From NCBI RefSeq assembly GCF_020616155.1, contig NZ_CP085530.1, positions 3,248,501-3,312,500 of the forward strand: 64,000 nt of DNA. Direction: 5' to 3'. The translations under genes and the position numbers were made by a program. The notes below the pieces were generated by a model, which ran no database searches, had not been told where the DNA came from, and saw only the letters and a list, made by a program, of their open reading frames with translations. Origin of the DNA: Vogesella sp. XCS3 (GTDB lineage Bacteria; Pseudomonadota; Gammaproteobacteria; Burkholderiales; Chromobacteriaceae). Shown piece by piece: positions 1 to 64,000 of the stretch; the stretch's first letter is position 1; each line of letters opens with the position of its first letter.

Positions 1-2093
1 TGCTGATCAACCACCCGCTGGATTGCCCTATCTGCGACCAGGGCGGTGAGTGCCAGCTGCAAGATCTGGCCGTGGGCTACGGTAATTCCGGCTCCCGTTA
101 CCAGGAAGAAAAGCGTGTTGTGGTAGGCAAAGACATGGGCCCGCTGGTTTCCGCCGAGGAAATGAGCCGCTGCATTCATTGCACCCGCTGCGTACGCTTC
201 ACCGACGAAATCGGTGGCTTCCAGGAAATCGGTATGGCTAACCGTAGCGAATTCTCGGAAATCATGCCGTACCTGGGCAAAACCGTGAATTCGGAAATCT
301 CCGGTAACGTGATCGACCTGTGCCCGGTGGGCGCGCTCACTTCCAAGCCGTTCCGTTACAGCACCCGTGCCTGGGAGCTGTCGCGTCGCAAGTCGGTGAG
401 CCCGCACGACGGCCTGGGTGCCAACCTGATCGTGCAGGTCAAACAGAACGAAGTCATGCGCGTTCTGCCACTGGAAAACGAAGCCATCAACGAATGCTGG
501 CTGGCCGACCGTGACCGCTTCTCCTACGAAGGCCTGAACAGCGCCGAGCGTCTGCACAAGCCGATGATCAAGTTCGACGGCAAGTGGCACGAAACCGACT
601 GGCAGACTGCGCTGGAATACGTAGTGAAAGGCCTGAACGGCGTATCTGCCGACCATGGCAAAGACGCTATCGGCTTCCTGACCAGCCCGCACAGCACCAC
701 CGAAGAGCTGTATCTGGCCCAGAAACTGGCCCGCAGCTTCGGCGTAAACAACATCGACGCCGCCCTGCGCCGTAGCGACAGCCGCGTAGCAGCCGCCCAG
801 CAAGGTGCACTGTGGCTGGGCTCCTCCATCACCGAGTTGGCCGCGGCCAAGTCGCTGCTGGTAGTGGGTTCCTCGCAGCGCCAGGAACAGCCGCTGCTGG
901 CTTCCCGTATTCGCCAATCGGTGAAAAAGGGTACCCAGCTGAACGTGATTCACGTTGCCGACGACGAGCTGTTTACCACGCTGAATGCCAAGCTGATCGT
1001 TTCCCCGGCTGCGCTGGTGAATGGTCTGGCCCAGGTACTGAAGGCTGCCGTGTCGATCAAGGGTGCGGAAAGTGCGCTGGATCTGTCTGCGGCCAACGTG
1101 GGCGAGCAGGCGCAAGCCATCGCCGCCAGCCTGTGCGCAACTGATAACGCCGCCATCATCCTGGGTAACGTAGCGCAACACCACCCGGCGTTCTCTGAGC
1201 TGCTGTCGCTGGCGCAAGAACTGTCCCGCGTGACTGGCGCACGTTTCGGTATTACTGCCGAAGCCGCCAACAGCGTAGGTGCCGACGTAGCGGGCGCGAA
1301 CCCGGCACGTGGCCCTATGGGTGCTGCCGTGACGGCCGGCCTGTCCGCTGCCGCCATGCTGGCTGCCCCGCGCAAGGCTTACTTCCTGCTGAACGCCGAA
1401 GTGGAAGCCGATACCTATAACGGCCAGCAAGCCGTTGCTGCCATGAAACAGGCTGCCACCGTGATTGCGCTGACTGCTTATAAAGGTGCCGGTCTGCTGG
1501 ACTACGCCGACGTACTGCTGCCGGTAGCGCCGTTCTCCGAAACTGCCGGCTCTTTCGTGAACATGGAAGGCAAGCTGCAGAGCTTCAACGGTGTGGTGCG
1601 CCCGCAAGGTGAAGCGCGTCCGGGGTGGAAGGTGCTGCGCGTGCTGGGCAATATGCTGAGCCTGGACGGCTTCGAGCAAAACTCCGCCGAAGACGTACGC
1701 GCTGAGCTGCTGGCCAAGGGTGACATCGCCGCCAAGCTGAATAATGCACTGGCTACCACTGCGGCCAACGTGGCTGCACCGGCTGCTGCCGGCCTGGTAC
1801 GTGTGGGTGAGGTACCGCTGTACCACGCCGACCCGATCTGCCGCCGTGCACCGTCCCTGCAGCAAACCGAAGCCGCCGCTACTCCGGTAGTGCGCGTTAG
1901 CCCTGTCGATGCCGCCCGTCTGGGCCTGAACGACGGTGACGCCGTTGTGGTAGAGCAGGGTGGTGCCTCGGTAAGCCTGCAAGTACGTGCCGACAAGGCG
2001 CTGGCTGAAGGAGTGGTACGCGTTGCTGCGGCTCATCCTGCTACCCAGGCGCTGGCTGGCATGTTCGAACCGATTCAGATCAAGCGAGGTTAA
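1..2093 (+). CDS. nuoG: NADH-quinone oxidoreductase subunit G (5' truncated by window edge)
   Basis: Peripheral-arm iron-sulfur subunit of respiratory complex I, which passes electrons from NADH towards quinone. The frame is open from base 3, before the first possible start at 72, and encodes the subunit's N-terminal cysteine motif (CPICDQGGECQLQD) followed by CIHCTRC near 172-192 and a further DLCPVGAL motif. These are [2Fe-2S]/[4Fe-4S] ligand regions. The rest is a molybdopterin-oxidoreductase-like domain rich in Ala and Gly, without obvious cofactor function. The 5' end lies outside the window. The stop is 3 bases before nuoH, as expected in the operon. The family assignment is firm; only the N-terminus is missing. 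Confidence 0.96.
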   Translation, partial: LINHPLDCPICDQGGECQLQDLAVGYGNSGSRYQEEKRVVVGKDMGPLVSAEEMSRCIHCTRCVRFTDEIGGFQEIGMANRSEFSEIMPYLGKTVNSEISGNVIDLCPVGALTSKPFRYSTRAWELSRRKSVSPHDGLGANLIVQVKQNEVMRVLPLENEAINECWLADRDRFSYEGLNSAERLHKPMIKFDGKWHETDWQTALEYVVKGLNGVSADHGKDAIGFLTSPHSTTEELYLAQKLARSFGVNNIDAALRRSDSRVAAAQQGALWLGSSITELAAAKSLLVVGSSQRQEQPLLASRIRQSVKKGTQLNVIHVADDELFTTLNAKLIVSPAALVNGLAQVLKAAVSIKGAESALDLSAANVGEQAQAIAASLCATDNAAIILGNVAQHHPAFSELLSLAQELSRVTGARFGITAEAANSVGADVAGANPARGPMGAAVTAGLSAAAMLAAPRKAYFLLNAEVEADTYNGQQAVAAMKQAATVIALTAYKGAGLLDYADVLLPVAPFSETAGSFVNMEGKLQSFNGVVRPQGEARPGWKVLRVLGNMLSLDGFEQNSAEDVRAELLAKGDIAAKLNNALATTAANVAAPAAAGLVRVGEVPLYHADPICRRAPSLQQTEAAATPVVRVSPVDAARLGLNDGDAVVVEQGGASVSLQVRADKALAEGVVRVAAAHPATQALAGMFEPIQIKRG

Positions 2094-2096
2094 TCC

Positions 2097-3143
2097 ATGG
2101 AACTTCTGCAAAGTTTGCTGGGTAGCGAGGCCGGTATGGCAGTGTGGACACTGCTGAAAATCCTGGCCATTGTTGCCCCGCTGATGATTGGTGTGGCCTA
2201 CCTGACGCTCGCAGAGCGCAAGGTGATCGGCTACATGCAGATCCGTATCGGCCCCAACCGCGTCGGCCCGAAAGGGCTGCTGCAGCCACTGGCTGACGGT
2301 GTGAAACTGCTGATGAAGGAAATCATCCTGCCGACCCAGTCGAGCAAGGGTCTTTTCCTGCTGGCTCCGGTGCTGTCCATCATGCCGGCGCTGGCTGCCT
2401 GGGCGGTGATCCCGTTCAACGACACCATGGTGCTGGCTAACATCAACGCCTCGCTGCTGTACATCATGGCCATTACGTCCATGGGCGTGTATGGCGTGAT
2501 CGTGGCCGGCTGGGCGGGTAACTCCAAGTACTCCTTCCTGGGTGCGCTGCGCTCTTCGGCTCAGATCGTGTCCTACGAACTGGCCATGGGCTTTGCGCTG
2601 GTAGGTGTACTGATGGTGTCCAGCAGCCTGAACCTGGTGGATATCGTGAACCAGCAAGGCCAGGGCATTGCCGGTGGCTCGATCTTCTCCTGGAACTGGC
2701 TGCCGCTGTTCCCGCTGTTCATCGTGTACCTGGTATCCGGTGTAGCAGAAACCAACCGTGCCCCGTTTGACGTGGCCGAGGGTGAGTCCGAGATCGTGGC
2801 CGGTTTCCACGTGGAATACTCCGGTATGGCTTTCGCCATCTTCTTCCTGGCCGAATACGCCAACATGATCCTGGTGGCAGCACTGACTTCCATCATGTTC
2901 CTGGGTGGCTGGCTGTCGCCGTTCCCGGCAAGCTGGGGCGCACTGGGTGCATCCAGCATTGTCTGGCTGCTGGTGAAGATGTCCGCGGTACTGTTCTGCT
3001 TCCTGTGGTTCCGTGCAACGTTCCCGCGTTATCGCTATGACCAGATCATGCGTCTGGGCTGGAAAGTGTTTATTCCGGTAACGCTGGTGTCGATTCTGGT
3101 TCTGGGCCTGTGGATGCTGAGTCCGCTGTCGCTCTGGAAGTGA
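2097..3143 (+). CDS. nuoH: NADH-quinone oxidoreductase subunit H
   Basis: Membrane subunit of complex I at the junction of the peripheral and membrane arms, contributing to the quinone chamber. The 348-aa product is almost entirely hydrophobic, with about eight membrane segments. It carries the family signatures [20 protein letters not shown] near residues 35-55 and an acidic loop ([20 protein letters not shown]) near 225-245 that is typical of NuoH quinone-site loops. Length matches the family. ATG 2097 follows the nuoG stop directly, so translation is probably coupled. Confidence 0.97.
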
Positions 3144-3156
3144 TGGAGCTTAAAGC

Positions 3157-3645
3157 ATGGAAATGATCCGCAATTTTTTCAAAACCTTCCTGCTGGTTGA
3201 ACTGGTGCAGGGCTTGATGGTGACCGGTCGTCACTTCTTTGCCCGCAAGATCACCGTTCAGTTCCCGGAAGAGAAGACGCCGATTTCACCGCGCTTCCGC
3301 GGCCTGCATGCGCAGCGCCGTTACGCCAACGGTGAAGAGCGCTGCATCGCCTGTAAGTTGTGCGAAGCAGTGTGCCCGGCCATGGCCATCACCATCGAGT
3401 CCGAACAGCGCGACGACGGCACCCGCCGTACCAGCCGCTACGATATCGACCTGACAAAGTGCATTTTCTGCGGTTTCTGCGAAGAAGCCTGCCCGGTAGA
3501 TGCCATCGTCGAGACGCATATCTTCGAATATCACGGCGAGAAGCGTGGCGATCTGTACTACACCAAACCGATGCTGCTGGCGGTAGGTGACAAGTACGAA
3601 GCTGAAATCGCGGCCAACAAGGCTGCCGATGCCAAGTATCGCTAA
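3157..3645 (+). CDS. nuoI: NADH-quinone oxidoreductase subunit I
   Basis: Ferredoxin-like subunit of complex I carrying clusters N6a and N6b, which hand electrons to the last cluster near the quinone site. The 162-aa protein shows two classical CxxCxxCxxxCP motifs, [12 protein letters not shown] and [12 protein letters not shown], about 40 residues apart, and the conserved [17 protein letters not shown] stretch before the first. Length is usual for proteobacterial NuoI. It lies 13 bases after nuoH and 9 before nuoJ, in the standard nuo order. Confidence 0.97.
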
Positions 3646-3654
3646 GGGGGACTC

Positions 3655-4302
3655 ATGAGCTTTCAGGCTGTCGTTTTTTATATTCTGTCGGCGATCCTGA
3701 TCTTCGCGGGTTTCCGCGTGGTGACGGCTAAAAACCCGGTACATGCTGCACTGTACTTGGTGCTGGCTTTCTTTACTGCGTCCGGCCACTGGCTGCTGCT
3801 GCAGGCCGAGTTCCTGGCGATTGCCCTGGTACTGGTCTACGTCGGCGCGGTGATGGTGCTGTTCCTGTTTGTGGTGATGATGCTGGACATCAACGTAGAG
3901 AAACTGCGTGAAGGTTTCTGGCGTCATTTCCCGCAGGCCGCCACCGTGGCGCTGATCATGATGGCCGAGATCGTACTGGTTTTGTCCAGCCCGGAAGCGC
4001 ATCTTGCCGATGTGAAACCGGCTGCTGCCGCTGCTGCGGCAGGCGAGATCAGCAACGTGAAGGTGCTGGGTCGTCAGCTTTACACCACGTACCTGCTGGC
4101 CTTTGAAGCTGCGGCCGTGATTCTGCTGGTAGCCATGGTGGCTGCGATCGGTATCACCATCCGTCAGCGTAAAGACAGCAAGTATGTTGATCCGGGGGTA
4201 CAAGTACGCGTGCAGAGCAAAGACCGCGTACGTGTCGTGAAAATGGCAGCTACCAAGCGCCAGGACGACGCCGTATCCGATTCTAACGAGCAACAGGCCT
4301 GA
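3655..4302 (+). CDS. nuoJ: NADH-quinone oxidoreductase subunit J
   Basis: Small membrane subunit of complex I in the E-channel region next to NuoK. The 215-aa protein has about five hydrophobic segments and the family stretch [20 protein letters not shown] followed by [22 protein letters not shown] charged C-terminal tail of roughly 40 residues follows the last membrane span. A strong purine-rich ribosome site (AAGGGGG) lies just before ATG 3655. Neighbours are nuoI and nuoK in the canonical order. Confidence 0.95.
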
Positions 4303-4324
4303 CGGCCGTAGATTGGGAGGACAC

Positions 4325-4630
4325 GTGCTTACACTCACACACTTCCTGGTGCTGGCCGGCATCCTGTTCGCCATCAGCGTACTGGGTATTTTCCTGAACC
4401 GGAAAAACCTCATCGTGCTGTTGATGGCCATCGAGCTGATGCTGCTCGCGGTGAACTACAACTTCATCGCTTTCTCGCACTTCCTGTCGGATTCGGCAGG
4501 GCAGATTTTCGTCTTCTTCATCCTGACCGTTGCTGCCGCTGAGTCGGCAATCGGTCTGGCTATCCTGGTGGTACTGTTCCGCAATATGGACACCATCAAC
4601 GTAGAAGACTTGGGCAGCCTCAAAGGCTAA
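4325..4630 (+). CDS. nuoK: NADH-quinone oxidoreductase subunit K
   Basis: Smallest antiporter-like membrane subunit of complex I, in the proton pathway next to NuoJ. The frame is open from a TTG at 4313, but GTG 4325 is chosen: it sits behind a GGGAGGA ribosome site and gives [10 protein letters not shown] and 101 residues, the usual NuoK length. Three membrane segments are evident. Glutamates lie within the second and third spans ([10 protein letters not shown] and [12 protein letters not shown]), as in the family. Confidence 0.95.
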
Positions 4631-4666
4631 AGAAACCGGATTTCAATTCTAAAAAGCACGACAAAC

Positions 4667-6703
4667 ATGGATATGAAGAGCTTATACCTGCTGATTGCGC
4701 TCTCACCTCTGGTGGGGTCGGTCATTGCAGGCCTGTTTGGATGGGCGATTGGTCGCCGTGCTGCTCACGTCGTGACAATTCTCGGCGTGGCGGTATCGGC
4801 GGTTCTCTCGATTGGCGTACTGAAGGGCTTCCTTGATGGAAGCGCCCAGGTATTCAATGGCCCTGTCTATACCTGGTTGACGGTGAATGGTTTTGAATTC
4901 TCTGTCGGCTTCCTGGTGGACTCCCTCACCGCGATGATGCTGGTCGTAGTCACCAGCGTTTCGCTGATGGTGCACATCTACACAATCGGCTACATGCACG
5001 AAGACCCGGGTTATCAGCGTTTCTTCAGTTACATCTCGCTGTTTACCTTCTCCATGCTGATGCTGGTGATGTCCAACAACTTCATCCAGCTGTTCTTCGG
5101 CTGGGAAGCTGTGGGCCTGGTGTCCTACCTGCTGATCGGTTTCTGGTTCAAGCGCCCGACGGCGACTTTTGCCAACCTGAAAGCGTTCCTGGTGAACCGT
5201 GTGGGTGACTTCGGCTTCCTGTTGGGTATCGGTCTGGTACTGGCGTATTTCGGCGGCTCGCTGAACTACACCGACGTGTTTGCTGCCGCGCCTGCGCTGG
5301 CCAGCAAAACCATCCAGATCATTCCTGGCGTGGAGTGGTCGCTGCTGACGGTCACCTGCATCCTGCTGTTCGTGGGTGCCATGGGTAAGTCTGCCCAGTT
5401 CCCGCTGCACGTGTGGCTGCCGGATTCCATGGAAGGCCCGACCCCGATCTCCGCGCTGATCCACGCTGCCACCATGGTGACAGCCGGTATCTTCATGGTG
5501 TCGCGCATGAGCCCGCTGTTCGAGATGTCTGATACCGCACTGAACGTGGTGATGGTAGCCGGCTCGATTACCGCGCTGTTCATGGGCTTCCTGGGTATTG
5601 TGCAGAACGACATCAAGCGCGTGGTGGCTTACTCCACCCTGTCGCAGCTGGGTTACATGACTGTTGCGCTGGGCGCGTCTGCCTACTCGGTAGCCATGTT
5701 CCACGTGATGACCCACGCCTTCTTCAAAGCCCTGCTGTTCCTGGGCGCCGGTTCCGTGATCATGGGCATGCACCATGACCAGGACATGCGCAATATGGGC
5801 GGCCTGCGCAAGTACATGCCGATTACCTGGCTGACTTCGCTGCTGGGCTCGCTGGCGCTGATCGGTACGCCGTTCTTCTCCGGCTTCTACTCCAAGGATT
5901 CCATCATCCTGGCGGTACAGGCGAGCAATCTGTCGGCATCGGGCTTTGCCTACTTTGCCGTGATTGCCGGTGTATTCGTTACCGCGTTCTACTCCTTCCG
6001 TATGTACTTCCTGGTCTTCCATGGCAAGGAGCGCTGGATGGAGGTGAAGCACGATCACCATCACCACGATGATGATCACGGTGACGAGCACCATCATGGT
6101 CTGGGCCCGAACGACAAGCCGCACGAATCGCCATGGGTGGTAACCCTGCCGCTGGTGATGCTGGCGATTCCGTCCGTGCTGATCGGTTTCTTTGCCCTGC
6201 ACCCTCTGGTAGGTGGCGAGTTCTTCAAAGGCGTGATCTTCACCAACCTGGAGAAACACCCGGGTCTGGAGGCGGCCATGCACCACGCACACGATGCCGT
6301 GGCCATGGGTACGCATGCCTTTGTTAGCCTGCCGTTCTGGTTGGCCGCAGCTGGTGTGGCACTGGCCTGGTTCTTCTACATGAAGGCGCCGCATATTCCG
6401 GCCGCTATCAAGCAGAAGTGCTCCGGTGTGCATGCCCTGCTGGAAAACAAATACTACCTGGACGAAATCTATTTCGCCGTGTTCGCCAAAGGCTCTCGTG
6501 CGCTGGGTACTTTCTTCTGGAAAGTCGGCGACATGCTGCTGATTGACGGCTTGCTGGTAAACGGCACAGCGCGTCTGGTGGGCTACTTCTCCAGCGTGGT
6601 TCGCAAGCTGCAAACCGGCTTCATCTACAGCTACGCCGCCATCATGATTGTGGGCGTGCTGGTATTGATGACTTACTGGTTCAAGCCGCTGATCCTGCGC
6701 TAG
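4667..6703 (+). CDS. nuoL: NADH-quinone oxidoreductase subunit L
   Basis: Distal proton-pumping (Mrp antiporter-like) subunit of complex I with the long lateral helix. The 678-aa product carries signatures such as FFGWEAVGLVSYLLIGFW, the broken-helix motif HVWLPDSMEGPTPISALIHAATMV, and NDIKRVVAYSTLSQLGYM. Residues about 461-478 form an unusual His/Asp-rich loop (KHDHHHHDDDHGDEHHHG) before the C-terminal helices. ATG 4667 is used. An in-frame ATG two codons on is equally possible, because the ribosome site is weak. The 36-base gap after nuoK is longer than those upstream. Confidence 0.96.
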   Translation: MDMKSLYLLIALSPLVGSVIAGLFGWAIGRRAAHVVTILGVAVSAVLSIGVLKGFLDGSAQVFNGPVYTWLTVNGFEFSVGFLVDSLTAMMLVVVTSVSLMVHIYTIGYMHEDPGYQRFFSYISLFTFSMLMLVMSNNFIQLFFGWEAVGLVSYLLIGFWFKRPTATFANLKAFLVNRVGDFGFLLGIGLVLAYFGGSLNYTDVFAAAPALASKTIQIIPGVEWSLLTVTCILLFVGAMGKSAQFPLHVWLPDSMEGPTPISALIHAATMVTAGIFMVSRMSPLFEMSDTALNVVMVAGSITALFMGFLGIVQNDIKRVVAYSTLSQLGYMTVALGASAYSVAMFHVMTHAFFKALLFLGAGSVIMGMHHDQDMRNMGGLRKYMPITWLTSLLGSLALIGTPFFSGFYSKDSIILAVQASNLSASGFAYFAVIAGVFVTAFYSFRMYFLVFHGKERWMEVKHDHHHHDDDHGDEHHHGLGPNDKPHESPWVVTLPLVMLAIPSVLIGFFALHPLVGGEFFKGVIFTNLEKHPGLEAAMHHAHDAVAMGTHAFVSLPFWLAAAGVALAWFFYMKAPHIPAAIKQKCSGVHALLENKYYLDEIYFAVFAKGSRALGTFFWKVGDMLLIDGLLVNGTARLVGYFSSVVRKLQTGFIYSYAAIMIVGVLVLMTYWFKPLILR

Positions 6704-6743
6704 GGTTGGTTACCGGAATCGATTTAACAAATAGGCTATCTAT

Positions 6744-8240
6744 ATGTTTTCTAATCCTTTGAGTCTGGTGATCTGGACTCCGATTGTGGCGGGCCTTCTG
6801 GTGCTGGCCACCGGCGGTGACCAGCGTGCCACGCTGGCGCGCTGGCTGGCACTGGCTGGTGCCCTGGCGGGGTTCCTGGTATCGCTGCCGCTGTTTACCC
6901 AGTTCAACAACCTGCATGGCGGCATGCAGTTTGTTGAGAACCTGCCGTGGATCGAATCCCTGGGGATTCGCTACCACCTGGGTGTAGACGGCATCTCCAT
7001 GTTGTTTATCGTGCTGAACAGCTTTACCACCCTGATGGTGGTACTGGCTGGCTGGGAAGTTATCCAGAAACGTGCCGGCCATTACATGGCCGCCTTCCTG
7101 ATCATGTCGGGCCTGATCAACGGTGCTTTTGCAGCACTGGATGCCATCCTGTTCTACGTGTTCTTCGAAGGCATGCTGATCCCGATGTACCTGATCATCG
7201 GTATCTGGGGCGGCCCGCGCCGTGTATACGCATCGGTGAAGTTCTTCCTGTACACCCTGCTGGGTTCCCTGCTGATGCTGGTAGCGTTCATCTACCTGTA
7301 TTTCCAGGCTGGCAAGACTTTCGAGATCGAAGCCTTTCAGGCATTGGCCAAGATCCCGCGTGATGTGCAGCTGCTGCTGTTTGTAGCGTTCTTCCTGTCG
7401 TTTGCGGTGAAAGTGCCGATGTGGCCAGTTCACACCTGGCTGCCGGATGCCCACGTGGAAGCGCCTACCGGTGGCTCCATGGTACTGGCTGCTATCACCC
7501 TGAAGATCGGTGCTTACGGTTTCCTGCGATTTGCCCTGCCTATCGTGCCGGACGCTGCGCTGGAAGTGGCCCCGATCATGGTGGGCCTGTCGCTGGTCGC
7601 CGTGGTGTATATCGGCCTGGTGGCACTGGTGCAAACCGACATGAAAAAGCTGGTGGCGTACTCGTCCATCTCGCACATGGGTTTTGTTACTCTGGGCATG
7701 TTCCTGTTTACCGGTAGCCAGATGAACGTCTGGGCGCTGGAAGGCGCGCTGGTGCAGATGGTGTCGCACGGCTTCATTTCTGCCGGCATGTTCTTCTGCA
7801 TTGGTGTGATGTACGACCGCGTGCATAGCCGCAATATCGCCGACTACGGTGGTGTGGCCAACAAGATGCCTATCTTTGCTGCCTTCATGATGCTGTTTGC
7901 CATGTCCAACTCCGGCCTGCCGGCTACCTCCGGTTTCGTGGGCGAGTTCATGGTGATCATGGGCGCGGTACAGGTGAACTTCTGGGTTGCTGCTTTGGCT
8001 GCCACTACCCTGATCTTCGGTGCTGCGTACACCCTGTGGATGTACAAGCGCGTGATCTTCGGTGAAGTAGGCAACGACCACGTAGAACACATGCAAGACG
8101 TGAACAAGCGCGAGTTCCTGGTGCTGGCCATCCTGGCGCTGGCGGTACTGGGCATGGGTCTGTACCCGCAGCTGTTCGTGGAGAAGATGCACCTCTCCGT
8201 GAACGATCTGATTGCGCACGTTGCGCAAAGCAAGCTCTAA
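6744..8240 (+). CDS. nuoM: NADH-quinone oxidoreductase subunit M
   Basis: Antiporter-like proton-pumping subunit of complex I. The 498-aa protein has about fourteen hydrophobic segments. It shows the family motifs YHLGVDGISMLFIVLNSF, YVFFEGMLIPMYLIIGIWGG (conserved Glu of the proton channel), PVHTWLPDAHVEAPTGGSMVLA and TDMKKLVAYSSISHMGFVTLG. The length is typical. ATG 6744 begins 40 bases after nuoL, and nuoN follows. Confidence 0.97.
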   Translation: MFSNPLSLVIWTPIVAGLLVLATGGDQRATLARWLALAGALAGFLVSLPLFTQFNNLHGGMQFVENLPWIESLGIRYHLGVDGISMLFIVLNSFTTLMVVLAGWEVIQKRAGHYMAAFLIMSGLINGAFAALDAILFYVFFEGMLIPMYLIIGIWGGPRRVYASVKFFLYTLLGSLLMLVAFIYLYFQAGKTFEIEAFQALAKIPRDVQLLLFVAFFLSFAVKVPMWPVHTWLPDAHVEAPTGGSMVLAAITLKIGAYGFLRFALPIVPDAALEVAPIMVGLSLVAVVYIGLVALVQTDMKKLVAYSSISHMGFVTLGMFLFTGSQMNVWALEGALVQMVSHGFISAGMFFCIGVMYDRVHSRNIADYGGVANKMPIFAAFMMLFAMSNSGLPATSGFVGEFMVIMGAVQVNFWVAALAATTLIFGAAYTLWMYKRVIFGEVGNDHVEHMQDVNKREFLVLAILALAVLGMGLYPQLFVEKMHLSVNDLIAHVAQSKL

Positions 8241-8259
8241 GCTTACAAGGACAACGCTA

Positions 8260-9714
8260 ATGAATTGGGCTGATCTCAACCTGATGCCGGCATTGCCCGA
8301 GATGTTTCTGCTCGGAGCTTTGCTGGTCATCCTGATGCTTGACCTCTTTATCTCGGATGCCAAGCGCGGCATTACCTACGGCCTGTCCCTGGTGACACTG
8401 GCGGTAGCTGCGTTCCTGCAGGTATCTACTTTTGAAACCTTCAGCACCATTACCCTTAGTGGCCTGTTTGTCGATGACCCGATGGCGGACATCGTCAAGG
8501 TCGCCATGTATGGCGTAACTGCTACTGTGCTGGTGTACACCCGCCAGTATGTAAAAGATCGTGGCCTGTTCAAGGGCGAGTACTACACCCTGGCGCTGTT
8601 TGCGCTGCTGGGCATGAACATCATGGTGTCGGCCGGTAACTTCATCAGCCTGTACATGGGCCTGGAGCTGCTGTCGCTGTCGCTGTGCTCGCTGATTGCC
8701 CTGCAACGTGACTCGGTAAAAGCCACTGAAGCCGCGATGAAGTACTTCGTACTGAGCGCACTAGCTTCCGGCCTGCTGCTGTACGGCATGTCCATGGTGT
8801 ACGGTGCTACCGGCACACTGGATCTGGCTACCGTGGCGAAAGCCGTTGCCGGTGGCAGTGCCAATACCACCCTGATGGTCTTCGGCCTGGTGTTCATCGT
8901 AGCGGGTCTGGCGTTCAAACTGGGCGCCGTACCGTTCCACATGTGGGTGCCGGACGTTTACCAGGGTTCGCCTACTGCGCTGACGCTGATGATTGGTGCC
9001 GCGCCGAAACTGGCCGCCTTCGTGTTTGTCATCCGTATCCTGGTACAGGGTCTGGGTGCCATGGTGGCGGATTGGCAGGGCATGCTGATCATCATCGCGG
9101 TACTGTCCATGGCAATCGGTAACATTACCGCCATTGCCCAGACCAATATCAAGCGCATGCTGGCTTACTCCACCATCTCGCACATGGGTTTCCTGCTGCT
9201 GGGCCTGATCGCGGGTACACCGGAAGGCTACGCCTCGGCACTGTTCTATGCCGTGGTATACGTGCTGACCACGCTGGTAGGCTTCGGCATCTTGCTGGGT
9301 CTGTCGCGCGCCGGTTTTGAGTGCGAAACCCTGGACGACCTGAAAGGCCTGAACGGCCGCAACAGCTGGTACGCCCTGCTAATGCTGCTGGCGCTGTTCT
9401 CCATGGCTGGTATTCCGCCGCTGGCTGGCTTCTATGCCAAGTTTGCCGTGATCCAGGCTGTCGTGAACATCAACCTGGTATGGCTGGCCGTGGTGGCTGT
9501 GATCATGTCGCTGATCGGCGCCTTCTACTACTTGCGCGCCGTGAAAGTGATGTACTTCGATGAAGTACAGGACAACAGCCCGATTGCCATGCCGGCAGAC
9601 ATGAAGCTGGTACTGTCGGTAAACGGTATTGCCCTGCTGGTATTGGGCGTGGTGCCGGAACGTTTGGTGGCCATGTGTGTCGAAGCGATGCAATTGTCGC
9701 TTCACAGCCTGTAA
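8260..9714 (+). CDS. nuoN: NADH-quinone oxidoreductase subunit N
   Basis: Antiporter-like membrane subunit of complex I. The frame is open from 8212, inside nuoM, but ATG 8260 behind an AAGGA site gives the expected N-terminus MNWADLNLMPALPEMF and 484 residues. Motifs include LELLSLSLCSLIALQRDS, PFHMWVPDVYQGSPTALTLMIGA (the family's FHxWxPDVYxGAP signature) and QTNIKRMLAYSTISHMGF. It is the last of the core nuo genes in the window. Confidence 0.96.
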   Translation: MNWADLNLMPALPEMFLLGALLVILMLDLFISDAKRGITYGLSLVTLAVAAFLQVSTFETFSTITLSGLFVDDPMADIVKVAMYGVTATVLVYTRQYVKDRGLFKGEYYTLALFALLGMNIMVSAGNFISLYMGLELLSLSLCSLIALQRDSVKATEAAMKYFVLSALASGLLLYGMSMVYGATGTLDLATVAKAVAGGSANTTLMVFGLVFIVAGLAFKLGAVPFHMWVPDVYQGSPTALTLMIGAAPKLAAFVFVIRILVQGLGAMVADWQGMLIIIAVLSMAIGNITAIAQTNIKRMLAYSTISHMGFLLLGLIAGTPEGYASALFYAVVYVLTTLVGFGILLGLSRAGFECETLDDLKGLNGRNSWYALLMLLALFSMAGIPPLAGFYAKFAVIQAVVNINLVWLAVVAVIMSLIGAFYYLRAVKVMYFDEVQDNSPIAMPADMKLVLSVNGIALLVLGVVPERLVAMCVEAMQLSLHSL

Positions 9715-9728
9715 TCAAGGAATAGTTG

Positions 9729-10025
9729 ATGGAAACCAGCGTTATCACCCTGCTCGTTCTGGCCTTTGTTGCGGCCAACCTGCCTTTCGCTACCCAGCGT
9801 CTGGCAGGTATCAAGAAACTGGCCAACAAGCATTTTGGCTGGCACTTGCTGGAGCTGGTAGCGCTGTACCTGTTGCTGGGTCTGCTGGCGCGCGTGCTGG
9901 AGGGCCGTATCAGCCCTGTGCACGTGCAGAACTGGCAGTTCTATGTGACAACGTTTTCGCTGTTCATGGTTTTTGCCTTCCCGGGCTTTGTCGCCCGGTA
10001 TTTCTGGCAGGCACGCAGCCACTAA
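9729..10025 (+). CDS. DUF2818 family membrane protein
   Basis: Small 98-aa protein with about three hydrophobic segments (residues 5-20, 38-55 and 74-92). I recognise it as the DUF2818 family, which in betaproteobacteria commonly follows nuoN. Its function is not established; position suggests a role in complex I assembly or stability, which is inference. ATG 9729 lies 14 bases after the nuoN stop with an AAGGA ribosome site, so it is probably the last cistron of the nuo operon. A strong terminator follows. Confidence 0.85.
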   Translation: METSVITLLVLAFVAANLPFATQRLAGIKKLANKHFGWHLLELVALYLLLGLLARVLEGRISPVHVQNWQFYVTTFSLFMVFAFPGFVARYFWQARSH

Positions 10026-10034
10026 GTTGGCCGC
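10026..10034 (-). repeat. GCGGCCAAC-family repeat, intergenic copy
   Basis: Copy of the recurrent 9-mer (GTTGGCCGC on the + strand) placed directly behind the last stop codon of the nuo operon and just before its terminator hairpin. Confidence 0.7.
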
Positions 10035-10040
10035 ATGAAA

Positions 10041-10067
10041 AAGCCCGGCGCATGCCGGGCTTTTTTC
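10041..10067 (+). terminator. Rho-independent terminator of the nuo operon
   Basis: Stem GCCCGGC/GCCGGGC with a four-base loop, followed by six T residues. It stands 16 bases after the DUF2818 stop. An A-run on the other side would let it act weakly on the minus strand as well. Confidence 0.9.
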
Positions 10068-10149
10068 GTTTCTGTGCTGGCGTGTGGTATCCAGTATAAG
10101 TAGTAGTGACTGATGATCCCCGCCCCTGCGTCAGCTGTTTTCTTGTGCT

Positions 10150-10158
10150 GCGGCCAAC
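10150..10158 (+). repeat. GCGGCCAAC-family repeat, intergenic copy
   Basis: Single copy in the 296-base intergenic stretch between nuo and the acyltransferase genes. The flank extends the match to TGCGGCCAACCTT, the longer consensus. Confidence 0.7.
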
Positions 10159-10272
10159 CTTGCAGGCATGGCAAGGCTTGATGCTTGTGCGCATGGTTTG
10201 CACGGGCTGGCTAGGCAGCATGGCTGCCAGTGGGCGGGGGGATAAGGATGGAAGCTGGTGTTGATAGATCAA

Positions 10273-10303
10273 TAAAAAACCGCTGCACTGGCAGCGGCTT
10301 TTT
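10273..10303 (-). terminator. Terminator of the acyltransferase operon (minus strand)
   Basis: Stem CCGCTGC/GCAGCGG (10280-10297). Read on the minus strand it is followed by a run of T residues (complement of AATAAAAAA). It ends transcripts of the two minus-strand acyltransferase genes. Confidence 0.85.
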
Positions 10304-10321
10304 GCATGCGGGGCAGCGGGC

Positions 10322-11188
10322 TTAGTAAAAGCGCGCCTCGCCTTGCGGGCGGCTCTTGAAGCGCTTGTGCAGCCAGAAATACTGTGCCGGCGTTTCGCGG
10401 ATGCGCTCTTCCAGGAAGGCATTCATGCGGCGGGTATCGGCTACCACGTCATCCGACGGGTAGTTTTCCCACGCCGGGTAGATGTCCAGCACAAAACGGC
10501 TACCTTCGCGGCGGGCAATGGCCGGTACCACCTTGGCGCGGGCCAGCCCGGCAATGCGCGACAGGCCGGTAATGGTGGCGGCGTCGGTTTCAAAGAACTT
10601 CACGAATACCGAGTCGCGTGCGCCAAAGTCCTGGTCGGGTAGATACAGGAATGGCGTGTGGTCCTTGCGCATGGCCTTGATGATGCTGCGCAGGCTTTCC
10701 TGGCGCGACACGATGTAGGCGTTATTAAAGCGGTTGCGGCCTTTGTAGAACTGTTCGTCCAGCGTCTTGTTTTTCTGGTGCGCATAGACGCTGACCAGCG
10801 GTACTTCCAGGTTCAGACGGTAGGCGCACATTTCGAAGGCGACAAAATGCGGGTAGAACAGGATGACATCTTCGCCGGCGTCGCGCAGGCGGCTAAGGTG
10901 CTCCAGGCCGCGTATCTCGACCAGATTGCGTAACCTGTCCGGCGACGACCACCACACCACGCCGTATTCCAGTACCAGTTTCATCATTTCGACAAAGTGG
11001 GCGCGTATCAGCGTACGCCGCTGCGCCGGGCTCATGTCGGGGAAGCACAGGCGCAGGTTGATCAGCCCCACGCGACGGCGTTCTTTGGCTAGTGCGTAAG
11101 CCAGCTGGCCCAGCAGCCAGGCCAGGGCATGAATGAGGCGCAGGGGGAGCAGGTGAATCAGCCACAACAGGGCCAGAGCAAGTTTCAT
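10322..11188 (-). CDS. Lysophospholipid/lipid A acyltransferase (LpxL/HtrB-like)
   Basis: Predicted inner-membrane enzyme that moves a fatty acyl chain from acyl-ACP to a lipid A precursor or similar acceptor. The 288-aa protein has an N-terminal hydrophobic anchor (residues 3-30), the family catalytic H-x4-acid box as PHFVAFE near 113, and the later block LYLPDQDFGARDSVFVKFF near 175-195. Acid E replaces the commoner D of the HX4D box, as in many LpxL proteins. It lies 10 bases downstream of a paralogue on the same strand. Which secondary acyl position it serves cannot be told from sequence. Confidence 0.85.
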   Translation of the reverse strand: MKLALALLWLIHLLPLRLIHALAWLLGQLAYALAKERRRVGLINLRLCFPDMSPAQRRTLIRAHFVEMMKLVLEYGVVWWSSPDRLRNLVEIRGLEHLSRLRDAGEDVILFYPHFVAFEMCAYRLNLEVPLVSVYAHQKNKTLDEQFYKGRNRFNNAYIVSRQESLRSIIKAMRKDHTPFLYLPDQDFGARDSVFVKFFETDAATITGLSRIAGLARAKVVPAIARREGSRFVLDIYPAWENYPSDDVVADTRRMNAFLEERIRETPAQYFWLHKRFKSRPQGEARFY

Positions 11189-11198
11189 CAGACAGCTT

Positions 11199-12080
11199 TC
11201 ATTCGGAATCAGGGGCAGGCGCGCCAGCCGGGCGCTTGTAACGGTTGTAGCTCCACAGGTACTGGGCAGGCCAGCGGCGGATCAGGCTTTCCACTTCGGC
11301 GTTCAGGATGGCGCCATCCTGCTGCTTGTCCCCGGTAAAGGGTACGTTTTGCGGTTGGATGTGCACGGCAAAGCCTTGGCCATTCGCCAGGCGCTCGCCA
11401 GTAAACCACAGCACGGCAACGTCCTGCATCTGCGCCAGGCGCGGCAACAGGCTCATGGTAAACGCAGGTTGGCCGAAAAATGGTGCCCAGACGCCCTCGC
11501 CACTGCCTGGCACCTGGTCGGGCAGGATGATGGTGGCTTCGCCGGATTTCAGTGCCTTCATCAGCAGGCGCACACCGGCACCCGTTGCGGGGGCCGTTTT
11601 GGCGCTACCACGCGCACGGCCTTCGTTCATGATGGGTTCCAGCCAGGCCAGTTTCGAGGGCTTGTACATGGCGGTAAGCGGGAAGGGCAGGCGCGAGCTG
11701 AGATAGCGGCCGGCAATGTCGTAGCTGCCTAGGTGAGGCGTGACAAAGATCAGCCCCTTGCCTGCGGCCAACGCTGCCTCGACGTGCTCCCAGCCATGGC
11801 ATTGTTTCACCAGCGATATCATATAGGCCGGCTCACGACACCACGCTATCGATAACTCCAGCATGCCTTTACCGCTTTCTGCGGCAGACTGTTTGACGAG
11901 GGCTTGATAAAGCTGATAACTTCCAGCGATTTTACTCGTGTCGAGATTCTCGCGTATGCGCGAGCGGACACGGGGTGACGCATAATAAAGCATTCGCCCA
12001 AGCAAGCTGCCCAAGGCATGCAACACAGGCAGGGGCAGGGACGCGAGTGCCTGCAGTATCAAACGTGCGAGTCGGGTCAT
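11199..12080 (-). CDS. Lysophospholipid/lipid A acyltransferase (LpxL/LpxM-like)
   Basis: Second member of the LpxL/LpxM acyltransferase family. The 293-aa product has a hydrophobic N-terminal anchor, the catalytic HX4D box as [11 protein letters not shown] near residue 110, and the substrate block [20 protein letters not shown] near 180-200. It is the upstream gene of a two-gene operon and overlaps no neighbour. Its start lies 67 bases from metK, which is divergent. The pair probably supplies two secondary acylations of lipid A; the order of action is inference. Confidence 0.85.
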
Positions 12081-12147
12081 GGGCTTGTACGCTAACGAAA
12101 CGCGCTATTTTACCTTAACTCACTGGCCATTATCTGGAACGAAGACA

Positions 12148-13317
12148 ATGAGCGAATATCTCTTTACCTCTGAATCGGTCTCGGAAGGTCACCCGGACAA
12201 AGTAGCGGACCAGATTTCCGATGCGATTCTGGACGCCATCCTGACCCAGGACAAATACGCCCGCGTAGCGGCCGAGACGCTTGTGAACACCGGCCTGGCC
12301 GTACTGGCCGGCGAAATCACCACCACGGCCAACGTGGACTACATCAAGATTGCGCGCGAAACCATCAAGCGCATCGGTTACGACAGCTCCGAAATGGGCT
12401 TCGACTATAACGGCTGCGCCGTGATGGTGTGCTACGACAAGCAGTCGCCGGATATCGCCCAGGGCGTGAACGAAGGCCAGGGCCTGGACCTGGAACAAGG
12501 CGCTGGCGACCAGGGCCTGATGTTCGGCTACGCTTGCGACGAAACGCCAACCCTGATGCCGTTCCCGATCTACTACGCGCACCGCCTGGTGCAGCGTCAG
12601 GCGGAGCTGCGCAAGGACGGCCGCCTGCCATGGCTGCGCCCGGATGCCAAGAGCCAGATCACCTGCGTATACGATACCGCTACCGGCCTGCCCAAGCGTA
12701 TCGATACTGTCGTACTGTCTACCCAGCACCACCCGGATGTGGACTACGACACCCTGCGCGAAGCGGTAATCGAGCAGATCATCAAGCCGGTACTGCCGCC
12801 AGAGATGCTCACCGCTGAAACCAAATACCTGATCAACCCGACCGGCCGCTTTGTTATCGGCGGCCCGCAAGGCGATTGCGGCCTGACCGGTCGCAAGATC
12901 ATTGTGGACACCTACGGTGGTGCCGCACCGCACGGCGGTGGCGCGTTCTCCGGTAAAGATCCGTCCAAGGTAGACCGCTCTGCCGCCTACGCTTGCCGCT
13001 ACGTGGCCAAGAACATCGTTGCTGCCGGTCTGGCTCGCCAGTGCCAGGTACAGGTTTCCTACGCTATTGGCGTGGCGCAGCCTACCTCCATCGCCGTGGA
13101 TACCTTCGGTACCAACGCGATCCCGAACGAGCAAATCGTCGAGCTGGTTAAACAGCACTTCGACCTGCGCCCGAAAGGCATCGTGCAGATGCTGGACCTG
13201 CTGCGCCCGATCTACGCCAAGACCGCCGCTTACGGCCACTTCGGTCGCGAAGAGCCGGAGTTCACCTGGGAGCGTACCGACAAGGTAGAAGCGCTGCGCG
13301 CTGCTGCCGGTCTGTAA
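12148..13317 (+). CDS. metK: S-adenosylmethionine synthetase
   Basis: Makes S-adenosylmethionine from methionine and ATP, in the cytoplasm. The start is set at ATG 12148, not the upstream alternative at 12079, because [18 protein letters not shown] is the family N-terminus and gives the usual 389 residues. Signatures: GHPDK (metal and ATP binding), [12 protein letters not shown], and the P-loop-like [16 protein letters not shown]. Together with the downstream SAH riboswitch, ahcY and metF it forms the activated-methyl cycle. It is divergent from the acyltransferase operon. Confidence 0.97.
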
Positions 13318-13325
13318 GGCCCAAG

Positions 13326-13334
13326 GTTGGCCGC
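13326..13334 (-). repeat. GCGGCCAAC-family repeat, intergenic copy
   Basis: Copy just downstream of metK in the extended form AAGGTTGGCCGCA. It opens a 363-base stretch without a gene, which also holds another repeat copy and the SAH riboswitch. Confidence 0.7.
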
Positions 13335-13474
13335 ATACTGCGGCTTGCCATCCGCGCCCTGCCTGTTACCAGGTGGGGCGTTTTTACGTCTGGAGGCTTG
13401 TATGGCGCGGCCAGGCGGTAGAACACGCATGCCGGTGGGGCTGATTGTTGCGGCCTGTATTTTTTACGCGAATT

Positions 13475-13483
13475 GCGGCCAAC
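13475..13483 (+). repeat. GCGGCCAAC-family repeat, intergenic copy
   Basis: Copy in extended form (TTGCGGCCAACCTTTT) about 30 bases upstream of the SAH riboswitch. Confidence 0.7.
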
Positions 13484-13513
13484 CTTTTAACCATCTTCTG
13501 CCATAATGTCAGG

Positions 13514-13576
13514 ATTCCGGGGAGCGCTGCGAGGCCATGCCCCAGGCCCGGAACAGTTCAAAACGGCGCTCACCTG
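13514..13576 (+). ncRNA. SAH riboswitch in the ahcY leader
   Basis: RNA element that binds S-adenosylhomocysteine and raises expression of the recycling gene. The sequence matches the known consensus: GGGGAGCGCTGC at 13519-13530, CCAGGCCCGG at 13542-13551 and AACGGCGCTCACC at 13562-13574. Stem P1 is TCCGGG (13516-13521) with CCCGGA (13547-13552). The pseudoknot is GAGCGC (13522-13527) with GCGCTC (13566-13571). It stands about 105 bases before ahcY, the usual location in beta- and gammaproteobacteria. A hairpin CCCGTGC/GCACGGG at 13614-13630 lies between it and the gene and could belong to the expression platform. Confidence 0.92.
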
Positions 13577-13680
13577 CTTGTTCATCGGCCACCCTACCTG
13601 GTAGCCGGAATAACCCGTGCCGGGCACGGGATGCGCGGGTGAGCCATCCCTCCCGGCCTTCGTGATAAAGGATTTGCACG

Positions 13681-15081
13681 ATGGCTGACTTCAACGACTA
13701 CGTTGTTGCCGATATCAACCTGGCCGCCTGGGGCCGCAAAGAGCTGAACATTGCCGAAACCGAAATGCCGGGCCTGATGGCAATTCGCGAGCAGTTCAAG
13801 GATGCGCAGCCGCTGCGTGGCGCGCGCATTGCCGGTAGCCTGCACATGACCGTGCAGACTGCCGTGCTGATCGAAACCCTCACCGCGCTGGGTGCCGACG
13901 TACGCTGGGCCTCGTGCAATATCTTCTCTACACAAGACCACGCCGCCGCCGCGATTGCCGCCGCCAAGATTCCGGTATTTGCCTTCAAGGGCGAGAGCCT
14001 GGACGAGTACTGGGAATTCAGCCACAAGATCTTCGAATGGCCGGACAACCAGCCTGCCAACATGATTCTGGACGACGGCGGCGACGCCACCCTGCTGCTG
14101 ATGCTGGGCAGCAAGGCCGAAAAAGACATCAGCGTGGTGGCCAACCCCACCAACGACGAAGAAACCGCGCTGTACGCCGCCATCAAGCGCTACCTGGCCA
14201 TCGACCCGCAGTGGTACTCCAAACGCCTGCAGCACATCCAGGGCGTAACCGAAGAAACCACCACCGGTGTACACCGCCTGTACCAGCTGGAAAAAGACGG
14301 CGCGCTGCCGTTCCCGGCTTTCAACGTGAACGATTCCGTTACCAAGTCCAAATTCGACAACCTGTATGGCTGCCGCGAATCGCTGGTTGACGGTATCAAG
14401 CGTGCTACCGACGTGATGATCGCCGGTAAAGTAGCCGTGGTGCTGGGCTACGGCGACGTGGGCAAGGGTTGCGCACAAAGCCTGCGTGGCCTGGGCGCTA
14501 CCGTATGGGTCACCGAAATTGACCCGATCTGCGCACTGCAGGCAGCGATGGAAGGCTACCGCGTGGTACGCATGGATGAAGTGGCCGACCAGGCCGACAT
14601 CTTTGTGACCACCACCGGTAACGTGGGCGTGATCACCCACGACCACATGGTTCGCATGCGCAACAACGCCATCGTGTGCAATATCGGCCACTTCGACAGC
14701 GAAATCGAAGTCGCCAGCCTGCGCCAGTACCAGTGGGACAACATCAAACCACAGGTTGACCACATCATCTTCCCGGACGGCAAGCGCATCATCCTGCTGG
14801 CCGAAGGTCGTCTGGTAAACCTGGGTTGCGCCACCGGCCACCCGAGTTTCGTGATGTCCAACTCGTTTACCAACCAGGTACTGGCCCAGATCGAGATCTT
14901 CGCCAACCCGGGCAAGTACGACAGCAAAGTGTACGTGTTGCCGAAACACCTGGACGAAATGGTGGCCCGCCTGCACCTGGAGCGCATCGGTGCCCGCCTG
15001 ACCGAGCTGAGCGACCAGCAAGCTGCCTACATCAGCGTGCCGAAAGAAGGCCCATATAAGCCTGCACACTATCGTTATTGA
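13681..15081 (+). CDS. ahcY: Adenosylhomocysteinase (SAH hydrolase)
   Basis: Hydrolyses S-adenosylhomocysteine to adenosine and homocysteine, clearing the by-product of methylation reactions; NAD is a tightly bound cofactor. The 466-aa protein shows [16 protein letters not shown] near residue 55, the Rossmann signature [17 protein letters not shown] near 257-273, and the C-terminal KPxxYRY end. Length fits the longer proteobacterial form with an internal insertion. It is preceded by an SAH riboswitch, so expression should follow SAH. A terminator follows 19 bases after the stop. Confidence 0.97.
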
Positions 15082-15100
15082 TATTTGATGTCAGCGTGAA

Positions 15101-15135
15101 ACGGGCAGGGCAGTAAAATGACCTGCCCGTTTTTG
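15101..15135 (+). terminator. Rho-independent terminator after ahcY
   Basis: Stem ACGGGCAGG (15101-15109) with CCTGCCCGT (15122-15130), followed by TTTTT. Confidence 0.9.
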
Positions 15136-15152
15136 CGGCCAACGTTGGCCGC
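15135..15152. repeat. GCGGCCAAC repeat pair forming an 18-bp palindrome
   Basis: Two copies of the 9-mer abut head to head (GCGGCCAAC then GTTGGCCGC), directly behind the T-run of the ahcY terminator. Confidence 0.8.
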
Positions 15153-15220
15153 ACCCGTTAGCGGCAGCAGACCGGCGCGGGGTGCCAGGGACCATCACAG
15201 ACTATTTGCTAGAGTTCGCC

Positions 15221-16057
15221 ATGACAGAACGTAACCGTACCTTCAGTTTCGAGTTTTTCCCGCCGCGCACGCCAGAAGGCGTGGCCAAGCTGCGCACGAC
15301 GCGCCAGCAGCTGGCGCAGTTCAACCCGGAATTTTTCTCTGTGACCTTTGGTGCCGGAGGTACCACGCGTGACGGTACGCTGTCCACCGTGCTGGAGATC
15401 CGTAACGAGGGCTACGCCGCTGCACCGCATCTGTCGTGTATCGGCTCCACGCGCGACAACATCCGCGCCATCCTGAACGAATACCGTAATCATGGCATCC
15501 GCCATATCGTGGCGCTGCGTGGCGACATGCCATCCGGCATGGTGGAGGCGGGCGAATTCCGCTACGCCAACGAGCTGGTGAGCTTTATCCGTGAAGAACA
15601 CGGTGATCACTTCCATATCGAAGTGGCGGCCTACCCGGAATTTCACCCGCAGGCCAAGTCGGCCGAAGACGACATCAACAACTTTGTGCGCAAGGTAAAG
15701 GCTGGTGCCAACTCGGCGATGACGCAGTACTTCTTTAACGCCGACGCCTACTTCCGCTTTGTGGACGAGGCACAGGCGCGTGGCGTGGACATCCCTATCG
15801 TGCCGGGCATCATGCCGATCGCCAACTTCGGCCAGCTGTGCCGCTTCTCGGACATGTGCGGCGCCGAAGTGCCGCGCTGGCTGCGTTTGCGCATGCAGGC
15901 GTATATGGACGACACCGCGTCTATCCGTGCGCTGGGGCTGGATGTGGTGACCGAGCTGTGCGACCGCCTGCTGGCAAATGGTGCGCCCGGCCTGCATTTT
16001 TACACGCTGAACCAGGCCGGTACTGTATCCACCATCTGGCAGCGTTTGGGGCTATAA
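15221..16057 (+). CDS. metF: 5,10-methylenetetrahydrofolate reductase
   Basis: FAD enzyme reducing methylene-THF to methyl-THF, the methyl donor for methionine synthesis. An earlier in-frame start exists at 15182. ATG 15221 is preferred because MTERNRTFSFEFFPPRTPEG is the family N-terminus, giving 278 aa. Motifs: SFEFFPP near residue 9, SVTFGAGG near 44, ALRGDMP near 107 and PGIMPI near 190. It completes the methyl-cycle block with metK and ahcY but is separated from ahcY by a terminator, so it probably has its own promoter; the ribosome site is weak. Confidence 0.94.
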   Translation: MTERNRTFSFEFFPPRTPEGVAKLRTTRQQLAQFNPEFFSVTFGAGGTTRDGTLSTVLEIRNEGYAAAPHLSCIGSTRDNIRAILNEYRNHGIRHIVALRGDMPSGMVEAGEFRYANELVSFIREEHGDHFHIEVAAYPEFHPQAKSAEDDINNFVRKVKAGANSAMTQYFFNADAYFRFVDEAQARGVDIPIVPGIMPIANFGQLCRFSDMCGAEVPRWLRLRMQAYMDDTASIRALGLDVVTELCDRLLANGAPGLHFYTLNQAGTVSTIWQRLGL

Positions 16058-16075
16058 ATCCCGGCATGATCACAA

Positions 16076-16106
16076 CCCCCTGCCGCGTTGCGGCAGGGGG
16101 TTTTTG
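16076..16106. terminator. Bidirectional terminator between metF and the diguanylate cyclase
   Basis: Very strong stem CCCCCTGCCGC (16076-16086) with GCGGCAGGGGG (16090-16100), then TTTTTG. It serves two converging genes. Confidence 0.9.
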
Positions 16107-16107
16107 T

Positions 16108-17946
16108 TTATGCGGATACGTCGTCGTCCAGGCCGAGTCTGGCGCTGATGACACGGTTGCGCCCCAGTTGTTTGGCTTGGTACAGGCATTGTGCTGCGGC
16201 TTCTTGCAGGGTGTTCTCATTGTCGTGTTGCGCACTATCCAGGCTGGCTACGCCCACGCTGGCTGTGATGCAGGTGGAGACGCTGGAGCTGATGTGCGGT
16301 ATGCCAAGTTGCCAGATGGCTTGCCGCAGGTTTTCTGCCTGGCGGTAGGCGGCGTCGGCGCTGGTGCCGGGTAGCAGAATGCCGAATTCGTCTCCGCTCA
16401 GGCGGGCTATCACCACGGTTTGCCGGGCAAAGTGTTGTTGCAGTACGTCGGCCAGGCGTATCAGGCAGTGATCGCCTTCCAGGTGGCCAAAGCAGGCGTT
16501 GTAGTCGCTGAAGGCATCGATATTGAGCAGCAGCAGGGAAAGCGCCTGGCTGTTTTCTCTGGCTTGCTTATAGGCTTTCCGTAGTTGCAGCTGAAAGGTC
16601 GTGCGGTTTGCCAGGCCGGTCAGGCCGTCGATATTGGCCATGGCATCCAGCTTGTCACGTGCCAATGCCAGTTCTTGCCGTGTGGTTTCGTGCGTTTGCC
16701 GATATTGGCGTTGCAACAAGATATGGCTCAGCATCTCGCTGAACAGCCGCATCAGGGTGAGCTCCTTGTCCAGCCAGTCGCGCTTTTGCAGCACACTGTC
16801 GCAGCCAAAGAAGCCCAACACTTGCCCCTGATAAGACAGGGTAACCACCGCAATGCTCTGGATGCCGTGGGCGGCAAAGCGCATGCGCTCGTTATGGCCT
16901 TCTGGCGGCATATCCTCCAGCTGGCTTAAGGCCACCAGATGCTGCTTGATCAGCTGCGGCACAAACCAGGCGGACTCCTGTAGCGGGTAGTTTTCGTACA
17001 GGTGGGCTGTACTCGGTATGCCGGCACGGCACCATTCCTGGGTGTTGTGAATGCGTAGCGATGGCGCCACCCTGAACAGGTAGCAGCGATCCACTTCCAG
17101 CAAGTTACCGATGCGCGACAGGGCGATGCGGATCTCGCTTTCAATCTCGGCGTGGTCCAGCTGTATCAGGCGGCTAGACATTTCCGAGACCATCTGGTGA
17201 AAGCGTGATAGCTGGTCTAGCTCGGCGGTGCGCATGGCCAGCAGGCTGGATAACTGGTCGCGTTGTTGTGTCAGCTCGAAGCACGTTTGTCTGGTGCTTT
17301 GCAGTAGCGCCTCCCTGGCCTGGTCGTAGCGCTGCAATGTCTGGTCTAGCAGGTCGATTTCATTTTTTGCCGCGTGTACCCCGGCGCTATCCGGGCTGTG
17401 CCAACGGGTTGTCAGCTGTGCCAGTGGCGTCAGGATCTGGCGTTGCAGGTAACGCTGTGTCAGCCCTGTCATTAACAGAATAGCTACGATCAGTTCGGCC
17501 AGAGTCTGGGCGATATCCCGCCACAGTGTGTATTCGAGGCTGCGTAGCGACAAGCTTAAGCGCAGGGTGCCCAAGGGTTGTTCGCCGGTGCCTGCAGCCT
17601 GTATTGGCAGCTCGATACGATGGCTAGCCGGCAGCTGGCTGCTTAAGACCAGTTGCACCTGGCCACGGTTGTTCAGCAGGCTGACTTCTGCCACGCCCTC
17701 CAGGCTTTGTATACCCTTTAGCAGCTTTTGCTCCATGAGCGGGTCGACATCCCACACGCTTTGCGCCAGCAGTGGCATGAACTGTTGCTGCACCTGTACT
17801 GGCACGCGCTGCAAGAGCTGCTGCTGTTGCTCGCTACCCAGATAGAAGCGAACGCCTGCCACCAGCAGGCAGAATGCGCAGCTGGCGGCAACGATGGCGA
17901 TGAGCCACGGGCGGGCGAGTGGATTGGCGAGTTTCAAGGCGGGCAT
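16108..17946 (-). CDS. Membrane diguanylate cyclase with sensor and GAF-like region
   Basis: Likely makes the second messenger c-di-GMP. ATG 17946 gives 612 aa; an alternative TTG lies 7 codons upstream, and neither has a clear ribosome site. Layout: a membrane segment near residues 12-35, a periplasmic sensor portion with a second membrane span near 150-170, a coiled region, a GAF-like domain at about 245-400, and a C-terminal GGDEF domain. The active-site loop is SGDEF (about 517-521), a variant of GGDEF with Ser at the first position. No RxxD inhibitory site precedes it. The ligand is unknown. A terminator separates it from the upstream lrp gene. Confidence 0.85.
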   Translation of the reverse strand: MPALKLANPLARPWLIAIVAASCAFCLLVAGVRFYLGSEQQQQLLQRVPVQVQQQFMPLLAQSVWDVDPLMEQKLLKGIQSLEGVAEVSLLNNRGQVQLVLSSQLPASHRIELPIQAAGTGEQPLGTLRLSLSLRSLEYTLWRDIAQTLAELIVAILLMTGLTQRYLQRQILTPLAQLTTRWHSPDSAGVHAAKNEIDLLDQTLQRYDQAREALLQSTRQTCFELTQQRDQLSSLLAMRTAELDQLSRFHQMVSEMSSRLIQLDHAEIESEIRIALSRIGNLLEVDRCYLFRVAPSLRIHNTQEWCRAGIPSTAHLYENYPLQESAWFVPQLIKQHLVALSQLEDMPPEGHNERMRFAAHGIQSIAVVTLSYQGQVLGFFGCDSVLQKRDWLDKELTLMRLFSEMLSHILLQRQYRQTHETTRQELALARDKLDAMANIDGLTGLANRTTFQLQLRKAYKQARENSQALSLLLLNIDAFSDYNACFGHLEGDHCLIRLADVLQQHFARQTVVIARLSGDEFGILLPGTSADAAYRQAENLRQAIWQLGIPHISSSVSTCITASVGVASLDSAQHDNENTLQEAAAQCLYQAKQLGRNRVISARLGLDDDVSA

Positions 17947-18008
17947 TCCAGGGGGATATGGCTGCAATATAGGCAGTTGCAGGTGGCTTGAACAGGGGGT
18001 GGCAGGCG

Positions 18009-18036
18009 TGAAAAAGGCAGCCCGCAGGCTGCCTTG
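18009..18036 (-). terminator. Terminator after the Lrp/AsnC gene (minus strand)
   Basis: Stem AAGGCAGCC/GGCTGCCTT. On the minus strand it is followed by a T-run (complement of AAAAA at 18011-18015). Confidence 0.8.
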
Positions 18037-18051
18037 GTGAACCGTGTGGTT

Positions 18052-18537
18052 TTACTGGCCCAGGTGGTAGATGGGCAGCGAGGTGGTTTGTTTGAACTCT
18101 TTCAGGACAAAGCTGGATTTCACGTCCTCGACACCAGGCTGTTGTAGCAGCTCGTCCATGACAAAGCGCGAGAAATGTTGCAGGTCTTCAAAGTACACCT
18201 GCAGCAGGTAATCCATCTCGCCGGTCATGGCGTAGCAATTCACTACCTCTGGCCAGCGCTGCACCGCTTCCATAAAGCTGGTCAGATGCGCGCTGCCACC
18301 GCGCTTTTCCAGCGAAACACGTACAAATGCCTGCAGACCCAGGCCCAGTTTGGCTGGGTCTAGCAGTGCTACGTACTGGCGGATCACGCCGGACTCTTCC
18401 AGCTGTTTTAGCCGGCGCAGGCACGGGGAAGGGGACAGGGCAACTTTCTCGGCAAGTTCGACGTTGGTCAGACGTCCATTGGCTTGCAGGGCTGCCAACA
18501 TTTTGATGTCGGTCTTGTCCAGGTTGGCCGTAAGCAT
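18052..18537 (-). CDS. Lrp/AsnC family transcriptional regulator
   Basis: DNA-binding feast/famine regulator. ATG 18537 sits behind a strong AGGAG ribosome site and gives 161 aa; the open frame extends further upstream without support. The N-terminal helix-turn-helix reads LDKTDIKMLAALQANGRLTN then VALSPSPCLRRLKQLEESG. The C-terminal RAM effector domain includes MTGEMDYLLQVYFEDL. It is divergent from hppD across 357 bases. Lrp-type proteins next to tyrosine- or phenylalanine-catabolic genes often control them, so regulation of hppD is a reasonable inference. Confidence 0.9.
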   Translation of the reverse strand: MLTANLDKTDIKMLAALQANGRLTNVELAEKVALSPSPCLRRLKQLEESGVIRQYVALLDPAKLGLGLQAFVRVSLEKRGGSAHLTSFMEAVQRWPEVVNCYAMTGEMDYLLQVYFEDLQHFSRFVMDELLQQPGVEDVKSSFVLKEFKQTTSLPIYHLGQ

Positions 18538-18894
18538 GTTATCTCCTGATTTTGGGTTTGCTCTGGAATATTGTTTTATGTTTTTTACTTTCTCGGCACT
18601 ATATCGCAAGAAAATTGCCAGCAAGTTTACTTAGAATAAAGCGCCTGAGCCAGACATTTTACACGGTGGCAGCAGATCACCGCAGGCTGAGTGAACAAGA
18701 GGAGACGCCGGTAGCCGCTAAAGCAGGCTGCAGGCATACAATTCGGGCATTTCTACGCAGGTGGCCAAGCTGCCGGCATGGAGCTGTGTTGTATTTTCAT
18801 CTCCCGCTCTGCCTCGATGCGCCCCGGTGGCTGGCACGTCGCTGCAATACCCAACAGAGAAGCAGGCCCACGCAGGCCGCAAGAGGAGAGATAG

Positions 18895-19971
18895 ATGAAA
18901 ATGGAACATCAGCTGATGAACCCGCTGGCCACCGATGGTTTCGAGTTTGTTGAATACACCGCCCCCGACGCCGCTGGTGTCGAGAAGCTCAAGCAACTGT
19001 TTCTGTCGCTGGGCTTTATCGAAGTAGCGCGCCACCGCAGCAAAAACGTCAGCCTGTTCCGCCAGGGCGACATCAACTTTATCCTGAATGCCGAGCGCAG
19101 CCAGCCTGCCGCCGAGTTCGCCTCTGCCCACGGCCCATCCGCCTGCGCCATGGCCTGGCGTGTGAAAGACGCCGCCAAAGCTTACGAGTACGCGCTGGCA
19201 CACGGTGCCACCCCGTACAACCGCCCGGTGGGTGCCATGGAGCTGAACATTCCGGCCGTGGAAGGTATCGGTGGCTCCGCGCTGTACTTTGTCGACCGCT
19301 ACGGCCACGACAAGAACATCTACGATATCGACTTCGTACCGCTGGAAGGCGTAGAGCAATACCCGGCTGGTGTGGGCCTGATGGTGATCGACCACCTCAC
19401 CCACAATGTGGTGCGCGGCAATATGGAGAAGTGGGGCGGCTTCTACGAGAACATCGCCAACTTCAAGGAAATCCGCTACTTCGATATCGAAGGCAAACTC
19501 ACCGGCCTGGTGTCCAAGGCCATGACCAGCCCGTGTGGCAAGATCCGCATCCCGATCAACGAGTCGTCCGACGACAAGAGCCAGATCGAGGAATTCCTGA
19601 AGCAGTACAACGGCGAAGGCATCCAGCACATTGCGCTGACCACCGAAAACATCTACGAAACCGTGGAAACCCTGAAGGCACGTGGCACCCGCTTCCTGGA
19701 CACCCCGGACACCTACTACGCCAAGGTAGACCAGCGTGTGCCGAATCACGGCGAAGACTTGGCCCGCCTGCAGAAAAACAGCATCCTGATCGACGGCGCT
19801 CCGGTAGAAGGCATCCTGCTGCAGATCTTTACCGAAACCGTGATCGGGCCGATCTTCTTCGAGATCATCCAGCGCAAAGGCAATGAAGGCTTTGGCGAAG
19901 GCAACTTCCGCGCGCTGTTCGAATCCATCGAAGAAGACCAGATCCGCCGTGGCGTGCTGAAAGCCGACTAA
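18895..19971 (+). CDS. hppD: 4-hydroxyphenylpyruvate dioxygenase
   Basis: Converts 4-hydroxyphenylpyruvate to homogentisate in tyrosine catabolism, with a non-haem Fe(II). The 358-aa protein has the two-domain vicinal-oxygen-chelate fold. The iron ligands are visible as H167 (DHLTHNV), H245 (QHIAL) and E323 (IFFEIIQRKG), with the C-terminal EGFGEGNF motif. ATG 18895 follows a GAGGAGAG ribosome site. It is followed by fahA and maiA. Homogentisate dioxygenase, the step between, is not in this window. Confidence 0.96.
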   Translation: MKMEHQLMNPLATDGFEFVEYTAPDAAGVEKLKQLFLSLGFIEVARHRSKNVSLFRQGDINFILNAERSQPAAEFASAHGPSACAMAWRVKDAAKAYEYALAHGATPYNRPVGAMELNIPAVEGIGGSALYFVDRYGHDKNIYDIDFVPLEGVEQYPAGVGLMVIDHLTHNVVRGNMEKWGGFYENIANFKEIRYFDIEGKLTGLVSKAMTSPCGKIRIPINESSDDKSQIEEFLKQYNGEGIQHIALTTENIYETVETLKARGTRFLDTPDTYYAKVDQRVPNHGEDLARLQKNSILIDGAPVEGILLQIFTETVIGPIFFEIIQRKGNEGFGEGNFRALFESIEEDQIRRGVLKAD

Positions 19972-20043
19972 GCCCGCGCTACCGTATCGCGGCAAAGGGT
20001 TGGACGCCGGGCGCCGCCGGTACGGTCAACGGCTCTATATAAG

Positions 20044-20071
20044 GTTGGCCGCAGCCCATGCTGCGGCCAAC
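20044..20071. repeat. Inverted pair of GCGGCCAAC repeats (12-bp hairpin)
   Basis: GTTGGCCGCAGC (20044-20055) and GCTGCGGCCAAC (20060-20071) are perfect inverted copies around a 4-base loop, between hppD and fahA. No T-run follows, so it is a hairpin without the look of an intrinsic terminator. Confidence 0.8.
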
Positions 20072-20102
20072 GCATATCGATACTGCAAGACGAGACACAC
20101 AC

Positions 20103-21086
20103 ATGAAACTCGCTACCTATCAGAACCAGACCCGCGACGGCCAGCTGCTGGTAGTCAGCCGCGACCTTAGCCGTGCCGTGGCCGTGCCGCAGATTGCGGC
20201 CAACCTGCAAGCTGCACTGGATAACTGGGCGCAGGCCGAACCCAAACTGCAAGAAGTGTACGCCGCACTGAATCAGGGCGAGGTGGCTGGCGAATTCGCC
20301 TTCGACCAGGCGCGTTGCCACAGCCCGCTGCCGCGTGCTTACCAGTGGGCTGACGGCTCGGCCTACCTGAACCACGTGGAGCTGGTGCGCAAGGCGCGGG
20401 GTGCCGAGGTGCCGGAAAGCTTTTACACCGACCCGTTGATGTACCAGGGCGGTTCCGACGCCTTTCTGCCGCCGCGTGCCGGCATCCCGCTGCGCGATGC
20501 TGCATGGGGCCTGGATTTTGAGGGCGAAGTCGCCGTCGTGACCGGAGATGTACCGCTGGGTGCCGATGCGGCCGAGTGCGCCAAGCATATCCGCCTGCTG
20601 ATGCTGGTGAACGATGTGACGTTGCGCAACCTGATCCCCAACGAGCTGGCCAAAGGCTTTGGTTTCTTCCAGAGCAAGCCGGCTACCGCCTTCTCGCCGG
20701 TAGCGGTGACCCCGGACGAGCTGGGCGATGCCTGGCAAGACGGCAAGGTGCACCTGCCACTGTTGGTGGACTACAACGGCGCGTTCTATGGCAAGCCTAA
20801 CGCCGGGGTGGAAATGCAGTTCAACTTCCCGCAGCTGGTGGCACACGTTTCGAAAACCCGCGAGCTGGTGGCCGGCTCCATCGTCGGTTCCGGTACCATT
20901 TCCAACCGCGACCGCAGCGTCGGCAGCTGCTGCCTGGCTGAGCAGCGCATGATCGAGATCATCGATAGCGGCGCCGCCACCACCCCGTTCATGAAGTTGG
21001 GCGACAGCGTGCGTATCGAGATGAAAGACGGCAGCGGCGCCAGCATCTTCGGCAGCATCGAACAGACCGTGGTGCAGCATGGCTGA
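20103..21086 (+). CDS. fahA: Fumarylacetoacetate hydrolase family protein
   Basis: Probable last enzyme of tyrosine/homogentisate breakdown, splitting fumarylacetoacetate into fumarate and acetoacetate. The 327-aa product has the FAA-hydrolase fold motifs: WGLDFEGEVAVVTGDVP with metal-binding acids near 140, FSPVAVTPDELG, and GSGTISNRD near 262. It is shorter than the animal enzyme, as is usual for this betaproteobacterial type. ATG 20103 is used; an upstream open start at 20058 is unlikely. It overlaps maiA by 8 bases, which supports shared function. Other FAH-family hydrolases cannot be fully excluded. Confidence 0.88.
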   Translation: MKLATYQNQTRDGQLLVVSRDLSRAVAVPQIAANLQAALDNWAQAEPKLQEVYAALNQGEVAGEFAFDQARCHSPLPRAYQWADGSAYLNHVELVRKARGAEVPESFYTDPLMYQGGSDAFLPPRAGIPLRDAAWGLDFEGEVAVVTGDVPLGADAAECAKHIRLLMLVNDVTLRNLIPNELAKGFGFFQSKPATAFSPVAVTPDELGDAWQDGKVHLPLLVDYNGAFYGKPNAGVEMQFNFPQLVAHVSKTRELVAGSIVGSGTISNRDRSVGSCCLAEQRMIEIIDSGAATTPFMKLGDSVRIEMKDGSGASIFGSIEQTVVQHG

Positions 21087-21738
21087 TGCGGCCAACGTTG
21101 GCCGCGTGCTGTATGGCTACTTTCGCTCCTCGGCGGCCTATCGTGTACGCATCGCCCTCAACCTGAAGGGGCTAGCGTACCGGCAGGCGCCCGTGAGCCT
21201 GGTAAAAGCCGAGCAGCGCAGCGCCGACTTTCTGGCATTAAACCCGCAGGGCCTGGTGCCGGCACTGCAGGATGGCGATGTGCTGCTGACCCAGTCGCTG
21301 GCCATTTGCGAATACCTGGACGAAGCCTATCCGGACACCGTGCAACTACTGCCTGCCGACCCGGCACAGCGTGCTCACATACGTGCCGTTGCCCAGGCTA
21401 TCGCCTGTGACATCCACCCGGTAAACAATCTGCGCATCCTGAACTACCTCAAGACGGAGCTGGGGCAGGATGAGGTTGCGCGTAATAGTTGGTACCGGCA
21501 TTGGGTGCAGGAAGGCTTTGCCGCGCTGGAGCAGCAGCTGGCGGCCAGTGCAGGGCAGTACTGCTTTGGCGACAGCATTACGCTGGCGGATGTTTGCCTG
21601 CTGCCACAGGTGTTCAATGCCCAGCGCTTCAACGTAGACATGGCGCCGTACCCCAGGCTGGCCGCCATTGCCGACGCTCTGGCTGCGGTGCCTGAGTTTG
21701 CCGACGCACACCCGTCGCGCCAGCCGGACGCAAACTGA
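21079..21738 (+). CDS. maiA: Maleylacetoacetate isomerase (zeta-class glutathione transferase)
   Basis: Glutathione-dependent isomerase converting maleylacetoacetate to fumarylacetoacetate. The 219-aa protein has the zeta-class signature SSAAYRVRIALNLKG near residue 15, where the Ser-Ser-x-x-x-R motif binds glutathione, then NPQGLVPAL and SLAICEYLDEAYP. The C-terminal helical domain is complete. The start overlaps the end of fahA, so the two are translationally coupled. Unusually, the first codons contain a palindromic pair of the GCGGCCAAC repeat. Confidence 0.94.
   Translation: MADAANVGRVLYGYFRSSAAYRVRIALNLKGLAYRQAPVSLVKAEQRSADFLALNPQGLVPALQDGDVLLTQSLAICEYLDEAYPDTVQLLPADPAQRAHIRAVAQAIACDIHPVNNLRILNYLKTELGQDEVARNSWYRHWVQEGFAALEQQLAASAGQYCFGDSITLADVCLLPQVFNAQRFNVDMAPYPRLAAIADALAAVPEFADAHPSRQPDAN
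21088..21105. repeat. GCGGCCAAC repeat palindrome inside the start of maiA
   Basis: Perfect 18-bp palindrome GCGGCCAACGTTGGCCGC. It codes for residues 4-9 of MaiA (A-A-N-V-G-R), which precede the conserved domain. Confidence 0.8.
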
Positions 21739-21756
21739 TTCGCCTCCTACCAATGC

Positions 21757-21790
21757 AAGCCCTGCCATCGAAAGGCGGCAGGGCTTTTTG
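21757..21790 (+). terminator. Rho-independent terminator after maiA
   Basis: Stem AAGCCCTGCC (21757-21766) with GGCAGGGCTT (21777-21786), then TTTTT. Confidence 0.9.
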
Positions 21791-22745
21791 ACGTCTGCAA
21801 GCTGGGCAATATCCGCTAGTCTCTATCGATGCGATCTAATAACCCAGTTCTTTCTTGGTAGGTCAGAGCGCTACTTGCATACGCTATTGCTGACTTCGTC
21901 ATTCCAACGCTTTGTGCTGGTAGTGGTTATTGAACCCAATCCACTCGCCATCACAGGGCTGGTGTGTGTCCAGCCTGTAAAACGATATTGCACTTTCGTC
22001 GATCGCCCATTCAACCTATCGCTCCGCGCCTGCGTATACGATGTGATGAACCCCTGTTGTGGGCCGTATCGCCGTTCACCAGTGTAGAGTAGCTGCAGCC
22101 GGTAAATATCAAGCCGTTGTCCCGGTACCGCAGCTGCTGTTGCTGCGCTCGGCCCGGGCAGCCAAAGCGAACGACACTAGCCACGTTCGGTACCCCCACA
22201 TTGCCGCCCCACGACGAAACCACCAGTATCGCCAGATGATGGAACGCAGTGCCGGTCTTTGCCCCGCCATTGCCCTGCTCACGGCCCATGCTTGCGGTGA
22301 GGCTTGAACCACGCCGCAGTATTGCCATCACCAGTGAGATGCGGCAGCTTGCATCAGGGCCGGTGAGCAGTCTTGGTGCCCGCGGTGGCTAGTGCCACCG
22401 TTGATGCGCTGTCGATAGGGCATCAAACAGGTCAGGAGACGTTTGTTACTTTGTGGGACGATTTGGTGGTGTAAAAGCAAGTGCAGGCAGACGGCGAATG
22501 TCTTTGTGCCGGATGACACGAGTGGTAGTGGCAAGTCAGTAGCGGCTGGAGGTCGCGTGCTGCCAGGCTGCACTCATAGTGAGTCAGTATCTGCGGCCAA
22601 CCTCTATGTTACTCAGGTGCTGTCGGGTGCAAGCGCCACAGGGTAATCAACGCTGGTGCGAGCCGCTATGGCCGGCATAGCACCGTTACTAGCTGGCCCA
22701 CGGCAGCGGGAAATGCAGATTTTTGCGTATTTTTCCATAAATGCC
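21791..22745. other. About 1 kb without a recognisable gene
   Basis: The short open frames here have no recognisable family and no ribosome sites, and codon use looks random. One GCGGCCAAC repeat copy lies at 22593-22601. The stretch may be decayed sequence between the tyrosine genes and the tRNA genes. I see no RNA gene or clear mobile-element end. Confidence 0.5.
22593..22601 (+). repeat. GCGGCCAAC-family repeat, intergenic copy
   Basis: Last copy before the 26-kb stretch in which I find none. The flank TGCGGCCAACCT fits the extended consensus. Confidence 0.7.
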
Positions 22746-22774
22746 TTGACGCCATTGGCTGCGTCTGCTTTAAT
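22746..22774 (+). promoter_or_regulatory. Promoter of the tRNA-Phe pair
   Basis: TTGACG (-35), 17-base spacer, TTTAAT (-10), ending about 38 bases before the first tRNA. It is close to the sigma-70 consensus and suitably placed for both tRNA genes. Confidence 0.75.
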
Positions 22775-22812
22775 GCGTGTCTCTGATGCAACGCGACAGC
22801 GTTGAGCAAGAA

Positions 22813-22888
22813 GGCCAATTAGCTCAGTTGGTAGAGCAACGGATTGAAAATCCGTGTGTCCTTGGTTCGATTCCGAGATTGGCCACCA
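22813..22888 (+). tRNA. tRNA-Phe (GAA), copy 1
   Basis: 76-base cloverleaf with the CCA end encoded. Acceptor arm GGCCAAT/ATTGGCC, D-arm AGCTCAGTTGGTAGAGC, anticodon loop TTGAAAA with GAA at 22846-22848, and T-arm GGTTCGATTCC. Confidence 0.97.
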
Positions 22889-22922
22889 AAAAACTTGCAG
22901 GTACCATACCGGTCAGCAGACT

Positions 22923-22998
22923 GGCCAATTAGCTCAGTTGGTAGAGCAACGGATTGAAAATCCGTGTGTCCTTGGTTCGATTCCGAGATTGGCCACCA
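22923..22998 (+). tRNA. tRNA-Phe (GAA), copy 2
   Basis: Identical in sequence to the first copy, 34 bases downstream, CCA encoded, anticodon GAA at 22956-22958. The two are probably one transcript ending at the terminator that follows. It marks the border of the insertion-sequence and polysaccharide island. Confidence 0.97.
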
Positions 22999-23005
22999 AA
23001 TATAA

Positions 23006-23036
23006 AACCCCAGCTAGAAATAGCTGGGGTTTTTTA
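23006..23036 (+). terminator. Rho-independent terminator after the tRNA-Phe pair
   Basis: Stem AACCCCAGCTA/TAGCTGGGGTT around a short loop, followed by TTTTTTATT. Confidence 0.92.
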
Positions 23037-23109
23037 TTCCAAGAAGCGGCTGGTCTATGGTGTGCTGTAATTTTCCAATATAAACCAGCTCGGGTCATAA
23101 TTTGCACTG

Positions 23110-23895
23110 ACCTCAGACTGGACTATCCCTGGTGCAGTAAACGAACTCCTGCCACACGCCAAGGAGCGCTCAAGGCCTCGGGACTGGTGCAGCCACAAGT
23201 GACTGTGGCGGCGGTCAGCTTCACTGCAGTGGATTCCGCGTCGACTCATGTTGGGTTCAAGATCGTGGGAGAGGCAGAAACGGCGCCAATCATCACTGCG
23301 ATATGGCGAGCCCTGATCTGAATGGACCAGCACGCGTCCTGTAGATTCGCGCCCCCACGGCGCCACCAGCAGAGCGTCCAACGCCAATTCGCAGCTCAAT
23401 ATCGGTGTCATCGACCAGCCGACCCACCTTGCGTGAGAGCAAGTCGATCGCCATCGCCAGATAAAGCCAGCCTTGCCAGGTACTGATGTAAGTAATGCCC
23501 ATTACCCAGGGGCAGGCTGTGACGTCGTGAACTCGCGATTCAGATGGCTGGGGGCCAGACCAGCGATAGGTCGTGGCGCCTTATAGCCGCGCTGTGTCTT
23601 GGTGCTGTGTTGGCGCATGATTCGGGCGACACAGTGTTTGCCGCATGCCTCTCTGATCTCGTATAGGTCACCCGGCACTCGGAGCGACCCATAAGCCCCG
23701 CCACTGGCTCGTCAGTGAGTCGCGAATCAACGCTAGCAATCTAGCATCTTCCTTGGAGTGATCAGACTCGGGGCGGTATAGCCATTGATAGCAGCCGGCG
23801 CGGGCAATTTGCAACAAGCAGCGCATGGTCGTCAGCGGCCAGGTATGTCGATGCTCGTTCATGAAGCGGTATCTTGCTCGGACTCCCTGGCAAAG
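23110..23895 (-). pseudogene. IS3-family transposase OrfB remnant
   Basis: Broken DDE transposase on the minus strand. Recognisable pieces, in different frames, are RFMNEHRHTWPLTTM, REACGKHCVARIMRQHS, GITYISTWQGWLYLAMAIDL and VLVHSDQGSPYRSDDW then EPNMSRRG. At least two frameshifts separate them. The first catalytic Asp region reads VMGITY where the family has TDITY, and the region with the catalytic Glu, after SRRG, is gone. It is therefore inactive. It belongs to the same element as the orfA remnant at 23859-25323. Confidence 0.85.
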
Positions 23896-23907
23896 TACCG
23901 CGCGGCT

Positions 23908-23915
23908 TTTTTTTA
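23908..23915. repeat. Left target-site duplication of the ISL3-type element
   Basis: TTTTTTTA. The partner copy at 25076-25083 is TCTTCTTA; six of eight bases agree, and 8 bp is the usual duplication length of ISL3-family elements. Confidence 0.7.
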
Positions 23916-25075
23916 GATCCTTCATGGAATAGTGGGAACGTGATGTAAACGCCAGACGTGAGAACGGCGCTATCAGGTAGGTTGTTTATGCGACCAAACC
24001 AGCCAAGCCACACCGCCTTCTCATGCCCGATGATATGCGCACCTTCCGTTCTGGGAAGGCTTCACCGTCACTTCCTTCCAGCGCCCCGCCGATGCCCTCC
24101 ATCTGGTCCTGGAGCCAACACCCGATATGCCACGCCGTTGCAGTGGCTGCCAGCGCGTAGGCAGCCCCTTGCATAAGTCCCGCTGGCGCACTCTACGCGA
24201 CCTGCCCATCCTCAGCCACCCCGTCTGGCTGTGCGTCAGGCTACGCCGCGTGCGCTGCCCGTACTGCGGCCCGAAGCAGGAATAAGTTCGCTGGCTCGGC
24301 CGCTATACCCGGCTGACCTACCGTCTGGCCGAGACCGTCGCGCACTGGTGTAGCAAGCTGCCGATTCGTCACGTCGCCGCGCTGTTTGGCTTGCACTCAG
24401 ACACTATTCGGCTGCTGGAGCTACCCCGCCTTGGGCACCTTGTCCGAGCCTGAGCCGCGCCACCTGGTGATGGACGAATTTGCGCTCTACAAAGGCCATC
24501 GCTACACCACCGTCGTCATGGACATCAATACCGCCTTCGACCTGGCGGTGAAGGCGCACTGCCCGAAGGCACGGGTGGTCTACGACCTGTTTCACGTGGT
24601 GGCCAAATACGGGTGGGAGGTGATCGACCGGGTGTGCGTGGACGAGGCCAACCGTCTGTGCGATGACCGCTCGGCCCGTCGGGTGATCAAGCAGTCGCGT
24701 TGGTTGCTGTTGCGCAATACGGAGAACCTGAAGAACGACGGGCAGCGCATCCATTTGGGCGAGTTGCTGGCAGCCAATCAGGACTTGGCGACGGTGTACG
24801 TGATGAAAGCGGGGCTGAAGGAGACGGGTTGGGCGTGGCTGCGGGCGTGGAAAGACTGGCTGGCGCAAGCCAAGGAAAGCGGTATCGAATCATTGGCGGC
24901 TATCGGGCTACTGGCGGGACATTCTGAGCTGGGTGCGCTGGCCGATGCACCCCGGCCAGCTGGAAGGCCTCAACAACCGGATCAAGGTGATGAAGCGAAT
25001 GACCTATGGTTACCGGGACCGCCAGTACTTCTTCCTGAAGATCAAAGCCGCCTCCCCGGTAATCCGTGAAGAACC
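23916..25075 (+). mobile_element. ISL3-family insertion sequence, decayed, inserted in an IS3 orfA
   Basis: About 1160 bp. The left end (GATCCTTCATGGAATAGTGG) and right end (inverse GGTTCTTCACGGATTACCGG) are imperfect inverted repeats, and the element is flanked by degenerate 8-bp duplications. It holds one broken transposase gene. The continuity of the interrupted orfA across the two borders fixes the ends to the base. Confidence 0.85.
24024..25069 (+). pseudogene. ISL3-family transposase, multiply frameshifted
   Basis: Family features in order: FWEGFTVTSFQRAPADALHL near 24053, a CxxC zinc-finger region around 24130-24280, LVMDEFALYKGHRYTTVVMD at about 24465, DLFHVVAKYGWEVIDRV, and QLEGLNNRIKVMKRMTYGYR near 24958, ending in GNP-stop. 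Defects: an early frameshift, an in-frame TAA at 24284, a shift with a small deletion near 24420, another near 24925, and one near 25053. Not functional. Confidence 0.88.
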
Positions 25076-25083
25076 TCTTCTTA
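25076..25083. repeat. Right target-site duplication of the ISL3-type element
   Basis: TCTTCTTA, directly after the right inverted repeat; partner of 23908-23915. Confidence 0.7.
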
Positions 25084-25375
25084 GAATATCTCGTTCTTCT
25101 GTGCGACGCGGTTGCGCCTTCCGGCGAAGGATTTCGCTCGTGGCCTCGATCAGCTCGGCAGTCTGTTTCTCTGAGTTATCCCGGGCGACTGCTGTCACCC
25201 ATTTGTACAGGCTATGGCTGGAAACCCCAAGCCGGACTGAAGCCTCGGCCACAGAGTAGCTGCGTTCAGTGGCCTGCTTGACGGCTTCATCTTTGAATTT
25301 TGGGGGGAATGCTGTGTGCTCATGGATATTCTTTCATGCTAAAGTCATGGCGCAGAGTTGCCTACAGGAGCCGGG

Positions 25376-25951
25376 TCAGTTCAAGCCGAAGCATGACTGG
25401 GGTTGCTGCGCTTCTCTCCATGCCAGTTGTCTGGGGGGGCGATCGTCATCGCCGCGATCCTTACGTCGCACGCTTTTATGGCTGGTCCACGCCTGAATCA
25501 AGGTACCATTGACGTTGAAATGTTCACCAGATAGCAGCCCTGTATTGGCGGCCATCTCGACAGTGGTATTGAATAATTCGGTGATGGCATCAAAGGTAAG
25601 CAGCCGGTCACGGTTCTGAGTGGTTCTACATGGGGTCCTTGATGGCGAGGCTGACGAACCAGCGGAACAGTAGGTTGTAGGAGATCTGTTCGACCTACAG
25701 TCGCTCGCTGCGGATGCTGTAGCGCACCTGAAACAACATGGAGTGCATCCGTTTCTAGGGTGCAATGCTTGGTCGTCCGCCTTTGACCTCGGGCTCGTAC
25801 ATTGCGGAGAGGCGGGTATCCATATTGGTGAGGGCTTGGTTGAGCTAGGTGCAGATGGGGAGCAGGGGATAGTTGGGCGGAACGAATTCCTCAAACCATA
25901 TAGTGGTGAACAGCGCTCCGTTATAACCGTCCGTTCCATTCATTGGGCATC
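25376..25951 (-). pseudogene. IS5-family transposase remnant
   Basis: Minus-strand remains of an IS5-type transposase: GALFTTIWFEEFVPPNYPLL, then VKGGRPSIAP, YSIRSERL and VEQISYNLLFRWFVSLAIKD in one frame, then NRDRLLTFDAITELFNTTVE, LLSGEHFNVNGTLIQAW and SHKSVRRKDRGDDDRPP in another. Several in-frame stops (TAG) and a frameshift break it. The C-terminal half is missing where the neighbouring IS3-type element begins. Confidence 0.82.
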
Positions 25952-26050
25952 CTTCCATCTTGAGTGCTTGTTCGCATCGTCGCTGATCGGTGTGCGAGAC
26001 GCCAGTATTTCAACAGCCTGCTAAGTATCTAGCCTCGGACGATTAGGTAC

Positions 26051-26284
26051 CTACTTTTTGAACAGTTCAGCATGTGATTTTTGCCACTGCTTCATCGCCT
26101 GCAATGGTGTCTGATGCGCCAACATCCTTTGCGGCAGATGCTGGTTGTACTGCAAGACATGGTGCAGCAGCGTCGCCTCCATATCTTGCCCAGACTCGAA
26201 GCGATGTGCGGCAAGTACCTCGCTGATACGCCCGTTGAAGCGCTCTACCATGCCATTCGTCTGCGGATGGCTGTAATGGCCCAC
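26051..26284 (-). pseudogene. Integrase-core (IS481-type) transposase C-terminal fragment
   Basis: The last 75 or so residues of a DDE transposase: GHYSHPQTNGMVERFNGRIS, then PLQAMKQWQKSHAELFKK and a stop. The PQTNGMVERFNG block is typical of IS481-like integrase cores and contains the catalytic Glu. The 5' part is cut off at about 26285, where a different element's end begins. Confidence 0.75.
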
Positions 26285-26323
26285 TAAAAACCTGCACAGG
26301 TCATAATTCACACAGGAGCACGT

Positions 26324-26610
26324 GATGAGCATGACCATGGAAGACGATATCAAACGCTGGACCGCCAAGCGCAAAGCCGCGCTGGTGATGGAGATCATTC
26401 AAGGCAAGAGCACGGTGGCAGGGGCCTCCCGCGCCTTCGACCTGGCCTCCCTCCGAGATCGAAACCTAGGTCGATGAGGCAAAGCGCGGCATGGAGAACG
26501 CCCTGCGTGCCAAGCCGATGGACATCCGCGAGCAGTACGAAAAACAGCCCAAAGAACTGCAGGAAGCCTACGGCGAAGCCATGCTGGAGCGGCGCGCCCG
26601 AACAGGCTTT
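26324..26610 (+). pseudogene. IS3-type helix-turn-helix transposase subunit (OrfA) remnant
   Basis: Begins MSMTMEDDIKRWTAKRKAAL then VMEIIQGKSTVAGASRAFDL, continuing after a frameshift as VDEAKRGMENALRAKPMDIR then EQYEKQPKELQEAYGEAMLE. A TAG replaces a conserved Trp codon before VDEAK, and the 3' end is lost. This is the small HTH subunit found upstream of IS3-family OrfB; no OrfB follows. A terminal-repeat-like sequence containing GGTCATAATT lies just upstream (26287-26315). Confidence 0.78.
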
Positions 26611-26646
26611 TGCTGCTTGTTTGTGCGGGATATTGTTATGACGATG

Positions 26647-26698
26647 TGGACCCGGAAAAAAGTTGCTGGGTATAATGTTCAAGTTCTTACAGAACATT
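26647..26698 (+). promoter_or_regulatory. Candidate promoter with palindromic operator for the polysaccharide operon
   Basis: A perfect TATAAT at 26671-26676 has a weak -35-like TGGACC at 26647-26652 (18-base spacer). Overlapping the -10 is an inverted repeat, AATGTTC (26674-26680) and GAACATT (26692-26698), 11 bases apart. It stands about 70 bases before the MarR-type regulator gene, so autoregulation is plausible. Inference from position and symmetry only. Confidence 0.55.
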
Positions 26699-26765
26699 AG
26701 CGCTGCCGCTGCAAGAAATTGTTGCTAGCGGAATGCCAAAGTAGTAGCAAAACGGAAGTGCAATC

Positions 26766-27164
26766 ATGTCCCTGTCAGTCAAAGTGAGTTCGTTAGTGAC
26801 CAGTCGTCAAGCAAAGCTACAGGAAGATACATACTTCCGTGTGATGCGGATCTTGCAAGAAAACCCAGATCTTACCCAGCGAGAGCTGGCAGAGCGGCTG
26901 GGCATCAGTGTGGGGGGGCTCAATTATTGCTTAAAGGCACTGATGGATAAAGGTCTTGTGAAGATGAAAAATTTCGCCAACTCAAAGAACAAATTTGGTT
27001 ATGTCTATGTGCTTACTCCACGAGGCATGGTAGAGAAAGCGGCTATCACACAGGGGTTTTTGCTACGAAAAATGGCAGAGTATGACGCACTGAAGGCTGA
27101 GATCGACGCACTAAAGGCAGAGGTTGCAATATCAGATGAGAAAGAAACCCCAAGATATGATTAA
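26766..27164 (+). CDS. MarR-family EPS-associated transcriptional regulator
   Basis: 132-aa winged-helix protein of the type found at the head of exopolysaccharide/O-antigen clusters. The helix-turn-helix region is LTQRELAERLGISVGGLNYC followed by a LVKMKNF wing. The C-terminus (EYDALKAEIDALKAEV) is a short coiled coil, probably for dimerisation. It overlaps manC by 8 bases. Likely controls the operon it leads; target and signal are unknown. It is the first intact gene after the insertion-sequence remnants. Confidence 0.85.
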   Translation: MSLSVKVSSLVTSRQAKLQEDTYFRVMRILQENPDLTQRELAERLGISVGGLNYCLKALMDKGLVKMKNFANSKNKFGYVYVLTPRGMVEKAAITQGFLLRKMAEYDALKAEIDALKAEVAISDEKETPRYD

Positions 27165-28599
27165 AGTAGCGCCTGTTATTCTGTGCGGAGGCTCCGGTAC
27201 TCGCCTATGGCCACTGTCGAGAACCGGTTTTCCAAAGCAATTCTTATGCTTGACAGGCGGTGAGAGTTTGTTTCAGCAAGCTGCGATGCGTTTTTCTAGC
27301 CTAAAGACCTCCGAGATTGTGTTGGCTCCTCCACTCATTGTTACTGGTGAAGACCATCGGTTTCTGGTTGTCGAACAATTGCGAGAAATAAACGTTGAAT
27401 CTTGTTCTGCGCTGCTGGAGCCTGTTGGAAGGAACACCGCGCCAGCACTAACCCTGGCAGCACTAGCAGCATCTGCTGACGGCGAAGATCCTGTGCTTGT
27501 TGTGACGCCTGCGGATCAGACGGTAGTTGATACTGATGCTTTTATTAAAGCTACTCAAGCTGCGATTAAAGAGGCACAAGCTGGTGCAATAGTTATTCTC
27601 GGTATAAAACCCGATGTACCTGAAACAGGTTATGGATATATCCAAGTAAGTAATGAGGCTAGATTAGGTGCATCTTATAACGTAGCTCGCTTTGTTGAGA
27701 AACCAAATCAGGCTACTGCACAGCGCTACCTTGCCGAGGATGGTTACTACTGGAATGCTGGGATATTTGTGCTGAAAGCATCTGTGTGGTTAAGTGCGCT
27801 CAATGAGTTCCGACCAGATATTCTTGATGCCACCCGTTTGGCATGGGAGGGGAAATCTACTGACTCACAGTTTATTAGGCCTAGTAGAGATGAGTTTTCC
27901 GCCGTTCCATCAGAGTCAATTGACTATGCGGTTATGGAGCAATGCCATAATAGTCAATTTGCAGTTAAGATGATTCCGCTTGATGCAGGCTGGAGCGATT
28001 TGGGATCATGGGATGCTGTATGGAAAGTTTTATCAAAGGATGGCTTCGGTAACGCCCATATTGGTGATGTAGTAGCAACGGATAGCTCAAATACTCTGGT
28101 GCATGCTACAAGCCGGTTGGTAAGTCTGGTTGGTGTTAATGATATTGTTGTGGTCGAGACGCCCGATGCCATCCTTGTTGCGGATAGATCTCGTAGCCAG
28201 GATGTTAAGCATATTGTCAATGTGCTGAGTAAAAATAAACGTGAAGAAGAAACACTGCACCGTAAGGTTCATCGTCCGTGGGGGTGGTACGATAGCGTGG
28301 ACGAAGGTGGACGTTTTAAAGTAAAAAGAATTCAAGTTAACCCGAAGGCTAGTTTAAGTCTTCAAATGCACCATCACCGAGCCGAACATTGGATAGTAGT
28401 CAAAGGTACGGCTAAAATTACAAATGGTGATAAAGTTTTTTTATTGACTGAAAATCAGTCGACTTATATTCCACTGGGCGAAGTGCACCGGCTTGCTAAT
28501 CCTGGGACGATACCGCTTGAAATCATAGAAATTCAATCAGGTACATACCTAGGGGAAGATGATATTGTACGATTTGAAGATCCATATGGAAGAGAATAG
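27157..28599 (+). CDS. manC: Mannose-1-phosphate guanylyltransferase / mannose-6-phosphate isomerase
   Basis: Bifunctional enzyme making GDP-mannose. The nucleotidyltransferase domain begins [20 protein letters not shown] with the pyrophosphorylase signature, and FVEKP near residue 190. The C-terminal cupin domain, carrying the isomerase activity, holds [17 protein letters not shown] and [15 protein letters not shown] 27157 gives 480 aa, the family length; starts up to 33 bases earlier are open. No manB (phosphomannomutase) is in the cluster, so mannose-1-P must come from elsewhere. Base composition is clearly lower in GC than the flanking chromosome. Confidence 0.94.
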
Positions 28600-28600
28600 A

Positions 28601-29731
28601 ATGGAAAATTCTGTTAAGAAAGTTGCTTTAATTACTGGCATAACTGGTCAGGATGGCTCATATCTGGCTGAATTTTTACTGGGGAAAGGCTATCTTGTGC
28701 ATGGTGTAAAGCGCAGGGCTAGCTCATTCAATACTCAGCGTGTAGATCATATTTTTCAGGATCCACACGCTGAAAATGTAAACCTAAAACTACACTATGG
28801 TGACTTGACAGATACAAGTAACTTGGTTCGTATCATACAGGAAGTTCAGCCTGACGAGATTTATAATCTTGGTGCGCAAAGTCACGTCGCTGTTAGCTTC
28901 GAAAGCCCTGAATATACTGCAGATGTTGATGCTATGGGGACACTGCGTATACTTGAAGCAATACGTATCCTTGGTCTTGAAAAAAAGACACGCTTTTATC
29001 AAGCATCTACTTCTGAACTTTACGGCTTAGTTCAAGAAATCCCACAAAGAGAAACAACGCCATTCTATCCTAGAAGTCCCTATGCTGTTGCAAAAATGTA
29101 TGCCTATTGGATAGTTGTGAATTACCGTGAAGCATATGGGATATATGCATGTAATGGCATTTTGTTTAATCATGAAAGCCCCCGCCGTGGTGAGACTTTT
29201 GTAACAAGGAAGATAACGCGCGGTCTTGCTAATATCGCGCAAGGTCTGGATAAGTGCATGTTCATGGGAAATATGGATGCGCTGAGAGACTGGGGGCATG
29301 CAAAAGATTATGTCCGAATGCAGTGGATGATGTTGCAGCAAGATCACCCCGAAGACTTTGTGATAGCAACAGGTGTGCAATATAGTGTCCGTCAGTTTAT
29401 ACAATGGTCTGCATCAGAGTTAGGCATTTCATTGCGTTTTGAGGGTTGTGGGGTAGATGAGCATGCGATAGTTGATGCAATTGTTGGCGATAAAGCACCA
29501 GCTCTAAAAGTTGGAGACATTGTTGTTAGAGTTGATTCACGTTATTTCAGACCAACTGAAGTTGAGACACTGCTCGGTGATCCTTCTAAAGCTAAAGAGA
29601 AGTTAGGGTGGGTGCCAGAGATAACAGTGCAAGAAATGTGTAAAGAAATGGTATTGCATGACCTTGAACAAGCACGACAACATGCGCTACTGAAACAGCA
29701 TGGTTATGATGTTTCGCACTCTATCGAGTAA
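28601..29731 (+). CDS. gmd: GDP-mannose 4,6-dehydratase
   Basis: Converts GDP-mannose to GDP-4-keto-6-deoxymannose, using bound NADP. The 376-aa SDR protein has the cofactor loop [14 protein letters not shown] near residue 12, ASTSELYG (catalytic Thr-Ser region) and [15 protein letters not shown] with the catalytic Tyr-x-x-x-Lys. ATG 28601 follows the manC stop directly; the frame is open further upstream without support. Its product can feed fcl (fucose) or ColD/ColC (colitose), both represented next door. Confidence 0.95.
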
Positions 29732-29746
29732 TGAGGTGATTATAAT

Positions 29747-30676
29747 ATGAGAGTTCTTATTACTGGTGGTGGGGGCATGGTTGGCAGGAATCTCCAAGAC
29801 TACTTAGCATCTAAGGGTTATGAGATTTTTGTGCCAAATAGCAAGGAGCTTGATCTTTGTAATTACACTGATGTAGAAGAGTACTTGCAGGTAGTTAAAC
29901 CAGATTTTGTAATTCATGCAGCAGGAAAAGTTGGCGGTATACAGGCTAACATGAGAGAACCAGTCGAGTTTCTAATGAAGAATCTTGATATGGGGAGGAA
30001 TATTGTATGGGCGTCTAAGTCTGTGGGTGTGAGACGTCTTATAAATTTAGGGAGCTCATGCATGTATCCGCGCGGTTACAACAGTCCACTGCGTGAGGAT
30101 CAAGTCTTAAGCGGGGAGCTAGAACCCACAAATGAAGGGTATGCTCTCGCCAAAGTAGTAGTTTCGCGTCTTTGTGGCTATATAAGTGCACAAAGTCCTG
30201 ACTATCAATACAAAACAATAATCCCATGTAATTTATATGGGCAGTATGATAAATTTGACCCTGCACACTCGCACTTAATCCCAGCGATAATTCATAAGGT
30301 TTATCAGGCTAAAATTAATAATGAGCCAACTGTGGAAATTTGGGGTGATGGTACGGCTCGTCGTGAATTTATGTTTGCCGGTGATCTGGCTGATTGTTTG
30401 GTTGAGGCCGTCGTTAGATTCGAAACCCTACCTGCTTTGATGAACGTGGGCTTGGGCTATGATTATACGATAAATGAATATTACCAAGCGGTTGCTGATG
30501 TAATGGATTATAAGGGTTCATTTCATCATGATCTAACTAAGCCAGTTGGTATGGCTCGTAAATTGGTTAGTGTCGAAAAGCAGGTGTCTTGGGGCTGGCA
30601 GCCCAAGCATGATCTTAAATCTGGCATTGAGAAAACTTTCAAATTTTATTTGCAGGAGATGGTTGATGAGCTATAA
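29747..30676 (+). CDS. GDP-L-fucose synthase / GDP-L-colitose synthase homologue
   Basis: SDR enzyme that epimerises C-3/C-5 (or C-5 only) and reduces C-4 of a GDP-4-keto-6-deoxy sugar. The 309-aa protein shows GGGGMVGRNL, AAGKVGGIQANMREPVEF, LGSSCMYPRG and the catalytic YALAK. Fcl and ColC are close relatives. The colD gene follows immediately with an 11-base overlap, so the ColC role (GDP-colitose synthase) is at least as likely as Fcl. The sequence alone does not decide this. Confidence 0.88.
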   Translation: MRVLITGGGGMVGRNLQDYLASKGYEIFVPNSKELDLCNYTDVEEYLQVVKPDFVIHAAGKVGGIQANMREPVEFLMKNLDMGRNIVWASKSVGVRRLINLGSSCMYPRGYNSPLREDQVLSGELEPTNEGYALAKVVVSRLCGYISAQSPDYQYKTIIPCNLYGQYDKFDPAHSHLIPAIIHKVYQAKINNEPTVEIWGDGTARREFMFAGDLADCLVEAVVRFETLPALMNVGLGYDYTINEYYQAVADVMDYKGSFHHDLTKPVGMARKLVSVEKQVSWGWQPKHDLKSGIEKTFKFYLQEMVDEL

Positions 30677-31832
30677 ATTTCCGTTGGCAACTGCTACTTG
30701 GGGGCAGGAAGAAATTGATGTGATGCAAAAAGTAATTGCATCTGGGATGTTTACCATGGGTGCGCATGTTAAAGAATTTGAACGTGTTTTTTCTGAGTAC
30801 GTTGGTAGTAAGTATTGTGTAATGGTAAATTCCGGCTCGTCTGCTAATTTACTTATGGTTGGTGCGTTATTCTATTCAAAAAATCCTGACTATAAACTCC
30901 AGCGTGGTGATGAGGTAATCGTTCCCGCTGTTTCGTGGAGCACAACATACTATCCACTCTATCAGTACGGCTTAAAAATTAAATTTGTAGATATCGATCT
31001 TGATACACTCAATTTTGATTTGGAGCAGCTCGAATCTGCTATAACTGATAAGACAAGACTTATTTTTGCAGTGAACCTATTGGGTAATCCGAATGATTAT
31101 GCGGAAATTAATAGAATCATTGGTGATCGCAATATTACACTCATGGAAGATAACTGTGAATCCATGGGTGCTGAGTTTAATGGTAAGCAAGCAGGTACTT
31201 TTGGCGTAATGGGGAGCTATAGCTCATTTTTTAGCCATCACATCTCAACTATGGAAGGTGGTTTGATCGTTACGGACGATGAAGAGCTATATCATATTCT
31301 TCTATCTTTACGTGCGCATGGGTGGACAAGAAATCTTCCAAGGGAGAATCATGTTTGCGGTACAAAAAGCGATGATCCTTTTGAGGAGTCATTTCGTTTT
31401 GTTTTGCCAGGATACAACGTTAGGCCTCTTGAACTCGAGGGGGCGCTTGGTGTAGAACAAGTGAAGCGCTTGCCTGCTATTATTAGGGAGCGGCAGAAAA
31501 ATGGTAAGCTATTGCAAAGTGCTTTATCGAATCATCCTGATATAATCATTCAGAAGGAAATTGGTACGAGCAGCTGGTTCGGTTTTAGTCTGGTCATTCG
31601 CCCTGGTAGCAGGCTTACTCGCAAAGAATTACTTGCAAAGCTTAACGCCCTTGGTTTCGAATGTCGCCCTATAGTGGCAGGAAACTTTGCAAAGAATGAA
31701 GTTGTCAAATACTTTGACTCTGAAGTTCATGGCGATTTGAAGAATGCCAATCATATTGACCAGTATGGCTTATTTATTGGCAATCACCACTATCCGATGC
31801 CTGAGGCATTTGAAGTGTTGAAAGATATTTAA
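30666..31832 (+). CDS. colD: GDP-4-keto-6-deoxy-D-mannose 3-dehydratase
   Basis: PLP enzyme that removes the C-3 hydroxyl in GDP-colitose synthesis. The 388-aa product has the length I recall for E. coli ColD and shares its FPLATATWGQ-like start, [29 protein letters not shown] and YNVRPLELEGALGVEQ blocks. The residue that is Lys in aminotransferases is replaced by His in SFFSHHISTMEGG (H191/H192), the hallmark of ColD-type dehydratases. ATG 30666 overlaps the previous gene, so translation is coupled. A different sugar 3-dehydratase is less likely. Confidence 0.88.
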   Translation: MSYKFPLATATWGQEEIDVMQKVIASGMFTMGAHVKEFERVFSEYVGSKYCVMVNSGSSANLLMVGALFYSKNPDYKLQRGDEVIVPAVSWSTTYYPLYQYGLKIKFVDIDLDTLNFDLEQLESAITDKTRLIFAVNLLGNPNDYAEINRIIGDRNITLMEDNCESMGAEFNGKQAGTFGVMGSYSSFFSHHISTMEGGLIVTDDEELYHILLSLRAHGWTRNLPRENHVCGTKSDDPFEESFRFVLPGYNVRPLELEGALGVEQVKRLPAIIRERQKNGKLLQSALSNHPDIIIQKEIGTSSWFGFSLVIRPGSRLTRKELLAKLNALGFECRPIVAGNFAKNEVVKYFDSEVHGDLKNANHIDQYGLFIGNHHYPMPEAFEVLKDI

Positions 31833-31838
31833 TCACTT

Positions 31839-32831
31839 ATGTCTTTTATAGTTAAAATAGCTTCGGGTGATAGTTTTTCGCTTCCGCCTGGCGAGCCAAT
31901 TTTATCTGGAGCCAAGAATTCTGGAATTACACTGCCATACAGCTGTAATGCAGGAAGATGTCTGTCTTGCAAGTGTCGGGTAGTGAGTGGTGCCACTCAG
32001 GCTTTGCATCCTGAGTTGAATCTTTCCGAGCAAGAGAAAAGCGATGGCTGGATTCTGACGTGTGTGCGATCTGCTATCTCAGACATCGAATTGGATGTTG
32101 AGAGTTTATCGTGCGGTATATTTCCAGATTCAAAAACTTTTCCATGTAAGATAGATAAAATGGAAGTGGTTGCACCTGATATTTTGAAGGTGCAGCTCCG
32201 ATTGCCATCAAGTGCAAATTTCAATTTTATCCCTGGGCAATACGTTGATGTCATTGGTCCCTCTGGTGTTCGGCGTAGTTACTCATTCGCCTCCGCGGAT
32301 TTTGTCAGTAGGCAAGTTGAGCTTCATATTCGTAATGTGAAGGGGGGTGTTATGAGTGACTATTGGTTTAGAAAAGCCAAAATAGGTGATCTGCTGCGGA
32401 TCCATGGTCCGCTTGGAACATTCTCTCTGCGAGATATTCAAGATGTGGATTTATTATTTTTGGCTACAGGAACCGGTATCGCACCAGTGAAGAGTATGGT
32501 CGATTCCGTACTGTCGAACATCGAGCGGTTACCCAAGTCTATTACAGTGCTATGGGGAAACAGGGCGCAATGTGATTTTTACATGGATATGAGCAGGGCA
32601 TCAGATTTGTACCGGTATGTTCCGGTGTTGTCTCAGTTTGATGATTCCTGGTCTGGCGAGCGTGGTTACGTTCAGGATGTAGCTATGCGCTTGTTGCATG
32701 ACGTACAGAATGTTTGTGTTTACGCATGTGGCTCTCCTGCAATGATTAATAGTGCAAAACACCAACTGATGGACTCAGGGCTGGCACCCAAAAGATTTTT
32801 CTCTGATGCTTTTGTATGTTCAGCTAACTAA
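31839..32831 (+). CDS. ddhD: CDP-6-deoxy-Δ3,4-glucoseen reductase (E3), ferredoxin-FAD-NAD(P)H type
   Basis: Supplies electrons to the PMP-dependent dehydratase DdhC (E1) in CDP-3,6-dideoxyhexose synthesis. The 330-aa protein has an N-terminal plant-type ferredoxin domain with [2Fe-2S] cysteines C36, C41, C44 and C75, then an FAD domain (RRSYSFAS) and an NAD(P)H domain (FLATGTGIAPVKSM; ACGSPAMI). It is placed upstream of ddhA rather than after ddhC, and directly behind colD, whose product does not need an E3. Its partner is therefore inferred to be DdhC. Confidence 0.9.
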   Translation: MSFIVKIASGDSFSLPPGEPILSGAKNSGITLPYSCNAGRCLSCKCRVVSGATQALHPELNLSEQEKSDGWILTCVRSAISDIELDVESLSCGIFPDSKTFPCKIDKMEVVAPDILKVQLRLPSSANFNFIPGQYVDVIGPSGVRRSYSFASADFVSRQVELHIRNVKGGVMSDYWFRKAKIGDLLRIHGPLGTFSLRDIQDVDLLFLATGTGIAPVKSMVDSVLSNIERLPKSITVLWGNRAQCDFYMDMSRASDLYRYVPVLSQFDDSWSGERGYVQDVAMRLLHDVQNVCVYACGSPAMINSAKHQLMDSGLAPKRFFSDAFVCSAN

Positions 32832-32854
32832 ATTTATGAGTAAGGATGGTTGAA

Positions 32855-33628
32855 ATGAAGGCAGTTATTCTGGCTGGTGGACTTGGTACCCGTTTGAGTG
32901 AAGAGACAGCTGTGCGTCCAAAGCCCATGGTCGAAATTGGTGGTAAGCCTATTTTATGGCACATCATGAAAATGTACTCTGCCCATGGTATTAATGATTT
33001 TATTGTATGCTGTGGCTATAAGGGCTACGTCATCAAAGAATACTTTGCCAACTACTTTCTACACATGTCGGACGTAACCTTCGATATGCAGGCCAATACC
33101 ATGCATGTGCATGAAAAGCGCGCCGAGCCATGGAAGGTCACTTTGGTGGATACCGGCGATGATTCCATGACGGGTGGCCGCCTGGGCCGCGTTGCGGACT
33201 ATGTCAAAGATGAAGAAGCGTTCTGCTTTACCTACGGCGATGGTGTAAGCGATATCGATATTGCAGCAACCATCGAGTTTCACAAAAAGCACGGTAAGAC
33301 GGCCACCCTGACGGCTACCTTCCCGCCGGGCCGTTTTGGCGCGCTTGATATTCAGCAAGGCCAGGTACTTAGTTTCAAGGAAAAGCCGAAAGGTGATGGC
33401 GCCATGATTAATGGCGGCTTCTTTGTGCTGTCGCCCAAAGTACTAAAGCACCTGAATGGCGACCAAACTGTCTGGGAGCAAGAGCCGCTGATGAATCTGG
33501 CTGCAGAAGGCGAGTTGATGGCCTACGAGCATCACGGCTTCTGGCAACCGATGGATACCCTGCGTGACAAGCATTTGCTGGAAGAGCTGTGGGCTACTGG
33601 TAAGGCACCGTGGAAGAAGTGGGATTAA
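32855..33628 (+). CDS. ddhA: Glucose-1-phosphate cytidylyltransferase
   Basis: Makes CDP-glucose, the entry to CDP-3,6-dideoxyhexoses (also called rfbF). ATG 32855, not the ATG nine bases earlier, lies 8 bases behind a TAAGGA ribosome site and gives [18 protein letters not shown] and 257 aa, the family length. Motifs: [28 protein letters not shown] and [11 protein letters not shown]. Codon use changes inside the gene: about the first 200 bases resemble the AT-rich cluster, the rest is GC-rich like ddhB, ddhC and the chromosome. Confidence 0.94.
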
Positions 33629-33629
33629 C

Positions 33630-34700
33630 ATGACGCCGCAGCAAACCAACCCGGCATTCTGGCAGAACAAGCGTGTGCTGGTTACCGGCCATACCGGTTT
33701 CAAAGGCAGCTGGCTTTCCCTGTGGCTGCAGTCCATGGGGGCCAACGTGTGCGGCTTGGCACTGACGCCGCCTACCAGCCCGGCGTTGTTCGATATTGCC
33801 GGCGTTGCCGAGCACATGGCGCATCACGTTGTCGATATCCGCGATTACGAACAAGTGCACGCGGTGATGGCCGGTTTTCAGCCGGAAATCATTTTCCATA
33901 TGGCGGCGCAGCCCTTGGTGCGCCTGTCGTACCAGCAGCCTGTGGAAACCTACGCTACCAACGTGATGGGTACCGTGCATGTTCTGGAAGCCGCCCGGCA
34001 TGTCGGCTCGGTAAAAGCGATTGTCAACATCACCACCGACAAGTGCTACGAAAACCGGGAATGGGCATGGGGTTATCGCGAAGACGAGCCGATGGGCGGC
34101 CACGATCCTTACTCCAATAGTAAAGGTTGTGTTGAGCTGGTAAGCAGTGCTTACCGCAAGTCGTTCTTGCAACAAGCCGGTATTGCCATGGCAACCGTGC
34201 GTGCCGGCAACGTGATCGGCGGCGGTGACTGGGCACTCGACCGCCTGGTGCCCGATATTCTGCGTGCCCTGCAAAATGGGCAGCCGGTGGCTATCCGCAA
34301 CCCGCATGCCATTCGCCCCTGGCAGCATGTGCTGGAGCCGCTTTCCGGTTACTTGTTGCTGGCCGAGCGCCTGTACCAGCACGGGCAGCAGGACGCCGAA
34401 GGCTGGAACTTTGGCCCGCGCGATGAAGATGCCCAACCGGTACAATGGATAGTTGAAAAGCTGTGCGAAGCATGGGGCAACCATGCTACATGGACTTTGC
34501 AAGCGGGCGACCATCCGCATGAGGCCAACTACCTGAAGCTGGACATTTCCAAAGCCCGCCAGCGTTTGAGCTGGACGCCGCGCTGGCCGTTGCAAACGGC
34601 ACTTCAGCACATTGCCGAGTGGCATAAAGCCTGGCTGGATGGCCAGGATATGCGCGCTATGTGCCTTAAACAAATTAACCTGTATCAGACACGGCTATGA
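33630..34700 (+). CDS. ddhB: CDP-glucose 4,6-dehydratase
   Basis: NAD-dependent SDR enzyme forming CDP-4-keto-6-deoxyglucose (rfbG). The 356-aa protein has the cofactor loop [38 protein letters not shown] and [14 protein letters not shown] with the catalytic Tyr-x-x-x-Lys. ATG 33630 is 2 bases after the ddhA stop. It overlaps ddhC in an ATGA arrangement. GC-rich compared with the genes on either side of the ddhABC block. Confidence 0.94.
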
Positions 34701-36049
34701 CAACTTCTCCTATTCAGTTCCAACCGCAGCTGGACAAGCTGCGCGATCAGATCAACGATCTGGTGCAACAGTATGCAGACATCGCATATGCGCCCAAACC
34801 GTTTGTGCCAGGCCAAAGTGCCGTGCCGGTGTCCGGCAAGGTAATTGGCGCCAAAGAGCTGCAACTGATGGTGCAGGCATCGCTGGATGGCTGGCTGACA
34901 ACCGGCCGCTTCAACGAACAGTTCGAAGCGCGTCTCGCCCAGTTCCTGGGGGTGAAGTACCTGATTACCGTCAACTCCGGCTCTTCGGCCAACCTGGTCG
35001 CGTTTTCCACGCTGACCAGCGCCAAGCTTGGCGACCGTGCCATCAAGCAGGGCGACGAAGTGATTGGTGTTGCCGCTGGCTTCCCCACTACAGTCAACCC
35101 TATCCTGCAGTTTGGCGCTGTACCGGTATTTGTCGATGTGGATCTGGCTACGCACAATATTGATGCCAGCAAGATTGAAGCCGCCATCACCCCGAAAACC
35201 AAAGCTATCATGCTGGCGCATAGCTTGGGTAACCCGTTCAATCTGGACGTGGTCACCGCACTGTGCAAAAAGTACAACCTGTGGCTGGTTGAAGACTGTT
35301 GTGATGCGCTGGGCGCTACCTATAACGGTCAGCTGGTGGGTACCTTCGGCGATATCGCTACCCTCAGTTTCTACCCGGCGCACCATATCACCATGGGTGA
35401 GGGCGGTGCAGTGTTCACCAACAATGCCGAACTGAAGCAGATTGCGGAATCTTTCCGCGACTGGGGCCGTGACTGCTACTGCCCGCCAGGCAAAGACAAC
35501 ACCTGCGATAAGCGTTTCTGCTGGACCAAGAAAGAGCTCGGTGGCGATCTGCCGGATGGCTACGATCACAAGTACACCTACAGCCACCTCGGTTACAACC
35601 TGAAGATTTCCGACATGCAGGCTGCTTGTGCCCTGGCACAGATGGACCGCGTCGATGAGTTCATCGCCAAGCGCCGTGCCAACTTTGCCTACCTGAAAAA
35701 CCGTCTGCAAAGCTGTGCCGAGTTCCTGCATCTGCCCGAAGCCACGCCCAACTCCGAGCCGTCCTGGTTCGGTTTCCCGCTGGTTGTGAAGGAAAGCAGC
35801 GGCATTAAACGTGCCGACCTGATCAATTACCTGGAAGAAGGCAAGATCGGTACCCGCTTGCTGTTTGCCGGCAACCTCACCAAGCAGCCCTACATGGCTG
35901 GCCGCAACTTCCGCGTTAGCGGTGATCTCACCAATACCGACGTGGTGATGAACCAGACATTCTGGCTGGGTACCTTCCCGGCGCTGGGCGAGCCGCAGCT
36001 GGATTACATTGCGGACAGAATCGAAGAGTTCTTTGGCATCAACTTTTAA
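34697..36049 (+). CDS. ddhC: CDP-4-keto-6-deoxyglucose 3-dehydrase (E1, RfbH)
   Basis: PMP- and [2Fe-2S]-dependent dehydrase that, with DdhD, removes the C-3 hydroxyl of CDP-4-keto-6-deoxyglucose. The 450-aa product carries the E1 replacement of the aminotransferase Lys by His in [15 protein letters not shown] (H229/H230). The cluster motif fits exactly: C202, then C260, C262 and C270 (C-x57-C-x-C-x7-C). Start ATG 34697 overlaps the ddhB stop. The following transketolase genes begin 10 bases on, where base composition drops sharply. Confidence 0.95.
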
Positions 36050-36059
36050 AGGAATGCGT

Positions 36060-36890
36060 ATGCTGGCTAAAGATCAGTCATTTCAACCTGCACGCTTGCG
36101 TAAGACTGTTATTGAAATGGCATACGCAGGTTCGACAGTTCATATCGGGTGTGCATTTTCAATCATAGAAATATTAGCAGTGCTGTATCGGAAGTTCCTG
36201 CGCTATCCAGATAATGATCCACGCTCACCGTCACGTGATTACATGGTGCTAAGTAAGGGGCATGGCGTTATGGCGCAGTATGCATGTATGAGAGAACTGG
36301 GCTGGTTAGATGAAAGTAAGCACATTACTGGTTATTTTAGTAATGGCAGTGAACTAAAAGGCTTATCCGACTCACGATTCCCCGGTCTCGAAGTGACGTC
36401 TGGATCCTTGGGACATGGTTTCTCTGTTGGTGTTGGTTTGGCGATGGGTATCAAACGGCTGAATACCGATCAGAAAGTTTATGTTCTCGTCGGTGATGGT
36501 GAGTTGAATGAAGGGCCAATCTGGGAAGGAATGCTTGTTGCTGCTCATCATAACCTAGATAATTTTATGGTCATTGTTGATCAAAATGGCTTCCAAGCAA
36601 TGGGGACAACAGCGGACGTATTGTCGCTTGGCAATCTCAAAGCTAAATTTGACAGTTTTGGTTTTGATGTCATTGAAGTCGATGGACACGACGAAGGTGA
36701 GATAGATAATGCGGTAAAGTCGCTCTGGCATAATACAAGCCGAAAGCCTAAAGCTATCATTGCAAATACTGTCAAGGGTAAGGGTGTCAGCTTTATGGAG
36801 TCGAATAATCGATGGCATTACACTAGACTGGATAAGCATAGTTTCGATAATGCGATTGCTGAATTGTCAAAATCTGGAGTGATGCAGTGA
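36060..36890 (+). CDS. Transketolase-like enzyme, N-terminal (TPP-binding) half
   Basis: 276-aa protein matching the N-terminal half of transketolase. It shows GHGVMAQYACMRELG, SGSLGHGFSVGVGLA and the thiamine-diphosphate motif GDG (145-147) to N176. ATG 36060 lies 6 bases behind AAAGGA. The C-terminal half is encoded by the next gene, overlapping by 4 bases; such split transketolases usually act as a heterotetramer. Beside the ddh genes, a role in adding a two-carbon ketol unit to a 4-keto sugar is inferred, not shown. A plain metabolic transketolase is less likely in a sugar-nucleotide operon. Confidence 0.88.
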   Translation: MLAKDQSFQPARLRKTVIEMAYAGSTVHIGCAFSIIEILAVLYRKFLRYPDNDPRSPSRDYMVLSKGHGVMAQYACMRELGWLDESKHITGYFSNGSELKGLSDSRFPGLEVTSGSLGHGFSVGVGLAMGIKRLNTDQKVYVLVGDGELNEGPIWEGMLVAAHHNLDNFMVIVDQNGFQAMGTTADVLSLGNLKAKFDSFGFDVIEVDGHDEGEIDNAVKSLWHNTSRKPKAIIANTVKGKGVSFMESNNRWHYTRLDKHSFDNAIAELSKSGVMQ

Positions 36891-37804
36891 GAGATTCTTT
36901 TTCCGATGCCCTGGTTGATATTGCACTAGCAGACCCGAAGGTATTGTTGATAACCGGTGATCATGGATATGCATTGTTTGATTCATTTCGCAGTAAATGC
37001 CCAGGTCAGTATATAAACGCAGGCATAGCGGAACAAAACATGATCGGTCTTGCCGCAGGTTTGGCTAAAGTAGGTTTTCGTCCTTTTGTGTATGGTTTGG
37101 CTGCCTTTGTACCTGTTCGTACGTTGGAACAAATAAAGCTTGATATCGCGCATGATAACCTGCCAGTAGTTTTGTTAGGAGATGGTGCGGGATTTGTTTA
37201 TAGTCACTTAGGGACTAGTCACCAGTCCCTTGAAGATATTGCATGCACAAGAGCGATTCCTAATTTAGATATTCTTTCGCCCGCAGACAAGTTCGAAATG
37301 GAAGCGTGCATGATGAAAGCATACAATTCATCGGGTTCAGTTTATTTACGGATGGGGAAATCTGATCGTGGCGTCATTCATGCAGGCAATGTTGAAATAA
37401 CTGATTTCGGTCATTTACTGCAGATCAGAAGTGGGAATAGTACCAAACCTGCAATTATAGCAACAGGGTCGATGCTAAAAATAGCCAGTATCATTGGCGA
37501 TAAATTAAACCTGTCTGTGTGGAGCGCACCCTCAATTAAACCGATTGACGTAGAGCAAGTGTGCCATATTGCTAGCATGCATAAAAGCATGATTACAATG
37601 GAAGAGCACTCCATATATGGGGGATTAGGCTCACTGATCGCCGAAATAACAAGTGAGAGTTGCCCCGTTCACATTTTGCGTATTGCCTCCGCTGATAGAT
37701 TTTCAGAGCATTGTGGCTCGTATGAGTATCTTCTGGAAGAGCATGAGTTAGATCTAATCTCTGTTGAGAGAAAAGTAAACGCATTCATTTGCAAGGTGAC
37801 CTAG
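36887..37804 (+). CDS. Transketolase-like enzyme, C-terminal half
   Basis: 305-aa partner of the preceding gene, carrying the pyrimidine-binding and C-terminal transketolase domains. YINAGIAEQNMIGLAAGLA contains the catalytic Glu (E49) that activates thiamine diphosphate. VYGLAAFVPVRTLEQIK and TMEEHSIYGGLGSLI follow. GTG 36887 overlaps the upstream stop (GTGA), so equal expression of both halves is likely. The natural acceptor is unknown; the neighbouring CDP-4-keto-3,6-dideoxy sugar is the obvious candidate. Confidence 0.88.
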   Translation: MRDSFSDALVDIALADPKVLLITGDHGYALFDSFRSKCPGQYINAGIAEQNMIGLAAGLAKVGFRPFVYGLAAFVPVRTLEQIKLDIAHDNLPVVLLGDGAGFVYSHLGTSHQSLEDIACTRAIPNLDILSPADKFEMEACMMKAYNSSGSVYLRMGKSDRGVIHAGNVEITDFGHLLQIRSGNSTKPAIIATGSMLKIASIIGDKLNLSVWSAPSIKPIDVEQVCHIASMHKSMITMEEHSIYGGLGSLIAEITSESCPVHILRIASADRFSEHCGSYEYLLEEHELDLISVERKVNAFICKVT

Positions 37805-37805
37805 T

Positions 37806-38855
37806 GTGCATAACGATCGTGTTATTTTTCCGATATCTGAAGAGGATCAGCAGTATATATACGATGGGTTGCCTGAAGCCACATGGAGAAGCTTATCGGG
37901 CTCGAGAATATTTATTACGGGTGGTACCGGCTTTGTTGGGAAGTGGTTAGTCTTATCGATTCTCCTCATTAGTCGAAAGTTGAGTCTTGGCGTAAAAATA
38001 ACCTTACTCAGCCGAAATCCCGATGGTGCGATACGTGATTTGCCTTTTTTGGCTGATGCGGCGGAAGTTGATTGGGTTAAGGGCGATGTTCGGAATTTCT
38101 CTTATCCACATGGTCACTATGATTTCGTTATTCACGCAGCAACGGACGTTGCGGCAAATGTGTCTCCCGAAGAAATTATAGATACATGTATTAGTGGCAC
38201 AAAGCATGTCCTTAAGTTTACCGAAGCAGTGAGTGCTAAAGCGTTTCTGAATGTAAGCTCAGGTGCCGTATATGGAAATCAGGCGTGCGAAGTTGAAAAA
38301 GTGAGCGAATGTTACCTAGGAGCACCCAACTCGCTTTTGGAGAGTTCGGCATATGGTGAAGGTAAGCGTGTATCCGAGTGGCTGGTTTCTTCATTTGGTA
38401 GACGCAGTGCTACCAGAGTGTGCTCTGCTCGCTGCTTTGCTTTTGTTGGACCTTATCTGCCACTGGATAAGCAATTCGCCATAGGAAACTTTCTTGCAGC
38501 TGCCATGAATCAGCAAGGAATTTTTATCCGAGGAGATGGAACACCATTGCGAAGCTATATGTATTCGGCTGACATGGCAGTTTGGTTGTGGGCGATCTTA
38601 CTCAATGGAAAACCGGGTGCGGCATATAACGTGGGGTCCGAAGAAGCAATTTCCATTCGCGATCTAGCTTATCGAATTTGTACTGTTCTTAGCTTGCCAC
38701 CAAGAGTGACTATCAATCAAAAAGCTATACCAGGGGTTTCGCCAGAGCGGTACATCCCTAGTACTATAAATGCACGATCTGATCTAGGAGTAAATCATCC
38801 AATATCTCTTGATGAGGCAATAATAAGAACGGTGGCATGGCACAGTAAAGCATGA
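37806..38855 (+). CDS. NAD-dependent sugar epimerase/dehydratase (extended SDR)
   Basis: 349-aa extended short-chain dehydrogenase. It has the cofactor loop FITGGTGFVGKWL near residue 36, ATDVAANVSPEE, NVSSGAVYG and the catalytic SAYGEGKRVSEW (Tyr-x-x-x-Lys), with a substrate-domain SYMYSADMAVWLW. A ~30-residue extension precedes the fold. The GTG start at 37806 follows the transketolase stop by one base. By position it may reduce or epimerise the keto sugar made upstream. No abequose or paratose synthase is otherwise visible, so it could also fill that role. Confidence 0.8.
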   Translation: MHNDRVIFPISEEDQQYIYDGLPEATWRSLSGSRIFITGGTGFVGKWLVLSILLISRKLSLGVKITLLSRNPDGAIRDLPFLADAAEVDWVKGDVRNFSYPHGHYDFVIHAATDVAANVSPEEIIDTCISGTKHVLKFTEAVSAKAFLNVSSGAVYGNQACEVEKVSECYLGAPNSLLESSAYGEGKRVSEWLVSSFGRRSATRVCSARCFAFVGPYLPLDKQFAIGNFLAAAMNQQGIFIRGDGTPLRSYMYSADMAVWLWAILLNGKPGAAYNVGSEEAISIRDLAYRICTVLSLPPRVTINQKAIPGVSPERYIPSTINARSDLGVNHPISLDEAIIRTVAWHSKA

Positions 38856-38948
38856 ATTTAGCTTTATAATCCGTCTTTCTTGGAATAAAGTAATCTTGTT
38901 TTGCTAATTTTATATTAAGCATATTTATCAAGAAATTTTTAAAGTGGC

Positions 38949-40385
38949 ATGTTAATTTCATTATTGGGCCGTGTGCTTCAGTTCATTATTGCTTTTGCTT
39001 CAGTGCGAATAATGACACAGCTGTTATCGCCAGCGCAAATGGGCGTTTTTGCGCTGATCACTACAGCAACCTCATTTTTCGCTTTATTTTTTATTAACCC
39101 CGTTGGTATGTTTTTTAATAGAAGACTTCATGCATGGTTAAGCGGAGGATATGCAAAACAGAGATTCAGTTTGTATGTGGTCTATATGCTGGGTGTTTCA
39201 TGCTTTGCTGCCATTCTGATTAGCATTTGTCACGTTATTGGTGTTTTTATTGGGGGTATTTCTCTTTTTTGGTTTGTAATTTTGGTCTGCGGGTCCTTGA
39301 TATTCAATACGGCTATACAAACTCTTGTGCCATCTCTCAATATGATAGATAGGCATGGTGCATTTGCAGTTTTGAACTTGGCTGTTCTTTTGCTAGGGCT
39401 TTTTATTTCGGTGTTTTTTTCAGCGTTCATAAGGCCTACAGCAGAAATGTGGTTGCTGGGAACCCTTTTGTCGCAAGTTGTATGCTCTGCAGTAGCCTAT
39501 AAAATTTTCTTTGGAAAGGTTGTGACGAATAGCTCTATTCCTTTGTGGGTTAATTCCAGCCAGTTTGAGCATGTCACTAGGTTTTGTTGGCCAATAGCTA
39601 TTGCTGTTTTGTTGCAATGGCTGCATATGCAAGGTTACCGTTTTTTCTTGGCAGATAGCTTTGGTATTGCACAGCTGGGCTTATACTCGGCTGGCTATGG
39701 TATTGCATCGTCACTCATGTCTGCGGCCGAAACAATATTTACAACGTGGTTTCAACCCCAGTTTTATAAAGATGTTAATGCTGCATGTTCTACGCAGCGA
39801 AACCGTGCTTGGGCTAGGTATGCCGAAGTTATGATCCCGTCGTCGCTGTTATTTCTTAGTGCACTGATTGCGGCCTCTCCCGCTTTACCGCGTCTCATGC
39901 TTGGCTCTGCGTTTCATGATGTCGGACAATTTATAGTACTGGGTGCTTTGGCTGAGTGGACACGTGTCATGGTGGGTATCGTCAGTCTTAATGCACACAG
40001 GCATATGACTACAAAATTGCTGATCGCACCTAATGCAATCGGTGCCGCAGGTGCGTATATTGTGCTTTTCGCTTTGCTCAATAATTTCGGAATAGTGGCG
40101 GCCCCTGTCGCGGTATTTGTTGGTGGTGTCGCTGTTTTTCTTTATATGTATAAGATTGCTTATGCTGGTGATGTTAATGCCAAACTCGAAATGTCAAAGT
40201 TGGCCTTGATGTCATTTTTCTTAACGCTATCAACGGCACTGTTCCTGTGGTTGCAAAGCAGTATTATTGCTCAGCCTGATTTCTTTGCGTCCTTATTGGT
40301 CTGCATTGGTATCGGTGCTGTCTGGGCTACTGTAGGTTGGTATTTCTTAAAATCTGTCTTGATTGATAAAGTGCGGCTGAAATGA
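38949..40385 (+). CDS. Wzx-like polysaccharide flippase
   Basis: 478-aa membrane protein with about 12 hydrophobic segments and a MOP/MATE-type flippase pattern (LLGRVLQFIIAFASVRIMTQ at the N-terminus). It would move lipid-linked repeat units across the inner membrane. A 93-base AT-rich gap without a gene precedes it; there is only a weak ribosome site before ATG 38949. It overlaps the next glycosyltransferase by 4 bases. Low GC, as in its neighbours. Confidence 0.85.
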   Translation: MLISLLGRVLQFIIAFASVRIMTQLLSPAQMGVFALITTATSFFALFFINPVGMFFNRRLHAWLSGGYAKQRFSLYVVYMLGVSCFAAILISICHVIGVFIGGISLFWFVILVCGSLIFNTAIQTLVPSLNMIDRHGAFAVLNLAVLLLGLFISVFFSAFIRPTAEMWLLGTLLSQVVCSAVAYKIFFGKVVTNSSIPLWVNSSQFEHVTRFCWPIAIAVLLQWLHMQGYRFFLADSFGIAQLGLYSAGYGIASSLMSAAETIFTTWFQPQFYKDVNAACSTQRNRAWARYAEVMIPSSLLFLSALIAASPALPRLMLGSAFHDVGQFIVLGALAEWTRVMVGIVSLNAHRHMTTKLLIAPNAIGAAGAYIVLFALLNNFGIVAAPVAVFVGGVAVFLYMYKIAYAGDVNAKLEMSKLALMSFFLTLSTALFLWLQSSIIAQPDFFASLLVCIGIGAVWATVGWYFLKSVLIDKVRLK

Positions 40386-41392
40386 AAATTCTCTTGGTTT
40401 GTATGGAATATGATTATGGCGACCCTGCACGAGGCCGTTCGTACGAATATTTCAACTTTTATGATAGTTTAATTGCCAAGCATGAAGTAGTCCTTTTCGA
40501 TTACATGCAGAATTTGAAACAGCATGGCAAGAATGAAATGAATCGTTTACTGGTTCAGCAAGCCCGGGAACAAGCATTTGATGTCGCAATATTCTCACCC
40601 TACACCGACCAGCTGGATCCTGCAGCAGTACAAGATGTGCGTGCATACACACGTACGCTGTGTTTTTTCCATGATGACAACTGGCGTCAGGATTTTGTCC
40701 GGTTTTGGGCGCCTCAATTTGATTACTTCACTTCATCTGACTACACCTGTCATGTCAAATATAAGAAGCTAGGCTTGTCCCATGTGATTCACTTTCCATT
40801 TGGCGCAAATGACCGCTTATACAAGCCAGTGTCGACAGAAAAAAAGTATGATGTTTCGTTTGTCGGAGGCTGGAACCCTACTCGTGAATGGCTGATCGAC
40901 CGTCTGAAAAAGGCTGGTATCAACGTACACGTTGCTGGATTTGGTTGGCCAGGCGGTATCGTCGCTCATGAAGATATGGTGCGTATCTTTAGTGAATCAC
41001 GTATCAACCTGAATCTGACAAATTCACGTTGCTGGGATATAAGAATGCTGGCTTCCAGGCCAATAAATGGTCTGCGTCAACTTCGCTCACCCAAAAGTAT
41101 CGAGCAGATCAAAGCACGCCACTTCGAGATTAATGCTTGTGGGTCTTTTCAGCTATCTTACTATGTTGAGGGCATCGAGCGTGCTTATCAAATAGGTGAT
41201 GAGATAGCTGTTTATGCAGACCCAGATGATATGGTTGCTAAAGTTCACTATTATCTGGAGCATGCCGATCTGCGAGAAAACATTGCCAAAGCTGGCTACG
41301 ATCGTACGGTAAATGAGCATACCTTTGCGCGGCGTTTTGATTTCGTGTTCAGTGAAATGGGACTAGCTGCCGATAATGGGGATATTTCGTGA
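40382..41392 (+). CDS. CgeB-like glycosyltransferase
   Basis: 336-aa protein resembling the CgeB / glycosyl-transferase group 1 fold. Features: MKILLVCMEYDYGDPARGRS at the start, a YDVSFVGGWNPTREWLI turn near residue 160, and a C-terminal donor-binding half with RHFEINACGSFQL, in place of the usual FEA-CG motif, near 245. Specificity cannot be read from sequence. Overlaps both neighbours by 4 bases (ATGA, GTGA), so it is part of one tightly coupled operon. Confidence 0.78.
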   Translation: MKILLVCMEYDYGDPARGRSYEYFNFYDSLIAKHEVVLFDYMQNLKQHGKNEMNRLLVQQAREQAFDVAIFSPYTDQLDPAAVQDVRAYTRTLCFFHDDNWRQDFVRFWAPQFDYFTSSDYTCHVKYKKLGLSHVIHFPFGANDRLYKPVSTEKKYDVSFVGGWNPTREWLIDRLKKAGINVHVAGFGWPGGIVAHEDMVRIFSESRINLNLTNSRCWDIRMLASRPINGLRQLRSPKSIEQIKARHFEINACGSFQLSYYVEGIERAYQIGDEIAVYADPDDMVAKVHYYLEHADLRENIAKAGYDRTVNEHTFARRFDFVFSEMGLAADNGDIS

Positions 41393-42414
41393 GCAATCAG
41401 GCTATCTTCATTGACCCATCCAGTGAGCACTTTCTGGATGACAAGCTTTTTGATACAGATAACGCTTCCCTGAACAGGGATGGTACGCTGTTGCCTTTTT
41501 CCGCATTGCGTAAGCACTACGAGGCCCAGGGTATTCCTGTACACACTGCAGATAAACTGCGTGATGGCAGTAAAAAGCATGCTATTAACCATTACTGGTC
41601 GTTAGGCCTGCTGGAAAGCTATAAGGTTTTTCTGAATGATAGCAGTGTAAGATTGCGTGGGTTCATCTTACTTGAACCACCACTTGTTCAGCCTGAGATG
41701 TATGAGGCGCTGCCCGAACTTACTACGGCGTTCGAAAATGTTTTCGTACATAATGCGCATGGCGATGGTTACTCATTAACGGATGTTGATACGAACAGGC
41801 TATGTAAGATATTCTGGCCACAACCCTACGGTGATGTTCTTCCCGAATTCTGGGCTAACAAAAATCGCTTGAATAAGCTGGTTGTAATCGCTGGTAGTCA
41901 TAATCCTGGCAATCGTAAACCCGAGTTTTACAGTGAGCGAATCAAAGCCATTTCAGCTTTATCAGCGTATGATGGCGTAGATTTGTTTGGACGCGGCTGG
42001 GAGCGTTGGTGGGGCGGGCATGCCCGTTGGTGGCCATACTGGCGCCATTTCATGGCTATCCAGTCTTCTTTTCGAGGTTCATGCACGTCTAAATGGCCAA
42101 CATTAAGCCAATACAGATTTAGTTTGTGTTTTGAAAACATGCCTATGTCTGGCTATGTGACCGAAAAAATATTTGACTGTCTCTATGCTGGCACGGTGCC
42201 TGTGTATTGGGGCGCTCCCGATATTGACACACTATTACCCGCGGATGCCTTTGTCGATATGCGCCGCTTTAATAGTTATGATGAGATGTACCACTTTGTC
42301 ACTGCCATGAGTGATGACGATTGGCAAGGTATGAGAGAAGCAGGCCGTAGATTCTTGCAGGAAAAGGGTGCTGCTGTTTATCGTGATAGCCTGTTAAACG
42401 TGATAGATTTGTAA
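41389..42414 (+). CDS. GT10 family (alpha-1,3-fucosyltransferase-like) glycosyltransferase
   Basis: 341-aa enzyme with the diagnostic GT10 block YRFSLCFENMPMSGYVTEKI followed by FDCLYAGTVPVYWGAPDI near residues 240-280. GT10 enzymes use GDP-fucose. Here the GDP-sugar genes lead to GDP-fucose or GDP-colitose, which differ at C-3 only, so it may be the fucosyl- or colitosyltransferase of the repeat unit; that link is inference. Starts at GTG 41389, overlapping the upstream stop. Confidence 0.85.
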   Translation: MSNQAIFIDPSSEHFLDDKLFDTDNASLNRDGTLLPFSALRKHYEAQGIPVHTADKLRDGSKKHAINHYWSLGLLESYKVFLNDSSVRLRGFILLEPPLVQPEMYEALPELTTAFENVFVHNAHGDGYSLTDVDTNRLCKIFWPQPYGDVLPEFWANKNRLNKLVVIAGSHNPGNRKPEFYSERIKAISALSAYDGVDLFGRGWERWWGGHARWWPYWRHFMAIQSSFRGSCTSKWPTLSQYRFSLCFENMPMSGYVTEKIFDCLYAGTVPVYWGAPDIDTLLPADAFVDMRRFNSYDEMYHFVTAMSDDDWQGMREAGRRFLQEKGAAVYRDSLLNVIDL

Positions 42415-43382
42415 TGGTCGCTCAAAATAACGCTAGTATGACACCCCGCGTACAGATATTCATCCTTGCGCGTGATCGCATGGATTTTTGTCGTGAGACT
42501 GTGGCTTCAGCAATAGCACAGCAGTATGAAAATTTTGAAGTGATCGTTTCTGATAATTCGGTTAGCGAGACTGTTTCACAAATGCTTGCCAACGAATTTC
42601 CTACTGTGCGGGTAATTCGGCGTATGCCCAATTTGCCAGCATTGCAGCATTTCAATACGCTTATTGCCGAGGCAACTGAGCCCTTGCTGGTATTATTTCA
42701 CGACGATGATATTTTAGAGCCGGACTATCTAAGCCAGATGGTTTCGCAGTTTGTGGCTTACCCCGATATAACTGCGGTGGGCTGCAACGCTCGTATCATG
42801 CGCGGCACCAAGCTGACCAGACAGCCTTTTATGGGGAGTTTTTCCGGCAGGAAATTGCTGCACATGCCTTATGACCTGTTAGAGCCGTATCTTTCATTAA
42901 GCACGATAAGCCCTGCGCCTTTTCCTGGCTATATGTACCGCACGGCCATGATACAGGGCCTGACCCTAGATGCCGCGAAGGGGGGGAAGCATGCTGATGT
43001 TTCTTTTCTGAGTAGTGTGCTGGCGCGTGGGCCGATGCTATGGATTGATGCTTGTCTGATGCAATACCGTTTTCATGGCAATAATGACAGTAGTCAGGAG
43101 TCTATTCCTAACAGGCTTAGTTGGTTGCGGCATATTTATGCCACTGCTGGTGTGCATCCGAAATCCCAAGCTGTGAGAGATTATAAGTTTTTATACTGGT
43201 CGAAGTGGTACTCGCAACTTGCCTCTGTTGATATAAGAGATGATGTGCAGTATTTGCAGCATGAATGGCGAAAAAAAGTCATATTATATTTTATTGCTTT
43301 TAGTTTCGTGCGCCTTTTTTGCACACGAATGGTGTTTTGGGGGAGATTGGCTCGAGTATTAAAGGCGCGTTTTTTTTACTGA
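42414..43382 (+). CDS. Family 2 glycosyltransferase
   Basis: 322-aa GT-A enzyme. The N-terminal half has VQIFILARDRMDFCRETVAS, VIVSDNSVSE and the metal/nucleotide-binding DDDILEPDYL (DxD) near residue 99. The C-terminus has a hydrophobic stretch near 290-310 that may associate with the membrane. ATG 42414 overlaps the previous stop by one base (TAATG). The sugar added is unknown. Confidence 0.85.
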   Translation: MVAQNNASMTPRVQIFILARDRMDFCRETVASAIAQQYENFEVIVSDNSVSETVSQMLANEFPTVRVIRRMPNLPALQHFNTLIAEATEPLLVLFHDDDILEPDYLSQMVSQFVAYPDITAVGCNARIMRGTKLTRQPFMGSFSGRKLLHMPYDLLEPYLSLSTISPAPFPGYMYRTAMIQGLTLDAAKGGKHADVSFLSSVLARGPMLWIDACLMQYRFHGNNDSSQESIPNRLSWLRHIYATAGVHPKSQAVRDYKFLYWSKWYSQLASVDIRDDVQYLQHEWRKKVILYFIAFSFVRLFCTRMVFWGRLARVLKARFFY

Positions 43383-43440
43383 TTCGTCCATATATAGAGC
43401 TGTAGTGATATTTCGAAGCTTTTTTCGTTTTTGGGGTTCT

Positions 43441-44736
43441 ATGCGAAACCTTAATTTTTCTAGTAGGATCTTCTTGTTGGGATGTGCCGCACTTCCTTTC
43501 TTTAATGATTTTCCACTGTTGCGATTTATAACGCCAAGTTTTTTAGATTTGTCTCTTCCTTTTTTTATTTTGGCAGTTATATGTTTGCTATCAGAAAGTG
43601 CTTTCTTTGGACGGGCTATTTTTATTGATAAGAACTCATTGAAGTTTTTATTGATTATCTTGCTAACAATTTTTGCAAGTTTGATTGTGAATAATCATAA
43701 ATCTTCTGTGGTCTGCGGTGTCGATGAGTGTGGTGGGGAGCGGATGTTTAAGACACTTGCTGCTGATGTTATTAAGTTTTCACTTATCCCTTTCTTGGTT
43801 TATTTTATAAATAAAGTTGGAATGGAGAGGGTGGCTATTTATGTGAGGCGAGGTTTTTATATATCTTGTGCATATGTGTTCGTTGAGTTGTTGCTTTCTT
43901 TTATTCCTTCATTGATTGGTTTTGGCAGACTTGAACTTATGAATTCAATCGATGCCATTTTTCATGCTCGTATCAATGACTGGGGGCCAATGCGAACGCG
44001 AGGGTTATCCTTTGAGCCCGGTTATCAGGGAGCGTATCTTATTTTCTGTTTGCCTTTTATTTTTTCTGATGCGCGTGATAAATCCCGAATAAGAAATTTG
44101 TGTCTTTGGTTTATTAGTCTTGTTACTACAGGCGCTCCTGGAGCTTTTTTTGCTACATTGGTTTTTTTTGTTTCATTTGATTTTCAAACTAGAAAATCCA
44201 GCCTTATTAAAGCTGTTGTTGTTTTCTTGGGCTTGCTATTTTCCGTGCTATTGTTTTCAAGAATGTTAGGCTTGTCTGATTTCATAAGTACAATAACTAG
44301 GACTGGGTCATGGGTAGCATCAATATCTGCAATTTCAGACAATGTACTTTGGGGTGTAGGTCCAGGTATGTCAGGGTACTGGTTAGTTAATTACTATCCT
44401 GATTTCTTTTATAACTCTCCTGAGGCCGGTGGTTGGTGGCAGTCTGGTATTGACTATATGAATGCACCCACATTTTCTTCTTCTTTTAATTTTATGCTTA
44501 ATTATGGACTGGTTTCAATAGTCGCTATTTCAGTATTTTTTTACATCGCTGGTTATTGGAGAAATATTTTTGCTAGTAACTTTGGAAAGGCTGCATTTCT
44601 TTCTTTTTTTGTTGTTAGTTTCACTATAACGAGTTATCAAGTCTTAGCTTACCTGCTTTTTATAAGCGTTGTTTTATGTAATGGATGGATGTGTCTTGAT
44701 AGAATTGGGTGCAGGTATACATCTCGCTCAATATGA
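43441..44736 (+). CDS. O-antigen polymerase-like (Wzy-type) membrane protein 1
   Basis: 431 aa from ATG 43441 (GTG 43405 is an in-frame alternative). It has about 11 hydrophobic segments and a large polar loop, with the RGLSFEPGYQGAYL motif near residue 195 that recurs in Wzy polymerases and O-antigen ligases. Very AT-rich, as wzy genes usually are. It would polymerise repeat units in the periplasm. A second protein of the same kind follows, so one of them may be a ligase or serve a different linkage. Confidence 0.7.
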   Translation: MRNLNFSSRIFLLGCAALPFFNDFPLLRFITPSFLDLSLPFFILAVICLLSESAFFGRAIFIDKNSLKFLLIILLTIFASLIVNNHKSSVVCGVDECGGERMFKTLAADVIKFSLIPFLVYFINKVGMERVAIYVRRGFYISCAYVFVELLLSFIPSLIGFGRLELMNSIDAIFHARINDWGPMRTRGLSFEPGYQGAYLIFCLPFIFSDARDKSRIRNLCLWFISLVTTGAPGAFFATLVFFVSFDFQTRKSSLIKAVVVFLGLLFSVLLFSRMLGLSDFISTITRTGSWVASISAISDNVLWGVGPGMSGYWLVNYYPDFFYNSPEAGGWWQSGIDYMNAPTFSSSFNFMLNYGLVSIVAISVFFYIAGYWRNIFASNFGKAAFLSFFVVSFTITSYQVLAYLLFISVVLCNGWMCLDRIGCRYTSRSI

Positions 44737-44816
44737 TTTGATATCATACTTTATTTTTTCACCCAGGATAAGAAGTATCGTTCTGGTTTTGGTGCGTTAT
44801 CGTTAATTTATCTAAA

Positions 44817-45989
44817 ATGATATATATATTGCTTGCAAATGGCGCATCTGTAATACCGCAGTTTGTGCCATACATTCCACAGCTTATTTTGCTGCTGTGG
44901 GCTTTCTTTGTGTTTGTTACCTATCGTCATAGGGTTGCTTTACCACTCTATGGTATAGTGTGTTTTTTGTTTGTGCTGTCCTTTGCCGCATTCTTGTATG
45001 GTGAGTACGATGAAGGCTATCGCTTCTTGAAGCTTTTCTTTAATTGTCTTGTTGCCATGCTTTTAGCTACTGGCATTTGCCAGCGTTATGAGGAAAACTT
45101 TTCTGAGGCTTATTCCGAAGCTGTGCTTTTATTTACGGTGCTAGGAATTATAGGCTTGATATTGACTAGCTTTAGTTCATGGAGTGCTGTTTCTTCTATT
45201 GGCGATCGCGTATACCATACTAATTTTCTGACTACTTGGCTGATGGATGGCGATTTTGACTCTAGTCACACGTTATTCTCCCCTTTCCCATATCGTCTTC
45301 AGTCGATGTTTGATGAGCCAGGGACATACGGTATGCTGCTTGTACCTGCTTTCTTTTATTTTTTCTTTTCATCGAGATTTTTAGGAGCGGCCATTTTGCT
45401 TATGGGCGTTTTTTTATCTGAAAGTGCAAATGCATGGGTGCTATGTGTGCTTGTTATGATATTGAAGGCTATTCAGCTGGATCGTATAAAAGCTAAAGTT
45501 TTTCTTGGTATCATGATGCTTCTAGTTACGACGGTTTTCTGGTCTGTATTTATACAACTTTATGAAATCAAGACTGGCATAGACGCTGCTTATGTTCATA
45601 ATAGTTCAGTGGGCGTTCGCTCTGATGAGTATGCTTATGTATTTAATTCGTGGGCGTACCATGTTTTGCCATTTGATGATATGAAAGTTGAGAGTCGGTT
45701 TCCTGATGGGATATCGGTATCTTATATCAATTGGTACGTAAAATCTGGATTTGGTTTTTTGATTGTGCTTTGTCTTGTTTTTTGGCGTTTTTGCATGAAG
45801 CTGATGGTGAATTTTAAAACAGGAACTCACGATGGTTGGTTTCCTATAGTGCTGGGGGCTACTTTGTTACTGTCCGGTTTTCAGCGTAGTTCATTTCTTG
45901 ATAATATACTATTCATGACGCTGACCTTTTGGGCCATTTTTTATAGTGATATTAACAAGCGGGCTAAGTTAGTATATGAATCAGCTTAG
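44817..45989 (+). CDS. O-antigen polymerase-like (Wzy-type) membrane protein 2
   Basis: 390-aa polytopic membrane protein with about 10 hydrophobic segments and the motif RLQSMFDEPGTYGMLL near residue 160. This again contains the Glu-Pro-Gly core seen in polymerases and ligases. The loop after it (VHNSSVGVRSDEYAYVF) is polar and probably periplasmic. It shares little with the preceding protein beyond this motif. The 80-base gap upstream holds no gene. Overlaps the next glycosyltransferase by 14 bases. Role as polymerase or ligase is inferred from topology and place. Confidence 0.68.
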   Translation: MIYILLANGASVIPQFVPYIPQLILLLWAFFVFVTYRHRVALPLYGIVCFLFVLSFAAFLYGEYDEGYRFLKLFFNCLVAMLLATGICQRYEENFSEAYSEAVLLFTVLGIIGLILTSFSSWSAVSSIGDRVYHTNFLTTWLMDGDFDSSHTLFSPFPYRLQSMFDEPGTYGMLLVPAFFYFFFSSRFLGAAILLMGVFLSESANAWVLCVLVMILKAIQLDRIKAKVFLGIMMLLVTTVFWSVFIQLYEIKTGIDAAYVHNSSVGVRSDEYAYVFNSWAYHVLPFDDMKVESRFPDGISVSYINWYVKSGFGFLIVLCLVFWRFCMKLMVNFKTGTHDGWFPIVLGATLLLSGFQRSSFLDNILFMTLTFWAIFYSDINKRAKLVYESA

Positions 45990-46767
45990 TGTCAGTGTCG
46001 TCATCCCTTGCTTTAATGCTTTGAACACGTTGAAGCGAAGCCTGGTATCGATCACCATGCAAACAGCATTGCCTCTTGAGGTTATTCTGGTTGATGATGG
46101 TAGTGATACCCCTATCGAGCCACTTCTTCGCGATGTCATTGGTACGATGCCTTTCCCCGTTCGTGTGCTTAGGCAAATGAACCGTGGTGCACCTGCTGCT
46201 CGTAATGCGGGCATCAAGCTGGCGAATGGGAAGTACATTGCATTTCTTGATGCCGATGATGTCTGGCTGCCAGAAAAGCTTCAGGTACAGTTTGACATCA
46301 TGGAGCGAGAGGGTTTAATACTCACAGGCCATGGCTATGCATTTGATGCTAATACTTTGCCATGTGAGGGTTCTACTGATAGTACAGGCGTACAGGTGCG
46401 CCAGATTAATAAATGGCGCTTTGCTTACGGGAACCCCTTTTTTACGCCTACGGTGATGGTGCGAAAAGACCAGTTTACCGGTTTTGATGAGCGTTTTCGG
46501 CGTGTGGATGACTATAAGGCATGGCTGGAGCACTTTCAGCCATCTGGTTATGCCTGTATTGACCTGACATTGGCTGCGGGCTTTAAGCCTGCGATAGGGC
46601 ATTCCGGTTTGACTGCATCTTTTGATCTTATGCACGAGGGCTATGTAGATGTGCTGCGTACCTTGCGTAATGAAGGGCAGATCGGCTGGCTTTTCTACGG
46701 TGCAGCATGGCTGTGTGAGGCCATAAAATTTCCGGTGCGAAAGCATAAAGCGCGATTGGTAAAATAA
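45976..46767 (+). CDS. Family 2 glycosyltransferase
   Basis: 263-aa GT-A glycosyltransferase with VSVVIPCFNALNTLKRSLVS, VILVDDGSDTP and NAGIKLANGKYIAFLDADDV (DxD) in the first 110 residues. The C-terminal part is short and ends in a basic tail. Starts inside the preceding gene and overlaps the next by one base (TAATG). Acceptor and donor unknown. Confidence 0.87.
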   Translation: MNQLSVSVVIPCFNALNTLKRSLVSITMQTALPLEVILVDDGSDTPIEPLLRDVIGTMPFPVRVLRQMNRGAPAARNAGIKLANGKYIAFLDADDVWLPEKLQVQFDIMEREGLILTGHGYAFDANTLPCEGSTDSTGVQVRQINKWRFAYGNPFFTPTVMVRKDQFTGFDERFRRVDDYKAWLEHFQPSGYACIDLTLAAGFKPAIGHSGLTASFDLMHEGYVDVLRTLRNEGQIGWLFYGAAWLCEAIKFPVRKHKARLVK

Positions 46768-47492
46768 TGAAAAAGCCCCTAGTTAGTCTTTCTGTTGTGA
46801 GCCATGGTCAAGCCCGTCTGGTCAAATTGTTGGTGGCTGATTTAAAGCGCCTTGCCTTGGCAGATGTCGAGTTGATTATTACGGTTAATCTGCCTGAGGA
46901 TGAGACCTTTTACAAAGACACCGGCTACCCGACCGTTATTGTGCGAAATGCTGTGCCGAAGGGCTTTGGCGAAAACCACAATGCTGCACTTTTGCATTCT
47001 TCCGGATCATTTTTTGCAGTCGTTAATCCTGATGTCAGGCTTACCCAGCTTGATTTGTCTTTATTGTTGCAGCCTATGCATGATAGGAAGGTTGGCGCTG
47101 TCGCCCCTGTGATACTGAATGCTGCCGGTAGCGTTGAGGATAGTGTCCGTCGTTTTCCTACGGTAAGCGGCCTATTTCGCCGGGTGGTATTTAAAGAGAC
47201 GAAGCCCGGTTATTCCTGGGGTAATGACACTATTGCGGTGGATTGGGCTGCAGGGATGTTTGTTATTTTTCGACGTGAGGCGTTTGTTCAGGTTTCCGGC
47301 TTTGATGATAAACGCTTTTTCATGTACTTTGAAGATGTCGACATCTGTGCCCGATTATGGAAAGCTGGCTGGAAAGTACTTCTCCAGCCTCAGGTAAGTG
47401 TCATTCATGATGCTCAGCGTGCTAGCCACAGAAGTTTCAAGCACATGAAGTGGCATCTCTCTAGTGCTGTTAGGTACTTGACCGGTATTTAG
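46767..47492 (+). CDS. Family 2 glycosyltransferase (WbbL-like)
   Basis: 241-aa enzyme of the GT2 branch that includes rhamnosyltransferases such as WbbL. GFGENHNAALLHSSGSFFAV is followed by VNPDV (the DxD equivalent), then DWAAGMFVIFRREAFVQVSG and FFMYFEDVDICARLWKAGW, the typical ED motif of this branch. No dTDP-rhamnose genes are in the window, so the donor may be another sugar or come from elsewhere. Confidence 0.85.
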   Translation: MKKPLVSLSVVSHGQARLVKLLVADLKRLALADVELIITVNLPEDETFYKDTGYPTVIVRNAVPKGFGENHNAALLHSSGSFFAVVNPDVRLTQLDLSLLLQPMHDRKVGAVAPVILNAAGSVEDSVRRFPTVSGLFRRVVFKETKPGYSWGNDTIAVDWAAGMFVIFRREAFVQVSGFDDKRFFMYFEDVDICARLWKAGWKVLLQPQVSVIHDAQRASHRSFKHMKWHLSSAVRYLTGI

Positions 47493-47547
47493 CGTCTTTT
47501 ATATACCCAACCGAGCGTGTGATTCGAATATTTTAGGTTCTATAGCG

Positions 47548-48078
47548 TTGAGTAAGAATAATTTGCCTAGCTTGCTTTCAGAACAGGACTTTGTCGCTGC
47601 ATGCAGTGCATTACCGCTGGTTTCTATCGACCTGATGCTGACGTACCGTACCCAGGATAGTGAGGTTTTGCTATTGGGCATGAGAAATAATCGCCCTGCG
47701 CGTGATTTCTGGTTTTCACCAGGTGGGCGTATTCGCAAAAATGAGGGCATTCAGCTGGCAATGCAGCGTATTGCTAGCGAGGAACTTGGTATGCCGTTGT
47801 CTTGGCTATCGCGCGCTACCTTATTGGGTGCTTGGGATCATTTTTATGATGACAGTGCTTTTTCGGATGCAGTTTCTACGCATTATGTAAATTTGGCCTA
47901 CCGCGTGCCTGTTTCCAGAGAGGAGATAGGTTTGCTCTGCCCACCCTGTGGCGCGTTGGAGCAGCACAGTGCATGGAAGTGGTTCCCGCTTGATGTGGCC
48001 AGCTCCGACGAATCTGTGCACGAGAATGTACGCGTAGTGGCGTCTCTTATGCAGGTACGGTGTGATGAAGCGAGGTAA
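47548..48078 (+). CDS. gmm: GDP-mannose mannosyl hydrolase (Nudix)
   Basis: Hydrolyses GDP-mannose (or GDP-glucose) to GDP and sugar, a common companion of fucose and colitose clusters. The 176-aa Nudix protein has WFSPGGRIRKNEG followed by RIASEELGM; the box lacks one of the usual Glu residues, as is known for this subfamily. The start is TTG 47548 with only a weak ribosome site and no better start in frame. It is the last gene of the polysaccharide operon, followed by a strong terminator. Confidence 0.85.
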   Translation: MSKNNLPSLLSEQDFVAACSALPLVSIDLMLTYRTQDSEVLLLGMRNNRPARDFWFSPGGRIRKNEGIQLAMQRIASEELGMPLSWLSRATLLGAWDHFYDDSAFSDAVSTHYVNLAYRVPVSREEIGLLCPPCGALEQHSAWKWFPLDVASSDESVHENVRVVASLMQVRCDEAR

Positions 48079-48100
48079 CCATTTAGCAAGGTTAGCTCTC

Positions 48101-48128
48101 CAAAAATCGCCCCTTGGGGCGATTTTTT
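48101..48128. terminator. Bidirectional terminator at the end of the polysaccharide operon
   Basis: Stem AAAATCGCCCC/GGGGCGATTTT with a TT loop, followed by T residues on both strands. It separates gmm from the converging marC gene and marks the right edge of the island. Confidence 0.92.
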
Positions 48129-48730
48129 TATGCCAGTTTTTTGATGTAAGCCGCCACGCCACCTAGCAGCATTTCGATGGAGATGGCGGTCAGCACCAGA
48201 CCCATCAGGCGTTCCAGGGCGGTGATGGCCTGTTCGCCAAGGGCGCGGTGGATTTTGCCGGAGAACAGGAAGACCAGCAGCGTTACCAGCATGGTGAGGG
48301 TGAGGGCGCCTATCCACTCCAGCATGCGTTCCGGTTCGCGGGTGGACATCAGCAGCACGGTGGCCATGGCGGAGGGGCCGGCGATCAGCGGTACGGCAAT
48401 CGGAACGATGAAAGGCTCGCCGTGCATTTTGTCGCCGCCAAACATGCTGCCTTCGCCGGGGAAGATCATCTTGATGGCGATCAGGAACAGGATGACGCCG
48501 CCAGCGACGCGCAGGCTTTCGTCTGTGAGGTGCATCAGCTCGAGGAAGCCTTTGCCAAAGAACATGAAGGTGAGCAGTACCGCAAAGGCGATAAAGCATT
48601 CGCGGAAGACTACGCGGCGGCGGCGTTCCGGCTTCACCTGCTTGAGGGCAGAAATGAAGAGGGGAATGTTACCCAGCGGATCGGTAATCAGGATCAGCAG
48701 GATGGTGGCAGACAGGAAAGAGGTATCCAT
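48128..48730 (-). CDS. MarC family integral membrane protein
   Basis: 200-aa protein with six predicted membrane segments, from ATG 48730 (the frame stays open upstream but MDTSFLSATILLILITDPLG is the family start). Conserved blocks: LITDPLGNIPLF, FRECFIAFAVLL, LRVAGGVILFLIAIKMI and VPIAVPLIAGPSAMATVLL. The MarC/YhgN family has no firmly established function; an older link to multiple antibiotic resistance has been disputed. Confidence 0.9.
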   Translation of the reverse strand: MDTSFLSATILLILITDPLGNIPLFISALKQVKPERRRRVVFRECFIAFAVLLTFMFFGKGFLELMHLTDESLRVAGGVILFLIAIKMIFPGEGSMFGGDKMHGEPFIVPIAVPLIAGPSAMATVLLMSTREPERMLEWIGALTLTMLVTLLVFLFSGKIHRALGEQAITALERLMGLVLTAISIEMLLGGVAAYIKKLA

Positions 48731-48820
48731 AGCTTTTACAGTATGCGGTATCCGGTAAAAAACAAAGTCTGGGCTAGCGTTGCCGGCAGCAGTCATCGTC
48801 GAGGCTGATCGCCGGCAAGG

Positions 48821-48829
48821 GTTGGCCGC
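48821..48829 (-). repeat. GCGGCCAAC-family repeat, intergenic copy
   Basis: First copy seen after the 26-kb island gap, upstream of marC (CAAGGGTTGGCCGCAGG). Confidence 0.7.
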
Positions 48830-48839
48830 AGGCAGTAAG

Positions 48840-48870
48840 AAAGGCCTTGCGCAGAGCGTAAGGCCTTTTT
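48840..48870. terminator. Hairpin terminator downstream of the RNA methyltransferase gene
   Basis: AAGGCCTTGCGC pairs with GCGTAAGGCCTT (one G-T pair), with a T-run on the + side and a shorter one on the minus side. It lies 85 bases past the minus-strand methyltransferase stop. Confidence 0.65.
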
Positions 48871-48902
48871 GGTATGTGCGTGCCATGTGTTGCACTACTG
48901 GC

Positions 48903-48927
48903 AGGGCGTGATTATGTCACGCCCTGT
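48903..48927 (-). terminator. Hairpin after the RNA methyltransferase gene
   Basis: AGGGCGTG (48903-48910) pairs with CACGCCCT (48919-48926), within 30 bases of the minus-strand stop codon. The T-run is weak on the minus side, so it may act with the next hairpin. Confidence 0.5.
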
Positions 48928-48952
48928 TTTCTATGGCAGCGGGTGTGTCCGT

Positions 48953-51900
48953 TTACTGACCGCTTGTGTCGTCTTTTTCCTTGCGGTTAGAACCTTCTAC
49001 CAGTGTGAAGGCGTAAACGCGGCATTCCAGTGCGCCGTTGTACAGCATGGGGCGGCTGTCTGCGGCCAGGCGCATCAGGCTGGGCAGGCGGGTGTCTGCC
49101 GTCATCAGGTGGGCGGTCCAGCCGGCAAACTGGCGCTTGAGCCAGGTGGCCAGCTGCGGGTACAGCTCGGCCAGGCTGTCTTGTTCGTCCAGGCGGATAC
49201 CGTACGGCGGGTTGCACACGATCAGGCCTTGCTTGGCGGGTGCGGCCAACTCGGTGGCGTCGCCCACGCTCAGGGTAACGAGCTCGGCCAGGCCGGTGCG
49301 TTCCAGGTTGCGGCGGGTGATGTCTACCATGTGGGCGGCGCGGTCGTTACCGTACAGCGGCAGGGTAGCCAGTTTACGGCTGGCCAGTTCTGCGTCGTTC
49401 TTGATGCTGTGCCATAGCAGATCGTTGTGGTTTTTCAGCAGTTCGAAGGCAAAGCCACGGTCGCGGCCAGGGGCGCGGTTCAGGGCGATGTCGGCGGCCT
49501 CTACCAGGAAGGTACCGCTACCGCACATCGGGTCCAGCAGTGGCTGGGTGCCGTTGTAGCCGGCCAGCAGCAGGATGCCGGCTGCCAGGTTTTCGCGCAG
49601 CGGGGCTTCGCCTGTTTCGTCGCGCCAGCCGCGTTTGAACAGCGCTTCGCCGCTGGTATCCAGGTAGATCTGCACGTCAAAGCCGGACAGGAACACACGG
49701 ATGCGCATGTCCGGGGTGCGGGTATCTACGCTGGGGCGCTCGCCGCCCAGGTCGCGGAAGCGGTCGCAGATTGCGTCTTTCACGATCAGCGATACGTAGT
49801 CGATGCTCTTCAGGCGGGCATGGCCATCGGTCTTTACCTTGATGGTGCAGCCCACATCAAACAGCTCTGGCCAGTTAATGCCCTTGGCTAGGGTGTAGAT
49901 GTCGCGCTCTTCGCGGAAGGTGCCCATGGCCAGCTGCATCAGCAGGCGGCTGGCGGTACGCGAGTGCAGGTTCACGCGCATCATCACTTCTTGCGTGCCG
50001 GTAAAGGCCACGCCACCGTCGGTAAGTTGCAGCTCGGTGCCGCCTTGCAGGGCAATTTCTTCGCCCAGCAGTTTTTCCAGGCCACGCGGGCAGCTGGCAA
50101 ACAGGGCGAATTCGCCGTCTTTCAGCGTACGTGGCTGGGCTTTGACGAAGGGCGTGCGGCCAACCTTGTCGCCACCGCCTTGCTTGCCAAAACCTTGGCC
50201 TGGTTCACGGGCTTCGCCTTTGCCAAACAGCGTGCGGGCGGGGGCCGCATCACGCTGGAAGCCGCCTTCGCGACGCTCGCCGCCAAAGCGTGGTTTGTCG
50301 AAGCTGCGCTCTTCGCGCTGGAAGCCGCCTTCACGGCGCTCACCGCCAAAGTGCGGTTTGTCGAAGCTGCGCTCTTCGCGCTGGAAGCCGCCTTCGCGAC
50401 GCTCGCCGCCAAAGCGTGGTTTGTCGAAGCTACGCTCTTCGCGCTGGAAGCCGCCTTCGCGACGCTCGCCGCCAAAGCGTGGTTTGTCGAAGCTGCGCTC
50501 TTCGCGCTGGAAGCCACTTTCGCGGCGTGGTTCGTCGCTACGTGGCGTCGCCGGGGTGTCGATGTCGCTGACGCGCTTCAGGAAGCTGGTACGCACCGGG
50601 CCGCCAGCCGGTTTGTTTTCTACCGGTGCCTGCTCGTTGTCGCGTGGTTCTGGTGCCACGTAGTCGGGGTGGGCTTTGCCGCCACGGCCCGCTACGCGGT
50701 CACGGGTGTAGGTTTTTTGCGGGCGCTCTGCGGGTGCGGCTTCCGGAGCCGGGGCGTAATCTTCCGGCTTGACCGAAAACAGTGTGCGCGGCTTGTCCAG
50801 CCCGTGTTCGCCACGTGGCTGGTGATCGTTGGGTTGCTCGCGGCGGAAATCGCCTTCGCGTTTGAAGCCGCTGTCGCGATTGCCTTCGAAGCGTGGTTTG
50901 TCGAAGCTGCGTTGTTCGCCGCGTGGCTGGAACTCGCCATCGCGCTTGAAGCCGCCTTCGCGGTTTTCACGGCTACCTTCGAAGCGTGGCTTGTCGCCGC
51001 CGAAACGCGGTTTGTCGAAGCTGCGTTCGCCACGTGGCTGGAACTCGCCGTCGCGTTTGAAGCCGCCTTCACGGTTTTCACGGTTACCTTCGAAGCGTGG
51101 CTTGTCGCCGCCGAAACGCGGTTTGTCGAAGCTGCGCTGTTCGCCGCGTGGCTGGAACTCGCCGTCGCGCTTGAAGCCGCCTTCGCGGTTGTCGCGGTTA
51201 CCTTCGAAGCGGGGCTTGTCGCCGCCGAAACGTGGTTTGTCGAAGCTGCGCTGTTCGCCGCGTGGCTGGAACTCGCCGTCGCGTTTGAAGCCGCCTTCAC
51301 GGTTTTCACGGTTACCTTCGAAGCGTGGCTTGTCGCCGCCGAAACGCGGTTTGTCGAAGCTGCGCTGTTCGCCGCGTGGCTGGAACTCGCCGTCGCGTTT
51401 GAAGCCGCCTTCGCGGTTGTCGCGGTTACCTTCAAAGCGGGGCTTGTCGCCGCCGAAACGTGGTTTGTCGAAGCTGCGCTGTTCGCCGCGTGGCTGGAAC
51501 TCGCCGTCGCGCTTGAAGCCGCCTTCACGGTTGTCGCGATTGCCTTCAAAGCGGGGCTTGTCGCCGCCAAAGCGCGGTTTGTCGAAGCTGCGCTGTTCGC
51601 CGCGTGGCTGGAACTCGCCGTCGCGCTTGAAGCCGCCTTCGCGGTTGTCGCGGTTACCTTCAAAGCGGGGCTTGTCGCCGCCGAAACGCGGTTTGTCGAA
51701 GCTGCGTTCGCCGCGCGGCTGGAACTCGCCATCTCGCTTGAAGCCGCCTTCGCGGTTGTCGCGATTGCCTTCAAAGCGGGGCTTGTCGCCGCCGAAACGC
51801 GGTTTGTCGAAGCTGCGTTCGCCACGTGGCTGGGCATCACCGTCACGACGATGCTCGCCGCCGAAGCGTGGTTTGTCGAAACCACGGCTGTCGTTGCCAA

Positions 51901-52027
51901 AGCGCGGGTTGTTGCCGGTCTGGCCTGCTGGCGGAGCGTTATTCCCGGCAGGTGGTGCGTTGCGCTCGGCAAAAGATGTGGGCTGACGGCGTTGCGCGGC
52001 GCGCTGGCGGGAACGGAATGTGGACAT
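48953..52027 (-). CDS. THUMP-domain 23S rRNA guanine-N2 methyltransferase (RlmL-type) with giant repetitive N-terminal arm
   Basis: The C-terminal ~385 residues form a THUMP plus class I SAM methyltransferase of the RlmL type: FALFASCPRGLEKLLGEEI near 640, DPMCGSGTFLVEAADIALNR and LIVCNPPYGIRL (NPPYG at 939-943). The N-terminal ~630 residues are low-complexity and Arg/Gly/Asp/Phe-rich. They include eight 37-38-residue repeats (71-372), a degenerate ninth, a linker and four 21-residue repeats (505-588), all sharing RSFDKPRFGG. ATG 52027 is preferred over an upstream TTG. It modifies rRNA presumably at G2445; the arm is likely disordered and RNA-binding, which is inference. Confidence 0.85.
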   Translation of the reverse strand: MSTFRSRQRAAQRRQPTSFAERNAPPAGNNAPPAGQTGNNPRFGNDSRGFDKPRFGGEHRRDGDAQPRGERSFDKPRFGGDKPRFEGNRDNREGGFKRDGEFQPRGERSFDKPRFGGDKPRFEGNRDNREGGFKRDGEFQPRGEQRSFDKPRFGGDKPRFEGNRDNREGGFKRDGEFQPRGEQRSFDKPRFGGDKPRFEGNRDNREGGFKRDGEFQPRGEQRSFDKPRFGGDKPRFEGNRENREGGFKRDGEFQPRGEQRSFDKPRFGGDKPRFEGNRDNREGGFKRDGEFQPRGEQRSFDKPRFGGDKPRFEGNRENREGGFKRDGEFQPRGERSFDKPRFGGDKPRFEGSRENREGGFKRDGEFQPRGEQRSFDKPRFEGNRDSGFKREGDFRREQPNDHQPRGEHGLDKPRTLFSVKPEDYAPAPEAAPAERPQKTYTRDRVAGRGGKAHPDYVAPEPRDNEQAPVENKPAGGPVRTSFLKRVSDIDTPATPRSDEPRRESGFQREERSFDKPRFGGERREGGFQREERSFDKPRFGGERREGGFQREERSFDKPHFGGERREGGFQREERSFDKPRFGGERREGGFQRDAAPARTLFGKGEAREPGQGFGKQGGGDKVGRTPFVKAQPRTLKDGEFALFASCPRGLEKLLGEEIALQGGTELQLTDGGVAFTGTQEVMMRVNLHSRTASRLLMQLAMGTFREERDIYTLAKGINWPELFDVGCTIKVKTDGHARLKSIDYVSLIVKDAICDRFRDLGGERPSVDTRTPDMRIRVFLSGFDVQIYLDTSGEALFKRGWRDETGEAPLRENLAAGILLLAGYNGTQPLLDPMCGSGTFLVEAADIALNRAPGRDRGFAFELLKNHNDLLWHSIKNDAELASRKLATLPLYGNDRAAHMVDITRRNLERTGLAELVTLSVGDATELAAPAKQGLIVCNPPYGIRLDEQDSLAELYPQLATWLKRQFAGWTAHLMTADTRLPSLMRLAADSRPMLYNGALECRVYAFTLVEGSNRKEKDDTSGQ
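50156..50164 (+). repeat. GCGGCCAAC-family repeat inside the methyltransferase gene
   Basis: Copy with extended match TGCGGCCAACCTT, inside coding sequence (minus-strand gene), between the repeat arm and the THUMP domain. Confidence 0.55.
50264..50515 (-). repeat. Tandem repeat, four 63-bp units (21 aa) in the methyltransferase arm
   Basis: Four units of GFQREERSFDKPRFGGERRE plus G, almost identical at DNA level; one unit has His for Arg in DKPHF. The reading frame is kept. Confidence 0.92.
50912..51817 (-). repeat. Tandem repeat, eight 111-114-bp units (37-38 aa) in the methyltransferase arm
   Basis: Eight units beginning RSFDKPRFGGDKPRFEG and ending GGFKRDGEFQPRGE, with or without a final Gln. 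Variation is confined to a few sites (NRDN, NREN, SREN), so the array has homogenised or expanded recently. All units keep frame. Confidence 0.93.
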
Positions 52028-52141
52028 CGTGCGGTAATCCTTTGAAATCAATCCACCATTCTAGCCTATTCGGGGCTTGCCTGCTTGGTACTCCCCGCGC
52101 TTTGGTTTAACATGGCCGGTTCGATTTTGAGTGGCTAAGCC

Positions 52142-53200
52142 GTGTCTACGCTAGAAACCCAGTTTGGCAGCCGCCTGGTGGCGTGGCAGCGCCTGTATGG
52201 CCGCCACGGCCTGCCGTGGCAGGTGAGCGATGCCTATCGTGTGTGGCTGTCCGAGATCATGCTGCAGCAAACGCAGGTCAGCACCGTGCTGGGCTATTAC
52301 CCGCGCTTTCTGGCGCGTTTCCCCGACCTGGCCACCTTGGCCGCAGCGCCGGTGGACGACGTGCTGGCACTGTGGAGTGGCCTGGGCTACTACACCCGGG
52401 CGCGCAACCTGCACAAGGCCGCGCAGATGGTGATGCACGATTTTGGTGGCGAGTTTCCGCGGCAGCGCCAGGATATCGAACGCCTGCCCGGCGTGGGGCG
52501 CTCTACTGCTGCCGCCATTGCGGCGTTTGCTTTTGGCCAGCGCGAAACCATTCTGGATGGCAATGTCAAACGCGTGCTGACGCGTTGCTTTGGTGTAGAA
52601 GGCTACCCCGGCGACAAGCCAGTAGAGGCGCAGCTGTGGCAGCTGGCCGAGCGGCTTACTCCCGCCAGCCGTGCCGATATGGTGCCGTATACCCAGGGGC
52701 TGATGGATCTAGGCGCTACCGTGTGTACGCGCAGCAAGCCTGCCTGTACCGCCTGCCCGATGCTGGATGGCTGTGTGGCGGCCAACAGTGGCCGTACTGC
52801 CGAGCTGCCGCAGCGCAAGCCGAAAAAAGCCGTGCCCGAGCGCGAGACGGTGATGCTGATCGCCCTGCACCAGGGCAGTGTGCTGCTGCAGCGCCGCCCG
52901 TCGGTAGGTATCTGGGGTGGGCTGCTCAGCCTGCCGGAGTTCGATAGCACGCTGGCGGTAGATGGCTGGCTGGCGGCCAACGCCGTGGGCGACCTGTTGC
53001 CCGCGTGGCCCGAGCTGGTGCACGTGTTTACCCATTTCCGGCTCACCATCACGCCGCAGCCGGTACAGCTGCAGCAGAGGTTGGCCGATAGCTGTCATGA
53101 GGACAGCTGGCAGTGGCTGCCGCTGGCCGACGCGCTGGATGCCGGCGTGCCGGCGCCGGTGCGCAAGCTGCTATTGCAAGCCCTGGCGATTACCCCCTAA
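52142..53200 (+). CDS. mutY: A/G-specific adenine DNA glycosylase
   Basis: Base-excision repair enzyme removing A mispaired with 8-oxoG. The 352-aa protein has the helix-hairpin-helix region LPGVGRSTAAAIAAFAFGQR with the catalytic Asp after it (ILDGNVKRVLTR), the [4Fe-4S] cysteines C-x6-C-x2-C-x5-C in CTRSKPACTACPMLDGC, and a C-terminal MutT-like domain (HQGSVLLQRRPSVGIWGGLL). Starts at GTG 52142. Divergent from the RNA methyltransferase gene. Confidence 0.95.
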   Translation: MSTLETQFGSRLVAWQRLYGRHGLPWQVSDAYRVWLSEIMLQQTQVSTVLGYYPRFLARFPDLATLAAAPVDDVLALWSGLGYYTRARNLHKAAQMVMHDFGGEFPRQRQDIERLPGVGRSTAAAIAAFAFGQRETILDGNVKRVLTRCFGVEGYPGDKPVEAQLWQLAERLTPASRADMVPYTQGLMDLGATVCTRSKPACTACPMLDGCVAANSGRTAELPQRKPKKAVPERETVMLIALHQGSVLLQRRPSVGIWGGLLSLPEFDSTLAVDGWLAANAVGDLLPAWPELVHVFTHFRLTITPQPVQLQQRLADSCHEDSWQWLPLADALDAGVPAPVRKLLLQALAITP

Positions 53201-53236
53201 ACCCTGTCGCGGCGTGGCCGCATGGTGAGCTGAAAG

Positions 53237-55447
53237 ATGGTTTCCGTAGTACGTTCCGTAGCCGATACTCTGGCCGATGCCGCCGACCCGGCCGTATGGC
53301 TGGCCCAGCTGTCGGCCGCGCTGACCGACGCCGAGCGCGCCATGCTGCAGCGTGCGTTTGATGCTGCGCGCGTCATGTACGCCGGCAAAACGCTGCCGCA
53401 TACCGGTGAAGATGTGTTCAGCCATGCGGTGGCTGCCGCCGCCATCGTGGCCGACCTGAACCTGCTGCCGGACGCCATTGCCGCCACCTTGCTGTTTGCT
53501 GCGCCCGATTACCGCGAAGACTGGCAGGAGTGGCTGCCCAATACCTTCAACCGCACCGTGCTGACGCTGGTAGATGGCGGCAACCGTGTGCGCCGCCTCA
53601 CCGAGCTGGCGCGGCTGGACCGCCTGGCCACACCGGAAGACCGCGCCCGCCAGGCCGAAACCATGCGCAAGATGCTGCTGGCCATGGTGGCCGATATCCG
53701 CGTGGTGCTGATCAAGCTGGCGTGGCGCACACAAACCATGCACTACCTGTCGCAGGTGGCCGAGGGCGGCCTGCGCCGCCAGATTGCGCAGGAAACACTG
53801 GAGCTGTTTGCGCCGCTGGCCAACCGCCTGGGCGTATGGCAGATCAAGTGGGAGCTGGAAGACCTGGGCTTTCGCCATACCGAGCCGGACAACTACAAGA
53901 AAATCGCCAAGCTGCTGGACGAGCGCCGGCTGGAGCGCATCGACTATATCGAACGCTTGCTGGATACCCTGCGTGGCGAGCTGAAAGGCGCTGGCATCAA
54001 GGGCGATGTGGCCGGCCGGCCCAAGCACATCTATTCCATCTGGAAGAAGATGAAGAAAAAGAAGCTCGATTTTTCCGAGCTGTACGATATCCGTGCCGTG
54101 CGCATTCTGGTGGAGCGCCTGCAGGATTGCTACACCGTGCTGGGCTTGATTCACAGCATGTGGCAGCCGATACCCGGCGAGTTTGACGACTACATCAGCA
54201 ACCCCAAGGCCAACGATTACCGCAGCCTGCACACCGCCGTTATCGGCCCGGAAGGGCGCGGCGTGGAGGTACAGATCCGCACCTTCGAGATGCACGAGCA
54301 CGCCGAATTCGGCGTAGCCGCGCACTGGCGCTACAAGGAAGGCGGCAAGGGCGACGCACAGTACGAGGAGAAAATCTCCTGGCTGCGCCAGCTGCTGGAC
54401 TGGCGCGAGGAAATGTCGGACTCCGACCGCAGCGACCTGGCCGACGCCTTCAAGACCGAGCTGTTCTCCGACACCATCTACGTGCTGACGCCGCAGGGCC
54501 GCGTGCTGGATTTGCCTTCGGGCGCCACCGCCATCGACTTTGCCTACAGCCTGCATACCGACCTGGGCCACCGTTGCCGCGGTGCCAAGGTAGAAGGCCA
54601 TATCGTGCCGCTGTCCACGCCGCTGCAAAACGGCCAGCGCGTGGAAATCCTCACCGCGAAAGAGGGCGGCCCGTCGGTGAACTGGTTGCACGAAGGCTGG
54701 GTGAAGAGCCACCGTGCCATCAGCAAGATCCGCCAGTACGTGCGCCAGCAAAACGCCGACGTGGTGCGTGAAACCGGCCGCCAGCTGTTCGAGCGCGAGT
54801 TGTCGCGCCACCAGCACGTGCAGCCCAGCCTGGCGCAGATTGCCGACAAGCTGGGTTACTCGCGCATGGACGAGCTGTACGCCGCGCTGGGCCACGGCGA
54901 GCTGGGTACCCGCGCCATCAGCAACGCCATCGAGAGCTTTGCGCCGCAGCAGCCGCTGGAGGTGGCGCCGGAAGACCTGGTGCGCCGCAGCCGTGGTGGC
55001 CACGATTCGGGTGGCGTGCTGATCGAGGGCGTGGGCAACCTGATGACCATCCTGGCCAAGTGCTGCAAGCCGGCGCCGCCTGATAGCGTGGCCGGTTTTG
55101 TTACCCGCGGCCGCGGTATCTCGATACACCGCAGCAACTGCATTACGCTTAAGCGCCTGTCGGCCGACGCGCCGGAGCGGCTGATTGCGGCTGACTGGGG
55201 CGACCAGAAAAACGGCGTGTTCCCGATCGACCTGGAAATCCACGCCAGCGACCGCCCCGGCCTGCTGCGCGATATTTCCGACGTGTTCTCGCGCGAAAAG
55301 CTGAACGTAATCGGTGTGAACACCCTGTCGCGGGCGCAAAAAGCCAAGCTGCGCTTTACCGTAGAGGTGCGGCAGGTGCGCGATATCAGCCGCGTGCTGG
55401 CGCACATCATGGAAGTACGCGGCGTGCACGAGGCGCGGCGCGTGTAA
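53237..55447 (+). CDS. relA: (p)ppGpp synthetase RelA
   Basis: Ribosome-associated alarmone synthetase of the stringent response. The 736-aa protein has a degenerate N-terminal hydrolase domain in which the HD metal site is lost ([12 protein letters not shown] where hydrolases have HD). Its synthetase domain has the RelA-type acidic [20 protein letters not shown] signature, then TGS ([20 protein letters not shown]), a zinc-finger-like region ([20 protein letters not shown]) and a C-terminal ACT domain. The EFDD motif and broken HD domain argue for RelA over SpoT. Confidence 0.94.
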
Positions 55448-55454
55448 GCGGCGT

Positions 55455-55463
55455 GCGGCCAAC
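55455..55463 (+). repeat. GCGGCCAAC-family repeat, intergenic copy
   Basis: Copy 8 bases after the relA stop, followed by a near-inverse partner CCTGGCCGC, forming an imperfect palindrome. Confidence 0.65.
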
Positions 55464-55551
55464 CCTGGCCGCGCCGCGTGTTCTCGTCGGCAGCCTGCCT
55501 GCCGGCGCCAGGCCCGGGATGGGCCTGCAATCACTGTTAACCGAGTGCATC

Positions 55552-56319
55552 ATGCAAGACCTGAAACAGCAGGCGCAGCTGGCGCTGTCGCTGATGGACC
55601 TGACATCGCTCAATGACGACGACAGCGTGGCCACCATAGACGCACTGTGCGCCAAGGCGCGCAGCGACGCGGGGCAGGTAGCCGCCGTGTGCGTTTACCC
55701 GCGCTTTGTGCCGCACGCGCGCCGTGCGCTGGCGCGTGCCGGTGCCAACGGCGTACGCATTGCCACCGTGACCAATTTTCCGCACGGTGATGACGACGTG
55801 GCGATTGCCGTGGCCGAGACCCGCGCTGCCATCGCCTACGGTGCCGACGAAGTGGACGTGGTGTTTCCGTGGCGCGCACTGCAAGCCGGCAACGCCGAGC
55901 TTGGCCGCGAGCTGGTGTCGGCGTGCAAGGCGGCCTGTGGCGACAAACTGCTGAAGGTGATTATCGAAAGCGGCGAGCTGGCCACGCCAGCGCTGATCCG
56001 CCAGGCAAGCGACATTGCGCTGGCCGCGGGGGCGGACTTTCTGAAAACCTCCACCGGTAAGGTGGCCGTTAACGCCACGCTGGAGGCCGCCGCCATCATG
56101 CTGCAGGCCATCCGCGATAGCGGCCGGATTTGTGGCTTCAAGGCGGCCGGTGGCGTGCGCACGGCCGACGATGCTGCGCTCTACCTGCAGCAGGCGGCGC
56201 ATATCATGGGCGAAGCGTGGCTGACGCCAGCCAACTTCCGCTTTGGTGCCTCTGGCTTGCTGGCCAACCTGCAAGCAGTAGTGCAGGACGGGGCGGTGAC
56301 GCAGCATAGCGGCTACTAA
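55552..56319 (+). CDS. deoC: Deoxyribose-phosphate aldolase
   Basis: Class I aldolase splitting deoxyribose-5-phosphate into acetaldehyde and glyceraldehyde-3-phosphate in nucleoside catabolism. From ATG 55552 the product has 255 aa. Key features: [28 protein letters not shown], and the Schiff-base Lys in DFLKTSTGK followed by [14 protein letters not shown]. Start codons further upstream lack support. First of three deo genes; its terminator is built from the GCGGCCAAC repeat. Confidence 0.95.
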
Positions 56320-56349
56320 GCGGCGCCAAGGGTGGTTTGTGCGCCCGGC

Positions 56350-56383
56350 AAGGTTGGCCGCAGCGATGCGGCCAACCTTTTTT
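56350..56383 (+). terminator. deoC terminator made of an inverted pair of GCGGCCAAC repeats
   Basis: AAGGTTGGCCGCA (56350-56362) and TGCGGCCAACCTT (56367-56379) form a perfect 13-bp stem with loop GCGA, followed by a T-run. This is the clearest case of the repeat used as a transcription terminator. Confidence 0.92.
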
Positions 56384-56491
56384 ATGGATGACTAGCTGGT
56401 CTGGCGGGCACTGTCCTTGCCGCCGCCAGCGTGCTAAAAACACAGATAAAGCGCAGCGTGTACTGCGCGCCCAACACGACGAGGCAATACC

Positions 56492-57712
56492 ATGACAAAC
56501 CGACGCGCCATCATTCTGGTACTGGATTCCCTGGGCATCGGCGCCAGTGCCGACGCCGATAAATTTGGCGATGTAGGCAGCAATACCCTGGGCAGTATCG
56601 CCCGTGCCGCCGCCAGCGGTGCGGCCAACGTTGGCCGCAGCGGTCCGCTGCAGCTGCCCAATCTGTCACGCCTGGGCTTGGGTCACGCCTGTGAACTGTC
56701 ATCCGGCTACTTCCCCGAGGGCATGGACCCGGCAGCGCCGGTAGCGGCCTACGGTTACGCCCGCGAGCTGTCCAGCGGCAAGGACACGCCGTCCGGCCAC
56801 TGGGAAATCGCCGGTGTGCCGGTGCTGTTCGACTGGGGATACTTCCACGACAAGCAAAACAGCTTCCCGCCGGCGCTGCTGGACGAGCTGGTGGCCAAGG
56901 CCGGCCTGCCGGGCTACCTGGGCAACTGCCACGCCAGCGGCACCGAGATCCTCGACCGCCTGGGCGAAGAGCACATGGCCAGCGGCAAGCCCATTTTCTA
57001 CACCTCGGCGGATTCGGTGTTCCAGATTGCCTGCCACGAGGAAACCTACGGCCTGGAGCGCCTGTACGAGCTGTGCCGCATCACGCGCGAGGCGCTGGCG
57101 CCGTACAATATCGGCCGCGTGATTGCGCGCCCGTTTGTCGGCAGTGGCAAGGGCCAGTTCAGCCGCACCGGCAACCGCAAAGACCTGGCGGTAGAGCCGC
57201 CAGCCCCCACCGTACTGCAAAAACTGGCAGAGGCGGGCGGGCAGGTGGTGTCGGTGGGCAAGATCGCCGATATCTACGCCCACGTCGGTATTACGCAAAA
57301 GTACAAGGCTACCGGCCTGGACGAGCTGTGGGATACCACGCTGGCGGCGCTGAAGACCACGCCTGGCCACAGCATCATCTTTACCAATTTTGTCGATTTC
57401 GATTCCAGCTACGGCCACCGTCGTGATGTGGCCGGCTACGCCCGTGCGCTGGAGCAGTTCGACGCACGCCTGCCCGAGCTGCTGGCCGCCATGGGCGACG
57501 ACGATATCGTGATCCTTACCGCCGACCACGGCTGCGACCCCACCTGGCCAGGTAGCGACCATACCCGAGAGCACATTCCGGTGCTGTGCTACGGCAAGCA
57601 GGTAGCGCCTGGCAGCCTGGGCGAGCGCGCCACCTTTGCCGATATCGGCCAGAGCGTGGCCAGCTGGCTGGGCGTGCCGGCCATGGCGTACGGCACGTCA
57701 TTTCTGGGCTAG
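56492..57712 (+). CDS. deoB: Phosphopentomutase
   Basis: Interconverts (deoxy)ribose-1-phosphate and -5-phosphate. The 406-aa alkaline-phosphatase-superfamily protein shows the N-terminal metal site [20 protein letters not shown] and the later [20 protein letters not shown], with Asp/His metal ligands, plus [13 protein letters not shown]. Links the nucleoside phosphorylase product to deoC. Its 5' region contains a palindromic pair of the short repeat within the coding sequence. Confidence 0.96.
56621..56638. repeat. GCGGCCAAC repeat palindrome inside deoB
   Basis: Perfect 18-bp palindrome, identical to that in maiA, encoding A-A-N-V-G-R at about residues 44-49 of DeoB. Confidence 0.8.
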
Positions 57713-57729
57713 GGCCTGAAAGGTACTTT

Positions 57730-57774
57730 GCCGGTGGCAGGGGGCGCATGGCACCCGTCGCCGGCCTGTTTTTG
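57730..57774 (+). terminator. Probable terminator after deoB
   Basis: GCCGGTGGCAGGG pairs with CCCGTCGCCGGC (two G-T pairs, one bulge), followed by CTGTTTTTG. Confidence 0.65.
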
Positions 57775-57777
57775 ACT

Positions 57778-57786
57778 GCGGCCAAC
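57778..57786 (+). repeat. GCGGCCAAC-family repeat, intergenic copy
   Basis: Single copy between deoB and deoD, directly after the probable deoB terminator. Confidence 0.65.
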
Positions 57787-57905
57787 ATACACGTACAGGA
57801 GCGGACGTGTTGGCGCATACCATCTCCGACGGCGGGCAGAGCACCCTCCGGCCTGTGGCTCCCGTGTATCAGCCGGCCGTCGCGATCAAAACAAGGAGAT
57901 AAAAC

Positions 57906-58619
57906 ATGGCTACACCGCATATTGGCGCCGAACTGGGCGATTTTGCCGACACCGTACTGATGCCGGGTGACCCGCTGCGTGCCAAGCTGATTGCCGAAAC
58001 CTACCTGGACGATGCCGTACAGGTTACCAGCGTGCGCAATGTGTTCGGCTACACCGGCACCTACAAGGGCAAGCGCCTGTCGGTGATGGCGCACGGCATG
58101 GGTATTCCGTCGGCCAGCATCTACACCACCGAGCTGATCAAGGACTTTGGCGTGAAAACCATCATCCGCATCGGCTCTTGCGGCTCGGTAGACGCGGCAC
58201 GGCTGGGCCTGCGCGATATCGTCATCGCGATGGGCGCCTGCACCGACAGCAAGATCAACCGCATGCGTTTCCTGGATCACGATTACGCCGCCATTGCCGA
58301 CTTCGAGGTGCTGCGCACGGCGGTAGAAACCGCAGCCCAGCTGGGCAAGAAGGTGCAGGTGGGTAATGTGTTTTCGGCCGACCTGTTCTACGGCGTGCAG
58401 CCGCAGCTGCTGGACACGCTCAAGAGCATGAATGTGAACGCGGTGGAAATGGAAATAGCCGGCATCTACGGCGTTGCCGCGCAATACGGCGCGCGCGCGC
58501 TGGGCATTGTGACGGTATCGGACGTGATTCCTACCGGCGAGGCCATGGACGCCGAGGCGCGCCAGACTACCTTCCGCGACATGATGGAAATCGCACTGGA
58601 AACGGCGCTCAAGCTGTAA
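57906..58619 (+). CDS. deoD: Purine nucleoside phosphorylase, DeoD type
   Basis: Phosphorolysis of purine (deoxy)nucleosides to base and (deoxy)ribose-1-phosphate. The 237-aa product matches the hexameric bacterial type: [61 protein letters not shown] and [13 protein letters not shown] near 180. ATG 57906 follows an AAGGAG ribosome site. With deoB and deoC it forms a salvage route from deoxynucleosides to glycolysis. The three genes are separated by terminators, so they may not be one transcript. Confidence 0.96.
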
Positions 58620-58697
58620 TGCCAGCCTGCTACAGCTGCTTTGCAAAGGGTTTGTAGCGTGCGGTAAACATTTTTTGGTGCAATGCACAAAATTGCC

Positions 58698-58726
58698 TTG
58701 CAAAGTGTCTAGCGCAATTCCATAAT
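58698..58726 (+). promoter_or_regulatory. Promoter of a candidate small RNA
   Basis: TTGCAA (-35), 17-base spacer, CATAAT (-10). Predicted start near 58733; a Rho-independent terminator follows about 70-105 bases later, before any long gene. Confidence 0.6.
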
Positions 58727-58732
58727 CAAGAC

Positions 58733-58840
58733 ACATCAGGACGTTGCGTGAAAGTGTGCGTTTTGGTGTTGTCTCCTCCATCCTCCTTCTATAGGTGGAA
58801 CTTGGCGCAATCAGGCAAGCCCGATTGCGCTCTTTTTTTG
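58733..58840 (+). ncRNA. Candidate small RNA with anti-Shine-Dalgarno motif
   Basis: A predicted ~105-base transcript from the promoter at 58698-58726 to the terminator GCGCAATC/GATTGCGC plus T-run. Around 58778-58795 it contains TCTCCTCCATCCTCCTTCT-like pyrimidine runs complementary to ribosome-binding sites, flanked by CCA/TGG that can place them in a loop. This is the layout of trans-acting sRNAs. The alternative is a prematurely terminated leader of rplM. No known sRNA family is recognised. Confidence 0.45.
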
Positions 58841-58841
58841 C
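58804..58841 (+). terminator. Rho-independent terminator ahead of rplM
   Basis: Stem GCGCAATC/GATTGCGC with loop around AGGCAAGCCC, then CTCTTTTTTT. It stands 130 bases before rplM and upstream of that gene's own promoter. Confidence 0.88.
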
Positions 58842-58909
58842 CTTTTTGCCCAATGTGTACCGAAAACGGTTTCTCTTTGCCCGACAAGGCCTTGAATCGT
58901 GACTTAGGT

Positions 58910-58938
58910 TTGACAGCAGGGTATCTCTGTAATAGAAT
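58910..58938 (+). promoter_or_regulatory. rplM-rpsI promoter
   Basis: Consensus -35 TTGACA, 17-base spacer, TAGAAT -10 (five of six). Expected start near 58945, about 28 bases before the rplM ATG. Strong, as suits ribosomal protein genes. Confidence 0.85.
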
Positions 58939-58972
58939 CCGGAACTTTCAAGAATTACGATGGAAGAGTTCC

Positions 58973-59401
58973 ATGAAGACCTTTTCTGCCAAGCCGCATG
59001 AGGTAAAGCGCGAGTGGTTCGTGGTCGACGCCGAAGATAAGGTGTTGGGCCGTCTCGCTGCTGAAATCGCTCGTCGTCTGCGCGGCAAGCATAAGCCGGA
59101 GTTCACTCCGCACGTTGATACCGGTGATTACATTGTTGTCGTTAACGCAGAGAAACTGCGCGTTACCGGTAACAAAGCACTGGATAAGAAGTACTACCGT
59201 CACTCCGGCTACCCAGGTGGTATCTACGAGCGCAACTTCACCGAACTGCAAAACCAGTTCCCGGAGCGCGTTCTGGAAAAAGCCGTTAAAGGTATGCTGC
59301 CGAAGGGTCCGCTGGGTTACGCCATGATCAAGAAGCTCAAGGTATACGCCGGCACCGAGCACCCGCACACTGCGCAACAGCCAAAAGTGCTGGAAATCTG
59401 A
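58973..59401 (+). CDS. rplM: 50S ribosomal protein L13
   Basis: Large-subunit ribosomal protein of 142 aa. ATG 58973 is chosen: it lies after the strong promoter, and [20 protein letters not shown] is the family start; the frame is open far upstream without meaning. Family blocks: [30 protein letters not shown] and [20 protein letters not shown]. Forms the usual operon with rpsI. Confidence 0.97.
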
Positions 59402-59419
59402 TTTCTGAGGCAAGTATAG

Positions 59420-59812
59420 ATGAACGGTAAATACTACTACGGTACCGGCCGTCGCAAGAGCTCCGTAGCTCGTGTGTTCATGCAAAAAGGCTCCGGCCAG
59501 ATCATCGTTAACGGCAAACCAGTTGACCAGTATTTCGCTCGCGAAACCGGTCGCATGGTTATCCGTCAACCACTGCAAATCACCGAGCACCTGGAGTCTT
59601 TCGACATCATGGTTAACGTGAACGGCGGCGGTGAAACCGGCCAAGCTGGTGCAATCCGTCACGGCATCACCCGTGCCCTGATCGACTTCAGCGCTGAGCT
59701 GAAACCTACTCTGTCCCACGCCGGCTTCGTTACTCGCGATGCCCGTGAAGTGGAACGTAAAAAAGTGGGTCTGCGCAAAGCACGTCGTCGCAAGCAGTTC
59801 TCCAAGCGTTAA
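59420..59812 (+). CDS. rpsI: 30S ribosomal protein S9
   Basis: Small-subunit protein of 130 aa with the family start [39 protein letters not shown], and the C-terminal basic tail ending in KQFSKR, which reaches the P-site tRNA. It lies 18 bases after rplM with a GAGG ribosome site. A strong terminator follows. Confidence 0.98.
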
Positions 59813-59828
59813 TTTGCTTGTTGCGAGA

Positions 59829-59863
59829 CAAAAAAAGCCACCGTTCGCGGTGGCTTTTTTCTT
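59829..59863 (+). terminator. Rho-independent terminator of rplM-rpsI
   Basis: Stem AAAAGCCACCG/CGGTGGCTTTT with a TTCG tetraloop, followed by TTCTTTT. Confidence 0.95.
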
Positions 59864-59887
59864 TTGGCGCGGGTGTTATCTGCCAAG

Positions 59888-59896
59888 GTTGGCCGC
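59888..59896 (-). repeat. GCGGCCAAC-family repeat, intergenic copy
   Basis: Extended form AAGGTTGGCCGCA between the rpsI terminator and argC. Confidence 0.7.
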
Positions 59897-59991
59897 AATA
59901 CTGGCCGCCCGGCGTAGCCTGGAAAGGCCTGCTTGGCAACAGCTGACCCGAGTTGTTTTCCTTGTTGCATTGCACTGCCGCACTCCTTACC

Positions 59992-60015
59992 ATGTCGCCT
60001 TTGCGACATTTTTTT
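59992..60015 (+). terminator. Terminator-like hairpin in the argC leader
   Basis: ATGTCGC (59992-59998) pairs with GCGACAT (60003-60009), loop CTTT, followed by a run of T residues. Only about 10 bases separate it from the argC ribosome site, so a transcript from upstream must read through it. It may be an attenuator. Confidence 0.6.
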
Positions 60016-60034
60016 ATATCCAAAGGAGCCTGGC

Positions 60035-61078
60035 ATGATCAAGGTGGGCATTGTCGGCGGTACCGGTTACACCGGTGTCGAGCTGTTGCGTTTGTTGGCC
60101 AACCATCCGGGTGCCGAAGTCGTGGCGGTCACGTCGCGCAAGGAAGCCGGCATGAAGGTGGCCGAGATGTTCCCCAGCCTGCGCGGCCGTGTGGATGTGG
60201 CGTTCAGTACGCCCGACGAAACCGATCTGAAGGCGTGCGACGTAGTGTTCTTTGCCACCCCGCACGGCGTGGCCATGGCCCAGGCGCGCGAGCTCTTGGA
60301 GGCTGGCGTGAAGGTGATCGACCTGGCGGCAGACTTCCGCCTGAAAGACCCGGCCGTGTTTGCCAAGTGGTACGCCATGGAACACAGCTGTACCGACCTG
60401 CTGGCCGAGGCCGTTTACGGCCTGCCCGAGGTGAATCGCGAAGCCATCCAGCAGGCGCGCCTGATCGGCATGGCCGGTTGCTATCCGACCTCGGTACAGC
60501 TGGGCCTGCTGCCGCTGCTGGAAGGCGGCAAACAGTACATCGAAACCGATACCCTGATCGCCGACTGCAAGTCCGGCGTGTCCGGTGCCGGGCGCAAGGC
60601 CGAGGTGGGCACCCTGTTTGCTGAAGCGGGTGACAATTTCAAGGCCTACGGCGTGAAAGGCCACCGCCACAGCCCGGAAATCGAGCAGGGCCTGTCGGCT
60701 ATCCATGGTGCGCCGGTCAAGCTGACCTTTGTACCGCACCTGACGCCGATGATCCGCGGTATTCATTCCACCATCTACGCGCGCCTGAAACCGGAAGGCC
60801 GCGAGGTGGACTTCCAGCAGCTGTTCGAGCAGCGCTTTGCCAGCGAGCCGTTCGTGGATGTGCTGCCGACTGGCAGCTGCCCGGAAACCCGCTCGGTACG
60901 TGGTGCCAACACCGCCCGTATCGCCGTGCACCGCCCGGGCAATGGCGACTTGCTGGTGATTCTGGTGGTAGAAGATAATCTGGTCAAAGGCGCATCCGGC
61001 CAGGCAGTACAGGTGATGAACCTGATGTTCGGCCAGCCGGAAAATGCCGGCCTGGATATCGTGCCGCTGATGCCCTGA
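60035..61078 (+). CDS. argC: N-acetyl-gamma-glutamyl-phosphate reductase
   Basis: NADPH-dependent reduction of acetylglutamyl phosphate in arginine biosynthesis. From ATG 60035, behind AAAGGAG, the product has 347 aa. It shows the cofactor loop [18 protein letters not shown], the catalytic Cys in [17 protein letters not shown] and the [11 protein letters not shown] loop. The frame is open about 100 bases upstream, but that part covers the leader hairpin and is not coding. Confidence 0.96.
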
Positions 61079-61105
61079 TGTTGAAAACTCGCCAGCCGGC
61101 CCAAT

Positions 61106-61126
61106 ATCCTACTAAAATAGTAGGAT
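61106..61126. promoter_or_regulatory. 21-bp perfect palindrome upstream of erpA, IscR-like operator candidate
   Basis: ATCCTACTA (61106-61114) and TAGTAGGAT (61118-61126) with an AAA centre. The A/T-rich ACTAAAATAGT core resembles IscR type 1 sites, though the flanking GAC/GTC bases of the consensus are TAC/GTA here. It overlaps a possible -10 (TATCCT) paired with TTGAAA at 61081-61086. Confidence 0.55.
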
Positions 61127-61172
61127 GAAGGGCCGCTGGCGCGGCCCGTCCTTGTACCGAAAGGCTTGTGAG

Positions 61173-61523
61173 ATGACTGCTGCTACCGAAACCCCGTCCC
61201 CGATCAACTTTACCGACAGCGCTTGCGACAAGGTGCGTGACCTGGTGGCCGAAGAAGGCAACCCGGACCTGAAACTGCGCGTTTTCGTTACCGGCGGCGG
61301 CTGCTCCGGCTTCCAGTACGGTTTTACATTTGACGAAATCGCGAATGAAGACGATACCGCTATTGAGCGTGCTGGCGTAACCTTCCTGGTAGACCCGATG
61401 AGCTACCAGTATCTGGTAGGTGCAGAGATCGACTACCAGGAAAGCCTGGAAGGTTCCCAGTTTGTGATTCGCAACCCGAATGCACAAACCACTTGTGGTT
61501 GCGGCTCGTCCTTTTCGGTGTAA
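61173..61523 (+). CDS. erpA: Iron-sulfur cluster insertion protein ErpA
   Basis: A-type carrier delivering [4Fe-4S]/[2Fe-2S] clusters to apo-enzymes. The 116-aa product has the A-type signature: [11 protein letters not shown] near residue 49 and CGCGSSFSV at the C-terminus, giving the three conserved cysteines. ATG 61173 follows AAGG; upstream frame is not supported. ErpA rather than IscA is inferred from the isolated context, outside an isc operon. A palindromic operator lies upstream. Confidence 0.92.
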
Positions 61524-61543
61524 ACCCGAGCGTTGCCTCATGC

Positions 61544-61570
61544 ACAAACCCGGGTTTTACCCGGGTTTTG
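61544..61570 (+). terminator. Rho-independent terminator after erpA
   Basis: AACCCGGGT/ACCCGGGTT with a TTT loop, then TTGCTTTT. Confidence 0.85.
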
Positions 61571-61588
61571 CTTTTGCGGAGAAACATC

Positions 61589-62446
61589 ATGCATAACAAG
61601 ATTCCGCCCATCATTTTGCCCAAGGTGGAGTTCACCCGCGAGTTTGCGTTCAGTGAACAGGATTTCGAACGTGTACGGCAGCTGATTTACAAGGAAGCGG
61701 GCATCTCGCTGAACCCCACCAAGAAAGACATGGTGTACGGCCGCCTGGTACGCCGTATCCGCGAGCTGAAGCTGGATGGTTTTGCCGCCTACGTCGACTT
61801 TTTGCAAAGTGCGGGGGGCAAGCGCGAATTTGAGCTGTTTGTGAACGCGCTCACCACCAACCTGACGTTCTTCTTCCGCGAAGAACACCATTTCCACATG
61901 CTGGGCGACTACCTGAAGACGCTGCCGGCCGGGCAGGAAATCAGCATCTGGTGCGCGGCGTCGTCTACCGGTGAAGAGCCGTACTCCATCGCCATGACGG
62001 CGCTGGAAGCGCTGGGCGGGCGTGGCAATATCAATATTCTGGCTACCGACCTAGATACCAGCGTGCTGGAGGTTGGCCGCAAGGGCATTTACAGCGCCGA
62101 CAAGATTACCAAGCTGCCGGCCGGTTACGCCGCGCGCTACTTTGACAAGCTGCCGGATGGCAACTATCAGGCCAAGGCGCAGCTGCGCAGCATGATTACT
62201 TTCAGCCAGCTGAATCTGGTGCATAACAACTGGCCGATGCGCAAACAGTTCGATGCGCTGTTCTGCCGCAATGTGATGATTTACTTTGATCGCGATACGC
62301 AGTTTGCGGTGCTCAAGAAGTTTCACCCGCTGATCAAGCCGCACGGCCTGCTGTTTGTCGGCCACTCGGAAAACTTCTATTTCGCCTCGGACTATTTTGC
62401 CCTGCGCGGCAAGACGGTATACGAGCTGGCACGCCGCAAACCTTGA
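61589..62446 (+). CDS. cheR: CheR-type chemoreceptor methyltransferase
   Basis: SAM-dependent methylation of glutamates in chemoreceptors. The 285-aa protein from ATG 61589 has the N-terminal helical CheR domain (EQDFERVRQLIYKEAGISLN) and the catalytic domain with IWCAASSTGEEPYSIAM and ALFCRNVMIYFD near 225. No other chemotaxis genes are adjacent, so its partner system is unknown. It carries an in-gene copy of the GCGGCCAAC repeat at 62072-62080. Confidence 0.93.
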   Translation: MHNKIPPIILPKVEFTREFAFSEQDFERVRQLIYKEAGISLNPTKKDMVYGRLVRRIRELKLDGFAAYVDFLQSAGGKREFELFVNALTTNLTFFFREEHHFHMLGDYLKTLPAGQEISIWCAASSTGEEPYSIAMTALEALGGRGNINILATDLDTSVLEVGRKGIYSADKITKLPAGYAARYFDKLPDGNYQAKAQLRSMITFSQLNLVHNNWPMRKQFDALFCRNVMIYFDRDTQFAVLKKFHPLIKPHGLLFVGHSENFYFASDYFALRGKTVYELARRKP

Positions 62447-62499
62447 CGTTTACGGCAGCTTGGCATGCTGCCTGCATCGCTTTACCATGCTTGCCGGCG

Positions 62500-62522
62500 A
62501 GGCCCCTTGTGGGCCTTTTTTC
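62500..62522 (+). terminator. Rho-independent terminator after cheR
   Basis: AGGCCC pairs with GGGCCT around CTTGT, followed by TTTTTTC. Confidence 0.75.
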
Positions 62523-62542
62523 TTGTGTGCCAAGGGGGTGAG

Positions 62543-63799
62543 ATGAAGGTTGCCATACTGGGTGCCGGCATTATCGGTATTTCTACGGCGTGGTTTTTAC
62601 GCCAGGCAGGGCATGAGGTCGTGGTGGTAGACCGTGCCAGCGGCCCGGCCCGCGAGACCAGCTTTGCCAATGGCGGGCAGATTTCGGTGAGCCAGTCCGA
62701 GCCGTGGGCGCACCCGTCTACCCCGTGGCGCGTGCTGCGCTGGATGCTGCGTGAAGATGCGCCCTTGTGGTTCCGCCCGCATCTGGACCCGGCGCAGTGG
62801 CGCTGGTCGCTGCAGTTCTTGCGCGAATGCCTGCCAGGGCGCCATGGGGCCAACCTGCGCCATATGGTGGCGCTGGGGCGTTACAGCCAGCAGACCTTCG
62901 CCCAGCTGCGCCAGCAGCTGCCGTTACAGTATGCGCACCGCCAGCAAGGCATTCTGGCGCTACTATTCCAGCGCCAGGAGGTTGAGCACGCGCTGACCGC
63001 CTGCAAACTGCTGGCGGCCGAGGGCGTGACGCGCCGCGTGGTGTCGGTAGACGACGCCGTGGCCCGTGAGCCGGCGCTGGCGGCCATTGCCCCGCAGCTG
63101 TTGGCCGCTACCTGGTGCGAAAGCGACGAGTCGGGCGACGTACACCAGTTCACCTGCCAGCTGGCGGCGGCTTGTGCCGACGCGGGCGTGCAGTTTGCCT
63201 GGCACACCCGCATCAATGCGCTGCAGCCGCAGGGTGGGCGCATTGCCGGGGTGTCGGTTACCGGCGCGGATGGCCGCTTTGATACGCTGCAGGCCGACGC
63301 CTACGTGCTGGCGCTGGGCAGCCATAGCCCGCTATTGCTGGCGCAGCTGGGCCACCACATTGCGGTGTACCCGGCCAAGGGCTATTCGGCGACCTTGCCG
63401 CTGGCCAATGCCGCGCTGGCACCGCAGGTCAGCATTACCGACGAGTCGCACAAGCTGGTGTTCTCGCGCCTGGGTGACACGCTGCGGGTGGCCGGCACGG
63501 CCGAGCTGTCCGGCTACAGCAGCCACCTGAACCCCGTGCGCTGTGCTGCGCTGGTACGCCGCACGCAGCAGCTGTTCCCCGCCGCCTGCGACTGGGATGC
63601 CGCGCAGTTCTGGACCGGCCTGCGCCCGGCTTCGCCCGGCAACGTACCGTTGATTGGCCGCTATCGTTACAGCAATTTGTGGCTCAATACCGGCCACGGT
63701 ACCCTGGGCTGGACCGAGGGGCCGGGCTCTGGCCGTGCGCTGGCCGGGTTGATGAGCGGGCAGGCGCCGCAGATCGCGTTTCCGTTTTTGCACGGCTAG
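62543..63799 (+). CDS. dadA: D-amino acid dehydrogenase (small subunit type)
   Basis: FAD enzyme oxidising D-amino acids at the inner membrane, feeding electrons to the respiratory chain. The 418-aa product starts MKVAILGAGIIGISTAWFLR with the dinucleotide-binding motif and VVVVDRASGPA. It also has ETSFANGGQISVSQSEPWA and the C-terminal GLRPASPGNVPLIGRYRYSN and NTGHGTLGWTEGPGSGRAL, as in DadA. ATG 62543 follows AAGGGGGTGAG. No alanine racemase gene (dadX) is adjacent. Confidence 0.93.
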   Translation: MKVAILGAGIIGISTAWFLRQAGHEVVVVDRASGPARETSFANGGQISVSQSEPWAHPSTPWRVLRWMLREDAPLWFRPHLDPAQWRWSLQFLRECLPGRHGANLRHMVALGRYSQQTFAQLRQQLPLQYAHRQQGILALLFQRQEVEHALTACKLLAAEGVTRRVVSVDDAVAREPALAAIAPQLLAATWCESDESGDVHQFTCQLAAACADAGVQFAWHTRINALQPQGGRIAGVSVTGADGRFDTLQADAYVLALGSHSPLLLAQLGHHIAVYPAKGYSATLPLANAALAPQVSITDESHKLVFSRLGDTLRVAGTAELSGYSSHLNPVRCAALVRRTQQLFPAACDWDAAQFWTGLRPASPGNVPLIGRYRYSNLWLNTGHGTLGWTEGPGSGRALAGLMSGQAPQIAFPFLHG

Positions 63800-63845
63800 T
63801 ACGTAGCGCGGCCTGGCCATGCCGGTTTTATTGATGTGGGGCAGG

Positions 63846-63854
63846 GTTGGCCGC
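63846..63854 (-). repeat. GCGGCCAAC-family repeat, intergenic copy
   Basis: Copy between dadA and the globin gene (CAGGGTTGGCCGCG). Confidence 0.65.
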
Positions 63855-63898
63855 GTACGGCGTGCTACCATGCAGCCCTTGTTTTGCAGGAAACCATC

Positions 63899-64000
63899 AT
63901 GCAGGAAATGACCCCTTACGAGCTGCTGGGTGGCGCTGGCGTGGTGCGCTGGCTGACTGACCGCTTCTACGACATCATGGATACCGACCCGTCGGTGAAA
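63899..64000 (+). CDS. Truncated haemoglobin, group II-like (3' cut by window edge)
   Basis: Only the first 34 residues are present, beginning MQEMTPYELLGGAGVVRWLT then DRFYDIMDTDP. The YELLGG...VxxLxDRFYDxMDxxP pattern is the start of group II truncated haemoglobins. ATG 63899 follows a CAGGAAA ribosome site; ATG 63908 is an alternative. Role (oxygen or NO binding) is known only for the family. Confidence 0.8.
   Translation, partial: MQEMTPYELLGGAGVVRWLTDRFYDIMDTDPSVK

Follow-up and report, generated by a model that had tools for sequence, protein, structure and literature searches.

What accounts for the repetition of one nine-base word along a stretch of the Vogesella sp. XCS3 chromosome? 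The window, meaning the whole 64,000-nt stretch analyzed in this study (contig NZ_CP085530.1:3,248,501-3,312,500, forward strand), contains 34 exact copies of GCGGCCAAC (GTTGGCCGC), while 100 dinucleotide shuffles of the same DNA gave a mean of 1.51 copies and a maximum of 5, and the Markov expectation is 1.5 (order 3) or 2.6 (order 4). A first-pass annotation had reported these 34 copies, each of which was found where it had been placed, and a rough gene caller gave exactly its division into 16 intergenic and 18 coding copies. The features of the window are as follows:

836..844, +, GTTGGCCGC copy, in gene
1089..1097, -, GTTGGCCGC copy, in gene
1761..1769, -, GTTGGCCGC copy, in gene
3610..3618, -, GTTGGCCGC copy, in gene
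6340..6348, +, GTTGGCCGC copy, in gene
9771..9779, -, GTTGGCCGC copy, in gene, full 12-mer
10026..10034, +, GTTGGCCGC copy, intergenic
10150..10158, -, GTTGGCCGC copy, intergenic, full 13-mer
11764..11772, -, GTTGGCCGC copy, in gene
13326..13334, +, GTTGGCCGC copy, intergenic, full 13-mer
13475..13483, -, GTTGGCCGC copy, intergenic, full 13-mer
15135..15152, members 15135 - and 15144 +, abutting inverted pair, intergenic hairpin
20044..20071, members 20044 + and 20063 -, inverted pair, intergenic hairpin
20196..20204, -, GTTGGCCGC copy, in gene, full 12-mer
21088..21105, members 21088 - and 21097 +, abutting inverted pair, in gene
22593..22601, -, GTTGGCCGC copy, intergenic, full 12-mer
22602..48820, copy-free stretch, surface-polysaccharide gene cluster, 47% GC overall, acquired-looking
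48821..48829, +, GTTGGCCGC copy, intergenic
49242..49250, -, GTTGGCCGC copy, in gene
50156..50164, -, GTTGGCCGC copy, in gene, full 13-mer
52778..52786, -, GTTGGCCGC copy, in gene
52973..52981, -, GTTGGCCGC copy, in gene
55455..55463, -, GTTGGCCGC copy, intergenic
56353..56376, members 56353 + and 56368 -, inverted pair, intergenic hairpin then T run, terminator-like
56621..56638, members 56621 - and 56630 +, abutting inverted pair, in gene
57778..57786, -, GTTGGCCGC copy, intergenic
59888..59896, +, GTTGGCCGC copy, intergenic, full 13-mer
62072..62080, +, GTTGGCCGC copy, in gene, full 12-mer
63100..63108, +, GTTGGCCGC copy, in gene
63846..63854, +, GTTGGCCGC copy, intergenic

The intergenic copies had also been described as having a 13-mer, AAGGTTGGCCGCA, in common, which proved too broad. 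Although the 13-mer occurs 8 times in the window against an expectation of 0.01 or less (Markov orders 1-4), it is present at only 7 of the 16 intergenic copies and 1 of the 18 coding copies, and the general form of the element is AG-GTTGGCCGCA.

Genome-wide abundance and structure of the word

Across the whole genome (3.89 Mb), the 9-mer occurs 3,236 times, compared to 43 times for the reversed word. The Markov, flank, pair and codon tests were based on a 464-kb genome sample containing 414 copies, where a Markov background predicts 17 (order 3) or 36 (order 4); in the same sample, the 12-mer was observed 124 times (0.57 expected) and the 13-mer 58 times (0.13 expected at order 4). This comparison had been named in the first-pass annotation as a refuting test, and the excess held. 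Shuffles and Markov expectations together rule out chance as the source of the copies. The consensus, AG-GTTGGCCGCA, combines a sharply conserved 9-base core with flanks of graded conservation in the sample: any single-base change within the core reduces the 11-mer count from 188 to between 0 and 6, the two preceding bases form a semi-conserved 5' dinucleotide (A at -2 and G at -1, each at 56%), and base composition is flat beyond 13 bases. Base +10 of the word in Vogesella is A at 74%.

Coding sequence holds 299 of the 414 sampled copies and intergenic DNA 114. Codon usage combined with frequent Ala-Ala-Asn or Leu-Ala-Ala peptides could generate such a word, and 114 coding copies are indeed read in frame as GCG-GCC-AAC and 100 as TTG-GCC-GC. 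However, in 100 synonymous-codon shuffles of the 464 kb, which keep the proteins, coding copies averaged 35.9 (sd 5.4, largest 48) rather than the 299 observed, and the 12-mer 1.1 rather than 72. Codon bias, earlier offered as the source of part of the count, therefore explains a small part of it (approximately 36 of 299) and is ruled out as the main cause. With the intergenic copies also to be explained, and with only 1-22 copies of the 11-mer in each of 48 family genomes of other genera, we regard this account as having almost no chance of being correct.

All 35 close pairs of copies in the sample (60 bases or less apart) are inverted; chance predicts 22 pairs, a number not much smaller, and the orientation alone is striking. 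Each of the five close inverted pairs in the window can form a hairpin, with folding energies of -15 to -25 kcal/mol, bearing out an earlier claim that such pairs form hairpins, and at least one hairpin is followed by a T run. Transcription terminators of one family, or a repeat of the mobile or REP-like kind, could have these properties, but the copies share no longer unit and mostly lie in genes, and most are single, since only 35 pairs fall within 60 bases among 414 copies. The flat flanks and the predominance of genic copies rule out a REP-like repeat, and the probability left to repeats or terminators is negligible.

Acquired-looking DNA and conservation of copy sites

The 26-kb polysaccharide island in the window contains no copies (Poisson P 3e-10), and the second contig contains 2 in 80 kb; both observations, like the inverted orientation of the close pairs, fit the reading of the word as an uptake sequence. 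Ten of 12 copy sites are kept in V. urethralis, compared to 41% of all 9-mers, and neither of 2 is kept in a short stretch of G054.

Absence from acquired-looking DNA, together with high density, could also point to a signal for chromosome architecture or repair (of the Chi, KOPS or replication type), or to a highly iterated modification site, in either case unconnected with uptake. Oriented chromosomal signals, however, follow the direction of replication, and the copies show no strand bias, either in counts per strand genome-wide (1,656/1,580) or pooled over 21 sampled stretches (210/204); on these even counts an oriented signal was rejected. In addition, close pairs are all inverted, and the last two bases of the word vary by genus while a pilin gene (see below) is common to all carriers. 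A role of this kind is very improbable.

Distribution and dialects among relatives

The word is carried by all 13 Vogesella genomes, and AGGTTGGCCGCA is the form treated as Vogesella's own. Other genera of Chromobacteriaceae have dialects ending in AA, as in Pseudogulbenkiania, or AG, such that the dialect words consist of GTTGGCCG followed by AA, AG or CA, with CCG at +6 to +8 in all three. Base +10 is A in the AA dialect, whereas the AG dialect of g5 has G there. The AA label of two genomes (G047 and G048) rests on GTTGGCCGAR counts and a few sampled copies, of which those ending in AA number 3 of 8 in G048 and none of the 2 in the 7.7 kb sampled from G047. On a one-gene tree, CA forms one clade and AG another, and presence or absence requires three changes. 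The word was enriched in none of 386 sampled genomes from other families of the order. A check among related genomes, proposed at first pass, thus limits the word to related genera, with clade-specific dialects.

In non-carriers, k-mer counts identified no replacement word of comparable strength, although a sparse word could be missed in the samples used, which were 60 kb for Aquitalea (G002 and G005), the Chromobacterium group (G011, G012, G017) and g4 (G030, G031), and smaller for G039 (40 kb) and G042 (20 kb). Five Chromobacteriaceae genomes checked for the canonical GYCGTCTGAA had 8-19 copies each, which is no enrichment, and G224 contains just 5 copies of the neisserial word.

Comparison with known uptake sequences

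The DNA uptake sequence (DUS) is described as a 10-mer preceded by two semi-conserved 5' bases and occurring as eight dialects in Neisseriaceae (Frye et al. 2013, PMC3630211). As set out in that paper, CTG at +6 to +8 is constant in all eight published dialects and A is found at +10 in all of them; five genomes examined outside the DUS-bearing groups, including Chromobacteriaceae, are given as having no obvious DUS, and DUS and ComP are placed in Neisseriaceae only. The Vogesella word resembles the DUS in its 12-letter layout and 5' AG, and agrees with it at +6 (C), +8 (G) and, outside the Chromobacteriaceae AG dialect, +10 (A). Like the DUS, it is present in thousands of copies, has dialects specific to clades and is accompanied by a ComP orthologue. 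The form AGGTTGGCCGAA is identical to AG-mucDUS at 9 of 12 letters, a level that random 12-mers reach against three DUS forms in approximately 0.08% of cases when the register is fixed and 0.36% when shifts and both strands are allowed. In contrast, the core is CCG rather than CTG, and the word, whose role in uptake is putative, occurs in Chromobacteriaceae.

The uptake signal sequence (USS) of Pasteurellaceae differs from the Vogesella word in both sequence and family. It is a further example of uptake words spread throughout a genome (PMC3630211), and a minor pilin, ComN, is described as its predicted receptor (PMC12616744). No binding, uptake or transformation data for Vogesella were found in the literature, and an exact-string literature search for the word returned unrelated sequences only, among the matches listed. 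The word may already be present in Table S1D of Frye et al. (2013), among over-represented 10-mers of chromobacterial genomes, where it would not be named as a DUS.

A candidate ComP in Vogesella

The neisserial DUS is read by the pilin ComP, and a search for a ComP-like minor pilin, also suggested at first pass, found one. The proposed Vogesella ComP (L031) is a minor type IV pilin of 138 aa encoded outside the window (contig 1:3,106,142), with domains PF07963 (prepilin signal) and PF16732. ComP is its best match by sequence, where all three ComP chains (5HZ7, 2NBA, 2M3K) lead the solved structures, and also by fold, using a model of a protein 94% identical to it (pLDDT 90.5): both Foldseek matches at E <= 0.001 are ComP, and a second structural comparison places ComP 5HZ7 first by a wide margin, with PilV outranking the other two ComP chains. 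L031 and Neisseria ComP have W-P-x-L-P and two C-terminal cysteines in common, but they are only about 25-30% identical, and L031 has a shorter C-terminal region with one of two cysteine pairs apparent; Neisseria ComP has two disulphides (PMC12061091). In a Pfam scan covering 10 of 17 pilin-like proteins, the proposed ComP had the lowest ComP_DUS (PF16732) score above the cut-off (32 bits), behind the PilE-like L025 (81) and L030 (39). Despite their higher scores, L025 and L030 were not taken as ComP, since among solved structures they match PilE, PilA and other pilins instead.

A ComP orthologue is encoded in all 23 carrier genomes. Orthologues are also present in 34 family genomes lacking the motif, so ComP alone does not imply the motif. 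The isoelectric point of the last 115 residues (7.9 in the window's species, 4.8-10.2 overall) does not separate carriers from non-carriers. The segment N-[TVA]-D-x-[GD], which was defined post hoc from these sequences, is found in 18 of 19 carriers and 0 of 17 non-carriers. In the ComP tree, deep branches are weak and rows are long. ComEC and DprA are present in Vogesella.

It is conceivable, although unlikely, that the word is an uptake sequence of separate origin from the neisserial DUS, with a different pilin as its reader, for example one that is FimT/GspH-like and encoded beside comP or in the main minor-pilin cluster, in which case the likeness to the DUS would be convergence. GspH/FimT-family pilins do occur in both places (L037 adjoining comP, L028 in the cluster), Legionella FimT is described as binding DNA (PMC8897410), ComP orthologues exist without the motif, and the core is not CTG. 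However, the agreement with the DUS in layout and register, including the 9 of 12 letters, and the ComP orthologue in every carrier argue against a separate origin.

Origin and significance of the word

AG-GTTGGCCGCA is very probably the ComP-read self-DNA uptake sequence of Vogesella. The word is highly repeated, sharp in its core, divided into clade dialects, scarce in acquired-looking DNA and accompanied by ComP in every carrier, and we infer that specific ComP binding, biased uptake and transformation caused its accumulation. The suggestion of a DUS-like element of unfamiliar dialect is thus supported by the Markov excess, the dialects of related genera and the ComP-like pilin. Under the proposed mechanism, ComP would preferentially bind free DNA containing AG-GTTGGCCGCA, and the pilus would draw the bound DNA in for passage through ComEC and recombination into the chromosome. 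Because tagged DNA would enter more often, copies would spread and persist in recombining chromosomal DNA, and newly acquired DNA would be without them.

These patterns suggest that the DUS and ComP predate the family split, which runs against the published view. On balance, we favor a history in which both are older than the divergence of Neisseriaceae and Chromobacteriaceae, the ancestral chromobacterial form being the CCG-core AGGTTGGCCGAA. In this history, Vogesella came to end the word in CA and another genus in AG, the ComP segment N-[TVA]-D-x-[GD] changed to match, and the word was lost in Chromobacterium and most Aquitalea and lost or never gained in Paludibacterium. If this is true, CTG is not a universal requirement for recognition by ComP. 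With orthologues of the receptor flanking each dialect change, this second group of dialects makes the way in which ComP reads DNA directly testable, and the motif-less relatives provide natural controls. In addition, the word would provide a tag with which to transform these bacteria, and regions of their genomes that lack it would be easier to recognize as acquired.

Abundance and shape of the repeated word

Counted on both strands, the 9-mer GCGGCCAAC occurs exactly 34 times in the window, at all 34 positions named in the first-pass annotation, compared to a mean of 1.5 over 100 shuffles. Written in the opposite orientation, which is used for the motif here, the word is GTTGGCCGC. The whole genome (3,889,382 bases, two contigs) contains 1,656 and 1,580 copies on its two strands, while the same 9-mer read backward, used as a control, has 43. 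In a 464-kb sample comprising the window and 20 spaced 20-kb stretches from contig 1, the excess over a Markov background that the annotation had proposed examining was evident, with 414 copies of the 9-mer, evenly divided between the strands (210 and 204), against 17 (order 3) and 36 (order 4) expected, and 124 copies of AGGTTGGCCGCA against 0.57 (order 4). Any single-base change within the 9-base core reduces GGTTGGCCGCA from 188 copies to 0-6, while the flanks are graded (A in 56% of copies at -2, G in 56% at -1, A in 74% after the core) and base composition further out is nearly flat. With this sharp core, graded flanks and near-flat surroundings, the word has the profile of a site that a protein recognises rather than that of a repeat multiplied by copying.

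Placement, codon use and conservation

A rough gene caller, which called 82.5% of the 464-kb sequence coding, assigned 299 of the 414 copies to genes and 114 to intergenic sequence, with 1 falling on an edge, and returned the 18 coding and 16 intergenic copies originally reported for the window. Codon bias, earlier offered as part of the cause, does contribute, but only to a small extent: shuffling synonymous codons within genes (100 shuffles) yielded 35.9 coding copies (sd 5.4, maximum 48) versus 299 observed, and 1.1 copies of the 12-mer versus 72. All 35 pairs of neighbouring copies no more than 60 bases apart are inverted and none share an orientation; chance alone predicts about 22 pairs, both arrangements counted together. 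All five such pairs in the window fold into the hairpins previously suggested (-15 to -25 kcal/mol), one with a T run after it.

Motif sites are conserved above their surroundings in relatives, the background for each being the share of identical 9-mers among all aligned 9-mers. Sites were kept in 10 of 12 cases in V. urethralis (background 41%) and in 6 of 10 in each of V. fluminis and V. indigofera (23%). A metagenome assembly kept all 3 (60%), genome G059 kept 2 of 4 (22%) and G054 kept 0 of 2 (24%). The spoT locus assigns the window to Vogesella, sharing 94% DNA identity with a metagenome assembly and 90% with V. urethralis.

DNA lacking the word

The word is absent from window positions 22,602-48,820 (P 3e-10 under a Poisson model with the genome rate; a recount agrees), and GC falls to 38-50% across most of 26-48 kb. 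The low GC, together with ManC, GDP-mannose dehydratase, DegT aminotransferase, epimerase and glycosyltransferase families among ten proteins scanned there, makes this stretch look like acquired surface-polysaccharide genes. Contig 2 is similarly poor: four stretches covering 80 of its 164.5 kb have 2 copies, whereas the genome rate predicts about 67. This contig (GC 51-54%; L272-L275) may be a plasmid or another kind of acquired replicon.

Features of the window
27124-45989: apparent surface-polysaccharide gene cluster (lower GC, no motif copy, protein families)
48953-52051 (-): reading frame that matches RlmL-like methyltransferase families in its C-terminal part; its long N-terminal part contains both tandem arrays below
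50253-50524: tandem array, 63-base unit, 4.3 copies
50887-51833: tandem array, 114-base unit, 8.4 copies

Distribution and dialects

Across related Chromobacteriaceae, a comparison also suggested at first pass, GGTTGGCCGCA has 1,141-1,510 copies in all 13 Vogesella genomes and just 1-22 in each of 48 genomes from nine other genus codes. Sister words turned up in sampled stretches of other genera, and GTTGGCCGAR was counted in all 61 family genomes. It is enriched in the two-genome genera g5 (2,017 and 1,668) and g6 (744 and 2,223), in g7 (1,258), g9 (1,872) and g10 (1,152, 238 and 942), and in one Aquitalea, G010 (1,386 versus 26-64 in nine others). Counts are low in 19 genomes of the Chromobacterium group (31-93), four of g4 (39-64) and Vogesella (24-59), and are 37-154 in six Paludibacterium genomes. 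Two of the latter, G040 and G043, show a weak excess over the reversed word (154 versus 34 and 130 versus 28), which may be what is left of a motif in decay. Identical spoT loci identify G036 as Crenobacter oryzisoli, G030 as Crenobacter caeni, G048 as Pseudogulbenkiania subflava, G040 as Paludibacterium purpuratum, G044 as P. yongneupense and G010 as an uncultured Aquitalea assembly; the G011 locus is 94.5% identical to Chromobacterium haemolyticum.

The dialects differ in their last two bases, which are CA in Vogesella, AG in g5 (37/46 and 12/15 sampled copies) and AA in G037 (20/28), G036 (7/13), G038 (27/29), G045 (30/43), G046 (10/13) and G010 (14/16). Half of the G010 copies (8/16; L211-L212) have T at -1, unlike the AG upstream preference, so 5' bases may also vary between dialects.

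Among 399 genomes sampled across the order, GGTTGGCCGMR is enriched in six Vogesella, G010 and G038, with no enrichment in the 386 from other families (maximum 62 copies). The control GYCGTCTGAA has 2,004-4,425 copies in 9/9 genomes of genus g53 of family f44, which we infer to be Neisseria from this count and its ComP, and 8-19 in each of five Chromobacteriaceae genomes. Two genomes of other f44 genera, G147 and G224, have 2 and 5; G224 encodes a ComP-like protein and may therefore use another dialect.

ComP and comparison with the DNA uptake sequence

The ComP-like minor pilin that the annotation recommended seeking has an orthologue in every genome enriched in the word or one of its dialects, and orthologues extend across most of the family, including the Chromobacterium group. 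A ComP segment, N-[TVA]-D-x-[GD], occurs in 18/19 carriers, 0/17 non-carriers and 0/4 Neisseriaceae, a pattern picked post hoc among related rows; the cleanest contrast is G010 versus four other Aquitalea. Directly upstream of comP in the window genome, apart from the main minor-pilin clusters, lies a GspH/FimT-like pilin gene (locus L031:929-1501, +) whose product could act together with ComP.

On a SpoT tree (28 rows; as a single gene, a weak species tree), three changes explain motif presence and absence. CA and AG each form one clade (support 99 and 100), while AA is scattered among the remaining rows. An ancestral AA form, followed by loss of the motif from Chromobacterium and most Aquitalea, would produce this pattern, although change counts cannot separate gain from loss. 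Dialect labels group similarly on the ComP tree, where deep support is weak.

Frye et al. (2013; PMC3630211) describe eight dialects of the DNA uptake sequence (DUS), all with CTG at +6 to +8, needed for transformation, and A at +10. They saw an obvious DUS in none of five genomes (Laribacter, Lutiella, Pseudogulbenkiania and two Chromobacterium) and no ComP in C. violaceum, and date the origin of the system to after that split; in the present comparison, ComP orthologues reach into the Chromobacterium group. The Vogesella word has the same layout as DUS, and AGGTTGGCCGAA is identical to AG-mucDUS at 9/12 places, but its core is CCG, so that one defining feature of DUS is lacking. Membership of the CTG set was therefore rejected, and we call the word a putative ComP-associated uptake sequence, a new variant outside that set, probably of common origin with DUS. 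Searches for Chromobacteriaceae, Vogesella and Pseudogulbenkiania uptake or motif strings, covering few subscription papers or bioRxiv preprints, gave no prior description among the papers listed.

It is very likely that the word serves in uptake with ComP as its reader: ComP would bind it specifically, and DNA carrying it would be taken up in preference.
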